Positions 1 through 64,000 of a DNA stretch of 64,000 nucleotides are shown here, one piece after another. Each line of letters starts with the position of its first letter. Position 1 is the stretch's first letter. Below the pieces are notes generated by a model. It saw nothing but the letters and a program-made list of their open reading frames with translations, had not been told where the DNA came from and searched no databases. The DNA comes from Pegea sp. RAD2-039 (lineage: Eukaryota; Chordata; Thaliacea; Salpida; Salpidae): positions 585,742 through 649,741 of the forward strand of contig JAQGEQ010000081.1 in NCBI GenBank assembly GCA_034620365.1, given 5' to 3'. The position numbers and the translations under genes are program-made.

Positions 1-1914
1 AGTTATTTGTAAATCATTACATCCGCAATTTGTCGCTGTTGGTACTTTATTTTATCTTTTCATTGTTTGTTGTCATATCAGTTTAATAAATTTTGTTTCA
101 TAAACTTCTGTCAAATTATTTGTAAACTTGAACAGTCGCTAGTTGTTGCTGTTAACCTTACGTTAAATTTATGATCTTTCATTTGACTTCTTAAACTGAG
201 AAATCATTTCAAGACAAAAAACCTTTTCTTAAGTACAATTTGATTTGAAAATGTGGCACTAGCCATTAGAGAATTGTACTTTTAGTTAAAAGAAATTCTA
301 CAAAATTTATTCTTATTTTAAAAGTTTAAACATAAATTCAAGCATTTTTATGGAATTCTTTCTATAAACTGTTTCTAACATGTCTTTAGTCATGCAAAAA
401 ATATTTGGAACTCAATGGTTTACAAACAAGAAAAATTATAAGTACCTTGAGTTATCATCAATCATAATTTTTCCGGAGAAAGGGTTGTACATTAAATTTA
501 TTCTTTAAAAAGATTCTATGTTCGCAGGTATATCAAATAAATAATTCAATCAAAATAAAATATATATGGATTTATTGATAAAATATATTTTAGTTGCTGT
601 AAAAACTTGAAGTAATAAATCTTTATCAAATGTAACCGAGTAATTGTATGATTTTCGCTAGAAGAAATTTTAAGCGATGATTTGAAAAATAAGTTTACCA
701 AATTTTGGAAGATTTTTGAAGTCACGATTAGAAAATTATAAACAATCCTAGAAAAAAATTTCTTTAAAAAACTTGGTAAGTATCAATTAAAAATACTTTG
801 TTTTTTGATAATAAGTAATAGAAAAATTAAAGTTAGAAAAGTATGTTTTCGGCTTTTAGCAAACTCAATTTTATTTGTATTAACCCCACAAACACAAAAT
901 TGAAAAAAGTTAGTATAATAATTTTAGTTTCCTATGAAAACTAAGGCTATTTTTGATATTTGTTTAAGTATTCTTGTTTAATTTGAAAACTGAATTATTC
1001 AGTTGTATAAAGAATCGAACTCAATATATTTTCTCAAATTACTTTGATGAACGACGGTCAATTATGTTTGCTATGAGTGTCATACATGATATAATTTTAA
1101 GTTTTTGTTTTCCGACAACTCTATTTACAGAGAAGTGAAATTATTTCCTTCATTTAAAATTCTTTTGTATATATATTCCTAATTGTGATAAAATGGGAAG
1201 ACAAACTAAATGATAAATGAAAGATGTAATTTACTTTTAAAATGAAAATTATTTCTAAGAGTCGTTAATAAAATTTTTAAGTAATTAATGAATTAATGAA
1301 CTTAATTTTAAAATTTTAAAAACTTACAAAATAAAATGTGTAAAAAATGTATCTTTTAACAATATAGCATTAAAAGGTTTGAAAGTTTTCTGTTAACTCA
1401 ACATTTGTTTCTTCAAATTTTCTGATTTTTCTAAAAATTATCTTTCTTGACTTAGGTAGAGCTCCATATTGAGGCTGGTAAATTTTAGATTTGATATGAA
1501 AGAAATTGGATCATCTTATATTAGCCTTCTTTTTGTATCTCTATTACTAACCAAAAATGTATTGTGTGAACTTACTTACTTTGTAAAATTTTATCTTATC
1601 ATAGTCTAATGAACAACCTAAGGATCAAAAATTGTTTCTCTATCACGCTGTCAAAAGCATTTTTTAAGATTCTTTTAAAAATTCAGGAACATAAAGTGAA
1701 GGAACTAACCACATATCTTTAAAGAAAGTAATCTTCAGAATCGTTGAAAAATAATTTGAATAAATTGTTTAAAAAGTTTATTTAAATTGGCGTTTTAGGA
1801 GTAACGATATTTATTTTTTGAAAAGTTATTCTCGAAGAATTTTAATTAAGTTTGACTCTTATACGTACTTTCATGACAAAATAGATGTGTTTTGACTAAA
1901 ATTGTGCAAATGAT
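1..1914. repeat. Duplicated block, direct copy of 40261-42170
   Basis: The stretch matches 40261-42170 almost base for base with scattered substitutions and small indels. Its last 500 bases (from about 1430, starting near GTAGAGCTCCATA) are the 3' flank shared by the zinc-finger genes at 10240, 26778 and 42171. The first 300 bases read as a reverse complement of repeat sequence seen near 30590-30830 and 6190-6260. I see no gene in it; all open frames are short and AT-driven. Confidence 0.85.
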
Positions 1915-2014
1915 TTATTGAACAGATTTAATAAAGTGTGTTTTTTCATGACGTTTGACAGTTGACTTCTCAGAAAATGTTTTTCAACATGCATCACACT
2001 GGAATGGCTTTTCA
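1915..2014 (-). pseudogene. C2H2 zinc-finger gene remnant, last finger only
   Basis: Reading the minus strand, this is the C-terminal finger of the family at 10240-11022, ending with the same FIKSVQ tail and a TAA stop. The finger carries a stop codon where the family has Gly after the second Cys (CDAC then stop then K). Homology ends abruptly inside the next linker at about 2014, where sequence related to 47415 begins. It is therefore a breakpoint relic: the rest of the gene, present in the sister block at 42171-42617, is lost here. Confidence 0.85.
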
Positions 2015-3535
2015 TTAATATTCTAGTCAACGCTTTGATTTCAAAAATCAGGTTTTTTGCAAAAGTTTAAATCTAATTTTAAGCAAATAATCAAAGTTTT
2101 TAATCGCACAATTTTACACAATGTATATTTAAGATGTTTTTCGTTCAACTAAATTAAGTTGGCGAAATAAGGAAATGCTGCAACGAATTATAATACTTAA
2201 AGAAAGTTGTTCATAATATACAAAAGTAAATTTAAGTTATAATAAATAGTTAAACATTGTAGAACAAATCTTATAAAAGTTTCTGTAATTTCCTTACAAC
2301 CATTTAGCTATCTAGGTTGCGTTTTTTTGCAAACAGTACTTTTATGTCAAACAATTTTAAGATGTTTTAAACAAAACAATAAGCATGTCGAAAACTTCTT
2401 TCTTATTTTTCAGTGTACAAAACTTTATTCCTTAGCAGAAATTAAACATTAACGCCATTTTATAATTTTTACAGGAATTAAGGATTTTATTAAAGATAAA
2501 GTCTTCTATCATAGTTCTTGAGCTTTTAAATCGAAATTAGTATTTTTATTTGAAGTGTAATTAATTTAGTTTGATAATTTAAAAATTCTACTTTTGTTCG
2601 AAAATTTTAACTTATATTAATCAATAACAAACATTTATAAAAACTTTTTAATGTAATAATTTAGAACAGCAGCCATCTATTAACACAGTATCAGGTCCTT
2701 ATTTTGCCTTTATTGGCCATTAAAATATAAATTATATCTGATTGAGCTTAGCAACTTTCTAGAACAAAATTTGATGGTTTATTTTCTACGCAGATAATCA
2801 TAGCACAAAAAATATTTAATGAATATAATTTTGTCAACAATTTTCCAATCTAACTTGTTTTTAAAATATAAATTATGTTTCTTACCATCGAAAATCAATT
2901 GAGTTTTTAACATGTAGCAGATTTATTTGCTTTTTTTTTGCAAACAGTACTTTTATTTCAAACAATTTTAAAATGTTTTAAAAAAAACAATAAGCATGTC
3001 AAAAACTTCTTTTTTATTGTTTACTGTACAAAACTTAATTCCTTAGAATAAATTCAACAAAGACACCATTATTTATTTTATACAGGATTTCAGGATTTTA
3101 TTAAAGATAAAATCTTTTATCATAGTAGTTAGAGGTTTTAAATCGAAATTGGCATTTTTTTTCTTTTTTTTTCAGTGAAATTAACTTAGTTTAATAATTT
3201 AAAAATCTACTTTTGTTCAAAGAAGTTGACATATATTAATCAATTACAAACATTTATAAAGACTTTTTAACGTAAAAGTTTAAAACAGCAGCCGACTCAT
3301 AATGCAATCTCAATATCTTTATTTTGCTTTTATTGACCGTTAAAATATAAATTATATCTGATTGAGTTTAGCAGCTTCTTAGAATAAAATTTCATTGTTA
3401 ATTTTCTACACAGATAATCATAGCATAAAAAGTATTAAATGAATATAATTTTGTCCGGAATTTTCCAATTTAAATTGTTTTCAAATTCTAGATTATGTTT
3501 CTTACTAGCGAAAATCAAATAAGTTTTTAACATAT
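2015..3535. repeat. Repeat block with internal ~600-bp tandem duplication
   Basis: Bases 2015-2760 follow 47415-48150 and also resemble 37195-37900. About 2330-2925 and 2940-3530 are two head-to-tail copies of the same sequence, each starting near GCAAACAGTACTTTTAT. The 47.4 kb relative has a single copy, so the duplication is local. No gene seen. Confidence 0.75.
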
Positions 3536-4720
3536 AGCGGATTTGTTAAATTATCAACGAAAGTCAACTTTCAAAGTAAATTATAAAGTTTCTACAAATT
3601 TCTTTTCGGGATTCATAAACAAAATCTTTTCCTAACGGAAGAAAAATATTTAGCTGAAAATCGACAGATATAACTGTTGTCTGTTTTGGCTTATACAACT
3701 TCTTGAATGAGAAAATGATCGGTGTCTATCTTAGAAACTGATCTAAACATTAAAACTTTAGCTTCTTATTCATTGCTTGATTTTGGTTAGTTTCAGTTTT
3801 TATAACAAATGTTATTTTGAATTATATTTTGTAATCAAATATACTTAAAAGTAAATTGCAATTTCTATAAAAGAATACAAACATAAGATAAAACAAGAAG
3901 TTATTACTAGATTTATTGAGTTAAGATGAAATGTACTACAAAATTATTAATTTAACGCAAGTAGAAAGGTTTAGAGTTATGAAAAAAGTATTTCTACAAA
4001 ATAAAATATTTTGATTAGTTTAAAATTACCTTTCTCATTTTTTTGCTAATTGTGCTAAAACAGAAAAGCAAGCAAAATTATAAATCCAAATGGTATTTTA
4101 TTTTCAAATAGAATTTGTTTTTTAATTTGTTAAGAAATTGATGAATTAAAGGTCTGAAATTTGAATTTCACCAAAACTAACATGCTTTTAAAAAATTATG
4201 CTTTTAATTCAACTGAATGTTTCAGTTTCTAAATTTGCTCATAATACTCTATCATATTAACCTTTGTTTCAACTTGTAAAAATAATCTTATAAATAAGCC
4301 TGCTTTAGTCTCACATTTGTGGGATAAAACAGAAAAAAATAAAGTTACGATAAATCGAAAGTATGTTTTATTTTTAGTAAGATAATTATTTTTAAAATTT
4401 GTTAAGAAACTGATGAAACAGAAATCTGAAATTTTTAATTATAAATACAAATCTTATGTGTTACGTAGTATAAAGTATAGTAAGATGTCATTATCCAGTT
4501 TATTTACTGATTTTAATCATTTTATTAGAATTATAATCTTTTATAGTAGTTTCTATCGGTTTTTGATAGAAAGTAGCGTTTCTGTTTTTTGTTTGCAATA
4601 TAAACAACTTACTTCAATAAATTGAAAAAATCTACTAATTTGTTTTACAAAAGAAAACAAAAATTAACTAATTACAAATTTCTCCTTAGTTTGACTTTTC
4701 TTTAAATAATGTTTACTTTA
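3536..4720. repeat. Repeat block with copies at 48300-49440 and 54287-55060
   Basis: Near-identical to 48300-49440 and, from 3898 on, to 54287-55060; a shorter, more diverged piece lies at 51975-52150. A 70-codon open frame at 4413-4625 recurs in the relatives but changes mainly at amino-acid positions and has a premature stop in the third copy, so I do not treat it as a gene. Confidence 0.75.
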
Positions 4721-6754
4721 ATAAGTAAATGTTGCAGCACTTCAGAACAACAACAGCTATGTATTTAAATTATTCATAATCATTTTAACTAATTACAAAT
4801 TTCTGAGAAAAATAAACTTGTTTATGTAAAAAACTTATTGTGCATTTTTTCATAAATCTGTTAAATATCTTTTGATAAATCAATAACAGTTTGGTAACTT
4901 ATGACTAGTTCTTCTTATATGTAAATAAGAAGCTAAATTTAACAAAAAATCGAACTTTATATTGACTAGTTGTGTAAATTTCATCAGGATGGTTTTGTAT
5001 AAATAGTTCTTGATTAACCTCTTACAGTAGTTTTGAAAAAAAAAACTAAAAAGGTTCAGCTGCAAAAAAACTACTATACAAAAGTAGAATGACAATTAAT
5101 TAATTTTAATAATAATTGATAACCAAAAATCTGTTAAAAATCTGTATTTTTAAATTCAAAAAAATGTGTCAGCTGACTTTTATGTAAAATACTGAAGTTA
5201 GTATTCCAAATAGTAAAAAGTCATGCTACTCCCAGTAAAAACCGAAATTGTTGATATTTGGTGATCAACAATGAGAAGCTAACTTTAATTCTGTAATAAT
5301 TATGTAATAATATACATCCATATTATTTTTTAGATGTTGAATTGTAGTTTTCGATTTATACTTAAAAATAAATGAAAATTAATTTTTTAGTAAACTATAT
5401 AAGTGAAAATTGGTATCTGTTTGCAATATTAATAATTGAAAAGAATGTATGTGTTAAAGAGAAACTAATGTAATCAAATATTGCTTGTCTGAATAGAGTT
5501 AAAATTAGATACAGAAAAGCATAGAACAAAAAATAATGAAATTAATTTTTTTTAATTTTCCAATTAAAGTTGGTATCAATTTTTAGATTATATTTTTACT
5601 AGCTAAAATCAAATAAGTTTGCAACAACTATTGCATTTGTTAAATTATCAACAAAAGTAAACTTTGAAGGTAAATTATAAAGATTCTAAAACTTTTTGTT
5701 GAATTTCTTAAACGAAAAATGTTTTCTAACGGAAGAAAATGTATAGTTGAAAACTGACAGATATAACTGTGGTTTGTTTTGACTTTTATAGCTTTTTAAT
5801 CAGATAATTATTTTTTCATGATGGAAACTGATCTAAAAGATAAACTTTTACCTCGTATTCATTTTTAATGTTTATAATTAAAAACAATCTTATAGCAGAC
5901 TAATCATTAATGAGAGAAGATGTCGATGACAATTGTAATAGTATTATTAATTTGTTTTAGAAATTTTATTAGATTTTGTTAAAGTATATCTTTGACATGT
6001 AATTCATTAATAAGATTTAATTTATTTGTCAATAATACGATTGTCAGTACAAAAGTAAGGAGTTAAACAGTCTAAAATTTATTCATTAATAGCTAAGTGC
6101 CACAGTTTAATATCGAATCATACTAAAGAAAAAAATTCTGTTCTTAAAATGGTTTGTCAGAAAGAGAAATCGAATTAAAAAAATATATATTGTACCAACA
6201 GCGACAGCTAGCGGATGTTGTGATTTACAAATAACTTGTTTGATTTTTAAGAAACAAAAAAAGATTAAACTAAACGAATAACAAACACCTCACTTGATTT
6301 TGTTATTACCGAACGTTTGTAGAGAAAATCAAATCGGCCTTTAAATTATTTGCTGATACTTTATGTTAAATTAATGCAATTAAAATAATTTTCCACACGT
6401 AGTAGATGTAACCTTTTGCCAATTTCTTCAATAGTTCCCTTTCAATTTAAAATACACACTTAGTCAGCAAAATTTATATTTTAAAATAGTTAGTGAGTAA
6501 ACAAAAGTTGAAACTAGCCAAGGGCTTTGAGCTCTGAAAAATTTATTTATAACGGTTTCAAGGCTTTACCAGTTTACACCAAAAACAGTAGATTATAAGA
6601 AGATTATAAATAGCTTTATACTGACTGAAAGAGATTAGGTACAACGGTCTGATTCGGTTGATTGACTAAATATCATAATAATTTGAAGTTGAATGAATTT
6701 TAACAAAACTGTAAACAATATTACCAAGCAGTGTATCAACTGCTACCTTTTAAC
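4721..6754. repeat. Repeat block, direct copy of 55040-57397
   Basis: Matches 55040-57397 across its length. It lacks the SINE that interrupts the relative at 55873-56086, so 5391-5400 is the empty site. Parts recur at 38940-39840 and 28351-29225. Around 6196 it carries the GC-rich core motif (CAACAGCGACAGC) found in many blocks. No gene seen. Confidence 0.8.
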
Positions 6755-7930
6755 TTGCATATGGTTTTCTGGTATAATTTTCAAACGCAAAAAATAGGTT
6801 GTTATCGTTTATAAAAGAAATTTGACCATACTTGACTTTTTAAAGCTTAGATAAACTCTCTATAGGATTTTTTTAAACCGAAAATCGATTTTGTAAAAGT
6901 AACTATAGATTAAGAATTGAAAAAAAATTAACATATTAGCGATTGATTTGGATTATAAGTAGCTTGCTCAGCTGTTTTTAAATTTTTATTATTAGTTAAT
7001 ATATTATTAGATGATAATTTAAATGAAATTGCTTGTTTCTAAGTTTAAAATGATTATCATTGAGGTTTAATTTTTTATGACCTTATCAACTTTTTTCAGA
7101 ATTTAATTAGACTTACTGTTATTTATAACCATTTGTATGACAATTAATTTTTTATTATAAGTAAATTTATTTTTCTCATGAAAATTTTTCAACATTACTA
7201 TTTGTAACTCAATTGTCTGAAAAGTATTCATAAAATAATCAAATCTTTCTCATTTTTTCACAAAATTAGCTTAATTGTTAATTTATAAACATTTATTTAT
7301 TATTATGTTTGTTTGGATCAACATTACTTAGACGTAGTCGTTAATCAAGAAAAAATCTTTATTTAATGCCAACATTAATCCAATATTTAATAAAAATTTC
7401 AATATTAGGCATTATCTTAATTTAATTAGCATAAAATAGAGCAGAATTTACTTATGATTCAAAATTCATTTCTGGAAAAGAATTGTAATCTTTTCTTTTT
7501 AGAAAAAAATCAGATTTTGTAAACATAACTAAATCTACCTCGGTGGGAATCCAACTGGCCCCTGCAGCGTGGTAGGCGAAAAATCTACCACTGAACCACA
7601 AATGCTTTAGAATGACAATACTTTTTAATAGTAGAAATTATATCAGAACATTGTGCATAAACAAACAAATCAAGCAAAAAATTTGTTAAATTTTTAGGAT
7701 TATTTTAACTTGTATTATTTATCTGTGATAGAACTATTTATTTCAGTTAGTTAATTAATCACTATTTTAATAAATTAATAATTTTATAAAATCTGATTTT
7801 TTTAATTTAAAGAAAAGTCAAAAAATCAAAAATTATTTTTCGAACGTGGTTTCAAAGCATTTTTAAGAATTGTTTTCAAAATTCAAGAACAGCATTTTTT
7901 TCCTCTTTAAGTTTTATGTAAGTTGAAAAA
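6755..7930. repeat. Repeat block, direct copy of 12476-13640
   Basis: Follows 12476-13640 closely and 46041-46800 more distantly. The two closer copies carry a tRNA-Gly-like sequence that the 46 kb copy lacks. No protein-coding frame is supported. Confidence 0.75.
7535..7605 (-). pseudogene. tRNA-Gly-like sequence, degenerate
   Basis: On the minus strand the first 60 bases align without gaps to a eukaryotic tRNA-Gly(GCC): acceptor start GCATTTG, A-box region TGGTTCAGTGGTAGA and a B-box-like GTTGGATTCC. The 3' acceptor strand is lost (GAGGTAG instead of a partner for GCATTTG), the anticodon stem is mismatched and the anticodon position reads ACC. It is a dead tRNA gene or a tRNA-derived SINE head, not a working tRNA. 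Confidence 0.7.
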
Positions 7931-9025
7931 ACAAACAAAAACAACTAGCAAGAGAAAGACAATTCAGAAAGACAAGCACCAGACAACAAGCACAAAAAGA
8001 CAATTCCTTCACTTTCACCAATTACTAATCTCGTTAGAAGCGACTTTATTGATAATAAATTATCAACAACACCATCAACCTGTTAAATAGATGGCTTTTA
8101 ATTCAACTGAAATTATCAGCTTTTAAAAAATAATGAAACAAAATTTGGTAGCTTTGATGTCAATTGAAAGAAATCAGGACTAAGTAAGCGACATGCCTAA
8201 TAATTGAAATTCATCAAAACAAACTTTTTGTAGAAAAACTATGCTTTTAAATTCAACTGAATGTATAAGTTTCTAAATGGATTTATGATAAGAGAAATGA
8301 TCATTGAGAAATGATGTGGGAAATATAATCTTATATATAAACCTGTTTTGGTCTCATATTTGTGGGTTAAAACAGAAAAAAGTAAAGTTCTTAAAAAAAC
8401 ATTTAAAAATAAAGTTTTTATTTATCGTATTATTTTTTAGATTCATTTATAGTTTTCTATTTATACTTACCAACCAAAGAAACAACAATTTCTTAGTAAA
8501 TTTTGTATGTAAAAAGTAATACTTGTTTCTTATACTCAAGTTAGAATAGAATGTATTTGTTAATGAGCAGTAAATGTAATGAAGTACTTCTTGTCTTATT
8601 AGAGTTGAAATTAGATGTTGAGTAATAAATTCAGTTTTAACGAGTAAGTTTATTGGGTGAGCTCATATTACATCGCAATGGATGGAGCTGGTAAAGCATT
8701 TCATTGTTTAAATAAGTATAAAATAAAATTTCGTAAGAGTAAAAAGACTTTATTAAGTAATAATATTTTGTCAAAATTATGTAATACTTACTATTTATAA
8801 AAACACATTTTCATTTATCTTCCATAATTATTTATTGATTAATGAAGGATTAAAATATTTATGATAATAAAAAAGAGGAAAATAAGTTTCCGCGTGCAAT
8901 AGCTGTAGAATTTTGCTAATGTCATCAGTAATTTTTATAAAATTTAAAAAGTACTCTTACTCAGTACAAATATTATATTTTTTATATGTTAAAAAATAAA
9001 AGAAAGTTGAAATCATCCAAGTGTA
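7931..9025. repeat. Mixed repeat remnants
   Basis: From about 8300 to 8830 this resembles 31020-31480, and 8880-9025 resembles 52500-52640. Bases 7930-8000 are a purine-rich low-complexity run (CAAGCACCAGACAACAAGC). I see no gene. Confidence 0.5.
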
Positions 9026-10239
9026 TTGAGTTCGGAATAGATGATTATTAACGAATTCAATTTTTTACCAGTTTACACCACAAACTTTATTATACAAACA
9101 CTATACTCCATTTCTCATAATTAAATAGCTTTGAACGAATTTGGAATTGAATAATTTTCAATAAACTTCAATTAAAGTTACCAAGAAGATATATGGTCAT
9201 AATGCTAAATTTAATTTTTTTTAAACTCAATTTGATATTCAACTTCTGGATTAAAACTTTTTATTAAATAATATTTTGAAACTTATTTAGTAACCAAATA
9301 TATTTAAAAGTAACTTTTAAAGTGACTTTTTAAAGCTTAGATTAACTCTCTTTAGAATTTTTTTAAACAAAAAGTCGATTTTGTAATAGTAAATAGCCAT
9401 AAGAATTTATATAAAAATTAACAACTTAATGTCTGTTTTATATTAAGAGTAGCTTATTTGACTTTTGTGATTCACGAAATTTGGTAATTTTCTTATTTTA
9501 CTTATAAAAACAGACACAAAAATAATTAAGTTTATTAAAATACATAATCTTCCTCATTATAAACAACAAAAATTCGACATCAATTTTGTGCTAGCAAGTT
9601 TAGCGGTTATAAAATTTAAATGATTAGTAAATATATTGTTAGAAAACATATAATATAAAAATTTTTGCTTCTATGTTTGGAATGACAAAACATTTAAGAA
9701 GTTTAGAAGTTTTCTTTTAACTTGAAATTTGTTTAAATACTTTTCTGACTTTTCAAAAATTTCTCTTATCTTTCTTGACTTAGGTAGAGCTCCATAATGA
9801 GGCTGGTAAATTTTAGATTTGAAATCAAAAAAATTGGATCATCTTATATTAAACTTCCTTAGGTATCTCTATTACTAACCAAAAAATTTTCTGTGTGAAC
9901 TTACTTTGTAAAATTTTATCTTATCATAGTCTAATGGAAAACAAAACGATCAAACATTGTTTGTACATACCGCTGTCAAAAGTATTTTTAAAAATTCTTT
10001 TAAAAGTTCAGGAACAAAAAGTGAAGGAACTAACCACACATCTTTAAAAAAAGTAATCTTCAGAATCGTTGAAAAATAATTTGAATAAATCGTTTACGGA
10101 TCTTAATCAAATTGGTGTTTTATGAATAAGAATGTTTATTTTTAAAAAAGTTATTCACGAAAAATTATAATCAAGTTTTACTCTTATACGTACTTTCATG
10201 ACAAAATAGATGTGTTTTGTTTAAAATTGTGCAAATGAT
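9026..10239. repeat. Zinc-finger gene 3' flank, copied at 25564-26777
   Basis: This begins at GAGTTCGGAATAGATGATT and follows 25564-26777 into the zinc-finger gene. The last part is also shared with 1370-1914 and 41630-42170. On the minus strand an AATAAA lies about 100 bases past the zinc-finger stop (plus-strand TTTATT at 10135-10140) and could be its polyadenylation signal. Confidence 0.8.
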
Positions 10240-11022
10240 CTATTGAACAGATTTAATAAAGTGAGTTTTTTCATGACGATTAACATTTGACTTCTGAGAA
10301 AATCTTTTTCCACACACGCCACACTGGAATGGCTTTTCATCGGTGTGAGTTCTTTCATGACGATTTACAGTTGACTTCCGAGAAAATCTTTTTCCACACA
10401 CGCCACACTGGAATGGCTTTTTACCGGTGTGAGTTCTTTCATGTCTATCCAAAGTTGACTTCTGAGAAAATCTTTTTCCACACACATCACACTGAAAAGG
10501 CCTTTCACCAGTGTGAGTTCTTTCATGTCTTTCCATAGTTGACTTCAGAGAAAATCTTTTTCTACACACATAACACTCGAAGGACTTTTCACCAGTATGA
10601 GTTTTTTTATGACTGTTAAGGGTTGACTTATGAGAAAAGCATCGCAGACAAACAGCACACTCGAAAGGCTTTTCACCAGTGTGAGTTCTCTTATGACTGT
10701 TAAGGGTTGACTTTTGAGAAAAGCATCGCAGGCAAACAGCACAATCGAAAGGCTTTTCACCAGTGTGAGCTCTTTCATGAGACTTCAGATTTGATTCAAA
10801 CTTAAATCTTTTCTCACATACAAAACATTCAAATTTAGCCTTTGTGCTACCTTTAGATACTAGTTTTTTCTTTTTAGGTTCCTTTTCTTCTCGCATAGTT
10901 TGCAAATTATGCTGGTCAGTAATCTTCTTACGATACCACATCAGTCTCTGCTTAGGATATTCCACATTTAAGTTTGATGATTTTCTTTTCTGATTGAATC
11001 CATTGTTGTGTCTCTCATCCAT
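10240..11022 (-). CDS. C2H2 zinc-finger protein, seven fingers (260 aa)
   Basis: A probable nuclear DNA-binding protein. Residues 1-62 are a basic, finger-free region with a Lys-rich stretch (KKKK at 50-53) that may be a nuclear localisation signal. Seven C2H2 fingers follow at exact 28-residue spacing (C66/C69/H82/H86 through C234/C237/H250/H254), joined by TGEKPF-type linkers, then the tail FIKSVQ. All zinc ligands are present. Helix positions -1, 2, 3 and 6 differ between fingers (F-S-N-S, Q-S-T-S, H-S-T-S, L-S-T-R, Q-S-T-R, R-S-T-R, Q-S-N-R). The ATG giving MDER is chosen because it is shared by all family copies, while the frame upstream of it is not. It is the longest family member here, and the coding part is one exon. 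Targets and function are unknown. Confidence 0.85.
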   Translation of the reverse strand: MDERHNNGFNQKRKSSNLNVEYPKQRLMWYRKKITDQHNLQTMREEKEPKKKKLVSKGSTKAKFECFVCEKRFKFESNLKSHERAHTGEKPFDCAVCLRCFSQKSTLNSHKRTHTGEKPFECAVCLRCFSHKSTLNSHKKTHTGEKSFECYVCRKRFSLKSTMERHERTHTGERPFQCDVCGKRFSQKSTLDRHERTHTGKKPFQCGVCGKRFSRKSTVNRHERTHTDEKPFQCGVCGKRFSQKSNVNRHEKTHFIKSVQ

Positions 11023-12240
11023 ATTATAGAAAACGTAAATTTTTCAAAATCCCTATGTTCTTTTAAGAGGAAAACTGAAAGTTGTTCCTATGAAGAAAAT
11101 TTATTTGAAAGTTCTAAAACTATTAAATTTTAAAATAGTTGAATTCATAAGTAGGCTTATTCTTTAATTGTTTTTTTAACGATTTGTTGCAAGTTTGTAA
11201 AATTATATTAAAAACAACAATACAAAATCTTTTAAGCGTTTTACTAAATAATTAAATGATAATCAAGTAATAACAAACAAAAGTAAAACTAATACAAAAT
11301 AAACACAAATTAAACAATGATAGAGTATAGTTTGCACTCTGTTTTCAAAAGTAAATCTTCTCACTGGAAAATCAAAGAAAGCTTTTAACAATATCTATAA
11401 ATAAGGAAAAGCTTTTCAACACGTTTATATTTTTATTTTCTTGAATTGATAATTTGATTTGATTTTTGTGAATGTTTTCTGTTGTAAAATCATTTATAAT
11501 ATAACATATAGCTTATTTTGATTTAATTCTCTGAAACAACAATTCACATAGTTTTTCAATGATTTTTTCATTTCAATAAGCAAGCGATATACATATTACT
11601 TGTAATGAATTATTATATCTGGATTATAAATAAATTGGAACGTTTTGGTTTGAAAACTTGACATCTTTTATGAAAGTAAACACTATAATGTATAAATATA
11701 CAATTAGCGAGACATTACACTCCAGTATACCGATAAATTCTGTCAAATCGACTTCAGACAAATTCTCTCATACTCAATTGAGTAATCTCAGTCTTTAGTT
11801 AATGTTTTTCAACAGAAATAACTTTTAAATTTTAATAGGAATTTTTTTATGGACAATACATGTAATATAATATTAAAATTATTCTTCCTAAAATTGTTAT
11901 TTTAGGATTTTCTAAGTTTTATCTTTCAAAACACAATATAATTTAGAATTTAGTTTATTTATTTATTTATTTATAACCTTACACTTATTCAAATAGAATG
12001 TTTTATCTCTAATATAACTAGAAAGCAATTTGCAAACTATATTAAGAAACTCACATTAAACCATTTCTTATTAAAAAAAAAGATAAATATATTAAATGTA
12101 ATTTACCTCTAATAAGAAATAATGAAATTCAAAATAACATAAAAGTTTACAATTATCCCAAGTAATAAAAGTAAAAAAATTATTTTCTTAATTTGACTTT
12201 TGTTTAAATAATGTTATTTGAAAGCGTTATTGCTAAGCGC
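11023..12240. repeat. Zinc-finger gene 5' flank, four copies in window
   Basis: This upstream region recurs at 27309-28350, 33533-34740 and, shorter, at 42618-43250. It would hold the promoter of the zinc-finger genes, but I cannot point to a specific element. A TTTA microsatellite at about 11950-11972 has more units here than at 28250 or 34463. No other gene seen. Confidence 0.75.
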
Positions 12241-13640
12241 TAGAACCTGTTATTAAACTGTTGTGAGAAAATGTCCATCTTGTAAATCCAAAACAATTTA
12301 TCAATAAAAGGAATAAAAAAAGGGATAAATAACAATGTTTCAGTGAACTTTAAACAGCAACAGATAGCAATTGTTAATGCTTAAAAATGTTTACTTGTAT
12401 TTTGAGAAACAAAATATATTAGATTTAAAAATACAAAAACCAAATCTGCTTGTTTTGCTGTTAACAAACATGTGTAACTTGCATATGGTTTCCTCGTATA
12501 ATATTCAAACGCAAAAAATAGGTTATTATCATTCTTACAAGAGAAAAGACCATACTTGACTTTTTAAAGCTTAGATTAACTCTTTATAGGATTGTTTTTA
12601 AAAGAAAGTCGATTTTGTAATAGTAAATCGAGATTATGATCTGTAAAAAAATAACTTATTAGCGTTTGTTTTGATTATAACTAGCTTGCTTAGCTGTTTT
12701 GAAATTTGTTTTAAAAGTATATATATTATTAGATGATTTTTTAAATGAAATTGCTTGTTTCTAAGTTTAAAATGATTATCATTTAGGTTTAATTATTAAT
12801 GACTCTATTTACTTTTTTCAGAACTTACTTAGACTTACAGTTATTTATAACCATTTGTATGACAATTAATTTTTTTATTATTAGAAATTTATTTTTTTCA
12901 AAGAATTCTTCAAAATTATTATTTATAATTTAATTGTCTAAAAAGTATTCATAAAGTAATCAAAACATTCTCATTTTCTCCAACAAATGAGCTTAATTGT
13001 TAATTTAGAAACATTTATTTGTTATTATGTTTACTTTGATGAACATTACTTAAATGTAGTCGCTAATCAAAATGTATATCATTTTTAAATGCAAGCTTCA
13101 GCCCAATATTTATTAAAAGTTTCAATATTCTGCATTATCTAAATTAATTAGCATAAATTAGAGCAGAATTTATTTATGATTCAAAATTCATTTCTGGAAA
13201 AGATTTTTAAACTTTTTATTTTCAGAAAGAAATCAGATTTTGTAAACATACCTAAATCTACCTCGGTGGGAATCTAACTCACCCTTGCATTGTGGTAGGC
13301 GAGAAATCTACCACTGAACCACAAATGCTGTCGAATGACAAAACTTTTTAATAGTACAAATTATATCAGAACTTTGTGCATAACAAAACAAATCAAGCAC
13401 AAGCTTGTTAAAATTTTAGAATTATCTTAACTTGTATTATTTATCTGTGATAGAACTATTTATTTCAGTTAGTTAAGTAATTGCTAATTTAATACATTAA
13501 TAACATTATAAAAACTGATTTTTTATGATATAAAGAAAAGTCAAAAGATTAAAAATTGTGTTTCGAACGTTGTATCAAAAGCATTTTCTTAAAATTTTTT
13601 TAAAAATTGAAGAACAGCATTTTTTTCTTTTTGAAGTTTT
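12241..13640. repeat. Repeat block: 12241-12475 like 35020-35250, rest like 6755-7930
   Basis: The first part copies 35020-35250 (starts near GAGAAAATGTCCATC), the second follows 6755-7930. A 62-codon open frame at 12371-12559 spans the join and is not conserved, so it is not called. The tRNA-like relic is listed separately. Confidence 0.7.
13258..13328 (-). pseudogene. tRNA-Gly-like sequence, second degenerate copy
   Basis: Paralogue of the relic at 7535-7605, carried in the same duplicated block. The 5' half (GCATTTGTGGTTCAGTGG) is intact and the B-box reads GTTAGATTCC. The 3' acceptor strand is again missing and the anticodon position reads ACC. The 3' defect is shared with the other copy, so it predates the block duplication. 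Confidence 0.7.
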
Positions 13641-15420
13641 ATATAAGTTGCCAAAATAAACAAATATGTTTGTTGTGATCAACAGTACTTAGACGTCGTC
13701 GTTAATCAAAAAGAAAATATTTTTTAACTGCAAACTTTAACCCAATATTTAATAAAAGTTTCAATATTCTGCATTTTTTAACTTTATTTATCATAAAATA
13801 GAGTGGATTTTATTTATGATTCAAAATTCATTTCTGGAAAAGATTTTTGAAACTTTTATTTTTAGAAAACAATAGATTGTTAATCAGTATGGATTAAAAA
13901 AATAAATTTTATTAAAAATTCTGTTAAAGCGTTTTTCGACTAAATAAAAATTATCTTGTAAGAATCACAAAGAATCTAATAATATCATAAAATCTGATCT
14001 CTTGCTACATGTATGTTAAAAGATGAACAAATACAACCACCAGAAAAAATATTCGGACATTTTTTACACTCAAAGTACTTGTTAACCTAATTAAAAACCG
14101 ACTTTAATAATTGATAATCAACAAAATCAACAATCTGTAGAGTGTCTGTGATTTTAAATTCAACTGAATATATCAGTTTCAAAATGTTAGTATTAGGAGA
14201 AGAGCTTTCTAAAACTGGTTTACATGGAAAGTAAAATTCTTAAAACAAATTTGTAGAAATAAAGTTTCTTATTTATTCATTATAAATTTTAAAATAGAAT
14301 TGTCATAATTGTAAGTTGAAACAGAGAAAGGTAAATCTCATGAGAACATAAGACAAAAAAAAGTTTTATATAAATGACAAAATTATTTTTCTTGATTTGT
14401 TTTGAATTATTTTCACTAAAAGTGCTTTGTACAGTTGTGAACTGCGATAGAGTCTTAAATACATTCCAATAGTGTTTATTCGAGATAAGGATTTTTTTGA
14501 TTTTATTTTCATTATAATCAACTTATTTTGATAATTTATTAAATCTGCATATTATTACACGTATAGTACTCAATAAACAAAATTTATGTAAACTTTTTGA
14601 GATTACAGTTTAATACAGCAGCAGTCTAAAAAAATATTTCTTTACTTTTATTTTGCTTTTTTTTAATATTAAAATATAAATTATATCTGATTGATATTTA
14701 GCGACTTTTTTAAATAAAATTTTTAGGTTAATTTTCTAGATAGAAAAGTTTAGCACTAAAAAATATGAAATTAATTTTTTTAACAATTTTCCAAATCAAG
14801 TTGTTATCAATTTGTAGATTATATTTTTACTAGCTAAAATCAAATAAATTTGCAAGATCTAGTGAATTTGTTAAATTATCAACAAAAGTAAACTTTGAAG
14901 GTAAATTACAAGGATTCTAAAAATTTTTTTTGGATTTCTTAAAAAAACAATTTTCCAACGGAAGAAAAAATACATAGTTGAAAACTGACAGCTATAACTG
15001 TTGTTTGTTTTGACTTATATAGCTTTTTTAATTAGAAAATGATTTATTCTTCATGGAAACTAATCTAAAAAAGTAAATTTTTTTTGTATTTTTTTCTTAT
15101 GTTTAAAATTAAAAACAATCTTAAAGCACACAAATCATTAATGACAGAAGATTCCTATGACAATTGTAATAGTATTATTAATTTGTTTTAGAACTTTTTA
15201 AAATTTTTTTCAATTATATCTTTGACATGTAATTCATTAATAAGATATAATTTATCTGTCAGTAATACGATTGTCAGTACAAAAGTAAGCAGTTAAACAG
15301 TCTAAAATAAATTCTACAAGAGCTAAGTGCTAAGTGCCACAGTTTATTATTAAATCGTACTAAAGAAAAATAATCTTGTTTTAAAATGGTTTTTCAGAAT
15401 GAGAAATCAAATTAAAAAAA
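13641..15420. repeat. Repeat block related to 46605-47380 and 53441-54240
   Basis: From 13650 to about 14450 it follows 46605-47380 and 53441-54240. From about 14750 it follows 5520-6190. Bases 14450-14600 have no clear relative that I can see. No gene found. Confidence 0.65.
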
Positions 15421-16515
15421 AAATTAGTACCAACAGCGACAGCCTGCGGATGTTGTAACTTAAAAGTAACTTGTTTTATTTTTAACAAAATAAAGTAAAC
15501 TAAACCTAAAAACAAACAACTTGCTTGATTTTGTTATTAGCAAACATTTATATAGAAAATCAAATCTGCTATTAGGTTTTTTGCTGATATTTTTTGTTGA
15601 ATTAAATCTTATATAAATATTTTTCTAAACGCAGTAGGTGTAAAACTTCTATTTTTTCAATGATTTTTTTTAATTTTAAATGTGAACTTAGTTAGCAAAA
15701 ATTATAATTTATAGCAGCAACTGCAAAGTAGCGACTTTTTTTTTATCAGAATAAGAAATTGAATAAAAAAGAAGCTAAATCAAAATGCCAACAGCGACAG
15801 CTGGCGGATGTTGTGAATTACAAATAATTTGTTTGAAAAAAACGTTAGAAATAAAATAAATTAAACTAAGCCAAAGACAAACATCTCGTTTGTTTAGAAT
15901 TGTTATGCTGACTTATTTCAGTACAATATTTATAAGGTCAACGCAAATGAAAGTTGATTTTGCTAAAAGCAGAAAATATATGTTTTTAACTTTAATTTTT
16001 CTGTCACTTAATATCATAATAAAAAATATATTTGATTGATGATTGAAAAATAAAAATTCTTGATTCTCAATTTTTGGATTATAGTTTTTACTAGCAAAAA
16101 TGAAATATGTTTTTATATCTTATTTATAGTGCATTTGTTGAATTATCTACAAAAGGTACACTTTAAAGGTAAACAATATTTTTCGTAAAACTGTTTTTGT
16201 TTCATTTCAACACAAAATTCTGTTTTTAGTAACAGAAATAATTAATCAAAATTTACATTTATAGCTGTTATGTATTTTGGCTTATCTAGCTTCTTGATTG
16301 AGAAATGATTTGCATAATTCATAGAAAATAATCTAAAAAGTAACAATTTACTTGTAAATTATTTCTTATGTTAAAATAAAAAAATTGACGCTAATCATCA
16401 ATAACAGAAGTTGTTCATGACAAATGCAATGATATTATGAATTTGTTATTACTACTTTATGAAGATTATAAATCTATATTTTTGAACTGGAACACATTAA
16501 TAAGATATAATTTAT
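15421..16515. repeat. Repeat block with two GC-rich core motifs
   Basis: Two copies of the dispersed GC-rich core lie at about 15429 and 15788, so two repeat units are joined here. Bases 15700-16515 follow 32180-32990, 35590-36200 and 50330-51050. The LINE insertion follows directly. No gene seen. Confidence 0.7.
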
Positions 16516-17724
16516 ATTTATTTATTTATTACAATAAATGTGAAGGAGGGTGCCTAAAAAGAGCACCTCTCGCTAACACACATTCTCACAAATTAGATCT
16601 ATTTGACGTGTAAACGAAAAAGCATATGACAATGAAGAATTGCACAGAATCATAGTATTGTAAAAGAGAAAAATTCACAGTTTAGAAATGGCAATGTTGG
16701 CGATATTATAACAATTCAGCTTTTTCTTGAACAGCATAAGTGATTTTGACATGACAATCTCTGATGGCAGATTGTTCCATGTACTGATTGTGCGGTATGA
16801 GAAAAAACTTAATCTGGTTAACGTAGCTGGTGGAGTGGGCTTATTAAGATGTAATTTATGTCTTCTAAGTTGATATAACTTGAGGGAGGGACTAATGGAG
16901 AAAAAGTCATCAAACTGAAGATCAATTAGGTTGTGAATAATTTTAAAAATCAGAATAAGGTCGTATTTGATTCTTCGGATTTCCAAAGTATCTAGATTGA
17001 AGAAGCTGAGACGATGGTTATAACTCTCGTATTTGATATTAAGTTTCCTGCAAACCAATCTCGTAAATGTTGCCTGAACAGATTCGATTTTTCTGATATC
17101 ACCAACTTGATATGGCATCCATGCACTGATATTGTATTCAAGAATAGGGCGTATGTACAGTTTGAAAAGATTGACGAAAAACCATGGATCTTTAGAATTA
17201 AAAGTCTTTATGATGAGGTGGACAAGCTTGATAGATTTTCCAAAGATTCTGGAAACATAACTGTGCCATTTGAAGTCAGATGTCAGAGTAATGCCGAGGT
17301 CTATGACTGAGGATACTCGTTCAAGAATGGATCCATTGATGTAGTATTGGTTGCTGAAGTTGGCCGCTGGCTTACGGGAGAATGTTATAACTTCAGACTT
17401 TGTTGGCTGGATTTTAAGTTGCCAATTCGCAGACCAGTTTTCTACAATGTTTAGTGCAGTTTGGAGTTTTGAGTGAGAACCAGATAATAGCTTGATGTCA
17501 TCTGCATACACAAACACACTGATATTGTCTACTGTTATTAGTCTTCTGATGAGGTCTTCAATGAAAATCAAAAAGAGAAGTGGACTCAGGACGGAACCTT
17601 GAGGAACGCCGCTGGTGACTTTACTAGGAGTAGATAAAGATCTATCTACACGGGTTCGTTGGGTTCTACCTGATAAGAAATCTTCAATCCATTTTAAGAT
17701 AGAGTTGCTGATTTTTATGTCAAT
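16516..17724 (-). mobile_element. CR1/Jockey-type LINE, 5'-truncated
   Basis: A non-LTR retrotransposon on the minus strand. It holds the second half of the reverse transcriptase frame, a 3' UTR of about 140 bases (16536-16674) and a TAAA-type tail in plus-strand ATTTATTTATTTATT. The 5' end stops abruptly at about 17724, inside the RT domain, as expected for incomplete reverse transcription. It splits a repeat that is uninterrupted at 32980-33010 and 36190-36230 (ATTTGTCAAT then ACCATTGTCAG), which are the empty sites. The last 53 bases of its 3' end recur in the SINE at 55873. Confidence 0.85.
16675..17724 (-). pseudogene. LINE reverse transcriptase fragment (open, no start)
   Basis: About 349 codons are open without any stop, but the frame has no true start because the element is 5'-truncated. 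Visible motifs in order are GVPQGSVLSPLLF, the catalytic VYADDIKLL (YADD), a motif-D-like KSEVITFSRK, DLGITLTSDFKWH, the thumb RPILEY and a C-terminal SYRTISTWNNLPSE typical of CR1/Jockey/Rex relatives. The natural C-terminus is kept. Missing are ORF1, the endonuclease and the first RT motifs, so it cannot move on its own. The antisense open frame at 17014-17310 is a shadow. Confidence 0.9.
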
Positions 17725-18090
17725 AAAAATATTTTTTATATGTCAACGTTACCATTGTCAGTTAAACAGTCTAAATTCAAATCTTTAAGAGCTATATGCC
17801 ACAGTTTAATAACAAGTTGTACTTAAAAATATATTATTGTTTTGAAATGATTTTTCAGAATAATCGTTCTGATCGACAATAATGTAGATGTAGCCGTTAA
17901 TGAAAATGTAAATCTTATTTAAATAGAAACTTCAACTTAATATTTATAAATTTTTTCTGGAAAAGAATTTTCAAACTTTTATTTTTAGAAAATGTTAGAT
18001 TGTTTATAAATATAGATAAAATAGATAAATTTGCTTGCAAATTCTGTTAAAAGGTTTTTCCACTAAATAACAAATATCTTTTATTAGGAT
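17725..18090. repeat. Repeat remnant between LINE and segmental duplication
   Basis: Continues the repeat broken by the LINE and follows 33000-33370 and 36230-36640. No gene seen. Confidence 0.65.
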
Positions 18091-19839
18091 CACAGAGAAT
18101 CTAATAATATCATGAAATCTGATTTCTTGTTTCAAATAATGTAAAAACATGAATAAATACAACCACCAGAAAATAAAATATTCGAACATTTTTTACACTC
18201 ACAGTACTTGTTAATCTAATTAGAAACCGGCTTTAATATTAAATGATTATCAACGAAATCAGCAATCTGTAGAAGGTCTGTGTTTTATCTTCAACTGAGT
18301 ACATCAGTTTCAAAATGTTAGGTTTAACAGAAGAGCTTTCTGAAACTAGTCTAAATGGAAAGAATTTGACCTTATAAATAAGCCAGTTTTAGTTTCATAC
18401 TTATGGGTTGAAACAGAAAAAAGTAAAGTTCTTAAAAACAAATTTTTAAAAATAAAGTTTCTTATTTATCCATCATATATTTTAAAATAGATTTATCTTA
18501 ATTACAAGTTGAAACAGAGAAAAGTAAATTTTATAAGAACAAAAGAAAAAATTAGTATTATATAAATGACAAAATTATTTTTCTTGATTTGTTTTGAAAT
18601 GTTTTCATTAAAAGTGCTTTGCATAGTTTTTATTTTATGAGATGTTTTCCAAAGTTTTAATAATATTCTCGTCAACGATTTTATTTCAAAATTCTGTTTT
18701 TTGCAAAAGCTTGAATTAAATTTTTAAGCAAATAATAAAAATTTTCGATCATATATTTTTCAACATTTACCACTGATAGTTGATAAATATCTAGTTTAAT
18801 TGTTAAAAGTTCATATTTATCTAGCTTTATATCTTTATAAATTGTAAGAGTTTGAAGCAGCTGAATGCAAGCAAACATTTATTTATTGTATATACTTACG
18901 TTCAGAAGTTTTGCTTATGGTTATTTAGATTGTTTTCTTATATATTGTTTTTTTTTTGCTTTTTTGTATTTAAGTACTTTTTGACGTTCATTAATTTTAA
19001 AAAGACAGAATTATTTCATGATCTTATAAGTACCAAAATACTTCAGTGGTAGTTTTGTGTAAAAATACTTTTAGGATTTATTTTGTTTATTTATATGAGT
19101 CTATTGTGTATATAGAAGGAAAAAATGTTTTGCAGTCGTAATGTCAGTTTTTTGAATCATTTTAAAATTTCGTCCAGCTACCATTACTTAGAATGGTTTT
19201 TTCAAATTCATTTTCAAAATAATAATTCATTTCTTTTTCATAACTTTTTTGCGTGCAAAATCATTTCTGCTTCAAAATTTAATTTAAATTTCAAGGTATT
19301 ACTAGGTTTGATCAACATTTTAAATTCAAAAACGTTTCATGTAAGCTTTTTCTAGATCCTTTACTTAAGCTAAAGGCGCAAAGTTAAGTTTTCTGATTGC
19401 AAAAGTGTTTATGTTATCTCCTTGTGGTTTAAAGACAAGATAAAAAATTTATGTTTCTTTTTCAGTTGTTAGATAAATCTGTAGCCTGCTACAGGATTAG
19501 CTTAATAATAGATCATTTTGTTTTAAGTATAGGAGATCTATAGTTTAAGCAATAGTACAGTGCTAGGTTTTCTGAATGTAAGGTTAAGTATCTTTTTGAT
19601 TATAACAGACTAAATAACTTTTTGAATATTCAATGCTGTTGAAAAAGAGTGTAGTAAGCTAAACTTGGCTGCTACTGCTTTTACTTGTTATGTTTTAAAT
19701 ATTGTTCTTGTTTTACTATTTAAAGCACCAGAAAATTTAAGTTTTTTTTTAGTATCTTTCTAAAAGAATACATTTTTAGCTTAAAAGTAATTTTTTGTGC
19801 ATATTAAAAATATTGTTTAAACGTGCTTAAATGATCTTA

Positions 19840-20040
19840 ACAATTGTGTTGCACGTGACTGAGGCACGATCGCTTCATGTTTATGACGCTGGTTGTAGAG
19901 GGTGTTTTTTCTCGCTTCTACTTTCGATGTACAACGTCATGATTTCTTTGTTTATGCAGACAAACACCTACATACTTTGAAACAAATACACGAAGCAGCC
20001 ACATGTTTCATCGAGATTCAAACTATTCAGACACTAATAA
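19840..20040 (+). promoter_or_regulatory. Higher-GC segment upstream of CUL3 copy A
   Basis: This short segment is clearly richer in G+C and CpG than its surroundings. It contains GCACGTGAC (an E-box CACGTG) and GAGGCACGATCGC, and lies 550-740 bases before the first CUL3 exon. It may hold a promoter or an untranslated first exon. Copy B has the same segment (about 59155-59355) but with CACGTG changed to CGCGTG. No transcription start can be read from the sequence. Confidence 0.2.
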
Positions 20041-20582
20041 AGTGATAGAAATTTTTATCATTTTTGATATCAATTTTGTTGTACTGGTTTAAATATAGTG
20101 GATTAAAGAATTTCATTTTTTGCTAAAATGTTGATAGTAATATACTGTTGATTTTTTATTTGTAATTTAAAGTTAACTTGCTATGCTTATAGTTTTAAAT
20201 TAATTTTACATTTTGTGATTTTCAGAAACTTTTGTTTTTTTACTTATTTTATGATACACTTTTTTTTACAAATATATTTAACCCATTTTTATATATTTTT
20301 TTTCAACAAATTTCTGCAAAATGCGTTTTATCAAAGTTGAGTGAAAATATTTATAATAGAAATGAGGAGCTAACTTCAGTTTTTAGGCTTTTATAAGTTG
20401 AGCAGTTATAAACTTTCAGTCTAAGTTAGCCAGCTTATGTAAAAGGAAATCAACTTATTGGTTGATATGACATTTTTGATTCTCAAAAATTCTGTTTTTA
20501 TTCACTATTTTCTTATTTTAATTTGATAAAAAAATTTTCATACAAAGAAAATGAAAATATAAAATCTGATTTTTTTTTCTAG

Positions 20583-22701
20583 ATGACAGTGGATGACCGA
20601 TACTTCTTGAACAACTGGGATCTGCTCAAAAAAGCAATCCAACAAATTCAAAACAAAAACGAGGGTAGTCTTAGGTTTGAAGAAATTTTTAGGAATGCGT
20701 ACATGATGGTTATTCATGAGCATGGCGAGAAGTTGTACAATGGATTGAGAGAGGTGGTCACTGACCATCTTCGTCTAAAGGTGATTGGTTGTTGGAATTT
20801 GGGTCGATCATTTTTATAGTTTATTTGGCAAAGCTCACATCAAAAGATGTTTCTTATAAATATTTTCTAAATAATTGGCCACCTATTAGGTCCTAACCTA
20901 GACAGACACTAGCTGGACGTTGATGCCACTGTCCCAGCTGATAGTCATCGAACATCGGGTGTAATTGGGTGGTTCTGTTTGTCTAAAATGACTTTTAGAG
21001 ATTTATTTAGTGAAAAAAACTCATTTTAATTCAGGTTAGTGTTGATGTGATTGCTTCACTGAAGAACAACTTCCTGTCCACACTGAACGCTGCTTGGGAA
21101 GACCATCTAACCTGCATGGTAAAGATCAGCTACACCATGACGCTTATGGTCAGTATCTTTACCTACATGTTGATCTTCTCACATATTTTTCATAAAGGAT
21201 CGAGTTTATGTGTCTCAAAATAACGTTGATAATGTTTATCATCTGGGGTTAAAACTCTTTCGAGATGAAGTGATCCGCCACAAGGAGATAGGAAGTTATC
21301 TTGAAGAAGTGCTTCTAGATCTCGTAGCTCGCGAACGAAAGGGGGAAGTTGTTGACAGGTAGATGACTCTAGAGTGTTTTAAACATCTTTCTAAACATCT
21401 TCTACTTTCAGAGGTTCTATCAGAAGCGCTTGCATGATGCTCACGACTTTATCGCTAAATAACCGAGACGTTTACGAGCAACAATTTGAGATCGCTTTTT
21501 TGCAGCAGTCGGTTGAATTTTATAGAGTAAAAAATCCTCCTTAAGAATCATAAACATTTCTAATTTAATTATCATTTGTAGTTGGAAAGCCAGAAATTGT
21601 TAGCTGAAAACAGCACTTCTGTCTACATCAATAAAGTTGAAGCTAGAATCGAAGAGGAAGTCGAAAGAGCGCGTTATTATCTTAATCCAATGAGCGAACC
21701 AGCTATAATATCTGGTACCTAGACACCCTCATCATCATCGACCAGCTTCAAATTTGTTTTTTTGATTCAGTTCTTGAAAGCGAGCTGATCCAGAAGCACA
21801 TGCGTACCATAGTTGAGATGGAAAACTCTGGAGCTGTTCACATGTTAAAGAATGATAAAATAGAGGGCTTGTTGGATTTCTCCAACCACATAAGTTAAAT
21901 ATAAAACTGGTTTTTGTTTACAGATCTTCTTTGTATGTACAAGTTGTTTGAAAGAGTTCCTGAAGGTCTTTTGACTTTGAAGGATTGTGTGAGTGTGTAC
22001 CTTCGAGAGCAGGGCAAGGCTCTTGTTGAAGATTGTAGTCAAAAGTCTGCAGTGGATTACATCCAGGTACTTCTTTCTATTTATCATCTAACCTTTTAAC
22101 TTTCAACCTTGTAGAGCTTGCTGGACCTCAAGGATCGTATGGATGACTTTTTGACTAAATCATTCAAAAATGATAATATCTTTAAGAAGATGATCGGGGG
22201 TGACTTTGAATGGTTTGTTAATCTCAACCCGAAGTCACCAGAGTACCTCTCGTTGTTTATTGATGATAAACTGAATAAAGGCGATAAAATGGTTAGTTTC
22301 AAATAACCCGGTGCCCTCATAGTCATTCCGATCTTCCTAGTTATCTGAACAAGACGTTGAAAGCGTCCTGGAAAAGTCAATGTCGTTATTTCGCTTTCTG
22401 CAAGAAAAAGATGGTTTTGAGCGCTACTACAAACAGCATCTCAGTAGACGTCTTCTCACCAACAAAAGTATCTCAGATGACTCTGAGAAAAACATGATCG
22501 CCAAATTGAAGGTTTGTTTACTTTTTTTATCAACTACGTCATCAATCGCGAAACGTCATCGAATTTCAGACTGAATGCGGATGCCAGTTCACCAGCAAAC
22601 TCGAAAGTATGTTCAATGAAATGAAATTCTCCATCACAACCAACGAGGACTTTAAGCGTCACATCACCGACAACTCCGGAATAAAGGATTTTTCTTTGTA
22701 A
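20583..22701 (+). CDS. CUL3: CUL3-like cullin, C-terminally truncated, copy A (10 exons, 479 aa)
   Basis: Cullin-3 is the scaffold of BTB-CUL3-RBX1 ubiquitin ligases. Exons are 20583-20780, 21035-21148, 21198-21358, 21412-21526, 21582-21714, 21771-21866, 21924-22066, 22115-22291, 22341-22511 and 22570-22701, and they join in frame throughout. Conserved runs include [91 protein letters not shown] and [15 protein letters not shown]-contact positions matching human L52, F54, E55 and Y62 are kept, while Y58 reads Phe and Y125 reads Leu. The protein ends at TAA after GIKDFSL, near human residue 500 of 768, so the RBX1-binding and WHB/neddylation parts are missing. The ATG directly follows a TTTTCTAG acceptor, so an upstream exon may exist. 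Intron 6 has a GC donor. It is either a truncated gene or a partial pseudogene. Confidence 0.85.
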
Positions 22702-22737
22702 TTTAAATAGATAGATGAAATAACATTTTTTTATAAA

Positions 22738-22777
22738 ATCGACGCTGCAACAGAAGATTAAGAAGTCGAATTATGAG
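22738..22777 (+). pseudogene. Possible remnant of CUL3 neddylation-site exon, copy A
   Basis: Shortly after the CUL3 stop, one frame reads IDAAT and, after a one-base frame slip, KIKKSNYE, then a stop. This resembles the IEAAIVRIMKSRKK segment around the conserved neddylation Lys of cullins. Copy B reads RIKKSKYE. If real, the exons between the truncation and this point were deleted. The match is short and needs a frameshift, so a chance resemblance is possible. Confidence 0.3.
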
Positions 22778-23246
22778 TAGTGGTTTATTGTTGAAGACAG
22801 TTAATGAAGTTGTTCTAGAGATCAATTAGAAAGTTACGGATGATTTTATCAGAGTTTATAAATAATGACAATATTTTTGTAAACAAACTTTATAGAAATT
22901 ATAATTTATATCAATTAAATAAAAAGCTTAATAAATGCTACTTTATATTTAAAAAGAATATACTGGTTTATAAACGGTTAGCAACTTTCAATTTTAACTA
23001 GTTTGAAAAACTACTCGACTGTAAACGCAAGGCAAATTAAACTTATGTAAGAAAGTTTATCCTGTTTCTATTCAACCTGATTACTACTATTTAAATAACT
23101 AAATAAAAACAATACTGGAAAACGAAAAAAAAGACAATTCGGTGAAAATTCTTTAATTTTAGAAAGTAATAACTTTTTGCTTGATCCATTTACAATTAAT
23201 TTAGTCTAATTGAAAGCTTATTAGATTAAGAGATATAATATCTTTC

Positions 23247-23492
23247 TTGAGATCTATTTCGATCTTTACCTTATTTTTTGTGATGATCCAAGGTGTTTAT
23301 TTTATAAAAGTCGTAAATAATCTTAAATCAAATAAACAAATAAAGCATGAGGTCATTGAAACACATTTAGACGTTTTCATTAACTGGCTAACATATAAGT
23401 TTTTGGTTTCAACTAACTTTCTAATATTATACAAATGTACAAATGATTGCCAAATTAATGACGTCATAATTGCTGATAGTAAAAACACGTAG
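23247..23492 (+). CDS. Hypothetical small ORF, possible secreted protein, copy A (81 aa)
   Basis: I do not recognise this frame. It starts with a hydrophobic stretch after a basic residue (MRSISIFTLFFVMIQG) that looks like a signal peptide and has a Cys pair near the C-terminus. It lies about 550 bases past the CUL3 stop. The copy at 62671-62916 is equally open, with two amino-acid changes and one silent change. The opposite strand is open too, and the region is AT-rich, so support is weak. Confidence 0.15.
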   Translation: MRSISIFTLFFVMIQGVYFIKVVNNLKSNKQIKHEVIETHLDVFINWLTYKFLVSTNFLILYKCTNDCQINDVIIADSKNT

Positions 23493-24340
23493 TCACGGTT
23501 CAGTAATTTTAATTTGTAAATAAAACAAAAACAAAACTACAAATTAAAATGAATTTAATGATCATGAACTCTACAGATAAAAAAAGCATCAAATTAAAAG
23601 AAAGAAATGAAGAATCTTTAATCAGAAATATACATCTTATATTTAAAATAAACGTTTTTAGTAACAACATCTAATTAAATAGTTAAATAACTATGCCAAT
23701 AAATAATAAATCATAATCACAATATACACAAAGTACTATAAAATTTATACAGAGAAAGTTGTTAATCTATTTATGAATAAAAGAAAGTTGGTTTGGAAAA
23801 AGAGATAGACACAAGAAATTTAATCGAGCGTACCTTAATCAGTGAAGATAGAAAAGAGACAGAAGAGTTGAGACTTTTAATGAGTTTATTTGATTCTAAA
23901 CTGTTTTGTTTGTTTGTAAATTAGTTCTACAAAAACTCAGTAAAAACTCAATTTTATAAACTGGCGATCTCAAAACATCTGAACCAAATATTAAAATTAA
24001 ACAGAATAATTGCATAATTTCCATTTCATTTATGATATAAAGTATTAATCGATAAGTTATTTAGTATCTAATTAATTTGATTAAGATTTTTTCATATTTC
24101 TCTACTACTAGTAGTGTTTATGTATTACACAAATAGTTTTCACGACAATCAGCATGGACATATTGGTTAATTAACATTTGTTGATTAGAATTAACTGATG
24201 ATTAGGGTTGATAGTTAATATTTACTTCATTCATATGATTTTTTGTAGACTGAGATTAAAAAGGAATTATTTCAAATGTGAGTTGATCAATAAAGATGAA
24301 GTGATTTCCTTCACTTCATTCACAAATTCTCGTCTTCACA

Positions 24341-24505
24341 AGACTTTGCGGGCTGGATTCTGAGCTGCCAATTCATAGATCAGTTTTCTACAGTGTGTAG
24401 TGCAGTTTGAAGTTTTGAAGAATTGCAACATAATAGCTTGATATCATCTGCATACACAAACACTCTGACATCATCTACTGCTACTAGTCTTCTGATGACG
24501 TCTTG
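24341..24505 (-). pseudogene. LINE reverse transcriptase fragment, copy A
   Basis: On the minus strand this reads RT sequence homologous to 17394-17560, including VFVYADDIKLL. It has a stop in place of the Trp of the ENWS motif, so it is dead. At 24505 it is cut off by the minisatellite. The partner at 63765 continues further, so the LINE predates the segmental duplication. Confidence 0.85.
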
Positions 24506-25563
24506 GTGCTAGTGGTTGTTGCTGGTTTCTAATGGTTTTTGCTGGCTATTAGTGGTTCTTGCTGGCTGCAAGTGGTTGTTGCTGCTTTGAAGTGGTTGTT
24601 GCTGGGTGGTATTGTTTGTTGCTGCCTGCTAATGGTTGTTGCTGGTTGCAGTGGTTGTTGCTCCGTGGTATTGGTTGTTGCTGGGTGGTATTAGTTGTGG
24701 CTGGCTGCTAATGGTTGTTGCTGCTTTGAAGTGTTTGTTACTGGTTATTGATGGTTGTTGCTGTTTGGTAAAGATTGGTAGTGATTGTTGCTGGTTGCTA
24801 GTGGTTGTTGCTGGGTGGTATTAGTTGTTGCTGGTTGCTAGTGGTTGTTGCTGGGTGGTATTGGTTGTTGCTGGTTGCTAATAGTTGTTACTGAGTGGTA
24901 TTGGTTGTTGCTGGTTTCTAATGGTTTTTGCTTTCTACTAGTGGTTGTTGCTGGCTGCAAGTGGTTGTTGCTGCTTTGAAGTGGTTGTTGCTGGTTTATA
25001 ATGGTTGTTACTGGTTTCTAATGGTTGTTACTGGTTGGTAGTGATTGTTGCTGGGTGCTAGTGGTTGTTGCTTGGCGGTATTGGTTGTTGCTGGTTTCTA
25101 ATGGTTTTTGCTGGCTACTAGTGGTTCTTGCTGTCTGCAGGTGGTTGTTGCTGCTTCGAAGTGGTTGTTGCTGGTTGCTAATGGCTGTTGTTGGTTGGTA
25201 GTGGTTGTTGCTGGCTGCTAATGGTTGTTGCTGGTTGCAAGTGGTTGTTGCTGCTTTGAAATGGTTGTTGCTGCTTCGAAGTGGTTGTTGCTGGTTGGTA
25301 ATGGTTGTTGTTGGGTGCTAATAGTTGTTGCTAGTTGCTAATGGTTGTTGCTGGTTGCTAGTGTTTGTTGCTTGATGGTATTGGTTGTTGCTTGGTGCTA
25401 TTGGTTGTTGCAGGCTGCTAGTGGTTGCTGCTGGTTGCTAGTGGTCGTTGCTCGGTGGTATTGGTTGTTGCTTGGTGCTATTGGTTGTTGCAGGCTGCTA
25501 GTGGTTGCTGCTAGTTGCTATTGGTTGTTGCTTGGTGGTTTTGGTTGTTGCTGGCTGCCAGTG
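24506..25563. repeat. Minisatellite, 20-bp unit, about 53 units
   Basis: A head-to-tail array of a 20-base unit close to GGTTGTTGCTGGTTGCTAAT, with variant 3' halves (GGTGGTATT, TTTCTAAT, CTTTGAAGT). Variants recur in ordered groups, so there is higher-order structure. The plus strand is G+T-rich and nearly free of C outside GCT. The period is not a multiple of three, so the 62- and 78-codon open frames in it cycle through all frames and are not genes. It separates the LINE fragment from the zinc-finger block. Confidence 0.95.
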
Positions 25564-28350
25564 GTATCGAGTTCGGAATAGATGATTATTAACGAATTTA
25601 ATTTTTTACCAGTTTACACCACAAACTTTATTATACAAACACTATACTCCATTTCTCATAATTGAATAGCTTTGAACGAATTTGGAGTTGAATAAATTTC
25701 AACAAAATTCAATTAAAATTACCAAGGAGATATGCGGTCATAATGCTAAATTTATTTTTTTAAACTCAATTTGATATTCAACTTCTGGACTAAAACTTTG
25801 TATTAAATAATATTTTGAAACTTATTTAGTAACCAAATATACTTAAAAGTAACTTTTAAAGTGACTTTTTAAAGATTAGATTAACTCTTCTTAGGATTTT
25901 TTTTAACAAAAAGTCGATTTTGTAATAGTAAATAGCCATAAGATTTTATATAAAAATTAACAACTTAATGTCTGTTTTATATTAAGAGTAGCTTATTTGA
26001 CTTTTGTGAATCACGAAATTTAGTAATTTTTTTATTTTACTTATAAAAACAGACACAAAAATAATTAAGTTTATTATAAAAACATAATCTTCCTCATTAT
26101 AAACAACAAAAATTCGACATCAATTTTGTGCTAGCAAGTTTAGCTGTTATGAAGTTTAAATGATTAGTAAATATATTGTTAGAAAACATATAATATAAAA
26201 ATTTTTGCTTCTATGAATAGAATGACAAAACATTTAAGAAGTTTAGAAGTTTTCTTTTAACTCGAAATTTGTTAAATACTTTTCTGTCTTTTCAAAAATT
26301 TATCTTATCTTTCTTGACTTAGGTAGAGCTCCATAATGAGGCTGGTAAATTTTAGATTTGATATCAAAAAAATTGGATCATCTTATATTAAATTTCTTTA
26401 GGTATCTCTATTACTAACCAAAAAATTTTCTGTGTGAACTTACTTTGTAAAATTTTATCTTATCATAGTCTAATCAAAAACAAAACGATCAACCATTGTT
26501 TGTACATACCGCTGTCAAAAGTATTTTTAAAAATTCTTTTAAAAGTTCAGGAACAAAAAGTGAAGGAACTAACCACACATCTTTAAAAAAAGTAATCTTC
26601 AGAATCGTTGAAAAATAATTTGAATAAATTGTTTACGGATTTTAATCAAATTGGCGTTTTATGAATAAGAATGTTTATTTTTAAAAAAGTTATTCAGGAA
26701 AATTCTAATCAACTTTGACTTTTATACGTACTTTAATGACAAAATAGATGTGTTTTGATTAAAATTGTGCAAATGATCTATTGAACAGACTTAATAAAGT
26801 GAGTTATTTCATGACGATTAATAGTTGACTTCTGAGAAAATCTTTTTCCACATACATCACACTGGAATGGCTTTTCACCGGTGTGAGTTCTTTCATGAAT
26901 ACCAATAGTTGACTTCCGAGTAAATCTTTTTCCACACACCTCACACTGGAATGGCCTTTCACCGGTGTGAGTTCTTTCAAGATTAGCAAGAGATGATTTT
27001 TGAGAAAAGCATCGAAGGCAAACAGCACACTCGAAAGGCTTTTCACCAGTGTGAGTTCTTTCATGAGACTTCAGAATTGATTCAAACTTAAATCTTTTCT
27101 CACATACAAAACATTCAAACTTTGCCTCTGCACTACCTTGAGATGATAATTTTTTCTTGTTACTTTCGTTTCCTTCTCGCTTAGTTTGTAAATTAGACTT
27201 GTCAGTAGTCTTCATACGATACCACATCAGTCTCTGTTTAGGATATTCAACATTTAAGTTTGATGATTTTCTTTCCTGGTTAATTGCATTGTTTTGTCTT
27301 TCATCCATATTAAAGAAATTGTAAATTTTTTTATAATCCCTATGTTCTTTTAAGGGGAAAACTGAAAGTTGTTCCATCGAAAGAAATTTTTTTGAAAATT
27401 CACAAACTATTAAAATTAAAAACAGTTTAATACATAAGTATGCTTATTCTTTAATTGTTTTTTTTAACAATATGTTGCAAGTTTGTAAAGTTATTCTAAT
27501 AACAAAAATAAAAACATTTTTAAGCATTTTACTAAATAGTTAAATCTTAATTAAATAATAAGAAACGAAACCCTAAGCTTAAAACTAATACAAAATAAAC
27601 ACAAATTAAACAATGATAGAGTATAGTTTGCACTCTGTTTTCAAAAGTAGATTATCTCATTTGAAGGTCAATGAAAGCTTTTAACAATATCCATAAATAA
27701 AGAAAACATTTTCAACACGTTTACAGTTTTACTTTCCTGAATTGATAATTTGATTTGACTTTTGTGAATGTTTTTTTCTGTAAAATCATTTGTAATCTAG
27801 CTTATAGCTTATTTTGATTTACTTCTGTGAAACAATAATTCTCATTTTTTAAAATAATTTTTTTCATTTTAATAAGCAAGCGATATACATATTACTTGTG
27901 ATGAATTATTATATCTGGATTATAAATAAATTCGAACGTTTTGGTTTGGATACCTAACATCTTTTATGAAAGTAAAAACTATGGTGTATAAAAATACAAT
28001 TAGCGGGACATTACATTCCAATATACAGATAAATTCTGTCAAACTGACCTCAGATCAATTCTCTCAAACTCAATTGAGTAATCTCAGTCTTTAGATAATG
28101 GTTTTCAACAGAAATAACTTTTAAATTTTACTAGTAAATTTTGTACGGACAATACATGTAATATAAAATATTAAAATTATTCTTCCTAAATATGTTATTT
28201 TAGGATTTTCTAAACTTTCTCGTTCAAAACACAATACAATTTAGATTATAGTTTATTTATGTATAACCTTAAACTTATTCAAATAGAATGTTTTATCTCT
28301 AATATAACTAGAAAGCAAATTGCAAACTATATTAAGAAAATCACATCATT
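25564..28350. repeat. Duplicated zinc-finger block, copy of 9026-12060
   Basis: Starts immediately after the minisatellite at GAGTTCGGAATAGATG and follows 9026-12060 to about 28350, with a zinc-finger gene in the same place and orientation. The 3' and 5' flanks are far more alike than the number of fingers. Confidence 0.85.
26778..27308 (-). CDS. C2H2 zinc-finger protein, four fingers (176 aa)
   Basis: Family member of 10240-11022 with the same 65-residue basic N-terminal region and FIKSVQ tail but only four fingers (from C66, C94, C122, C150). Finger 2 has Leu at residue 110 in place of its first zinc-binding His (SSLANLERTH), so it probably does not fold normally. The frame is open 69 bases further upstream (to 27377), adding MEQLSVFPLKEH and more. 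I choose the inner MDER start because the upstream part is out of frame in the sister gene. Probably nuclear DNA-binding; target unknown. Confidence 0.8.
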   Translation of the reverse strand: MDERQNNAINQERKSSNLNVEYPKQRLMWYRMKTTDKSNLQTKREGNESNKKKLSSQGSAEAKFECFVCEKRFKFESILKSHERTHTGEKPFECAVCLRCFSQKSSLANLERTHTGERPFQCEVCGKRFTRKSTIGIHERTHTGEKPFQCDVCGKRFSQKSTINRHEITHFIKSVQ

Positions 28351-29225
28351 TATCAACAAAAGTAAACTTTGAAGGTAAATTATAAAGATTCTAAAACTTT
28401 TTGTTGAATTTCTTAAACAAAAGATTTTTTTCTAACGGAAGAAAAAAACATAGCTGAAAACTGACAGCTATAACTGTTGTTTGTTTTGACTTTTATAGCT
28501 TTTTAGATAAGAAAATGATTTGTTCATCATGGAAAGTAATCTAAAAGATAAACTTTTGCTTCGTATTCATTTCTTATGTTTATAATTAAAAACAATCTTA
28601 AAGCAGACTAATCATTAATGACAGAAGATGTCGATGACAATTGTAATAGTATTATTAACTTATTTTAGAAATTATATTAAATTTGTTCTAGTATATCTTT
28701 GACATGTAATTCATTAATAAGATTTAATTTATTAGTCAATAATACGATTGTCAGTAAAAAAATAAGGAATTAAACAGTATAAAATTAATTCATTAAGAGC
28801 TAAGTGCTACAGTTTAATATCGAATCATACTAAAGAGAAAAATTCTGGTCTTAAAATGGTTTGTCAGAATGAGAAATCGATTTAAAAAAATATATGTTTT
28901 TACCAACAGCGACAGCTAGCGGATGTTGGGATTTACAAATAACTTGTTTGATTTTTAAGAAGCAAAAAAAGATTAAACTAAACCAAAAACAAACAACTCG
29001 CTTGATTTTGTTATTACTGAACGTTTGTAGAGAAAATCAAATCAGCCTTTAAATTATTTGCTGATATTTTATGTTAAATTAATGCAATTAAAATAATTTT
29101 CCACACGTAGTAGATGTAACCTTTTGACAATTTCTTCAATAGTTCCTTTTTAATTTAAAATACACATTTAGTCGGCAAAATTTATATTTTAGAATAGTTA
29201 GTGAGTAGACAAAAGTTGAAACTTT
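28351..29225. repeat. Repeat block like 5640-6510 and 56330-57200
   Basis: Joins the zinc-finger 5' flank at about 28350 and runs to the CUL3 fragment. It has the GC-rich core at about 28905. It ends at AAGTTGAAACT, where its relatives continue with GCCAAGGGC. No gene. Confidence 0.75.
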
Positions 29226-29927
29226 GTCTAAAGGTGATTGGTTGTTGGAATTTGGGTCGATCATTTTTATAGTTTATTTGGCAAAGCTCACATCAAAAGA
29301 TGTTTCTTATAAATATTTTCTTAATAATTGGCCACCTATTTGGTCTTAACCTAGACAGACACTAGCTGGACGTTGGTGCCACTGTCCCAGCTGACAGTCA
29401 TCGAACATCGGGTGTAATTGGGTGTAATTGGGTGGTTCTGTTTGTCTAAAATGACTTTTAGAGATTTATTTAGTGAAAAAAACTCATTTTATTTCAGGTT
29501 AGTCTTGATGTGATTGCTTCACTGAAGAACAACTTCCTGTCCACACTGAACGCTGCTTGGGAAGACCATCTAACCTGCATGGTAAAGATCAGATATACCA
29601 TGGCGCTTATGGTCAGTATCTTTACCTACATGTTGATCTTCTCACATCTTTTTCATAAGGGATCGGGTTTATGTGTCTCAAAATAACGTTGATAATGTTT
29701 ATCATCTGGGATTAAAACTCTTTCGAGATGAAGTGATCCGCCACAAGAAGATAGGAATTTATCTTGAAGAAGTGCTTCTAGATCTCGTAGCTCGCGATCG
29801 AAATGGGGAAGTTGTTGACAGGTAGATGATAAAACATCTTTCTAAACATCTTCTACTTTCAGAGGTTCCATCAGAAGCGCTTGCATGATGCTTACGACTT
29901 TTTTGCTGAATAACCGAGACGTTTACG
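29226..29927 (+). pseudogene. CUL3: CUL3 fragment, copy C
   Basis: Contains the last 8 bases of exon 1, intron 1, exon 2 (29498-29611), exon 3 (29661-29821) and the start of exon 4 (29863-29927). It then breaks off after GAGACGTTTACG. Intron 1 has a 10-base tandem duplication (GGTGTAATTG twice). The intron 2 acceptor AAG has become AGG, so correct splicing is lost; the nearest AG would shift the frame. Intron 3 is shorter by 12 bases. Exons show several amino-acid changes. It is a dead partial copy placed between unrelated repeats. Confidence 0.9.
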
Positions 29928-32900
29928 TTTAAGCTTATATATAAAGTGGTCTCAATCTTACGTTTGTGGTGCTCAAAAAAATAGCTTAAAAATGTTATTA
30001 AGTAAATTTTAAATGACAAAAAGAAAACTTTTCAAAGAATTTTCAATAATGACAGTGATAATAACATTTTTTATATATTCCTATTTATTTGATGTTTATA
30101 TTGTTAAAATTGTATAATTTGCAAACTTTATTTACTAAATTAATATTCTAATAATTTTACAGGTTTAGTAAATTATGTTGAAAATATTTTCCATTTCTCG
30201 CAGTTCAGAAAACATTTTCAACAAAAAAAATTTAGAATTAAATAAAAATAATATAATATTTTAATAATATATATCCTTAACAACTTCAAGTGTTTTGTAG
30301 CTTGATATGTTCGCTTAGGTTTCTACTTTTATTAGAAAAACAATTTATATAATTTATAAGTTGAAACTTGTTCAACTTCGAAATAATAATTAACAAAAAG
30401 GTTCATAATAACACCTGAATATCAGGTAAAATTTTGTTATACTCATGTTATATATTATTGAATTTTATTCTAAGGCTTGTGAGTTTAAATAAAAGTTTAA
30501 TAAATTTGTGAAAACCTATTTTTATTATGTAGTAGATTAATAAAATTTAGTTTATTTGTCAGTAATAAGATTGTCAGTACAAAAGTAGGCTGTTAAATAG
30601 TTAAAAACCAATTCTCTAATGGCTAGTGCCACATTTTAACATCAAGTTGTAATTAAGAAAAGTTTTTTTGTTTTGAAATGATTTTTTTTAGTTTAAGAAG
30701 TCAAATGAAAGATAAAAAATTTAACGTATAGTTAACAGCGACAACTAGCGACTGTTCAAGTTTACAAATAATTCGACAAAAGTTTTGAAAACAAAATAAA
30801 TTAAACTGATATAACAACAAATAACTTGTTTAATTGTTTTATTAATAAACATTTGTATAGAAAGTTAAATCAACCTATGCTACTAAATTATTTGCTGCTA
30901 TGATCTATTAGATTCATAAAATTAAATTTCTGCAGGCATTGGCTGTAAAATTTGCTAATTTCTTAAAAATTTTTGTTAAATTTGAAATGTATTCCATTTC
31001 AGTAAAAATATTATATTAAAACAGAAAAAAGTAAACTTCTTAAAAATAAACATTAAAAATAAAGTTTTTATTTATTTGTAATATTTTTTAATATTGAATT
31101 AAAGTTTTTGATTTATATTTAAAAAACAAAGAAACCACAATCATTAGCATTTGTGAATGTAAAAAAATATTAATTTGCAATACTAAAGTTTCAAAATAAT
31201 GTATTTGTAAAAGAGAAGTATATATAATGAAAAACTTGTTGTCTTAATAGGGTTGAAATCAGATGTGAAGTAGTAACTTAAATTTTAAATGGTTAATTGA
31301 TTGGGGTCAGCCCATATTAATTTGCAAGAGATACAGATAGTAAAGCATTTCATTGTTTAGATAACTACAAAATGAAATTGCGTAAGAGTTTAAAGATTTA
31401 TTTTTATAAAGTAATTTTAATTTGTTAAATTTATGTAATACTTACTATTTATAAAAAACATTTCCATCTAGCTTCAATAGGATTAGCAATGTTTTTCTTT
31501 ATGTCACCCGTAAAAAAGGACAGGTTCCAAAGTAACAAGAACAACACCAACAACAGTGTGCATTCTTATTTGCAGCAACACAAATCATTAATGACAGAAG
31601 TTGTTCATGACAAGTGTAATAATATTGTTAATTTCTTTCTAATACTTAATTAAATTATACTAATTGCCGCAGTTTCTTATCAAATAGTATTTAGGAAAAT
31701 TATATCTGTTTAAAATTGACTTACCAGTATAAGAAGTCAAATGAAGGATAACTAATTTAACCTAAAGTAAACAGCAACAAATAGCGACTGTTTAAGTTCT
31801 CAAATAATTTGATAGAAGTTTTTGAAACAAAATTTATTAAACTAAAATGACAACAACCAACTTGTTTTGTTTTGTTGTTAACAAACATTTGTATGGAAAA
31901 TTGAATCAACTTAAGCTAGATGATTTGCTGCTATGTAAAATATAGCCATTAAAATAATTTTCCACACACAAAAGGTGTAACATTTTGATAACTTCTTCAA
32001 TAAATTGTTTTACATTTAAAATGTAGACTTACGATAACATAAGAATTTAAATAATTTTAGTTTACATAAATGATCTTATACATGATTTATGTTAGCAAAT
32101 TTAGCATTGTAATTTGTTAACAAGATTTAATTTATTTGTCAGTAATACAATTGTCAGTAAAAAGTAAGCAGCAACTGCATAGCAGCAACATAAGTTGGTT
32201 TTTACTTAGATTTTTCAGAATAAGAAATTGAATAACAAAGAATATAAATAAAGTGCCAACAGCGACAGCTGGCGGATATTGTGAATTGCAAAAAATTTGT
32301 TTGATTTTAAAGAAATAAAACAAATTGAACTAAGCCAACGACAAACAACTCGTTTGTTTAAAATTGTTATATTGATTTATTTCAGTACAATATTTATGGG
32401 GTTAATGCAAATAAAAGTTGATTTTGTTAAACGCAGAAAATAGATGTTTTTAACTTTAATTTTTCATTCAATTAATATCAAAATAAAAAATATATTTGAT
32501 TGGTGATTAAAGAACAAAAATTCTTGATTATCAATTTTTGGATTATATTTTTTACTAGCAAAAGTGAAAAAATTTTTTATATCTCATTTATAGTGCATTT
32601 GTTGAATTAACTACAAAAGGTACACTTTAAAGGTAAACAGTATATTTCGTAAAACTGTTTTTCTTTGATTTCTAAACAAAGATTTGTTCTTAGTAATATA
32701 AATAATTAATCCAAAATTTACATTTATAGATATTATCTATTTTGACTTATCTAGCTTCTTGAATGAGAAATGAATCGTATAATTCATAGAAAGTGATCTA
32801 AAAAGTAACAGTTTTCTTGTAAACTATTTCTTATGTTAAAATAAAAAAATTGACGCAAATCATTAATAACAGAAGTTGTTCATAACAAACACAATGATAT

Positions 32901-33371
32901 TAGTAATTTGTATTAAATATTTTATTACAATTAAAAATCTATTTTTTTGAATTAGAATACATTAATAAGATGTATTTTATTTGTCAATGATACCATTGTC
33001 AGTTAAACAGTCAAAATTCAAATCTCTAAGAGCTAAGTGCCACAGTTTAATAACAAACTGTACTAAAAAAAAATTATTGTTTTGAATTGATTTTTCAGAA
33101 TAATTGTTCTGATCGACAATAATTTAGATGTAGCCGTTAATCAAAACATAAATTTAATTTAAATACAAGCTTCAACTTAATATTTGTAAATTTTTTCTGG
33201 AAAAGAATTTTTAAACTTTTATTTTTAGAAAACATTAGATTGTTTATAAAAATATATAAAATAAATAAATTTGCTTAAACATTCTGTTAAATTCTATGTT
33301 TTTCGACTAAATAAAAAATATCTTTTATAAGAATTACGAAGAATCTAATAATATCATAAAATCTGATCTTC
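29928..33371. repeat. Mosaic of repeat blocks
   Basis: Bases 30240-30480 resemble 43940-44160; 30540-30830 is the forward version of sequence inverted at 1-300 and 40261-40560; 31020-31480 resembles 8300-8830; 31585-32160 follows 49738-50320; 32160-33000 follows 15700-16515; 33000-33371 follows 36230-36660. Core motifs lie at about 30734, 31768 and 32257. Bases 29928-30240 show no relative I could find. No genes. Confidence 0.65.
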
Positions 33372-33532
33372 TTTTTCACCAGTGTGAGTTCTTCCATGAC
33401 TGTTAAGATATGACTTTTGAGAAAAGCATCACAGGCAAACAGCACACTCGAAAGGCTTTTCACCAGTGTGAGTTCTTTCATGAGACTTCATTTTTTTTTC
33501 TGATTGAATCCATTGTTTTGTCTCTCATCCAT
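33372..33532 (-). pseudogene. C2H2 zinc-finger gene remnant, start fused to two fingers
   Basis: Minus-strand sequence begins with the family start MDERQNNGFNQK, then a deletion removes most of the N-terminal region and part of finger 1. The initial frame stops after 14 codons. In the finger frame one finger follows, with a stop where the family has Arg (CAVCL then stop), and a second finger ends at a junction with repeat sequence. The 5' flank continues normally at 33533. Confidence 0.85.
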
Positions 33533-35260
33533 ATTAAAGAAAACGTGAATTTTTTTAAATCCCTATGTTCTTTTAAGAGGAAAACTGAAAGTTGTTCCTA
33601 TGAACAAGATTTTTTTGAAAGTTGAAAAACTATTAAATTTTAAAACAGTTGAATTCATAAGTAGGCTTATTCTTCAATTGTTTTTTTTAACAATATGTTG
33701 CAAGTTTGTAAAATTATATTAAAAACAATACAAAATCTTTTAATCCTTTTACTAAATAGTTAAATGTTAATCAACTAATAACAAGCAAAAGTAAAACTAA
33801 TACAAAATAAACACAAATTAAACAATGATAGAGTATAGTTTGCACTCTGTTTTCAAAAGTAAATCTTCTCACTGGAAAGTCAAAGAAAGCTTTTAACAAT
33901 ATCTATAAATAAGGAAAAGCTTTTCAACACGTTTATATTTTTACTTTCTTGAATTGATAATTTGATTTGATTTTTGTAAATGTTTTCTGCTGTAAAATCA
34001 TTTATAATCTAGCTTATAGCTTTTTTTGATTTACTTCTGTGAAACAACAATTCACTTTTTTTTTCAATGATTTTTTCATTTCAATAAGCAAGCGATATAC
34101 ATATTACTTGTGATGAATTATTATATCTGGATTATAAATAAATTGGAACGTTTTGGTTTGAAAACTTAACATCTTTTATGAAAGTAAACACTATAATGTA
34201 TAAATATACAATTAGCGAGACATTACACTTCAGAGTATACAGATGAATTCTGTCAAACCGACTTCATACAAATTCTCTCAAACTCAATTGAGTAATCTCA
34301 GTCTTTAGATAATGTTTTTCAACAGAAATAACTTTTAAATTTTACTAGGAAATTTCTTACGGACAATACATGTAATATAATATTAAAATTATTCTTCTTA
34401 AAAATGTTATTTAAAGATTTTCTAAACCTTCTCTTTAAATACACAATACAATTAAGATTATAGTTTATTTATTTATAGACTTGAACTTTTTCAAATAGAA
34501 TGTTTTATCTCTAATATAACTAGAAAGCAATTTGCAAACTATATTAAGAAACTCACATAAAATTTTTTTTTATTAAAAGAAGAGATGAATATATTAAATG
34601 TATTTTACCTCTATTAAAAAAGAATGAAATTCAATATAACATAAAAGCTTACAACTATCCCAAGTAATCAAAGTAAAAAATAATTTTCCTAATTTGAATT
34701 TTGTTTAAATAATGTTATTTGAAAGCGTTTCTGTCTGTAACAAACAACAATCAGTAGTCGAACATTTTGTCAGTTAAGCTGTTGAATAAAATCTCTAGAA
34801 ATATCTTGAAAAACAATAATCCGAAATTCTTTATTTACTGATAATTCAAAATTATATAATAGTACATACAAATCAGAGATAACAGAAGCTGTTTATGACA
34901 AGTGTAATAATATTATTTACTTATTACTAAAAACTTTTAATCTTATACAAACAGTCAGTACAAAATTAGGTAATTAAGTAGTCTAAATTGAATTCTATCA
35001 TTGCTAAGCGCAAGAACCTGTTATTAAACTGTTGTGATAAAATGTCCATCTTGTAATACAAAAACAATTTATCAATAAAAGAAATAAAAAGAGGGATAAA
35101 TAACAATGTTTCAGTGAACTTTTAACAGCAACAGATAGCAATTGTTAATGCTTAAAAATGTTTGCTTGTATTTTGAGAAACAAAATATATTAAATTTAAG
35201 AATACAAAAACCAACTCTGTTTGTTTAGCTGTTAACAAACATGTGTAAGGAAAATCATTC
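33533..35260. repeat. Zinc-finger 5' flank, third copy
   Basis: Follows 11023-12240 and then 12241-12475. A segment at about 34740-35020 is absent from the 12.2 kb copy. No gene. Confidence 0.7.
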
Positions 35261-38200
35261 ATCATAAGCCCTTAAACTAATTGCTGCTTTTTTTTGTTAA
35301 ATTAAAACAATTAAAATAATTTTTGACTCACAGTAGGTGTACGGTTTTGCTAATTTCTTGAATAAATAATTTAAAATTTATAATATAAACCTACTCAACA
35401 CAAATCTATGTCTTAGAAAAGTTAGTATGTGAAACAAGCATTGAAATTAGCCAAGGGCATTGAGCTCTCTACAAAGTATTACTAAAAAACTCAGTTTTGT
35501 CCGAAGAAAATATGTTATGATAAACTATTTTATGTTTGGACTCATAGGTAAACCAAGGCTCAAGGGCTTGATCTTGGGTTAATTTGAAGTTGAATAAAAG
35601 TAATCAAACTTTTTGATTTTTCAGAATAAGAAATTAAATAAAAAAAAGGTAAATAAAGTGCCGACAGCGACAGCTGGTGGATGTTGTGAATTACAAAGAA
35701 GAACATGTTTGGTTAAAATTGTTATGTTGACTTATTTCAGTAAAGTATTTATGGGGTTAACACAAAGAAAAATTGATTTTACTAAAAGCAGAAAATATAT
35801 GTTTTTAGTTGTAATTTTTCTTTCACTTAATATCAAAATAAAAAATATATTTTATTGATGATTGAAGAACAAGAATTTTTTATTTTCAATTTCTGGATTA
35901 TAGTTTTTACTAGCAAAAATGAAAAGTGTTTTAATATCTCATTTATAGCGCATTTGTTGAATTATCTACAAAAGGTACACTTTAAAGGGAAACAATATAT
36001 TTCGTAAAATTGTTTTCGCTTGAGTTCTAAACAAATATTTGTTTTTAATAATAGACATAATTAATCGAAAAAAATTGACGCAAGTCATTAGTAATAGATG
36101 TTGTTCATGACAAACGCAATGATATTATTAATTTGTTTTTGAAAATATATTCAAAATTCAAAATCTATATTTTTGAAATGGAATACATTAATGAGATTTA
36201 ATTTATTTGTCAATAATACCATTGTCAGTTAAACAGTCTAAAATCTAATTTTTAAGAGCTAAGTTCTAGAGTTCAATAACGAATTTTACTTAAGAAAAAT
36301 ATTCTGGTTTTGAAATGATTTTTCAGAATAATTGTTCTGATCGACATTACTTTAGATTTAGCAGTTAATCAAAATGTAAATCATATTTAAATAGAAACTT
36401 CAACCCAATATTTACAAAACTTTTATATATTCTTTATTATTTAAATTTGTTTAGCATAAATTATAGCGGAATTTATTTTTGATTCAAAATTCATTTCTGG
36501 AAAAGAATTCTTAAACTCTTATATTTATAAAAAATTAGTTTATGTATACATAAAATAGATAAATTTGATGAAAATTCTGTTAAAGCCTTTTTCGACTAAA
36601 TAAAAAATATCTTTCAGAAGGATAACGAAGAATCTAATAATATCATAAAATCTGATCTCTTGCTTCATGTATGTTAAAAAGATTAACAAATACAACCACC
36701 AGAAAAAAACTATTCAGACATTTTTTACACTCACAGTACTTGTTAACCTAATTAGAAACCGGCTTTAATAATATTTGATAATGAAAAAAATCAACAATGT
36801 TTAGAATGTCTGTGTTTTTAAATTCAACTGAATATATCAGTTTCAAAATGTTAGAAAAAAGACAAGAACTTTGTAAGACTTGTATATATGAAAGATATTG
36901 ACCTTATAACTAAGCCAGATTTAATCTCATATTTGTGGGTTGAAACAGGAAAAAGTAAAGTTCTTAAAAACAAATTTTTATTTAAAGTTTCTAATTTATT
37001 CATCATATATTTTAAAAGAGAATTATCATAAGTGTAAGTTGAAAAAGAGAAAAGTAAATTTCAAAAAAACAAATGCAAAAAATAGTTTTATACAAGTGGC
37101 AACAACACCTTATTTTTAAGTATTTGTTTTAAATTATATTCATTAAGAGTGCTTTGTACAGTTTTTATTCTATAGACTATTTTCTAAAGTTTTAATAATA
37201 TTCTCTTCAATGCATTGATTTCAAAAATCGGGTTTTTTGCAAAAGCTTGAACTTAATTTTTACCAAAAAATCAAAGTTTTCAATCATACATTTTTAAACA
37301 AAGTATATTTGAGATGTTTTTCCTACAACTAAATTATTTTGGCGAAATAAAGAAATGCTGCAACGAATTTTAATACTTAAAGAAAGTTGTTCATAATTTA
37401 CAGAAGTAAATTTAATTCATAATTAATGGTTGAACATTGTACAACAAATTTTAGAAAAGTTTTTGTAATTTCCCTATAACCATTTAGTTATACAGTTTTT
37501 TGCAAACAGTACTTTTATTTGAAACAATTTTAAGATGTTTTAGACAAAACAATAAGCATGTCAAAAAATTCTTTCTTATTTTTTACTGTTCAAAACTTTA
37601 TTCCTTTTCAGAATTACAACAAAGACGCCATTATTTATTTTTTACTGGATTTAAGGATTTTATTAAAAATAAAGTCTTTTATCATAGTTCTTAGAGATTT
37701 TAAATCTAAATTGGCATTTTTTTTTATTTTATCTGCAGTGAAATTAACTTATTTTGATAATTTAAAAAATCTACTTTTGTTCTAAAAATTTACATATATT
37801 ACTCAATAACAAACATTTATAAAGACTTTTTAGTGTAAAAGTTTAAAACAGCAGCCGTTTAATAAAACAGTATCAATTTCATAATTTGCTTTTATTGACC
37901 ATTAAAATATAATTTATATCTGACTGAGCTTAGAAACTTTTTAGAATAAGATTTAATGGTTAATTTTCTACAAAGATTATCATAGCAAAAAACTATTTAA
38001 TGAATATAATTTGGTCAACAAATTTCCTATTCAACTTGTCTTCAAATTCCAGATTACATTTTTCTAGCAAAAATCAAATAATTTTTAAACATATAGCGCA
38101 TTTGCTAAATTATCAACAAAAGTCAACTTTCAAAGTAAATTATAGAGCTTCTAACATTTTTTTTTCGGATTTCATAAAAAAAAATATTTAGAATATTTAG

Positions 38201-38450
38201 AATTTTAAATTTTAGAATTATTAAAAGCAGAAAAAAATATTTAGTTGAAAATGGAAACTATAATTGTTGTCGGTTTTGGCTTATATAACTTCTTGAATGA
38301 GAAAATGATCTGTGTCTATCATACAAAACTGATCTAAACATTTAAGCTTTAGCTTCCAATTCATTACTTTATTTTGGTTAGTTTCAATTTTTGTAATAAA
38401 TGTTATTTAAAAAGTTTATAATCTATATATAATATATATAATCTATATCA
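35261..38450. repeat. Mosaic of repeat blocks
   Basis: 35590-36200 follows 15700-16515 with a core motif at about 35660; 36200-37100 follows 33000-33370 and 18000-18500; 37190-38400 follows 2018-3830. An AT dinucleotide-rich run lies at 38420-38450. Short open frames (35613, 37500, 37558, 38000) are not conserved in the relatives. Confidence 0.65.
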
Positions 38451-40260
38451 AACAATAATCTGTATAGATTGTGGTTGTCAACAAAAATAACTTTTGAATG
38501 ATATATGAAAATTTTCTAAGGAGAATGCATGTAATATAATTTCAAAATTACACTTTCTAAAATTAAATTAAAAATTTTTTTAAACTTTATCTTTTAAAAC
38601 ACAATACCTTTACGATTTTAGTTTGTCTCTAATATAAATAGAAAGCAAATTACAAACTATATTAAGAAGCTCACATTTACCGTTTTTACAATAAATAAAA
38701 AAATAAGGAGAATCTACTAAAGTTTTTTAACTCTAACAAAAAATAATGACATTAAAAATAACATAAAAATTTACAACTATCCCAAGTATTAGGAGAAAAA
38801 ATTGGTTTTCTTATTTTAACTATTCTTTAAATAATGTTTTTTGAAAGTATTATTATCTTCAACAAACAACAATCAGTAGATGAACATAACAAAAATTTCT
38901 ATGCTACAATTTCTTTTTAATGTTTCTTACGAAAATTTTCTAAAAAAAGAAAGTAGAATAATAAGTAAATGTTGTAGCACTTCAGAACAACAACAGCAAA
39001 TGTATTTAAAATAGTCGTAATTATCTAAACTAATTACAAATTTTTGAGAAACAGAAACTTGTTTATGTAATAAATCTATTGAGCAACTTTTCATAAAGCT
39101 GTCTTTTGATAAATCAATAATAGTTTGTTAACTTCTGACTAGTGCTTCTTATATGTAAATAAGAAGGTAAATTAAAAAAAAAACGAACTTTATATTGACT
39201 AGTTGTGTAAATTTCATCCGGATGGTTTTGTATAAATAGTTCTGCTTGACTAACTTCTTACAGTAGTTTTGAAAAAAAAAACCTAAAAAAGTTTAGCTGC
39301 AGATAAACAACCATACAAATGTAGAATGATAATTGATTAATTTTAATAACAATTGATAAGCAACAAAAATCAAAATCTGTTGAAAAATTGTATTTTTAAA
39401 TTCAAAAAAATGTTTAAAGTGACTTTTGTGTAGAATGCTGAAGTTAGTATTCCAAATATAAAAAAGCCCCCAATAAAAAAAATCTAGCTAATCTCAGTAG
39501 AAAGCGAATTTATTGATATTTGGTAATCAACATTAAGAAGCTAACTTTAATTCAACTGAAGTGATCAGTTTCTAAATTCCATTTTTAAGAATTGAGTGAT
39601 AGAAGATGTCAGTTGAAAAATCCAGCCTTATAAGTAAAGCTGTTTCAGTTTCAAGTTTGTGGGTTGAAACAAATAAAAGTAAACTTCATGAAATCAAAAA
39701 CAAAATTTTAAAAATATATTAATAATAGTAACAATAATAATAATTATGTAATAATATGCATCCAAATTATTTTTAGATGTTGAATTGTAGTTTTCGATTT
39801 ATACTTAAAAACTAAAGCAAAATTAATAATAAACTAAATATAATTTTAGAAAACATTTTAAATGAAAATGTGTGCCGTTATGTTTGGAATGTTAAGACAT
39901 TTAATAAGTTTTGAAGTTTATTTAGAAAAATGTCATACAATTTTTTAAAAATTTGAACAAATCAATGATGTTCAAAAATCCATTTATATTTATTACATTT
40001 ATTTTTAAAACTTTATCACGCAATAATAATACAATAAAGACGTCATTATTCATTTTTACCATCGATAGAATTTTACTACAAATAAAGTCAACCAGAGATT
40101 CTTTCGAAATACTAAAGTGTCTGAGAGATTTTCTTTAGTAACTTCATACTGACTTTTCTCAGATGTGAATAAGAAGCTAATTTTGAAAAAGATTAATTTC
40201 CAAAGTTTTTGGTTTGTTTTTGGTTTAGTTTAATTTATTTTGTTTCTTAAAAATCAAATA
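38451..40260. repeat. Mosaic of repeat blocks with an inverted end
   Basis: 38451-38940 resembles the far zinc-finger 5' flank (11800-12240); 38940-39840 follows 4720-5390; 40180-40260 is a reverse-complement copy of the sequence that follows the core motif in forward blocks (for example 6225-6290). 39840-40180 shows no clear relative. No gene. Confidence 0.6.
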
Positions 40261-42170
40261 AGTTATTTGTAACTCACAACATCCGCAATCTTTTGCTGTT
40301 GGTACTTTATTTTAACTTTTTATTGTTTGTTGTAATATCAGTTTAATAAATTTTGTTTCATAAACTTCTGTCAAATTATTTGTAAATTTGAACAGTCGAT
40401 AGTTGTCGCTATTAACCTTACGTTAAATCTATGATCTTACATTTGACTTCTTAAACTGAGAAATCATTTCAAAACAAAAAAACTTTTCTTAAATACAATT
40501 TGATTTGAAAATGTGGCACTAGCCATTAGAGAATTGTACTTTTAGTTAAAAGAAATTCTACAAAATTTAGTCTTATTTTAAAAGTTTAAACAGAATATCA
40601 AGCATTTTTATGGAATTCTTTCTATAAACTGTTTCTAACATGTCTTTAGTCATGCAAAAAATATTTGGAACTCAATGGTTTACAAACAAGAAAAATTATA
40701 AGTACCTTGAGTAAACATCAATCATAATTTTTCCGGAGAAAGGATTGTACATTAAATTTTTTCTTTAAAAAGATTCTATGTTCGCAGATATATCAAATAA
40801 ATAATTCAATCAAAATAAAATATCTATCGATTTATTTATAAAATATCTTTTAGTTGCTGTAAAAACTTGAAGTAATAAATCTTTATCAAATGTAACAGAG
40901 TAAATGTATGATTTTCGCTAGAAAAAATTTTAATCGATGATTTGAAAAATAAGTTTACCAAGTTTTTGAAGATTTTTGAAATCACGATTAGAAAATTATA
41001 AACAATCCTAGAAAAAAATTTCTTTAAAAAACTTGGTAAGTATCAATCAAAAATATTTTGTTTTTTGATAATAAGTAATAGAAAAAAATAAAGTTAGAAA
41101 AGTATGTTTTAGGCTTTTAATAAATTCAATTTTATCTGTATTAACCCCACAAACACAAAATTGAAAAAAGTTAATATATCAATTTTAATTTCCAATGAAA
41201 ACTAAGGCTATTTTTGATAGTTGTTTAAGTATTCTTGTTTAATTTGAAAACTGAATTATTCAGTTGTATAAAGAATCAAACTCAATATATTTTCTCAAAT
41301 TGCTTTGATGAACGACGATCAATTATGTTTGCTATGAGTGTCATACATGATATAATTTTAAGTTTTTGTTTTCCGACAACTCTAATTACAGAGAAGTGAA
41401 ATTATTTTCTTCTTTTAAAATTTGTTTTTATATATATTCCTAATTGTGCTAAAATAGGAAGACAAACTAAATGATAAATTAAAGATGTAAATTACTTTTA
41501 AAATGAAAATTATTTTTAAGAGTTGTTAATAAGATTTGTAAGTAATTAATGAATTAATGAACTTAATTTTACAATTTTGAAAACTTACAAAATAAAATGT
41601 TTAAAAAATGTATCTTTTAACAATATAGAATTAAAAGGTTTGAAAGTTTTCTGTTAACTCAACATTTGTTTCTTCAACTTTTCTGATTTTTCTAAAATTT
41701 ATCTTTCTTGACTTAGGTAGAGCTCCATATTGAGGCTGGTAAATTTTAGATTTGATATCAAAGAAATAGGATCATCTTATATTAGCCTTCATTTTGTATC
41801 TCTATTACTAACCAAAAATGTATTGTGTGAACTTACTTACTTTGTAAAATTTTATCTTATCATACTCTAATGAACCACCTAAGGATCAAAAATTGTTTCT
41901 CTATCACGCTGTCAAAAGCATTTTTTAAAGTTCTTTTAAAAGTCAGGAACAATAAGTGAAGGAACTAACCACATATCTTTAAAGAAAGTAGTCTTCAGAA
42001 TCGTTGAAAAATAATTTGAATAAATTGTTTAAGCAGTTTATTTAAATTGGCGGTTTAGGAATAACGATATTTTTTTTTAAGTTATTCACGAAAAATTCTA
42101 ATCAAGTTTGACTCTTATACGTACTTTCATGACAAAATAGATGTGTTTTGATTAAAATTGTGCAAATGAT
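40261..42170. repeat. Duplicated block, direct copy of 1-1914
   Basis: Nearly identical to 1-1914, ending in the zinc-finger 3' flank. Inverted core-like motifs lie at about 40277 and 40390. No gene. Confidence 0.85.
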
Positions 42171-42617
42171 CTATTGAACAGATTTAATAAAGTGAGTTTT
42201 TTCATGACGATTAACATGTGACTTCTGAGAAAATCTTTTTCCACACACCTCACACTGGAATGGCCTTTCACCGGTGTGAGTTCTTTCATGATTAGCAAGA
42301 GATGATTTTCGAGAAAAATATCGAAGGAATATCATACACTGGAAGGGCTTTTCACCAGTATGAATTCTTTCATGAGACTTTAGGTTTGACTTCAACTTAA
42401 ACATTTTCTCACATACAAAACATTCAAACTTATCCTCTGCACTACCATGAGAGGATAGTTTTTTCTTATCAGTTTCCTTGTCTTCTCGCTTAGTTTGCAA
42501 ATTATGCTGGTCAGTAGTCTTCATACGATACCACATCAGTCTCTGTTTAGGATATTCAACATTTAAGTTTGTTGATTTTCTTTCCTGGTTAATTGCATTG
42601 TTTTGTCTCTCATCCAT
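42171..42617 (-). CDS. C2H2 zinc-finger protein, three fingers (148 aa)
   Basis: Shortest open member of the family. Same N-terminal region and FIKSVQ tail, with fingers starting at C66, C94 and C122. Finger 2 has Phe at residue 97 in place of its second Cys (CMIFLRYF), so only fingers 1 and 3 keep all ligands. Its second linker is TGERPF, which in the seven-finger gene precedes finger 5, so loss of inner fingers by unequal exchange is likely. With two usable fingers it may bind DNA poorly; it may be decaying. Confidence 0.75.
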   Translation of the reverse strand: MDERQNNAINQERKSTNLNVEYPKQRLMWYRMKTTDQHNLQTKREDKETDKKKLSSHGSAEDKFECFVCEKMFKLKSNLKSHERIHTGEKPFQCMIFLRYFSRKSSLANHERTHTGERPFQCEVCGKRFSQKSHVNRHEKTHFIKSVQ

Positions 42618-43250
42618 ATTAAAAAAAGGTAAACTTTATAAAATCCCTAGGTTCTTTAAAGAGGAAAACTAAAAGTTGTTAATAAACAATAATGAACAAA
42701 ATTTATTTGAAAGTTCTAAAACTATTAAATTTAAAAACCATTGAATCCATTAGTAGGCTTATTCTATAATTGTTTTTTTTTAACAATTTGTTGCAAGTTT
42801 GTAAAATTATTTTAATAACAACAATAAAAAATATCTTGTAAGCATTTTACTAAATAGTTAAACATTTAACATTAAAAACATTTAAATAATTGCTAAACAT
42901 TTAAATATTAATAGGATGATAGCAAACAAATCTTAAACTTTAAAACTAATGCAAAGTAAAACAAAAATTAAACAATTATAGAATATAGTTTGCACTCTGT
43001 TTTCAAAAGTAAATCATCTCATAGGAAAGTCAGAGAAAGCTTTTAACAATATCTATAAATAAAGAAAAGCTTTTCAACACGTTCATATTTTTGCTTACTT
43101 GAATTGATAACTTGATTTGATTTTTGTGAATGTTTTTTGCTGTAAAATTATTTGTAATATAACATGTAGCTTATTTTTACTTAACTGTTGGATACATTTA
43201 TTCAAATTCTTTTTCAAATAATTTTCCATTTAAATAAGCAAGCGATATAC
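42618..43250. repeat. Zinc-finger 5' flank, shortened copy
   Basis: Follows 11023-11600, more diverged than the other copies, and ends near the GCAAGCGATATACATATTAC segment at about 43238-43260. Confidence 0.7.
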
Positions 43251-45010
43251 ATATTACTTGTGATAAAATATTCGATATGGATCAGAAATAAATTCGAAAT
43301 TTTTACATTGATTGCAATCAAAATTTTTCATGCAAGTAAAAACTATGATGAATCAAAACAAAACTATCAAGACATTAAATTCCTGTGTACAGATAAATTC
43401 TGTCAAACCGACTTCTACAAAATCGAGATTAGCACTTTTTGATTTTATTTGCATTATATTTAACTTATTTGGGTTATTTAAGAATTATACTTTTGTTCAA
43501 ACAAATAAACAATTTTTAATAAAAAAAAAAATCCATAATGGCTTTTTAAATGAGCAATTTAATACATCAGTAGTCTAATCACAGATTTTAAACTTTAATT
43601 TTGCTTCTACTAACATTTAAATCTAAATTATCTCTGATAGATGCTTACCAACTGTTTTAAATGAAATTTAATATTTAATTTTCTACACAGAAAGGCATAG
43701 CACATAAAAATTTAAATAAGATTATTTTTTTCAACCATGTTTCAATTTAAGCTGTTATTAATTCCTTTTATATACTATATACCACAACGTTTTTTAATAT
43801 CAATTCTAAAAATAATGAACTAAATTCAGCCTAGTCAACTATTAATTGAAACTTTATGTAAATAGAAAGGTTGTGTTTTAATATTATTATTTTATTATAT
43901 TAATTTTATTACGTTTTGTTATCAATATTACTATTAACATAATTATTACAAATGATATCTTTAACAACACTAGGTATTTTGTAGCGTGATATCTTTTCTA
44001 TCTGCTTTCATTGAAAAAAGAATGGATATAAATTATATGTTGAAACTTGTTCAACCTCAAAATAATTATAAACACGTGGAAATCGATAAAAAAAAACATT
44101 GATAACGTTATACTCATGTTATATTTCATTGAACTTTAATCTAATGTTTGTGAATTAAAATTTTAAAATCTTTACTTCTTGTAAGATTTGATATACTTGA
44201 TAATATTTGGAAATTATTCAATTTTTAAATGATTCTATTATTGAACAATTCATTATCTTTCTTATTACTATATTAATAAATATATGTTTTAGTTGCATTG
44301 TGGAAATTTAAAAAACTTATCTATAAATTGAACATGTTATTGAAGCAAGTAACTTTGATAAATTGTCTTGTTTGTTTTCAGGTGCAAATTTATTAAAGAA
44401 ATATTTGTGGTAAATTTATAAATTTCGTTTTTAAGGAAAATAATTTTTCAACTAAGAAATTGTTTATATTTAAAAGTAAATTTAGCAAAAATTCCATTTC
44501 AAAATGCATAATAGTTTAAATGAATTTAAAATTGAAGGAAAAAAAATGATAAATATTAAAAAAAATTTTCTAACTACTGTTTCTACTATTTCACATAATT
44601 ATTTTACGAAATGAGTTATTTTAATTGGTATTACTATTATTATTACTATAATTATTATCTTTATTTTATATTAATACAAAGTTTATTTTTGTATTTGTCT
44701 TGTAATTATCTTTGAAAGTCAAATTGTTTCAAAAAATGAGGAAATGTTTTTAATTTTTAAGAAGTATGCTTTTAAGATAAACGTAGAATCATTGGTATGA
44801 TTTATACATATTTCATTGAAAGCAAATCAACTATTTAAAAAAAATAAAAGATTGAATTTCTAGAAACATATTCATCTTACATTTACAGATGTTGTAAAAC
44901 TGAAACATTTTCTTTTACCTTGAAATGATTGTATGGCCTTAAAAACGGTTTATTTAAATTTTAAGTTATTCATTATTTGAGCTCAACTAAAATCTTTGTG
45001 CTACAGACTT
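43251..45010. other. Low-copy AT-rich stretch
   Basis: Apart from 43400-43700 (faintly like 14500-14700) and 43940-44160 (like 30240-30480), I find no relatives in the window. It has ATT-rich simple runs near 43880-43930 and 44620-44680. Short overlapping open frames at 43188-43578 have no recognisable features. No gene seen. Confidence 0.4.
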
Positions 45011-47412
45011 TTTCTGATTTTTTTTTAAATGAATTCAATTTTGTCAACAATTTTCCAAATTCAAGTTGTTATCAACTTGTAAATTATATTTTTACTAGCT
45101 AAAATCCAATAAGTTTGCAACAACAACTAGCGCATTTGCTAAATTATCAACAAAAGTAGACTTTGAAGGTTATTTATAATGAATCTAAAACTTTTTGTTG
45201 AATTTCTTAAACAAAAAACTTTTTCTAACGGAAGAAAAATACATAGTTGAAAACTGACAGCTATAACTGTTGTTTGTTTTGACTTTTATAGCTTTTTGAA
45301 TAAGAAAATGATTTGTTCATCATGGAAACTGATCTAAAAATTAAACTTTTGCTTTGTATTGATTTATTATGTTTAAATCAAGAACAAACTTGACCCAAAC
45401 AACTCATTAATGACAGAAGATGTTCATGACAATTGTAAAAAGATTATTAATTTGTTTTAGATGGTTTACTGAAATTTGTTCAAGTATATATTTTACTTGT
45501 AATTTTTAAACAACATTTAATTTATTTGTCAGTAATACGATTGTCACTACAAAATTAAGCAGTTAAACAGTCTAAACTCGATTCTATAAGAGCTAAGTGC
45601 AACAGTTTAATATCGAATCGTGCTTAACAATATTACCATTGGTTTAAAATAGTTTTTCAGAATGAGAAATAAAAAAAAAGTTAAAATAAAGTACCAACAG
45701 CGACAGCCAGCGGAAGTTGTGATTTACAAATAACTTGTTTGATTTTTAAGAAACAAAAAAAAGATAAACGAAACCAAAAACAATTAGTCAAGTAAAAAAA
45801 AGTTGAAATTAGTCTAGGGCATTGACCTCTGAAAAATTAATTTATAACGATTGCACGGCTCTACCAGTTTACACCACAAACAGTAAATTTTAAGAAGCTT
45901 GAATATAGCTATTAACTGAGTGAAAGAGATAAGGTACAATTGTCCGATTCAGTTGAAGTCTTAAACATCACATTAATTTGAAGTTGAATGAATTTCAACA
46001 AACTTTAATCAATGTTACCAAGCAGTGTATCAACTATTACCTTTTAATTTGCATATGGTTTCCTCGTATAATTTTTAAATATAAAACATAGGTTATTTTC
46101 ATTCATACAAGAAATTAGACCATACTTGACATTTTAAAGCTTAGATTAACTCTCTTTACAATTTCTTTAAACAGAAAGTCGATTTTGTGATAGTAAATAG
46201 AGATTAAGATCTGTAAAAAGAATTAACTTATTAGCGTTTATTTTGATTTTAAGTAGCTTGCTCAGCTGTTTTGAAATTTGTATTATTAGTATATATATTA
46301 TTAGATGATATTTTAGATGAAATTGCTTGTTTCTAAGTTTAAAATGATTATTATTTAAGTTTAATTTTCCATGACTTTATCTATTTTTTTCAGAATTCAC
46401 TTAGACTTAATGTTATTAATAACAATTTGTATGACAATTAATTGTTTTATTATTAGAAATGTTATTCTTTTCATAAAAATGCTTCAAAATTACTATTTGT
46501 TATTTAATTGTCTAAAAAGTATTCATAAAATAATCAAAACTTTCTCATTTTTTCATACAAATGAGCTTAATTGTTAATTTATAAACATTTGTTTATACTT
46601 ATGTTTGTTGAGATCAACATTACTTAGATGTAGTAGTTAATCAAAATGTATATCTTATTTAAATAGAAACATCAACTTAGTATTTTTAAAGTTTTTGTAT
46701 ATTCTGCATTGATTAATATTTATTTAGCAAAAAATAGAGCAGAATTTATTTTTGATTCAAAATTCATTTCTGGAAAAGAACTTTTAAACTTTTGTTTTTA
46801 GAAAAATTTAGATTGTGTATAAATATACATAAAATAAATAAATTTGATTAAAAATTCTGTTCAAGCCTTTTTCGACTAAATAAAAATTATCTTGTAAGAA
46901 TCACAAAGAATCTAATAATATCATAAAATCTCATTTCTTGCTACATGTATGTTAAAAAGATGAACAAATACAACCACCGGAAAATAAAATAATCAGATAT
47001 TTTTTATACTCTCAGTACTTGTGAACCTAATTAGAAACTAGCTTTAATAATAATTGATATTCAACAAAATGAACAATGTTTAGAACGTCTGTGTTTTTAA
47101 ATTCAATTGAATATATCAGTTTCAAAATTTTAGTATTGGGAAAAGAGCTTTCTAAAACTGGTTTACATGGAAAGTAAAATTCTTAAAACAAATTTTTAGA
47201 AATAAAGTTTCTTATTTATTCATTATGTATTTTAAAATAGAATTGTCATAATTGTAAGTTGAAACAGAGAAAGGTAAATCTCATGAGAACATAAGACAAA
47301 AATAAGTTTTATATAAATGACAAAATTATTTTTCTTGATTTGTTTTGAATTATTTTCACTAAAAGTGCTTTGTACAGTTTTTATTTTATGAAATATTTTC
47401 CAAGGTTTTATT
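45011..47412. repeat. Repeat blocks like 5540-6260, 6500-7300 and 13650-14450
   Basis: Core motif at about 45694. Bases 46041-46800 follow 6755-7500 but lack the tRNA-like insert. 46605-47380 follows 13650-14450. No gene. Confidence 0.7.
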
Positions 47413-49500
47413 AATATTCTAGTCAACGCTCTGATTTCAAAAATCTGGTATTTTGCAAAAATTTAAATCTAATTTTAAACATATAATCAAAGTTTTCAAT
47501 CGTACAACTTTACACAATGTATATTTGAGATGTTTTTCGTTCAACTAAATTAAGTTGGCGAATTAAAGAAATGCTGCAACCAATTATAATACTTAAAGAA
47601 AGTTGTTCATAATATACAAAAGTAAATATAAGTTATAATAAATAGTTAAAAGTTGTAGAACAAATATAACAAAAGTTTCTGTAGTTTCCTTACAACCATT
47701 TAGTTATCTAGTTTGCGTTTTTTTGCAAACAGTACTTTTATGTCAAACAATTTTAAGATGTTGTAAACAAAACAATTAGCATGTCGAAAGCTTCTTTCTT
47801 ATTTTTCAATGTACAAAACTTTATTCCTTAGCAGAAATTAAACAATGACGCCATTATATAATTTTTACAGGAATTAAGGATTTTATTAAAGACAAAGTCT
47901 TTTATCCTAGTTCTTAGAGGTTTTAAATCGAAATTAGTATTTTTATTTGAAGTGTAATTAACTAATTTTGATAATTTAAAAATTCTACTTTTGTTCGAAA
48001 ATTTTAACTTATATTAATCAATAACAAACATTTATAAAGACTTCTTAATGTAATAATTTAGAACAGCAGCCATCTATTAACACAGTATCAGGTCCTTAAT
48101 TTGCGTTTATTGGCCATTAAAATATAAATTATATCTGATTGAGTTTAGCAACTTCTTAGGATAAAATTTCATTGTTAATTTTCTACACAGATAATCATAG
48201 CACAAAGAGTATTAAATGAATATAATTTTGTCCGGAATTTTCCAATTTAAATTGTTTTCAAATTCTAGATTATGTTTCTTACTAGCGAAAATCAAATAAG
48301 TTTTTAACATATAGCGGATTTTGTAAATTATCAACAAAAGTCATTTTTAAATTTAAAGTATAAAGTTTCTACAAATTTCTTTTCGGTTTTCATAAACAAT
48401 ATCTTTTCATAACGGAAGAAAAATATTTAGTTGAAAATAGACAGATATAACTGTTGTCTGTTTTGGCTTATACAACTTCTTGAATGAGAAAATGATCGGT
48501 GTCTATCTTAGAAACTGATCTAAACTTTAAAACGTATGCTTCTTATTCATTGCTTGATTTTGGTTAGTTTCAGTTTTTATAACAAATGTTATTTTGAATT
48601 ATATTTTCTAATTTTAATATACTTAAAAGTAAATTGCAATTTCTATAAAAGAATACAAACATAAGATAAAACAAGAAGTTATTACAAGATTTATTGAGTT
48701 AAGATGAAATGTACTAAAAAATTAATACTTAAAAGCAAGTAGAAAGGCTTAGAGTTATCAAAAAAGTATTTCTACAAAATAAAATATTTTGATTAGTTTA
48801 AAATTATCTTTCTTATTTTATTTGCTAATTGTGCTAAAACAGAAAAGCAAGCAAAATTATAAATCCAAATGGTATTTTATTTTCAAATAGAATTTGTTTT
48901 TTAATTTGTTAAGAAATTAATGAATTAAAGGTCTGAAATTTGAATTTCACCAAAACTAACATGCTTTTAAAAAAATACACTTTTAATTCAACTGAATGTT
49001 TCAGTTTCTAAATTGCTCATAATACTCATTCATATCAACCTTTCTTTCAACTTGTAAAAATAATCTTATTAATAAGCCTGCTTTAGTCTCACATTTGTGG
49101 GATAAAACAGAAAAAAATAAAGTTACGATAAATGCAAAATATGTTTTTTTTTAGTAATATAATTATTTTTAAAATTTGTTAAGAAACTGATGAAACAGAA
49201 ATCTGAAATTTATAATTATATATACAAAACTTATGTGTTATGTTGTATAAAGTATAGTAAGATGTCATTATTCAGTTTATTTACTGATTTTTATCATTTT
49301 ATTAGAATTATAATCTTTTATAGTAGTTTCTATCGGTTTTTGATAGAAAGTAGCGTTTCTGTTTTTTGTTTGCAATATAAACAACTTACTTCAATAAATT
49401 GAAGAAATCTACTAATTTGTTTGACAAAAGAAAACAAAAATTAACTAATTACAAATTTCTGAGAAAAAGAAACTTGTTTATGTAATAAATTTATTGAGCA
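47413..49500. repeat. Repeat block like 2015-4700
   Basis: Direct relative of 2015-4700 without the roughly 600-bp tandem duplication. The open frame at 49190-49402 corresponds to that at 4413 and is not called. Confidence 0.75.
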
Positions 49501-51050
49501 ATTTTTCATAAATCTGTAAATATCATAGTCTAAAAAAGTAAAAAAAAACTGTTGACTAAATAAAAATAAATCTCATAAGCAATAGAGAAAATTAAAAGGT
49601 ATGAAAAAATCGTGTCTGACTTATATAGCTTCTTGAATGAGAAAATGATTTGTTTATCATACAAACTGATGTAAACAATAAAAGTTTCTCTTGATTTTGG
49701 TTTCTTTTGTTTAAATCTAAAGCAATTTTGAAGAACACAAATCATTAATGACAGACGCTGTTGAAGACAGGCGAAATAATGTTATTATTTCCTTTTATAT
49801 ACTTTATCAAATTATCCTAATTGCAACAGTTTGTTATCAAATTGTATTTAGGAAAATTATATCTGTTTAAAAATGACTTACCAGTATAAGAAGTCAAATG
49901 AAGGATAGCTAACTTAACGTAAAGTCAACAGCAACAAATAGCGACTGTTTAAGTTCTCAAATAATTTGATAGAAGTTGAAAAAAAATTTATTAAACTAAA
50001 ATGACAACAACCAACTCGTTTTGCTATGTTGTTAACAAACATTTGTATGGGAAATCGAATCAACTTAAGCTAGTAGATGATTTGCTGCTTATAATTTATA
50101 GCGATTAAAATAATTTTCCACACGCAAAAGGTGTAACAATTTGCTAACTTCTTTAATAAATTGTTTTAAATTTAAAATGTAGACTTACGATAAGATAAGA
50201 AATTAAATAATTTTAACTTACATAAATGATTTTATACATAATTTATGTTAGCAAATTTAGCATTAAAATTTGTTAACAAGATTTAATTTAATTGTCAGTA
50301 ATACAATTTTCAGTACAAAACTTAGCAACAACTGTAAAGCAGTAACTTTTGTTTTTCAGAACAAGAAATTGAATAAAAAAAAGATAAAATAAAATGCCAA
50401 CAGCGACAGCTGGCGGATGTTGTGAATAATTTGTTTGAATAAAATTTTAGAAATACAATAAATTAAACTAAGCCAATGACATATAACTCGTTTATTTAAA
50501 ATTGTTATGTTGACTTATTTCAGTACAAAATTTATGGGGTTAACGTAAACGAAAGTTGATTTTTCTAATAGCAGAAAATATATGTTTTTAAATTTAATTT
50601 TTCTTTCACTTAATATCAAAATAAAAAATGTATTTGATTGATGATTGAAGAATAAAAATTCTTGATTTTCAATTTCTGAATTATAGTGTTTACTAGTAAA
50701 AATGAAAAATGTTTTTGTATCTCATTTATAGCGCATTTTTGAGTTATCTACAAAAGGTACACTTTAAAGGTAAACAATATATTTTGTAAAACTGTTTTTG
50801 TTCTATTTCAACACAAAAATCTGTTTTGAGTAATGGAAATAATTGATCAAAAATTGACATTGGTAGCTGTTATCTATTTTGACTTATCTAGCTTCTTGAA
50901 TGAGAAATGAATCGTATAATTCATAAAAAGTGATCTAAAAAGTAACAGTTTTCTTGTAAATTATTTCTTATGTTAAAATAAAAAAGTTGACGCAAATCAT
51001 TAATAACAGAAGTTGTTCATGACAAACACATTGATATTAGTAATTTGGAC
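49501..51050. repeat. Repeat blocks like 31585-33000
   Basis: 49738-50320 follows 31585-32160 and 50320-51050 follows 15700-16500 and 32160-32900. Core motifs lie at about 49927 and 50398. No gene. Confidence 0.7.
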
Positions 51051-52830
51051 AGGTTCCAAAAGAACAAGACAACACCAACATGAATGTTCGTTCAATGTAA
51101 TGTATTTCAATGTAATGTAAAACTATTGTATAAAGTAATCTCAATCTTTAGTTTATCGTTTTCAAAGGAAATATATTTTGAATTTTACAAGCAAATTTTC
51201 ATAAGGAGAATACATGTAATATAATATTAAAATTTTACTTCCTAAAAATGGTATTTTACGGAAATTTAATTTCAAATAAAATTTTTTGTTTGTTTACGTA
51301 ATTTACTTTTTACAGAATTAACTTGAAGTTTTTTTAGTTAAAACAAATTGCATAACAACTAAAATATAGATAAATAAAAATGAATTTACTCTGTAAAAAC
51401 TCTTCAAAATTAGAATTTGTATTTTGATGTTAGATCAAATTTTTGGTATGAAATATTTATAAAATAATTAAAACTTTCACATTTTTTATCCAAAAACATT
51501 TTGAAATATATTTTGTAAATAAATAAAAAAGTTTAATATAAATACATTATTATCTTCATCTTATTTAACATAATTGTAGAATCAATTTTACGTTAGTAAG
51601 TTTAGCTGATTTAAAATTTGAAATTTTAGTAAATATATTATTAGAAAACAATTCAAATGAAATTTTTTGTCTCTATGTTCATGTAATTTACTTTTTACAT
51701 ACTTAACTTGAAGTTGTATTTAGTTATAACAAATTGCATAACAACTAGAATTTATAAAATTAAAAAAAATAAATATGAATTTACTTTGTAAAAATTCTTC
51801 AAAATTAGAATTTGTATTTTGATGTTGAAACAAATTTTTCAATGAAATATTTATAAAATAATCAAAACTTTCACATTTTTTTCCAAAACATTTTGAATTA
51901 AAATTGGTAATCAAATATACTTAAATGTAAATTGCAATTTCTATGAAAGAAAATAAACATAAGATAAAAGCAAGAAGTTATTACTAGATTTAATAAGTTT
52001 AGATGAAATGTAATAAAATATTAATACTTAAAAGCTAGTAGAAAGGTTTAGAGTTATCAAAAAAGTATTTCTCAAAATTAAAATATTGTTATTAGTTAAA
52101 ATTTATCTTTCTTATTTTATTTTGCTAATTGTGCTAAAACAGGAAAACAGTCAGTTAAATAATCTAAAATCAATTGTCTAAATTATATGTTCCATAGTTT
52201 AATATAGAGTTGCCTTTAGGAAAATCTTCTTGTTTTGAATTGACTCCTCAGTATAAGAAGTCAAATGAAGGATAGATAATTTAGCTTAAGGTCAACCGCG
52301 ACAACTAGCAGCTGTTCAAGTTTACAAATAATTTGACAAAAGTTTTTGAAATCAAAATTACTATAAGATTAAGATTTTTAACAAAAAATATTAATCTAAA
52401 ATGACAACTTGTTTGTTTTGCTGTTAACATATTGTTAACATTGTTAAATACATATACATATATTTGCTGCTATGTTTTGTTAAATAAAAAACAATTTAAT
52501 GATTGCCACGCGCAGTAGGTGTAAGATTATGCTAATTTCTTCAGTAATTTTCGTTAAATTTAAAATGTACTCCAACTCAGCAAAAAAGAATATTTTATAA
52601 ATTAAAAAATTAAAATTAGCCAAAGATATTGAGTTTGGAATAGATGATTATTAACGAAATCAATTTTTTTTACCAGTTTACACCACAAACACTAGATTAT
52701 ATGAAGCTTTTATATAATAATAAACTCAAACTAAACTCCACTTCTAATAAATACTTGGTATTGAACTAATTTGGAGTTGAATAAATTTCAACAGACTTTA
52801 ATTAATATTACTAAGGAGAGATATGATCAT
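51051..52830. repeat. Mixed repeats with a local tandem duplication
   Basis: Bases 51293-51520 and 51678-51905 are two copies of one sequence about 385 bases apart (both contain GTAATTTACTTTTTACA). 51975-52150 follows 3898-4070; 52150-52450 is like 31650-31880 with a core motif at about 52291; 52630-52830 is like 9028-9180. No gene. Confidence 0.6.
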
Positions 52831-53440
52831 AATGCTTTTATTTACACTTAAGTTTTACTAACTCAACTTTATTTTCAAATTCTGGATTATAATTTTCACT
52901 AGCAAAATTCAAAATTATTCTATGCACCTAGATTTTGTTGAATTATCTACAAAGGTACACTTTAAAAGATACACTAAAAGGTTCATAAGTCTGTTTTTGT
53001 TAGATCTTTTATACAAAAATTTGTTTCTAATGTAATGAAAACAATTAGTAAGTTCTGCAAAATAATTTTTACATTTTCAAAAACAATTTTCTTAAAAAAA
53101 TAATAATTATTTTTCGAATGTAAAAAATGTATAACCTTCATTATTTATGAATAATGATTGCTTAAATTTTCAATATAAAGTCAATCAATAAATAAATAGA
53201 TTTTTCCTAGAATACTTAATGAAGGTAATACAGCTTACAATGAATCTTCAATTGAATTGAATACTTCTTTAATTTCTAAATTGTTTAATCTAACTCCAAA
53301 AATAAGCTTTCAATAAAAATGCAAATTAATGCATAGATTCATGATTTTTAAAAGCTTTCATAAACATTTTAAGGAACTTAAGTGTTAGTTTTAAAACATT
53401 TATTTGTTATTATATATAAAAATAATAACATAATAATACA
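52831..53440. other. Low-copy AT-rich stretch
   Basis: Contains AT-rich sequence with only faint similarity to other blocks (52900-53000 recalls 32560-32680). I see no gene or structured element. Confidence 0.35.
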
Positions 53441-54286
53441 TATATTTTGTGTTCAACATTAATTTAGACGTAGTCTTTAATCAAAATGTAAATAATGTTT
53501 AAATAGAAACTTCAACCCAATATTGATTAAATTTTTATATATTCTTCATTATTTAAATTTATATAAGATAAAATAGAGCGGAATTTATTTATGATTCAAA
53601 ATTCATTTCTGGAAAAGAATTTTTAAACTTTTGTTTTTAGAAAAAATTAGATTGTGTATAAATATACATAACATAAATAAATTTAATTAAAAATTCTATT
53701 AAAGCATTTTTCGACTAAATAAAAATTATCTTGTAAGAATCACAAAGAATTTAATAATATCATAAAATCTCATCTCTTTCTACATGTATGTTAAAAAGAT
53801 GAACAAATACAACCACCGGAAAATAAAATATTCAGACATTTTTTACATTCACAGTATTTGTGAACCTAATTAGAAACCGGCTTTAATAATAATTGATAAT
53901 CAACAAAATTAACAATGTTTAGAATGTCTGTGTTTTTAACTTCAACTGAATATATCAGTTTCAAAATGTTAGTATTAGGAGAAGAGCTTTCTGAAACTGG
54001 TTTACATGAAAAGTAAAATTCTTAAAACAAATTTTTAGAAATAAAGTTTCTTATTTATTCATTATATATTTTAAAATATAATTGTCATAAATCTAAGTTG
54101 AAACAGAGAAAGGTAAATCTCATGAGAGTATAAGACAAAAATAAGTTTTATATAAATGACAAAATTATTTTTCTTGATTTGTTTTGAATTATTTTCACTA
54201 AAAGTGCTTTGTACAGTTTGTATTTTATGAAATATTTTCCAAGGTTTTAATAATATTATCCTCCACGCTTTGATTTCAAAAATCAA
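53441..54286. repeat. Repeat block like 13650-14450 and 46605-47412
   Basis: Follows both relatives closely and ends at about 54286, where sequence homologous to 3898 begins in mid-block. No gene. Confidence 0.7.
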
Positions 54287-55868
54287 GTTATTACTAGATT
54301 TATTGAGTTAAGATGAAATGTACTAAAAAATTAATAATTTAAAGCAAGTAGAAAGGTTTAGAGTTATCAAAAAAGTATTTCTACAAAATAAAATATTTTG
54401 ATTAGTTTAAAATTACCTTTCTTATTTTTTTGCTAATTGTGCTAAAACACAAAAGCAAGCAAAATTATAAATCCAAATGGTATTTTATTTTCAAATAGAA
54501 TTTGTTTTTTAATTTGTTAAGAAATTGATGAATTAAAGGTCTGAAATTTGAATTTCACCAAAACTAACATGCTTTTAAAAAATTATGCTTTTAATTCAAC
54601 TGAATGTTTCAGTTTCTAAATTTGCTCATAATACTCAATCATATTAACCTTTCTTTCAACTTGTGAAAATAATCTTATAAATAAGCTTGTTTTAGTCTCA
54701 CATTTGTGGGATAAAATAGAAAAAAATAAAGTTACGATAAATCTAAAATAAGTTTTTTTTTAGTAAGTTAATTGTTTTTAAAATTTGTTAAGAAACTGAT
54801 GAAACAGAAATCTGAAATTTATAATTATAAATACAAATCTTATGTGTTACGTAGTATAAAGTATAGTAAGATGTCATTATCCAGTTTATTTACTGATTTT
54901 ACATATTTTATTAGAATTATAATCTTTTATAGTAGTTTCTATCGGTTTTTGATAAAAAGTAGCGTTTCTGTTTTTTGTTTGTAATATAAACAACTTACTT
55001 CAATAAATTGAAGAAATCTACTAATTTGTTTTAAAAAAGAAAACAAAAATTAACTAATTACAAATTTCTGAGAAAAAGAAACTTGTTTATGTAATAAATT
55101 TATTGAGCAATTTTTCATAAATCTGTTATATATCTTTTGATAAATCAATAACAGTTTGGTAACTTCTGACTAGTGCTTCTTATATGTAAATAAGGAGCTA
55201 AATTTAACAAAAAATCAAACTTTATATTGACTAGTTGTGTAAATTTCATCAGGATGGTTTTGTATAAATAGTTCTTCTTGACTAACCTCTTACAGTAGTT
55301 TTGAAAAAAAACCTAAAAAGGTTCAGCTGCAAAGAAACAACCATACAAAAGTAGAATGACAATTAATTAATTTTAATAATAATTGATAAACAATAAAACC
55401 AAAAATCTGTTAAAAATCTGTATTTTTAAATTCAAAAAAATGTTTCAGCTGACTTTTATGTAAAATACTGAAGTTAGTATTCCAAATAGAAAAAAAATCA
55501 TGCTACTCCCAGTAAAAACCGAAAATGATGATATTTGGTAATCAACAATGAGAAGCTAACTTTAATTCAACTGAAGTTATCAGTTTCCAAATTCAACTTT
55601 CAAGAATCGAGTGATAAGAAATGTCAGTTGAAAAAATCCAGCCTTATAAGTAAAGATGTTTCAATCTCATGTTTGTGGTTTACAACAAACAAAAGTAAAC
55701 TTCATGAAAGAAAAAAAAAATATTAAAAATTAATTAATAATAGTATTAGCAATAATATAAATAATAATAATTATTTATTAATATGCATCCATATTATTTT
55801 TTAGACGTTGAATTGTAGTTTTCGATTTATACTTAAAAATAAAGAAAAATAACCTTTTTAGTAGACTA

Positions 55869-55903
<35 letters not shown>

Positions 55904-57397
55904 TATATAAATGCGAAGGAGGGTGCCTAAAGAGAGCACATCTCACTAATACACATTCTCAGGAGTTTTTATGGTTTTTCTCAGGAGTTTTATATGTCTC
56001 CACCTGGGGTCGAACCCGGTACTTCCTAGCTAAATGTACCTTGTAGCTAGGTGTAGTGACCGCTTCGCCACCAAGCAGGACATATAATTGAAAATTAATA
56101 TCTGTTTGCAATATTAATAATTGAAAAGAATGTATGTGTTAAAGAGAAACTAATGTAATCAAATACTGCTTGTCTGAATACAGTTAAAATTAGATACAGC
56201 AAAAGCATAGAACAAAAAATAATGAAATTAATTTTTTAATAATTTTCCGATTCAAGTTGTTATCAATTTGTAGATTATATTTTTACTAGCTAGAATCGAA
56301 TAAGTTTGCAACAACTAGCGCATTTGCTAAATTATCAACAAAAGTAAACTTTGAAGGTAAATTATAAAGATTCTAAAACTTTTTGTTGAATTTCTTAAAC
56401 AAAAATTTTTTCTAACGGAAGAAAATACATTGTTGAAAACTGACAGCTATAACTGTGGTTTGTTTTGACTTTTATAGCTTTTTAATCAGATAATTATTTT
56501 TTCATGATGGAAACTGATCTAAAAGATAAACTTTTGCTTCGTATTAATTTTTAATGTTTATAATTAAAAACAATCTTATAGCAGACTAATCATTAATGAG
56601 AGAAGATGTCGATGACAATTGTAATAGTATTAATAATTTGTTTTAAAAATTTTATTAGAATTTGTTAAAGTATATCTTTGAAATGTAATTCATTAATAAG
56701 ATTTAATTTATTTGTCAATAATACGATTGTCAGCACAAAAGTAAGGATTTAAACAGTCTAAAATTATTTCATTAAGAGCTAAGTGCCACAGTTTATTATC
56801 GAATCATACTAAAGAAAAAAATTCTGGTCTTAAAATGGTTTGTCAGAATGAGAATTCGAATTAAAAACATATATATTTTTGCAAACAGCGACAGCTAGCG
56901 GATGTTGTGATTTACAAATAACTTGTCTGATTTTTAAGAAACAAAAAAAGATTAAACTAAACGAATAACAAACATCTCGCTTGATTTTGTTATTACCGAA
57001 CGTTTGTATAGAAAATCAAATCAGTCTTTAAATTATTTGCTGATATTTTATGTTAAATTAATGAAATTAAAATAATTTTCCACACGTAGTAGATGTAATC
57101 TTTTGCCAATTTCTTCAATAGTTCCTTTTTAATTTAAAATACACACTTAGTCAGCAAAATTTATATTTTAGAATAGTTAGTGAGTAAACAAAAGTTGAAA
57201 CTTGCCAAGGGCTTTGAGCTCTGAAAAATTTATTTATAACGGTTTCAAGGTTTTACCAGTTTACACCAAAAACAGTAGATTATGAGAAGCTTGTAAATAG
57301 CTTTATACTGACTGAAAGAGATTAGGTACAACGGTTTGATTTGTTTGATTGACTAAATATCATATTAATTTGAAGTTGATTGAATTTCAACAAAACT
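54287..57397. repeat. Repeat block like 3898-6700, interrupted by a SINE
   Basis: Collinear with 3898-6700 except for the SINE at 55873-56086. It ends at CAACAAAACT (57397), where segmental duplication copy B starts. Core motif at about 56885. Confidence 0.8.
55873..56086 (-). mobile_element. tRNA-derived SINE with LINE-related 3' tail
   Basis: Read on the minus strand, the head (from about 56081) has a Pol III A-box TGGCGAAGCGG and B-box GGGTTCGACCCC, separated by a perfect 8-bp hairpin (CCTAGCTA/TAGCTAGG). The body holds a short tandem repeat (CTCAGGAGTTTT twice on the plus strand). The 3' end (55909-55961) matches the LINE 3' end at 16536-16588 at 48 of 53 positions without gaps. It finishes in an AT run and 28 A residues (plus-strand T at 55873-55900). 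ATATA flanks both sides, and the relative at 5391-5400 is the empty site. The pure tail suggests a recent insertion. Confidence 0.9.
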
Positions 57398-59525
57398 CAC
57401 AGAGAATCTAATAATATCATGAAATCTGATTTCTTGCTTCAAATAATGTAAAAACATGAATAAATACAACCACCAGAAAATAAAATATTCGAACATTTTT
57501 TACACTCACAGTACTTGTTAATCTAATTAGAAACCGGCTTTAATAATAAATGATTATCAACGAAATAAGCAATCTGTATAATGTCTGTGTTTTAACTTCA
57601 ACTGAGTACATCAGTTTCAAAATGTTAGGTTTAACAGAAAGGCTTTCTCAAACTAGTCTAAATGGAAAGACTTTGACCTTATAAATAAGCCAGTTTTAGT
57701 TTCATATTTGTGGGTTGAAACAGAAAAAAGTAAAGTTCTTAAAAACAAATTTTTAAAAATAAAGTTTCTTATTTATCCATCATATATTTTAAAATAGATT
57801 TATCTTAATTACAAATTGAAACAGAGAAAAGTAAATTTTACAAGAACAAAAGAAAAAATTAGTATTATATAAATGACAAAATTATTTTTCTTGATTTGTT
57901 TGGAAATATTTTCATTAAAAGTGCTTTGCATAGTTTTTATTTTATGAGATGTTTTCCAAAGTTTTAATAATATTCTCGTCAACGATTTAATTTCAAAATT
58001 CTGGTTTTTGCAACAGCTTGAATTAAATTTTCAAGCAAATATGAAAAATTTTCTATCATATATTTTTCAACATTTACCACTGATAGTTGATAAATATCTA
58101 GTTTAATTGTTAAAAGTTCATATTTATCTAGCTTTATATCTTTATAAATTGTAAAAGTGAGTTTGAAGCAGCTAAATGCAAGCAAACATTTATTTATTGT
58201 ATATACTTACGTTCAGAAGTTTTGTTTATGGTTATTTAGATTGTTTTCTTATATATTGTTTTTTTTTTGCTTTTTTGTATTTAAGTACTTTTTGACGTTC
58301 ATTAATTTTAAAAAGACAGAATTATTTCATGATCTTATAAGTACCAAAATACATCAGTGGTAGTTTTGTGTAAAAATACTTTTAGGATTTTTTTTTTGTT
58401 TATTTATATGAGTCTATTGTGTATATAGAAGGAAAAAATGTTTTGCAGTCGTAATGTCAGCTTTTTGAATCATTTTAAAATTTCGTCCAGCTACCATTAC
58501 TTAGAATGGTTTTTTCAAATTCATTTTCAAAATAATAATTCATTTCATTTTCATAACTTTTTTGCGTACAAAATCATTTCTGCTTCAAAATTTAATTTAA
58601 ATTTCAAGGTATTACTAGGTTTGATCAACATTTTAAATTCAAAAACTTTCATGTAAGCTTTTTCTAGATCCGTTACTTAAGCTAAAAGCGCAACGTTAAG
58701 TTTTCTGATTGCAAAAGTGTTTATGTTATCTCCTTGTGGTTTAAAGACAAGATAAAAAATTTATGTTTCTTTTTCAGTTGTTAGATAAATCTGTAGCCTG
58801 CTACAGGATTAGCTTAATAATAGAACATTTTGTTTTAAGTATATGAGATCTATAGTTTAAGCAATAGTACAGTGCTAGGTTTTCTGAATGTAAGGTTATG
58901 TATCTTTTTGATTATAACAGACTAAATAACTTTTTGAATATTTAATGCTGTTGAAAAAGAGTGTAGTTAGCTAAACTTGGCTGCTACTGCTTTTACTTGT
59001 TATATTTTAATTATTGTTCTTGTTTTACTATTTAAAGCACCAGAAAATTTAAGTTTTTTTTTAGTATCTTTCTAAAGGAATACATTTTTAGCTTAAAAGT
59101 AATTTTTTGTGCATATTAAAAATATTGTTTAAACGTGCTTAAATGATCTTAACAATTGTTTTGCGCGTGACTGAGGCACGATCGCTTCATGTTTATGAGG
59201 CTGGTTGCATAGGGTGTTTTTTCTCGCTTCTACTTTCGATGTACGACGTCATGATTTCTTTGTTTATGCAGACAAACACCTACATACTTTGAAACAAACA
59301 CACGAAGCAGCCACATGTTTCATCGAGATTCAAACTATTCAGACACTAATAAAGTGATAGAAATTTTTATCATTTTTGATTTCAATTTTGTTGTACTGGT
59401 TTAAATATAGTGGATTAAAGAATTTCATTTTTTGCTAAAATGTTGATAGTAATATACTGTTGATATTTTATTTGTAATTTGAAGTTAACTTGCTATGCTT
59501 ATAGTTTTAAATTAATTTTACATTT

Positions 59526-59639
59526 ATAGAGATTTTATTAAAGCTCTATCAAATATTAGAGTAGGAATTATAATTAGTTTTATAATTCAAACATTTGGTT
59601 TTCATCTATATATTAATAATTATATAAATCATTACATTT
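59526..59639. mobile_element. 114-bp insertion with 8-bp target duplication
   Basis: Absent from copy A, where TTACATTT occurs once. In copy B that 8-mer flanks both ends (59518-59525 and 59632-59639) of a 106-base AT-rich insert. I see no terminal inverted repeats or tail. It could be a small non-autonomous element or captured DNA. Confidence 0.7.
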
Positions 59640-60006
59640 TGTGATTTTCAGAAACTTGTGTTTTTTTACTTATTTTATGATAAACTTTTTTTTACAAACA
59701 TATTTAACCCATTTTTATATTTTTTTTCAACAAATTTCTGCAAAATGCGTTTTATCAAAGTTGAGTGAAAATATTTATAATAGAAATGAGGTGCTAACTT
59801 CAGTTTTCAGGCTTTTATAAGTTGAGCAGTTATAAACTTTCAGTCTAAGTTAGCCAGCTTATGTAAAAGGAAATCAACTTATTGGTTGATATGACATTTT
59901 TGATTCTCAAAAATTCTGTTTTTATTCACTATTTTCTTATTTTAATTTGATATAAAAATTTTCATACAAAGAAAATGAAAATATAAAATCTGATTTTTTT
60001 TTCTAG

Positions 60007-62125
60007 ATGACAGTGGATGACCGATACTTCTTGAACAACTGGGATCTGCTCAAAAAAGCAATCCAACAAATTCAAAACAAAAACGAGGGTAGTCTTAGGT
60101 TTGAAGAAATTTTTAGGAATGCGTACATGATGGTTATTCATGAGCATGGCGAGAAGTTGTACAATGGATTGAGAGAGGTGGTCACTGACCATCTTCGTCT
60201 AAAGGTGATTGGTTGTTGGAATTTGGGTCGATCATTTTTATAGTTTATTTGGCAAAGCTCACATCAAAAGATGTTTCTTATAAATATTTTCTAAATAATT
60301 GGCCACCTATTAGGTCCTAACCTAGACAGACACTAGCTGGACGTTGATGCCACTGTCCCAGCTGACAGTCATCGAACATCGGGTGTAATTGGGTGGTTCT
60401 GTTTGTCTAAAATGACTTTTAGAGATTTATTTAGTGAAAAAAACTCCTTTTAATTCAGGTTAGTGTTGATGTGATTGCTTCACTGAAGAACAACTTCCTG
60501 TCCACACTGAACGCTGCTTGGGAAGACCATCTAACCTGCATGGTAAAGATCAGCTACACCATGACGCTTATGGTCAGTATCTTTACCTACATGTTGATCT
60601 TCTCACATCTTTTTCATAAAGGATCGAGTTTATGTGTCTCAAAATAACGTTGATAATGTTTATCATCTGGGATTAAAACTCTTTCGAGATGAAGTGATCC
60701 GCCACAAGGAGATAGGAAGTTATCTTGAAAAAGTGCTTCTAGATCTCGTAGCTCGCGAACGAAAGGGGGAAGTTGTTGACAGGTAGATGACTCTAGAGTG
60801 TTTTAAACATCTTTCTAAACATCTTCTACTTTCAGAGGTTCTATCAGAAGCGCTTGCATGATGCTCACGACTTTATCGCTAAATAACCGAGACGTTTACG
60901 AGCAACAATTTGAGATCGCTTTTTTGCATCAGTTGGTTGAATTTTATAGAGTAAAAAATCCTCCTAAGGAATCATAAACATTTCTAATTTAATTATCATT
61001 TGTAGTTGGAAAGCCAGAAATTGTTAGCTGAAAACAGCACCTCTGTCTACATCAATAAAGTTGAAGCTAGAATCGAAGAGGAAGTCGAAAGAGCGCGTTA
61101 TTATCTTAATCCAATGAGCGAACCAGCTATAATATCTGGTACCTAGACACCCTCATCATCATCGACCAGCTTCAAATTTGTTTTTTTGATTCAGTTCTTG
61201 AAAGCGAGCTGATCCAGAAGCACATGCATACCATAGTTGAGATGGAAAACTCTGGAGCTGTTCACATGTTAAAGAATGATAAAAAAGAGGGTTTGTTGGA
61301 TTTCTCCAACCACATAAGTTAAATATAAAACTGGTTTTTGTTTACAGATCTTCTTTGTATGTACAAGTTATTTGAAAGAGTTCCTGAAGGTCTTTTGACT
61401 TTGAAGGATTGTGTGAGTGTGTACCTTCGAGAGCAGGGCAAGGCTCTTGTTGAAGATTGTAGTCAAAAGTCTGCAGTGGATTACATCCAGGTACTTCTTT
61501 CTATTTATCATCTAACCTTTTAAATTTCAACCTTGTAGAGCTTGCTGAACCTCAAGGATCGTATGGATGACTTTTTGACTAAATCATTCAAAAATGATAA
61601 TATCTTTAAGAAGATGATCGGGGGTGACTTTGAATGGTTTGTTAATCTCAACCCGAAGTCACCAGAGTACTTCTCGTTGTTTATTGATGATAAACTGAAG
61701 AAAGGAGATAAAATGGTTAGTTTAAAACAACCCGGTGCCCTCATAATCATTCCGATCTTTCTAGTTATCTGAACAAGACGTTGAAAGCGTTCTGGAAAAG
61801 TCGATGTCGCTATTTCGCTTTCTGCAAGAAAAAGATATTTTTGAGCGCTACTACAAACAGCATCTCAGTAGACGTCTTCTCACCAAAAAAAGTATCTCAG
61901 ATGACTCTGAGAAAAACATGATCGCCAAATTGAAGGTTTGTTTACTTTTTTTATCAACTACGTCATCAATCGCGAGACGTCATCAAATTTCAGACTGAAT
62001 GTGGATGCCAGTTCACCAGCAAACTCGAAAGTATGTTCAATGACATGAAATTCTCCATCACAACCAACGAGGACTTTAAGCGTCACATCACCGACAACTC
62101 CGGAATAAAGGATTTTTCTTTGTAA
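60007..62125 (+). CDS. CUL3: CUL3-like cullin, C-terminally truncated, copy B (10 exons, 479 aa)
   Basis: Same gene structure as copy A. Exons are 60007-60204, 60459-60572, 60622-60782, 60836-60950, 61006-61138, 61195-61290, 61348-61490, 61539-61715, 61765-61935 and 61994-62125, all in frame with GT-AG introns, including intron 6 where copy A has GC. It ends at the same TAA after GIKDFSL. By hand count there are 11 amino-acid differences and 8 silent differences from copy A. Several fall at positions usually conserved in CUL3 (LLNLKDR for [15 protein letters not shown] for [14 protein letters not shown] for LLTNKS). This points to weak constraint. It lacks the RBX1-binding and neddylation regions, so it cannot act as a normal ligase scaffold. 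Confidence 0.8.
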
Positions 62126-62161
62126 TTTAAATAAATAGATGAAATAACATTTTTTTATAAA

Positions 62162-62201
62162 ATCGACGCTGCAACAGAGGATTAAGAAGTCGAAATATGA
62201 G
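62162..62201 (+). pseudogene. Possible remnant of CUL3 neddylation-site exon, copy B
   Basis: Equivalent of 22738-22777. It reads IDAAT, a frame slip, then RIKKSKYE and a stop. The Arg-Ile and Lys-Ser-Lys spacing is closer to the cullin motif RIMKSRK than in copy A. The evidence is the same short match and equally uncertain. Confidence 0.3.
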
Positions 62202-62670
62202 TAGTGATTTATTGTTGAAGACAGTTAATGAAGTTGTTCTAGAGATCAATTAGAAAGTTACGGATGATTTTATCAGAGTTTATAAATAATGACAATATTT
62301 TTGTAAACAAACTTTATAGAAATTATAATTTATATCAATTAAATAAAAAGCTTAATAAATGCTACTTTATATTTAAAAAGAATATGCTGGTTTAAAAACG
62401 GTAAACAACTTTCAATTTTAACTAGTTTGAAAAACTACTCGACTGTAAACGCAAGGCAAATTAAACTTATGTAAGAAAGTTTATCCTGTTTCTATTCAAC
62501 CTGATTACTACTATTTAAATAACTAAATAAAAACAATATTGGAAAACGAAAAAAAAGACAATTCGGTGAAAATTCTTTAATTTTAGAAACTAATAACTTT
62601 TCGCTTGATCCATTTACAATTAATTTAGTCTAATTGAAAGCTTATTAGATTAAGAGATATAATATCTTTT

Positions 62671-62916
62671 TTGAGATCTATTTCGATCTTTACCTTATTT
62701 TTTGTGATGATCCAAGGTGTTTATTTTATAAAAGTCGTAAATAATCTTAAATCAAATAAAAAAATAAAGCATGAGGTCATTGAAACACATTTAGACGTTT
62801 TCATTAACTTGCTAACATATAAGTTTTTGGTTTCAACTAACTTTCTAATATTATACAAATGTACAAATGATTGCCAAATCAATGACGTCATAATTGCTGA
62901 TAGTAAAAACACGTAG
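62671..62916 (+). CDS. Hypothetical small ORF, possible secreted protein, copy B (81 aa)
   Basis: Copy of the frame at 23247-23492, with Gln to Lys and Trp to Leu changes and one silent change. The same signal-peptide-like start is kept. Support is weak for the reasons given for copy A. Confidence 0.15.
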   Translation: MRSISIFTLFFVMIQGVYFIKVVNNLKSNKKIKHEVIETHLDVFINLLTYKFLVSTNFLILYKCTNDCQINDVIIADSKNT

Positions 62917-63764
62917 TCACGGTTCAGTAATTTTAATTTGTAAATAAAACAAAAACAAAACTACAAATTAAAATGAATTTAATGATCATGAACTCTACAG
63001 ATAAAAAAAGCATCAAATTAAAAGAAAGAAATGAAAAATCTTTAATCAGAAATATACATCTTATATTTAAAATAAACGTTTTTAGTAACAACATCTAATT
63101 AAATAGTTAAATAACTATGCCAATAAATAATAAATCATAATCACAATATACACAAAGTACTATAAAATTTATACAGAGAAAATTGTTAATCTATTTATGA
63201 ATAAAAGAAAGTTAGTTTGGAAAAAGAGATAGACACAAGAAATTTAATCGAGCGTACCTTAATCAGTGAAGATAGAAAAGAGACAGAAGAGTTGAGACTT
63301 TTAATGAGTTTATTTGATTCTAAACTGTTTTGTTTGTTTGTAAATTAGTTCTACAAAAACTCAGTAAAAACTCAATTTTATAAACTGGCGATCTCAAAAC
63401 ATCTGAACCAAATATTAAAATTAAACAGAATAATTGCATAATTTCCATTTCATTTATGATATAAAGTATTAATCGATAAGTTATTTAGTATCTAATTAAT
63501 TTGATTAAGATTTTTTCATAATTCTCTACTACTAGTAGTGTTTATGTATTACACAAATAGTTTTCACGACAATCAGCATGGACATATTGCACAATTAACA
63601 TTTGTTGATTAGAATTAACTAATGATTAGGGTTGATAGTTAATATTTAGTTCATTCATATGAGTTTTTGTAGACTGAGATTAAAAAGGAATTATTTCAAA
63701 TGTGAGTTGATCAATGAAGATGAAGTGATTTCCTTCACTTCATTCACAAATTCTCGTCTTCACA

Positions 63765-64000
63765 AGACTTTGTGGGCTGGATTCTGAGCTGCCAATTCAT
63801 AGACCAGTTTTCCAAATTGTGCAGTTTAGTTTAAAGTTTTGAAGAATTGCAACATAATAGCTTGATATCATCTGCATACACAAACACTCTGACATCATCT
63901 ACTGCTACTAGTCTTCTGATGACGTCTTCAATGAAAATTAAAAAGAGAAGGAGGCCCAGAACAGAACCCTGTGGAACACCCCTAGTGATTTGACTAGAAA
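63765..64000 (-). pseudogene. LINE reverse transcriptase fragment, copy B, runs off the window
   Basis: On the minus strand it reads TRGVPQGSVLGLLLF, then IEDVIRRLVAVDD and VYADDIKLL, followed by a stop after NSSKL, so it is inactive. It is homologous to 17394-17640 and continues beyond the right edge of the window. Confidence 0.9.

Follow-up and report, generated by a model that had tools for sequence, protein, structure and literature searches.

The window (the whole 64,000-nucleotide stretch of Pegea sp. RAD2-039 DNA that was analyzed) contains two members of an amplified family of half-length CUL3 genes, and, judged on sequence, this family appears to fit a working competitor better than a dead relic. 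Both genes lie on the + strand, have ten exons, and encode 479 amino acids plus a stop after splicing; their starts are 39,424 bases apart. This bears out the original prediction of two ten-exon, half-length CUL3 genes 39 kb apart without the RBX1/NEDD8 part. The features of the window to which we refer are as follows.

18090..24504, + strand, amplified block surrounding copy A; stops just short of the 20-bp minisatellite
20583..22701, + strand, copy A, truncated CUL3 gene (ten exons, 479 amino acids); the full-length parent L009 matches over 20481-22676 at 82%
20583..20780, + strand, copy A exon 1; corresponds to exon 2 of the parent and begins at human Met23
21035..21148, + strand, copy A exon 2; encodes helix alpha5 (human 118-125), which faces the BTB protein and is changed here
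21198..21358, + strand, copy A exon 3
21412..21526, + strand, copy A exon 4
21582..21714, + strand, copy A exon 5
21771..21866, + strand, copy A exon 6; the donor after it is GC
21924..22066, + strand, copy A exon 7
22115..22291, + strand, copy A exon 8
22341..22511, + strand, copy A exon 9
22570..22701, + strand, copy A exon 10; CUL3 homology to about 22676, then the new tail GIKDFSL and a stop
24507..25565, + strand, 20-bp minisatellite of 52.5 copies at the 3' edge of the copy A block
29222..29927, + strand, third CUL3 copy, partial and truncated on either side, running from the last few bases of exon 1 through exons 2 and 3 into the start of exon 4; 93.6% identical to copy A
57397..63928, + strand, equivalent block surrounding copy B; 97.3% (18090-20213) and 98.2% (20206-24504) identical to the copy A block
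60007..62125, + strand, copy B, truncated CUL3 gene (ten exons, 479 amino acids)
60007-60204, 60459-60572, 60622-60782, 60836-60950, 61006-61138, + strand, copy B exons 1-5
61195-61290, 61348-61490, 61539-61715, 61765-61935, 61994-62125, + strand, copy B exons 6-10

The window is also rich in other multicopy blocks. GC content is 25%, and the genome is about 106 Mb.

Copy A aligns to positions 1-469 of 620 in the Cullin profile (PF00888) and matches residues 23-492 of the 768 in human Cullin-3 in the PDB (E = 3e-200); among the cullins matched there it is closest to Cullin-3 (669 bits, against 282 for Cullin-4A and 191 for Cullin-1). When human CUL3 was searched against the window by tblastn at E up to 10, no match was found past human residue 491. 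The predicted proteins of copies A and B stop before the RBX1-binding and neddylation regions and are without these features of a CRL scaffold. All nine introns of each copy are GT-AG apart from a GC-AG intron 6 in copy A (in copy B its donor is GT), and the two copies differ at eight silent and 11 replacement codons.

A search of the genome found related sequence in 18 places, comprising 12 full-type copies, four shorter copies, one fragment, and one full-length parent. "Duplicated," as the original prediction had it, understates a family of 12. The full-type copies represent 10 distinct coding sequences; eight of the 12 are on a single contig, C92, where seven distinct sequences are found (A, B/L017, L013, L014, L015, L016, and L018). 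The full-length CUL3 that the original prediction proposed to look for is present on contig C278 (L009) and matches human CUL3 residues 20 to 768 in order; its upstream exon reads MSRPITKKDTKMRIRAFP and has a gtaagt donor. Copy A shares 82% DNA identity with this gene through exons and introns alike, and over the ten exons the structure of the family is that of the species' own CUL3. The family is derived from the genome's own CUL3.

Both ends of the family genes depart from the parent. Homology starts ~100 bases upstream of parent exon 2, such that the N-terminal extension (residues 1-22) is absent, and the family genes may have an unrelated 5' exon in place of parent exon 1. At the other end, the last Cullin match of all 12 full-type copies stops at Pfam position 470-473 of 620. 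That the downstream exons were lost only through assembly error, a concern raised at the outset, is unlikely, since 11 of the 12 copies continue into the same new sequence over at least 1,830 of 1,845 bases, and the twelfth does so for the first 930.

The most striking property of the family is the preservation of its frame. Open frames and intact introns had been read in copies A and B, and both hold there; across the family the full 479-residue frame is open in 11 of 12 full-type copies, and all 12 retain their splice dinucleotides (one being GC) and all nine introns, the latter excluding a processed pseudogene. The sole frameshifted full-type copy, L010, has one +1 and one -1 indel. Not one nonsense codon occurs in the 12 copies, versus about 7.5 expected, and the two coding indels (both those of L010) compare with 24 in noncoding sequence (P = 0.003 to 0.05, depending on the yardstick chosen). 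On a family tree of about 119 substitutions, nine of 10 distinct copies are open. Neutral simulation without indels left a mean of 2.46 of 10 copies open and reached nine or more in only one of 2000 runs, and with either indel rate no run out of 2000 did so. We therefore reject plain decay, and with it a decayed pseudogene: Stops and frameshifts are below the neutral rate.

Missense changes tell a different story. Within the family we count 82 nonsynonymous and 34 synonymous changes (omega = 0.82; P = 0.34, binomial test; IQ-TREE omega = 0.79), so that missense constraint is weak, if there is any at all, with omega of about 0.8 indistinguishable from 1. The original prediction had taken near-neutral change as an argument for decay: The near-neutrality of missense change is upheld, but not the decay, as nonsense and frameshift mutations are far rarer than drift predicts.

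It is somewhat unlikely, though worth serious attention, that the CUL3 piece is passenger DNA that rides in an amplifying block by the minisatellite, in which case its product would be irrelevant and the open frames would reflect recent copying. The family copies have non-CUL3 flanks in common over about 3 kb or more, the copy A block ends in a dispersed repeat followed by the minisatellite, missense change is near neutral, the window holds many other multicopy blocks, and some pairs of copies are 99.9% identical. Recency is, however, already allowed for in the simulation: Drift at the observed divergence predicts about 2.5 open copies in 10, against the nine seen. Moreover, decay is visible in the older, shorter class from the same source, in which L020 (the sole member read base by base) carries an exon 3 stop and has lost a donor.

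Close identity also bears on whether the copies are haplotigs or mis-joined repeats of a single locus, which we consider very improbable. Contig C92 ends ~1.9 kb from copy B, and a 5,690-base alignment of window positions 58312-64000 with L017, also on C92, shows 99.95% identity; given this identity and the position at the contig end, copy B may repeat L017 as an allele or through assembly. Similarly, an 8.3-kb stretch is 99.9% identical between L012 and L013, which lie on two contigs in opposite orientation. Copy A, however, is untouched by the redundancy of copy B and L017, the nine open distinct sequences differ pairwise by 10 to 46 bases, and L010 has indels of its own. Ten distinct coding sequences, seven of them on C92, exceed what a single locus could give with two alleles. 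An origin from a virus or phage was also considered and rejected: No relative was found in the phage records, and the two viral-contig stretches that matched our patterns (which were derived from this protein only) encode none.

The surface that would contact BTB proteins is partly kept and partly changed. In helix alpha2, Leu52, Phe54, Glu55, and Tyr62 (the last of which we take to be a residue of BTB binding) are retained in all 12 copies. Position 53, Ser in CUL3, is Arg in all 12, and position 125, Tyr in CUL3, is Leu or His in all 12. PMC6484134 describes an interface formed mostly by alpha2 and alpha5 of CUL3, naming Ser53, Phe54, and Tyr125 among the contacts, and an N-terminal extension that is usually dispensable yet raises affinity: The BTB protein A55 binds CUL3 23-388 at 5.3 nM and 1-388 at under 1 nM. 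In PMC3401178, the CUL3 mutants S53A/F54A/E55A and L52A/E55A fail to bind BTB proteins. Given these mutants together with Ser53Arg and Tyr125Leu/His, the BTB-adaptor binding on which the original prediction drew may be gone in this family.

Over human codons 118-128, on the branch between parent and family, seven replacement steps fall at six codons and silent changes at none, compared with 18.5 replacement and 35.5 silent changes in the rest of exons 1-2 (P = 0.001, Fisher's test on rounded counts, for a codon window picked after the alignment had been inspected). Helix alpha2 (52-68) has no such excess (4.5 nonsynonymous, 9.5 synonymous). However, pN in alpha5 (0.26) is below the pS of exons 1-2 (0.57), and seven replacements out of seven lie within neutral expectation (P = 0.13), which indicates lost or changed constraint rather than positive selection. 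Positive selection at the interface is unsupported also within the family, where the interface is unremarkable.

Between parent and family, exons 3-10 (pN = 0.025, pS = 0.27) are far more conserved than exons 1-2 (pN = 0.12, pS = 0.55), and since pS is about twofold higher in exons 1-2, part of the 5' divergence is due to age or gene conversion. This contrast, together with the alpha5 replacements at six codons without silent change, would be expected of a protein in use in which the alpha5 changes and Ser53Arg abolish BTB docking while cullin repeats 2-3 bind, for example, non-BTB partners. We regard such a retargeted scaffold as unlikely: Leu52, Phe54, Glu55, and Tyr62 are kept throughout, the conservation of exons 3-10 may be left over from an earlier, longer form of the duplicate, and among family members these exons are no tighter than the rest.

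We tentatively propose, as quite possibly correct, that this amplified family of CUL3 gene fragments, still protein-coding, supplies a scaffold-dead competitor of CUL3 in many copies, with its preference among adaptors shifted. The intact CUL3 gene was duplicated at the DNA level; the segment taken runs from within intron 1 to the last base of exon 10, and it omits both exon 1, which encodes the N-terminal extension, and the exons downstream of exon 10, which encode the RBX1-binding and neddylation parts. The truncated end runs on into seven new codons and a stop, and the unit multiplied to the 12 assembled copies. We infer that the truncated proteins are made and that their cullin repeat 1 would dock on a subset of BTB adaptors; as the fragment has neither the RBX1-binding part nor the NEDD8 site, adaptors bound to it would be kept from active CUL3 ligases. 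With alpha5 altered and the extension missing, binding would in general be weaker and its preference different, plausibly leaning toward the amplified BTB-Kelch proteins. A bolder and rather improbable version is one of conflict, in which a burst of BTB-Kelch adaptors is met by a burst of scaffold-dead CUL3 with a rebuilt docking helix, the decoy silencing or rationing chosen adaptors. If the competitor reading is true, it would suggest that animals evolve scaffold-dead cullins for ligase tuning, and an amplified, frame-preserved version would serve as an experiment of nature on how the CUL3-BTB interface can be re-specified in the presence of a large BTB-Kelch repertoire.

N-terminal fragments of CUL3 serve in the laboratory as binding domains and dominant negatives, and plants have natural truncated cullin-like genes without a complete C-terminal half, although these are of a different cullin class and low in copy number. 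Among titles and the beginnings of abstracts we found no description of a natural truncated CUL3 family, which does not prove its absence from the literature. Copy A and human CUL3 23-491 share 66% identity, and the family differs from full-length CUL3 in the missing N-terminal extension, the loss of everything past about residue 492, and the altered alpha5. The laboratory constructs cover this half of CUL3 too: CUL3 23-388, in PMC6484134, starts at Met23 like the family proteins, and a 1-427 deletion construct is used in PMC3401178; the family, in contrast, is natural and multicopy, extends to about residue 492, and has a seven-residue new tail and a changed alpha5.

The genome contains a large BTB-Kelch expansion. 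Our search gave at least 212 BTB matches, with 150 of 412 candidates scored; none among the matches listed lies on a contig that bears a CUL3 copy. The arrays inspected are BTB-BACK-Kelch, and a MATH-BTB expansion was rejected as partner, with only one MATH match. In the arrays, 10 of 15 BACK exon matches contain a stop; in L029, where its surroundings were looked at, an AG acceptor directly follows the stop, which is taken to precede the exon. One copy at L037 has a split BACK match and one at L036 a stop inside the docking motif, so that some of the array BTB genes are broken. The phi-x-E docking motif itself is kept in 14 of 15 second BTB exons, from 12 stretches.

The window carries two truncated CUL3 genes, copies A and B, together with part of a third:

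20583-22701, + strand: truncated CUL3 copy A, ten exons, 479 codons spliced
60007-62125, + strand: truncated CUL3 copy B, ten exons, 479 codons spliced
18090-24504: block around copy A
57397-63928: block around copy B
29222-29927: third CUL3 copy, partial

The original prediction of two ten-exon CUL3-like genes of 479 residues was exact, including the spliced lengths. Copy A matches residues 23-492 of the 768 in human Cullin-3 (PDB sequences) and covers positions 1-469 of the 620 in Pfam Cullin. The two copies are separated by 19 codon differences (8 silent and 11 replacement), and their blocks are 97.3% identical in one part and 98.2% in the other. The final ~164 bases of the CUL3 block (24341-24504) are a dispersed repeat found on many contigs, directly followed by a 20-bp minisatellite (24507-25565); these two elements at the block edge may have driven the duplications.

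The window is the final 64 kb of contig C92, within a 105.7-Mb assembly. In a DNA search of this assembly, the copy A gene matches 18 places; such counts are in general lower bounds, but here all 18 candidates were scored. "Duplicated" therefore understates the case: There are 12 full-type copies (eight on C92, three on C134, and one on C96) and four shorter copies (two on C203 and one each on C369 and C370). The remaining two places are the partial copy in the window and a single match of 82% identity on contig C278. The full-length CUL3 that the original prediction proposed searching for is present at this last place. Its tblastn matches run in order from human CUL3 residue 20 to 768, identifying it by sequence as the full-length parent gene, and its upstream first exon reads MSRPITKKDTKMRIRAFP, with a gtaagt donor.

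Coding sequences are identical within two pairs of full-type copies (B and L017; L012 and L013), leaving 10 distinct sequences among the 12, of which nine are open. L012, at the right end of C134, and L013, in the left part of C92, share 99.9% identity across 8.3 kb and run in opposite directions, which could reflect an allele, an inverted duplication, or assembly redundancy. Copy B, located at the contig end, is 99.95% identical to L017 over 5.7 kb. For these near-identical pairs, the copy number is uncertain. Another cullin also occurs in two copies, ~7.2 kb apart on C189 (L026 and L027).

Homology between family and parent starts at 20481, ~100 bases 5′ of parent exon 2, and stops at 22676, at most 1 base from the parent exon 10/intron 10 border (parent TCT/GTAAGC, family TCC/GGAATAAAGG); past this point the family reads GIKDFSL, then a stop. 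These limits describe a duplicate without parent exon 1 and without the exons beyond exon 10. Since the introns were carried along, retrocopying is excluded. The shorter class (L020-L023) shares the flank 5′ of 20481 with the family, yet its end falls after exon 7. Five listed pairs of these older fragments are 98.5%-99.3% identical over 5-7.8 kb. One of the fragments, L020, is dead: Reading it base by base shows that exon 3 contains a stop and that a donor has been lost.

The original prediction took near-neutral changes as a sign of decay. Near-neutrality holds: When the nine distinct sequences with open frames are placed on a tree, 82 replacement and 34 silent changes are counted; against a neutral ratio of 2.95 taken from the non-coding spectrum, these give an omega of 0.82, which does not differ from 1 (P = 0.34). 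The IQ-TREE codon model gives 0.79. Mean pairwise divergence comes to 2.05% for coding sequence and 2.37% for introns. Downstream sequence reaches 2.38%, sequence 5′ of 20481 differs by 1.6%, and the short stretch derived from CUL3 at 20481-20582 by 3.1%. Decay fits the data poorly. The 12 full-type copies contain no nonsense codons (about 7.5 expected), 11 of them keep the 479-codon frame, and all keep every splice dinucleotide (copy A has GC at one donor). The two coding indels, one +1 and one -1, are both in L010, compared with 24 indels in non-coding sequence (P = 0.003 if the yardstick is every non-coding indel; P = 0.05 if it is intron indels alone). Drift was also simulated along the tree, L010 being added as a tenth tip whose length was assumed, and an average of 2.46 of 10 copies remained open. 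When only nonsense changes and start loss could close a frame, one run in 2000 retained nine or more open copies; when indels were included, at either rate, none of 2000 did. Variants might also pass from copy to copy by gene conversion, but that process has no bias of its own toward open frames. Because nonsense codons and indels are scarce and simulated drift leaves few copies open, we conclude from these sequence comparisons that selection maintains the frame of most copies but leaves residue choice loose.

Divergence from the parent is higher in exons 1-2 (family consensus pN 0.12, pS 0.55) than in exons 3-10 (pN 0.025, pS 0.27). At 44 differing residues, human CUL3 agrees with the parent in 27, with the family in three, and with neither in 14, so the family accounts for most of the polarized change. 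In helix alpha5, which faces BTB adaptors, the parent has MIRDILMYM, the short class TIRVILLCM, and the family variants including KIRHTMAHM; the changes at human positions 118, 121, 124, and 125 differ between the family and short-class lineages. Along the parent-family branch, positions 118-128, a stretch chosen after the alignment was viewed, have seven replacement steps at six codons and no silent ones, against 18.5 replacement and 35.5 silent in the rest of exons 1-2 (P = 0.001). This choice was post hoc, seven of seven replacements is inside neutral expectation (P = 0.13), and helix alpha2 has no such excess; we read the alpha5 change as loss or change of constraint.

The BTB interface is described as mainly alpha2 and alpha5 of CUL3, with Ser53, Phe54, and Tyr125 in contact (PMC6484134), and a tyrosine cluster is reported on H2 and H5 (PMC10564622). 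In all 12 full-type copies, Leu52, Phe54, Glu55, and Tyr62 are retained, position 53 is Arg, and position 125 is either Leu or His. The S53A/F54A/E55A and L52A/E55A mutants are reported not to bind BTB proteins (PMC3401178). For the BTB protein A55, affinities of 5.3 nM with CUL3 23-388 and under 1 nM with 1-388 are given in PMC6484134, which describes the N-terminal extension as usually dispensable. Taken with these mutants and the 23-388 affinity, the kept and changed interface residues make BTB binding by the family protein plausible but weaker or re-specified; it could also be lost. The reading we favor is that the protein is made and would occupy BTB adaptors without a catalytic arm and so compete with the full ligase, at a dose that could be high given the many copies. 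The sequences establish the parentage, truncation, and amplification of the family, its retained frames, and its altered interface, from which expression, binding, and competition are inferred.

Candidate partners are numerous: BTB domains give at least 212 matches, many in tandem rows, with 150 of 412 candidates scored, and the MATH domain gives one. The inspected arrays are BTB-BACK-Kelch genes. In 12 hand-chosen stretches, the hydrophobic-x-Glu docking motif is kept in 14 of 15 second BTB exons, with a stop there in the other; 10 of 15 BACK exon matches contain a stop, which may fall before the true exon start. The sole demonstrated tie between these arrays and the CUL3 copies is the shared genome. 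The large BTB-BACK-Kelch expansion in this assembly (G000) extends over C116, C97, C14, C81, C50, C182, C75, C336, and other contigs (loci L029-L040), in tandem rows with a repeated exon structure and some copies that look broken.

Other elements of the window are as follows:

10240-11043, - strand: C2H2 zinc-finger open frame (C2H2 by scan), 267 aa stop to stop
26778-27443, - strand: zinc-finger open frame, 221 aa stop to stop
42171-42635, - strand: zinc-finger open frame, 154 aa stop to stop
near 33373: zinc-finger open frame, partial
16675-17742, - strand: RVT_1 open frame, 355 aa, reverse transcriptase domain of a retroelement fragment

The C2H2 zinc-finger frames are multicopy, with a varying number of 84-base finger repeats, and lie within other amplified blocks. 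The window as a whole (1-64000) is a mosaic of many multicopy blocks with common junctions, for example, near 2010, 15711, 45783, and 57397.
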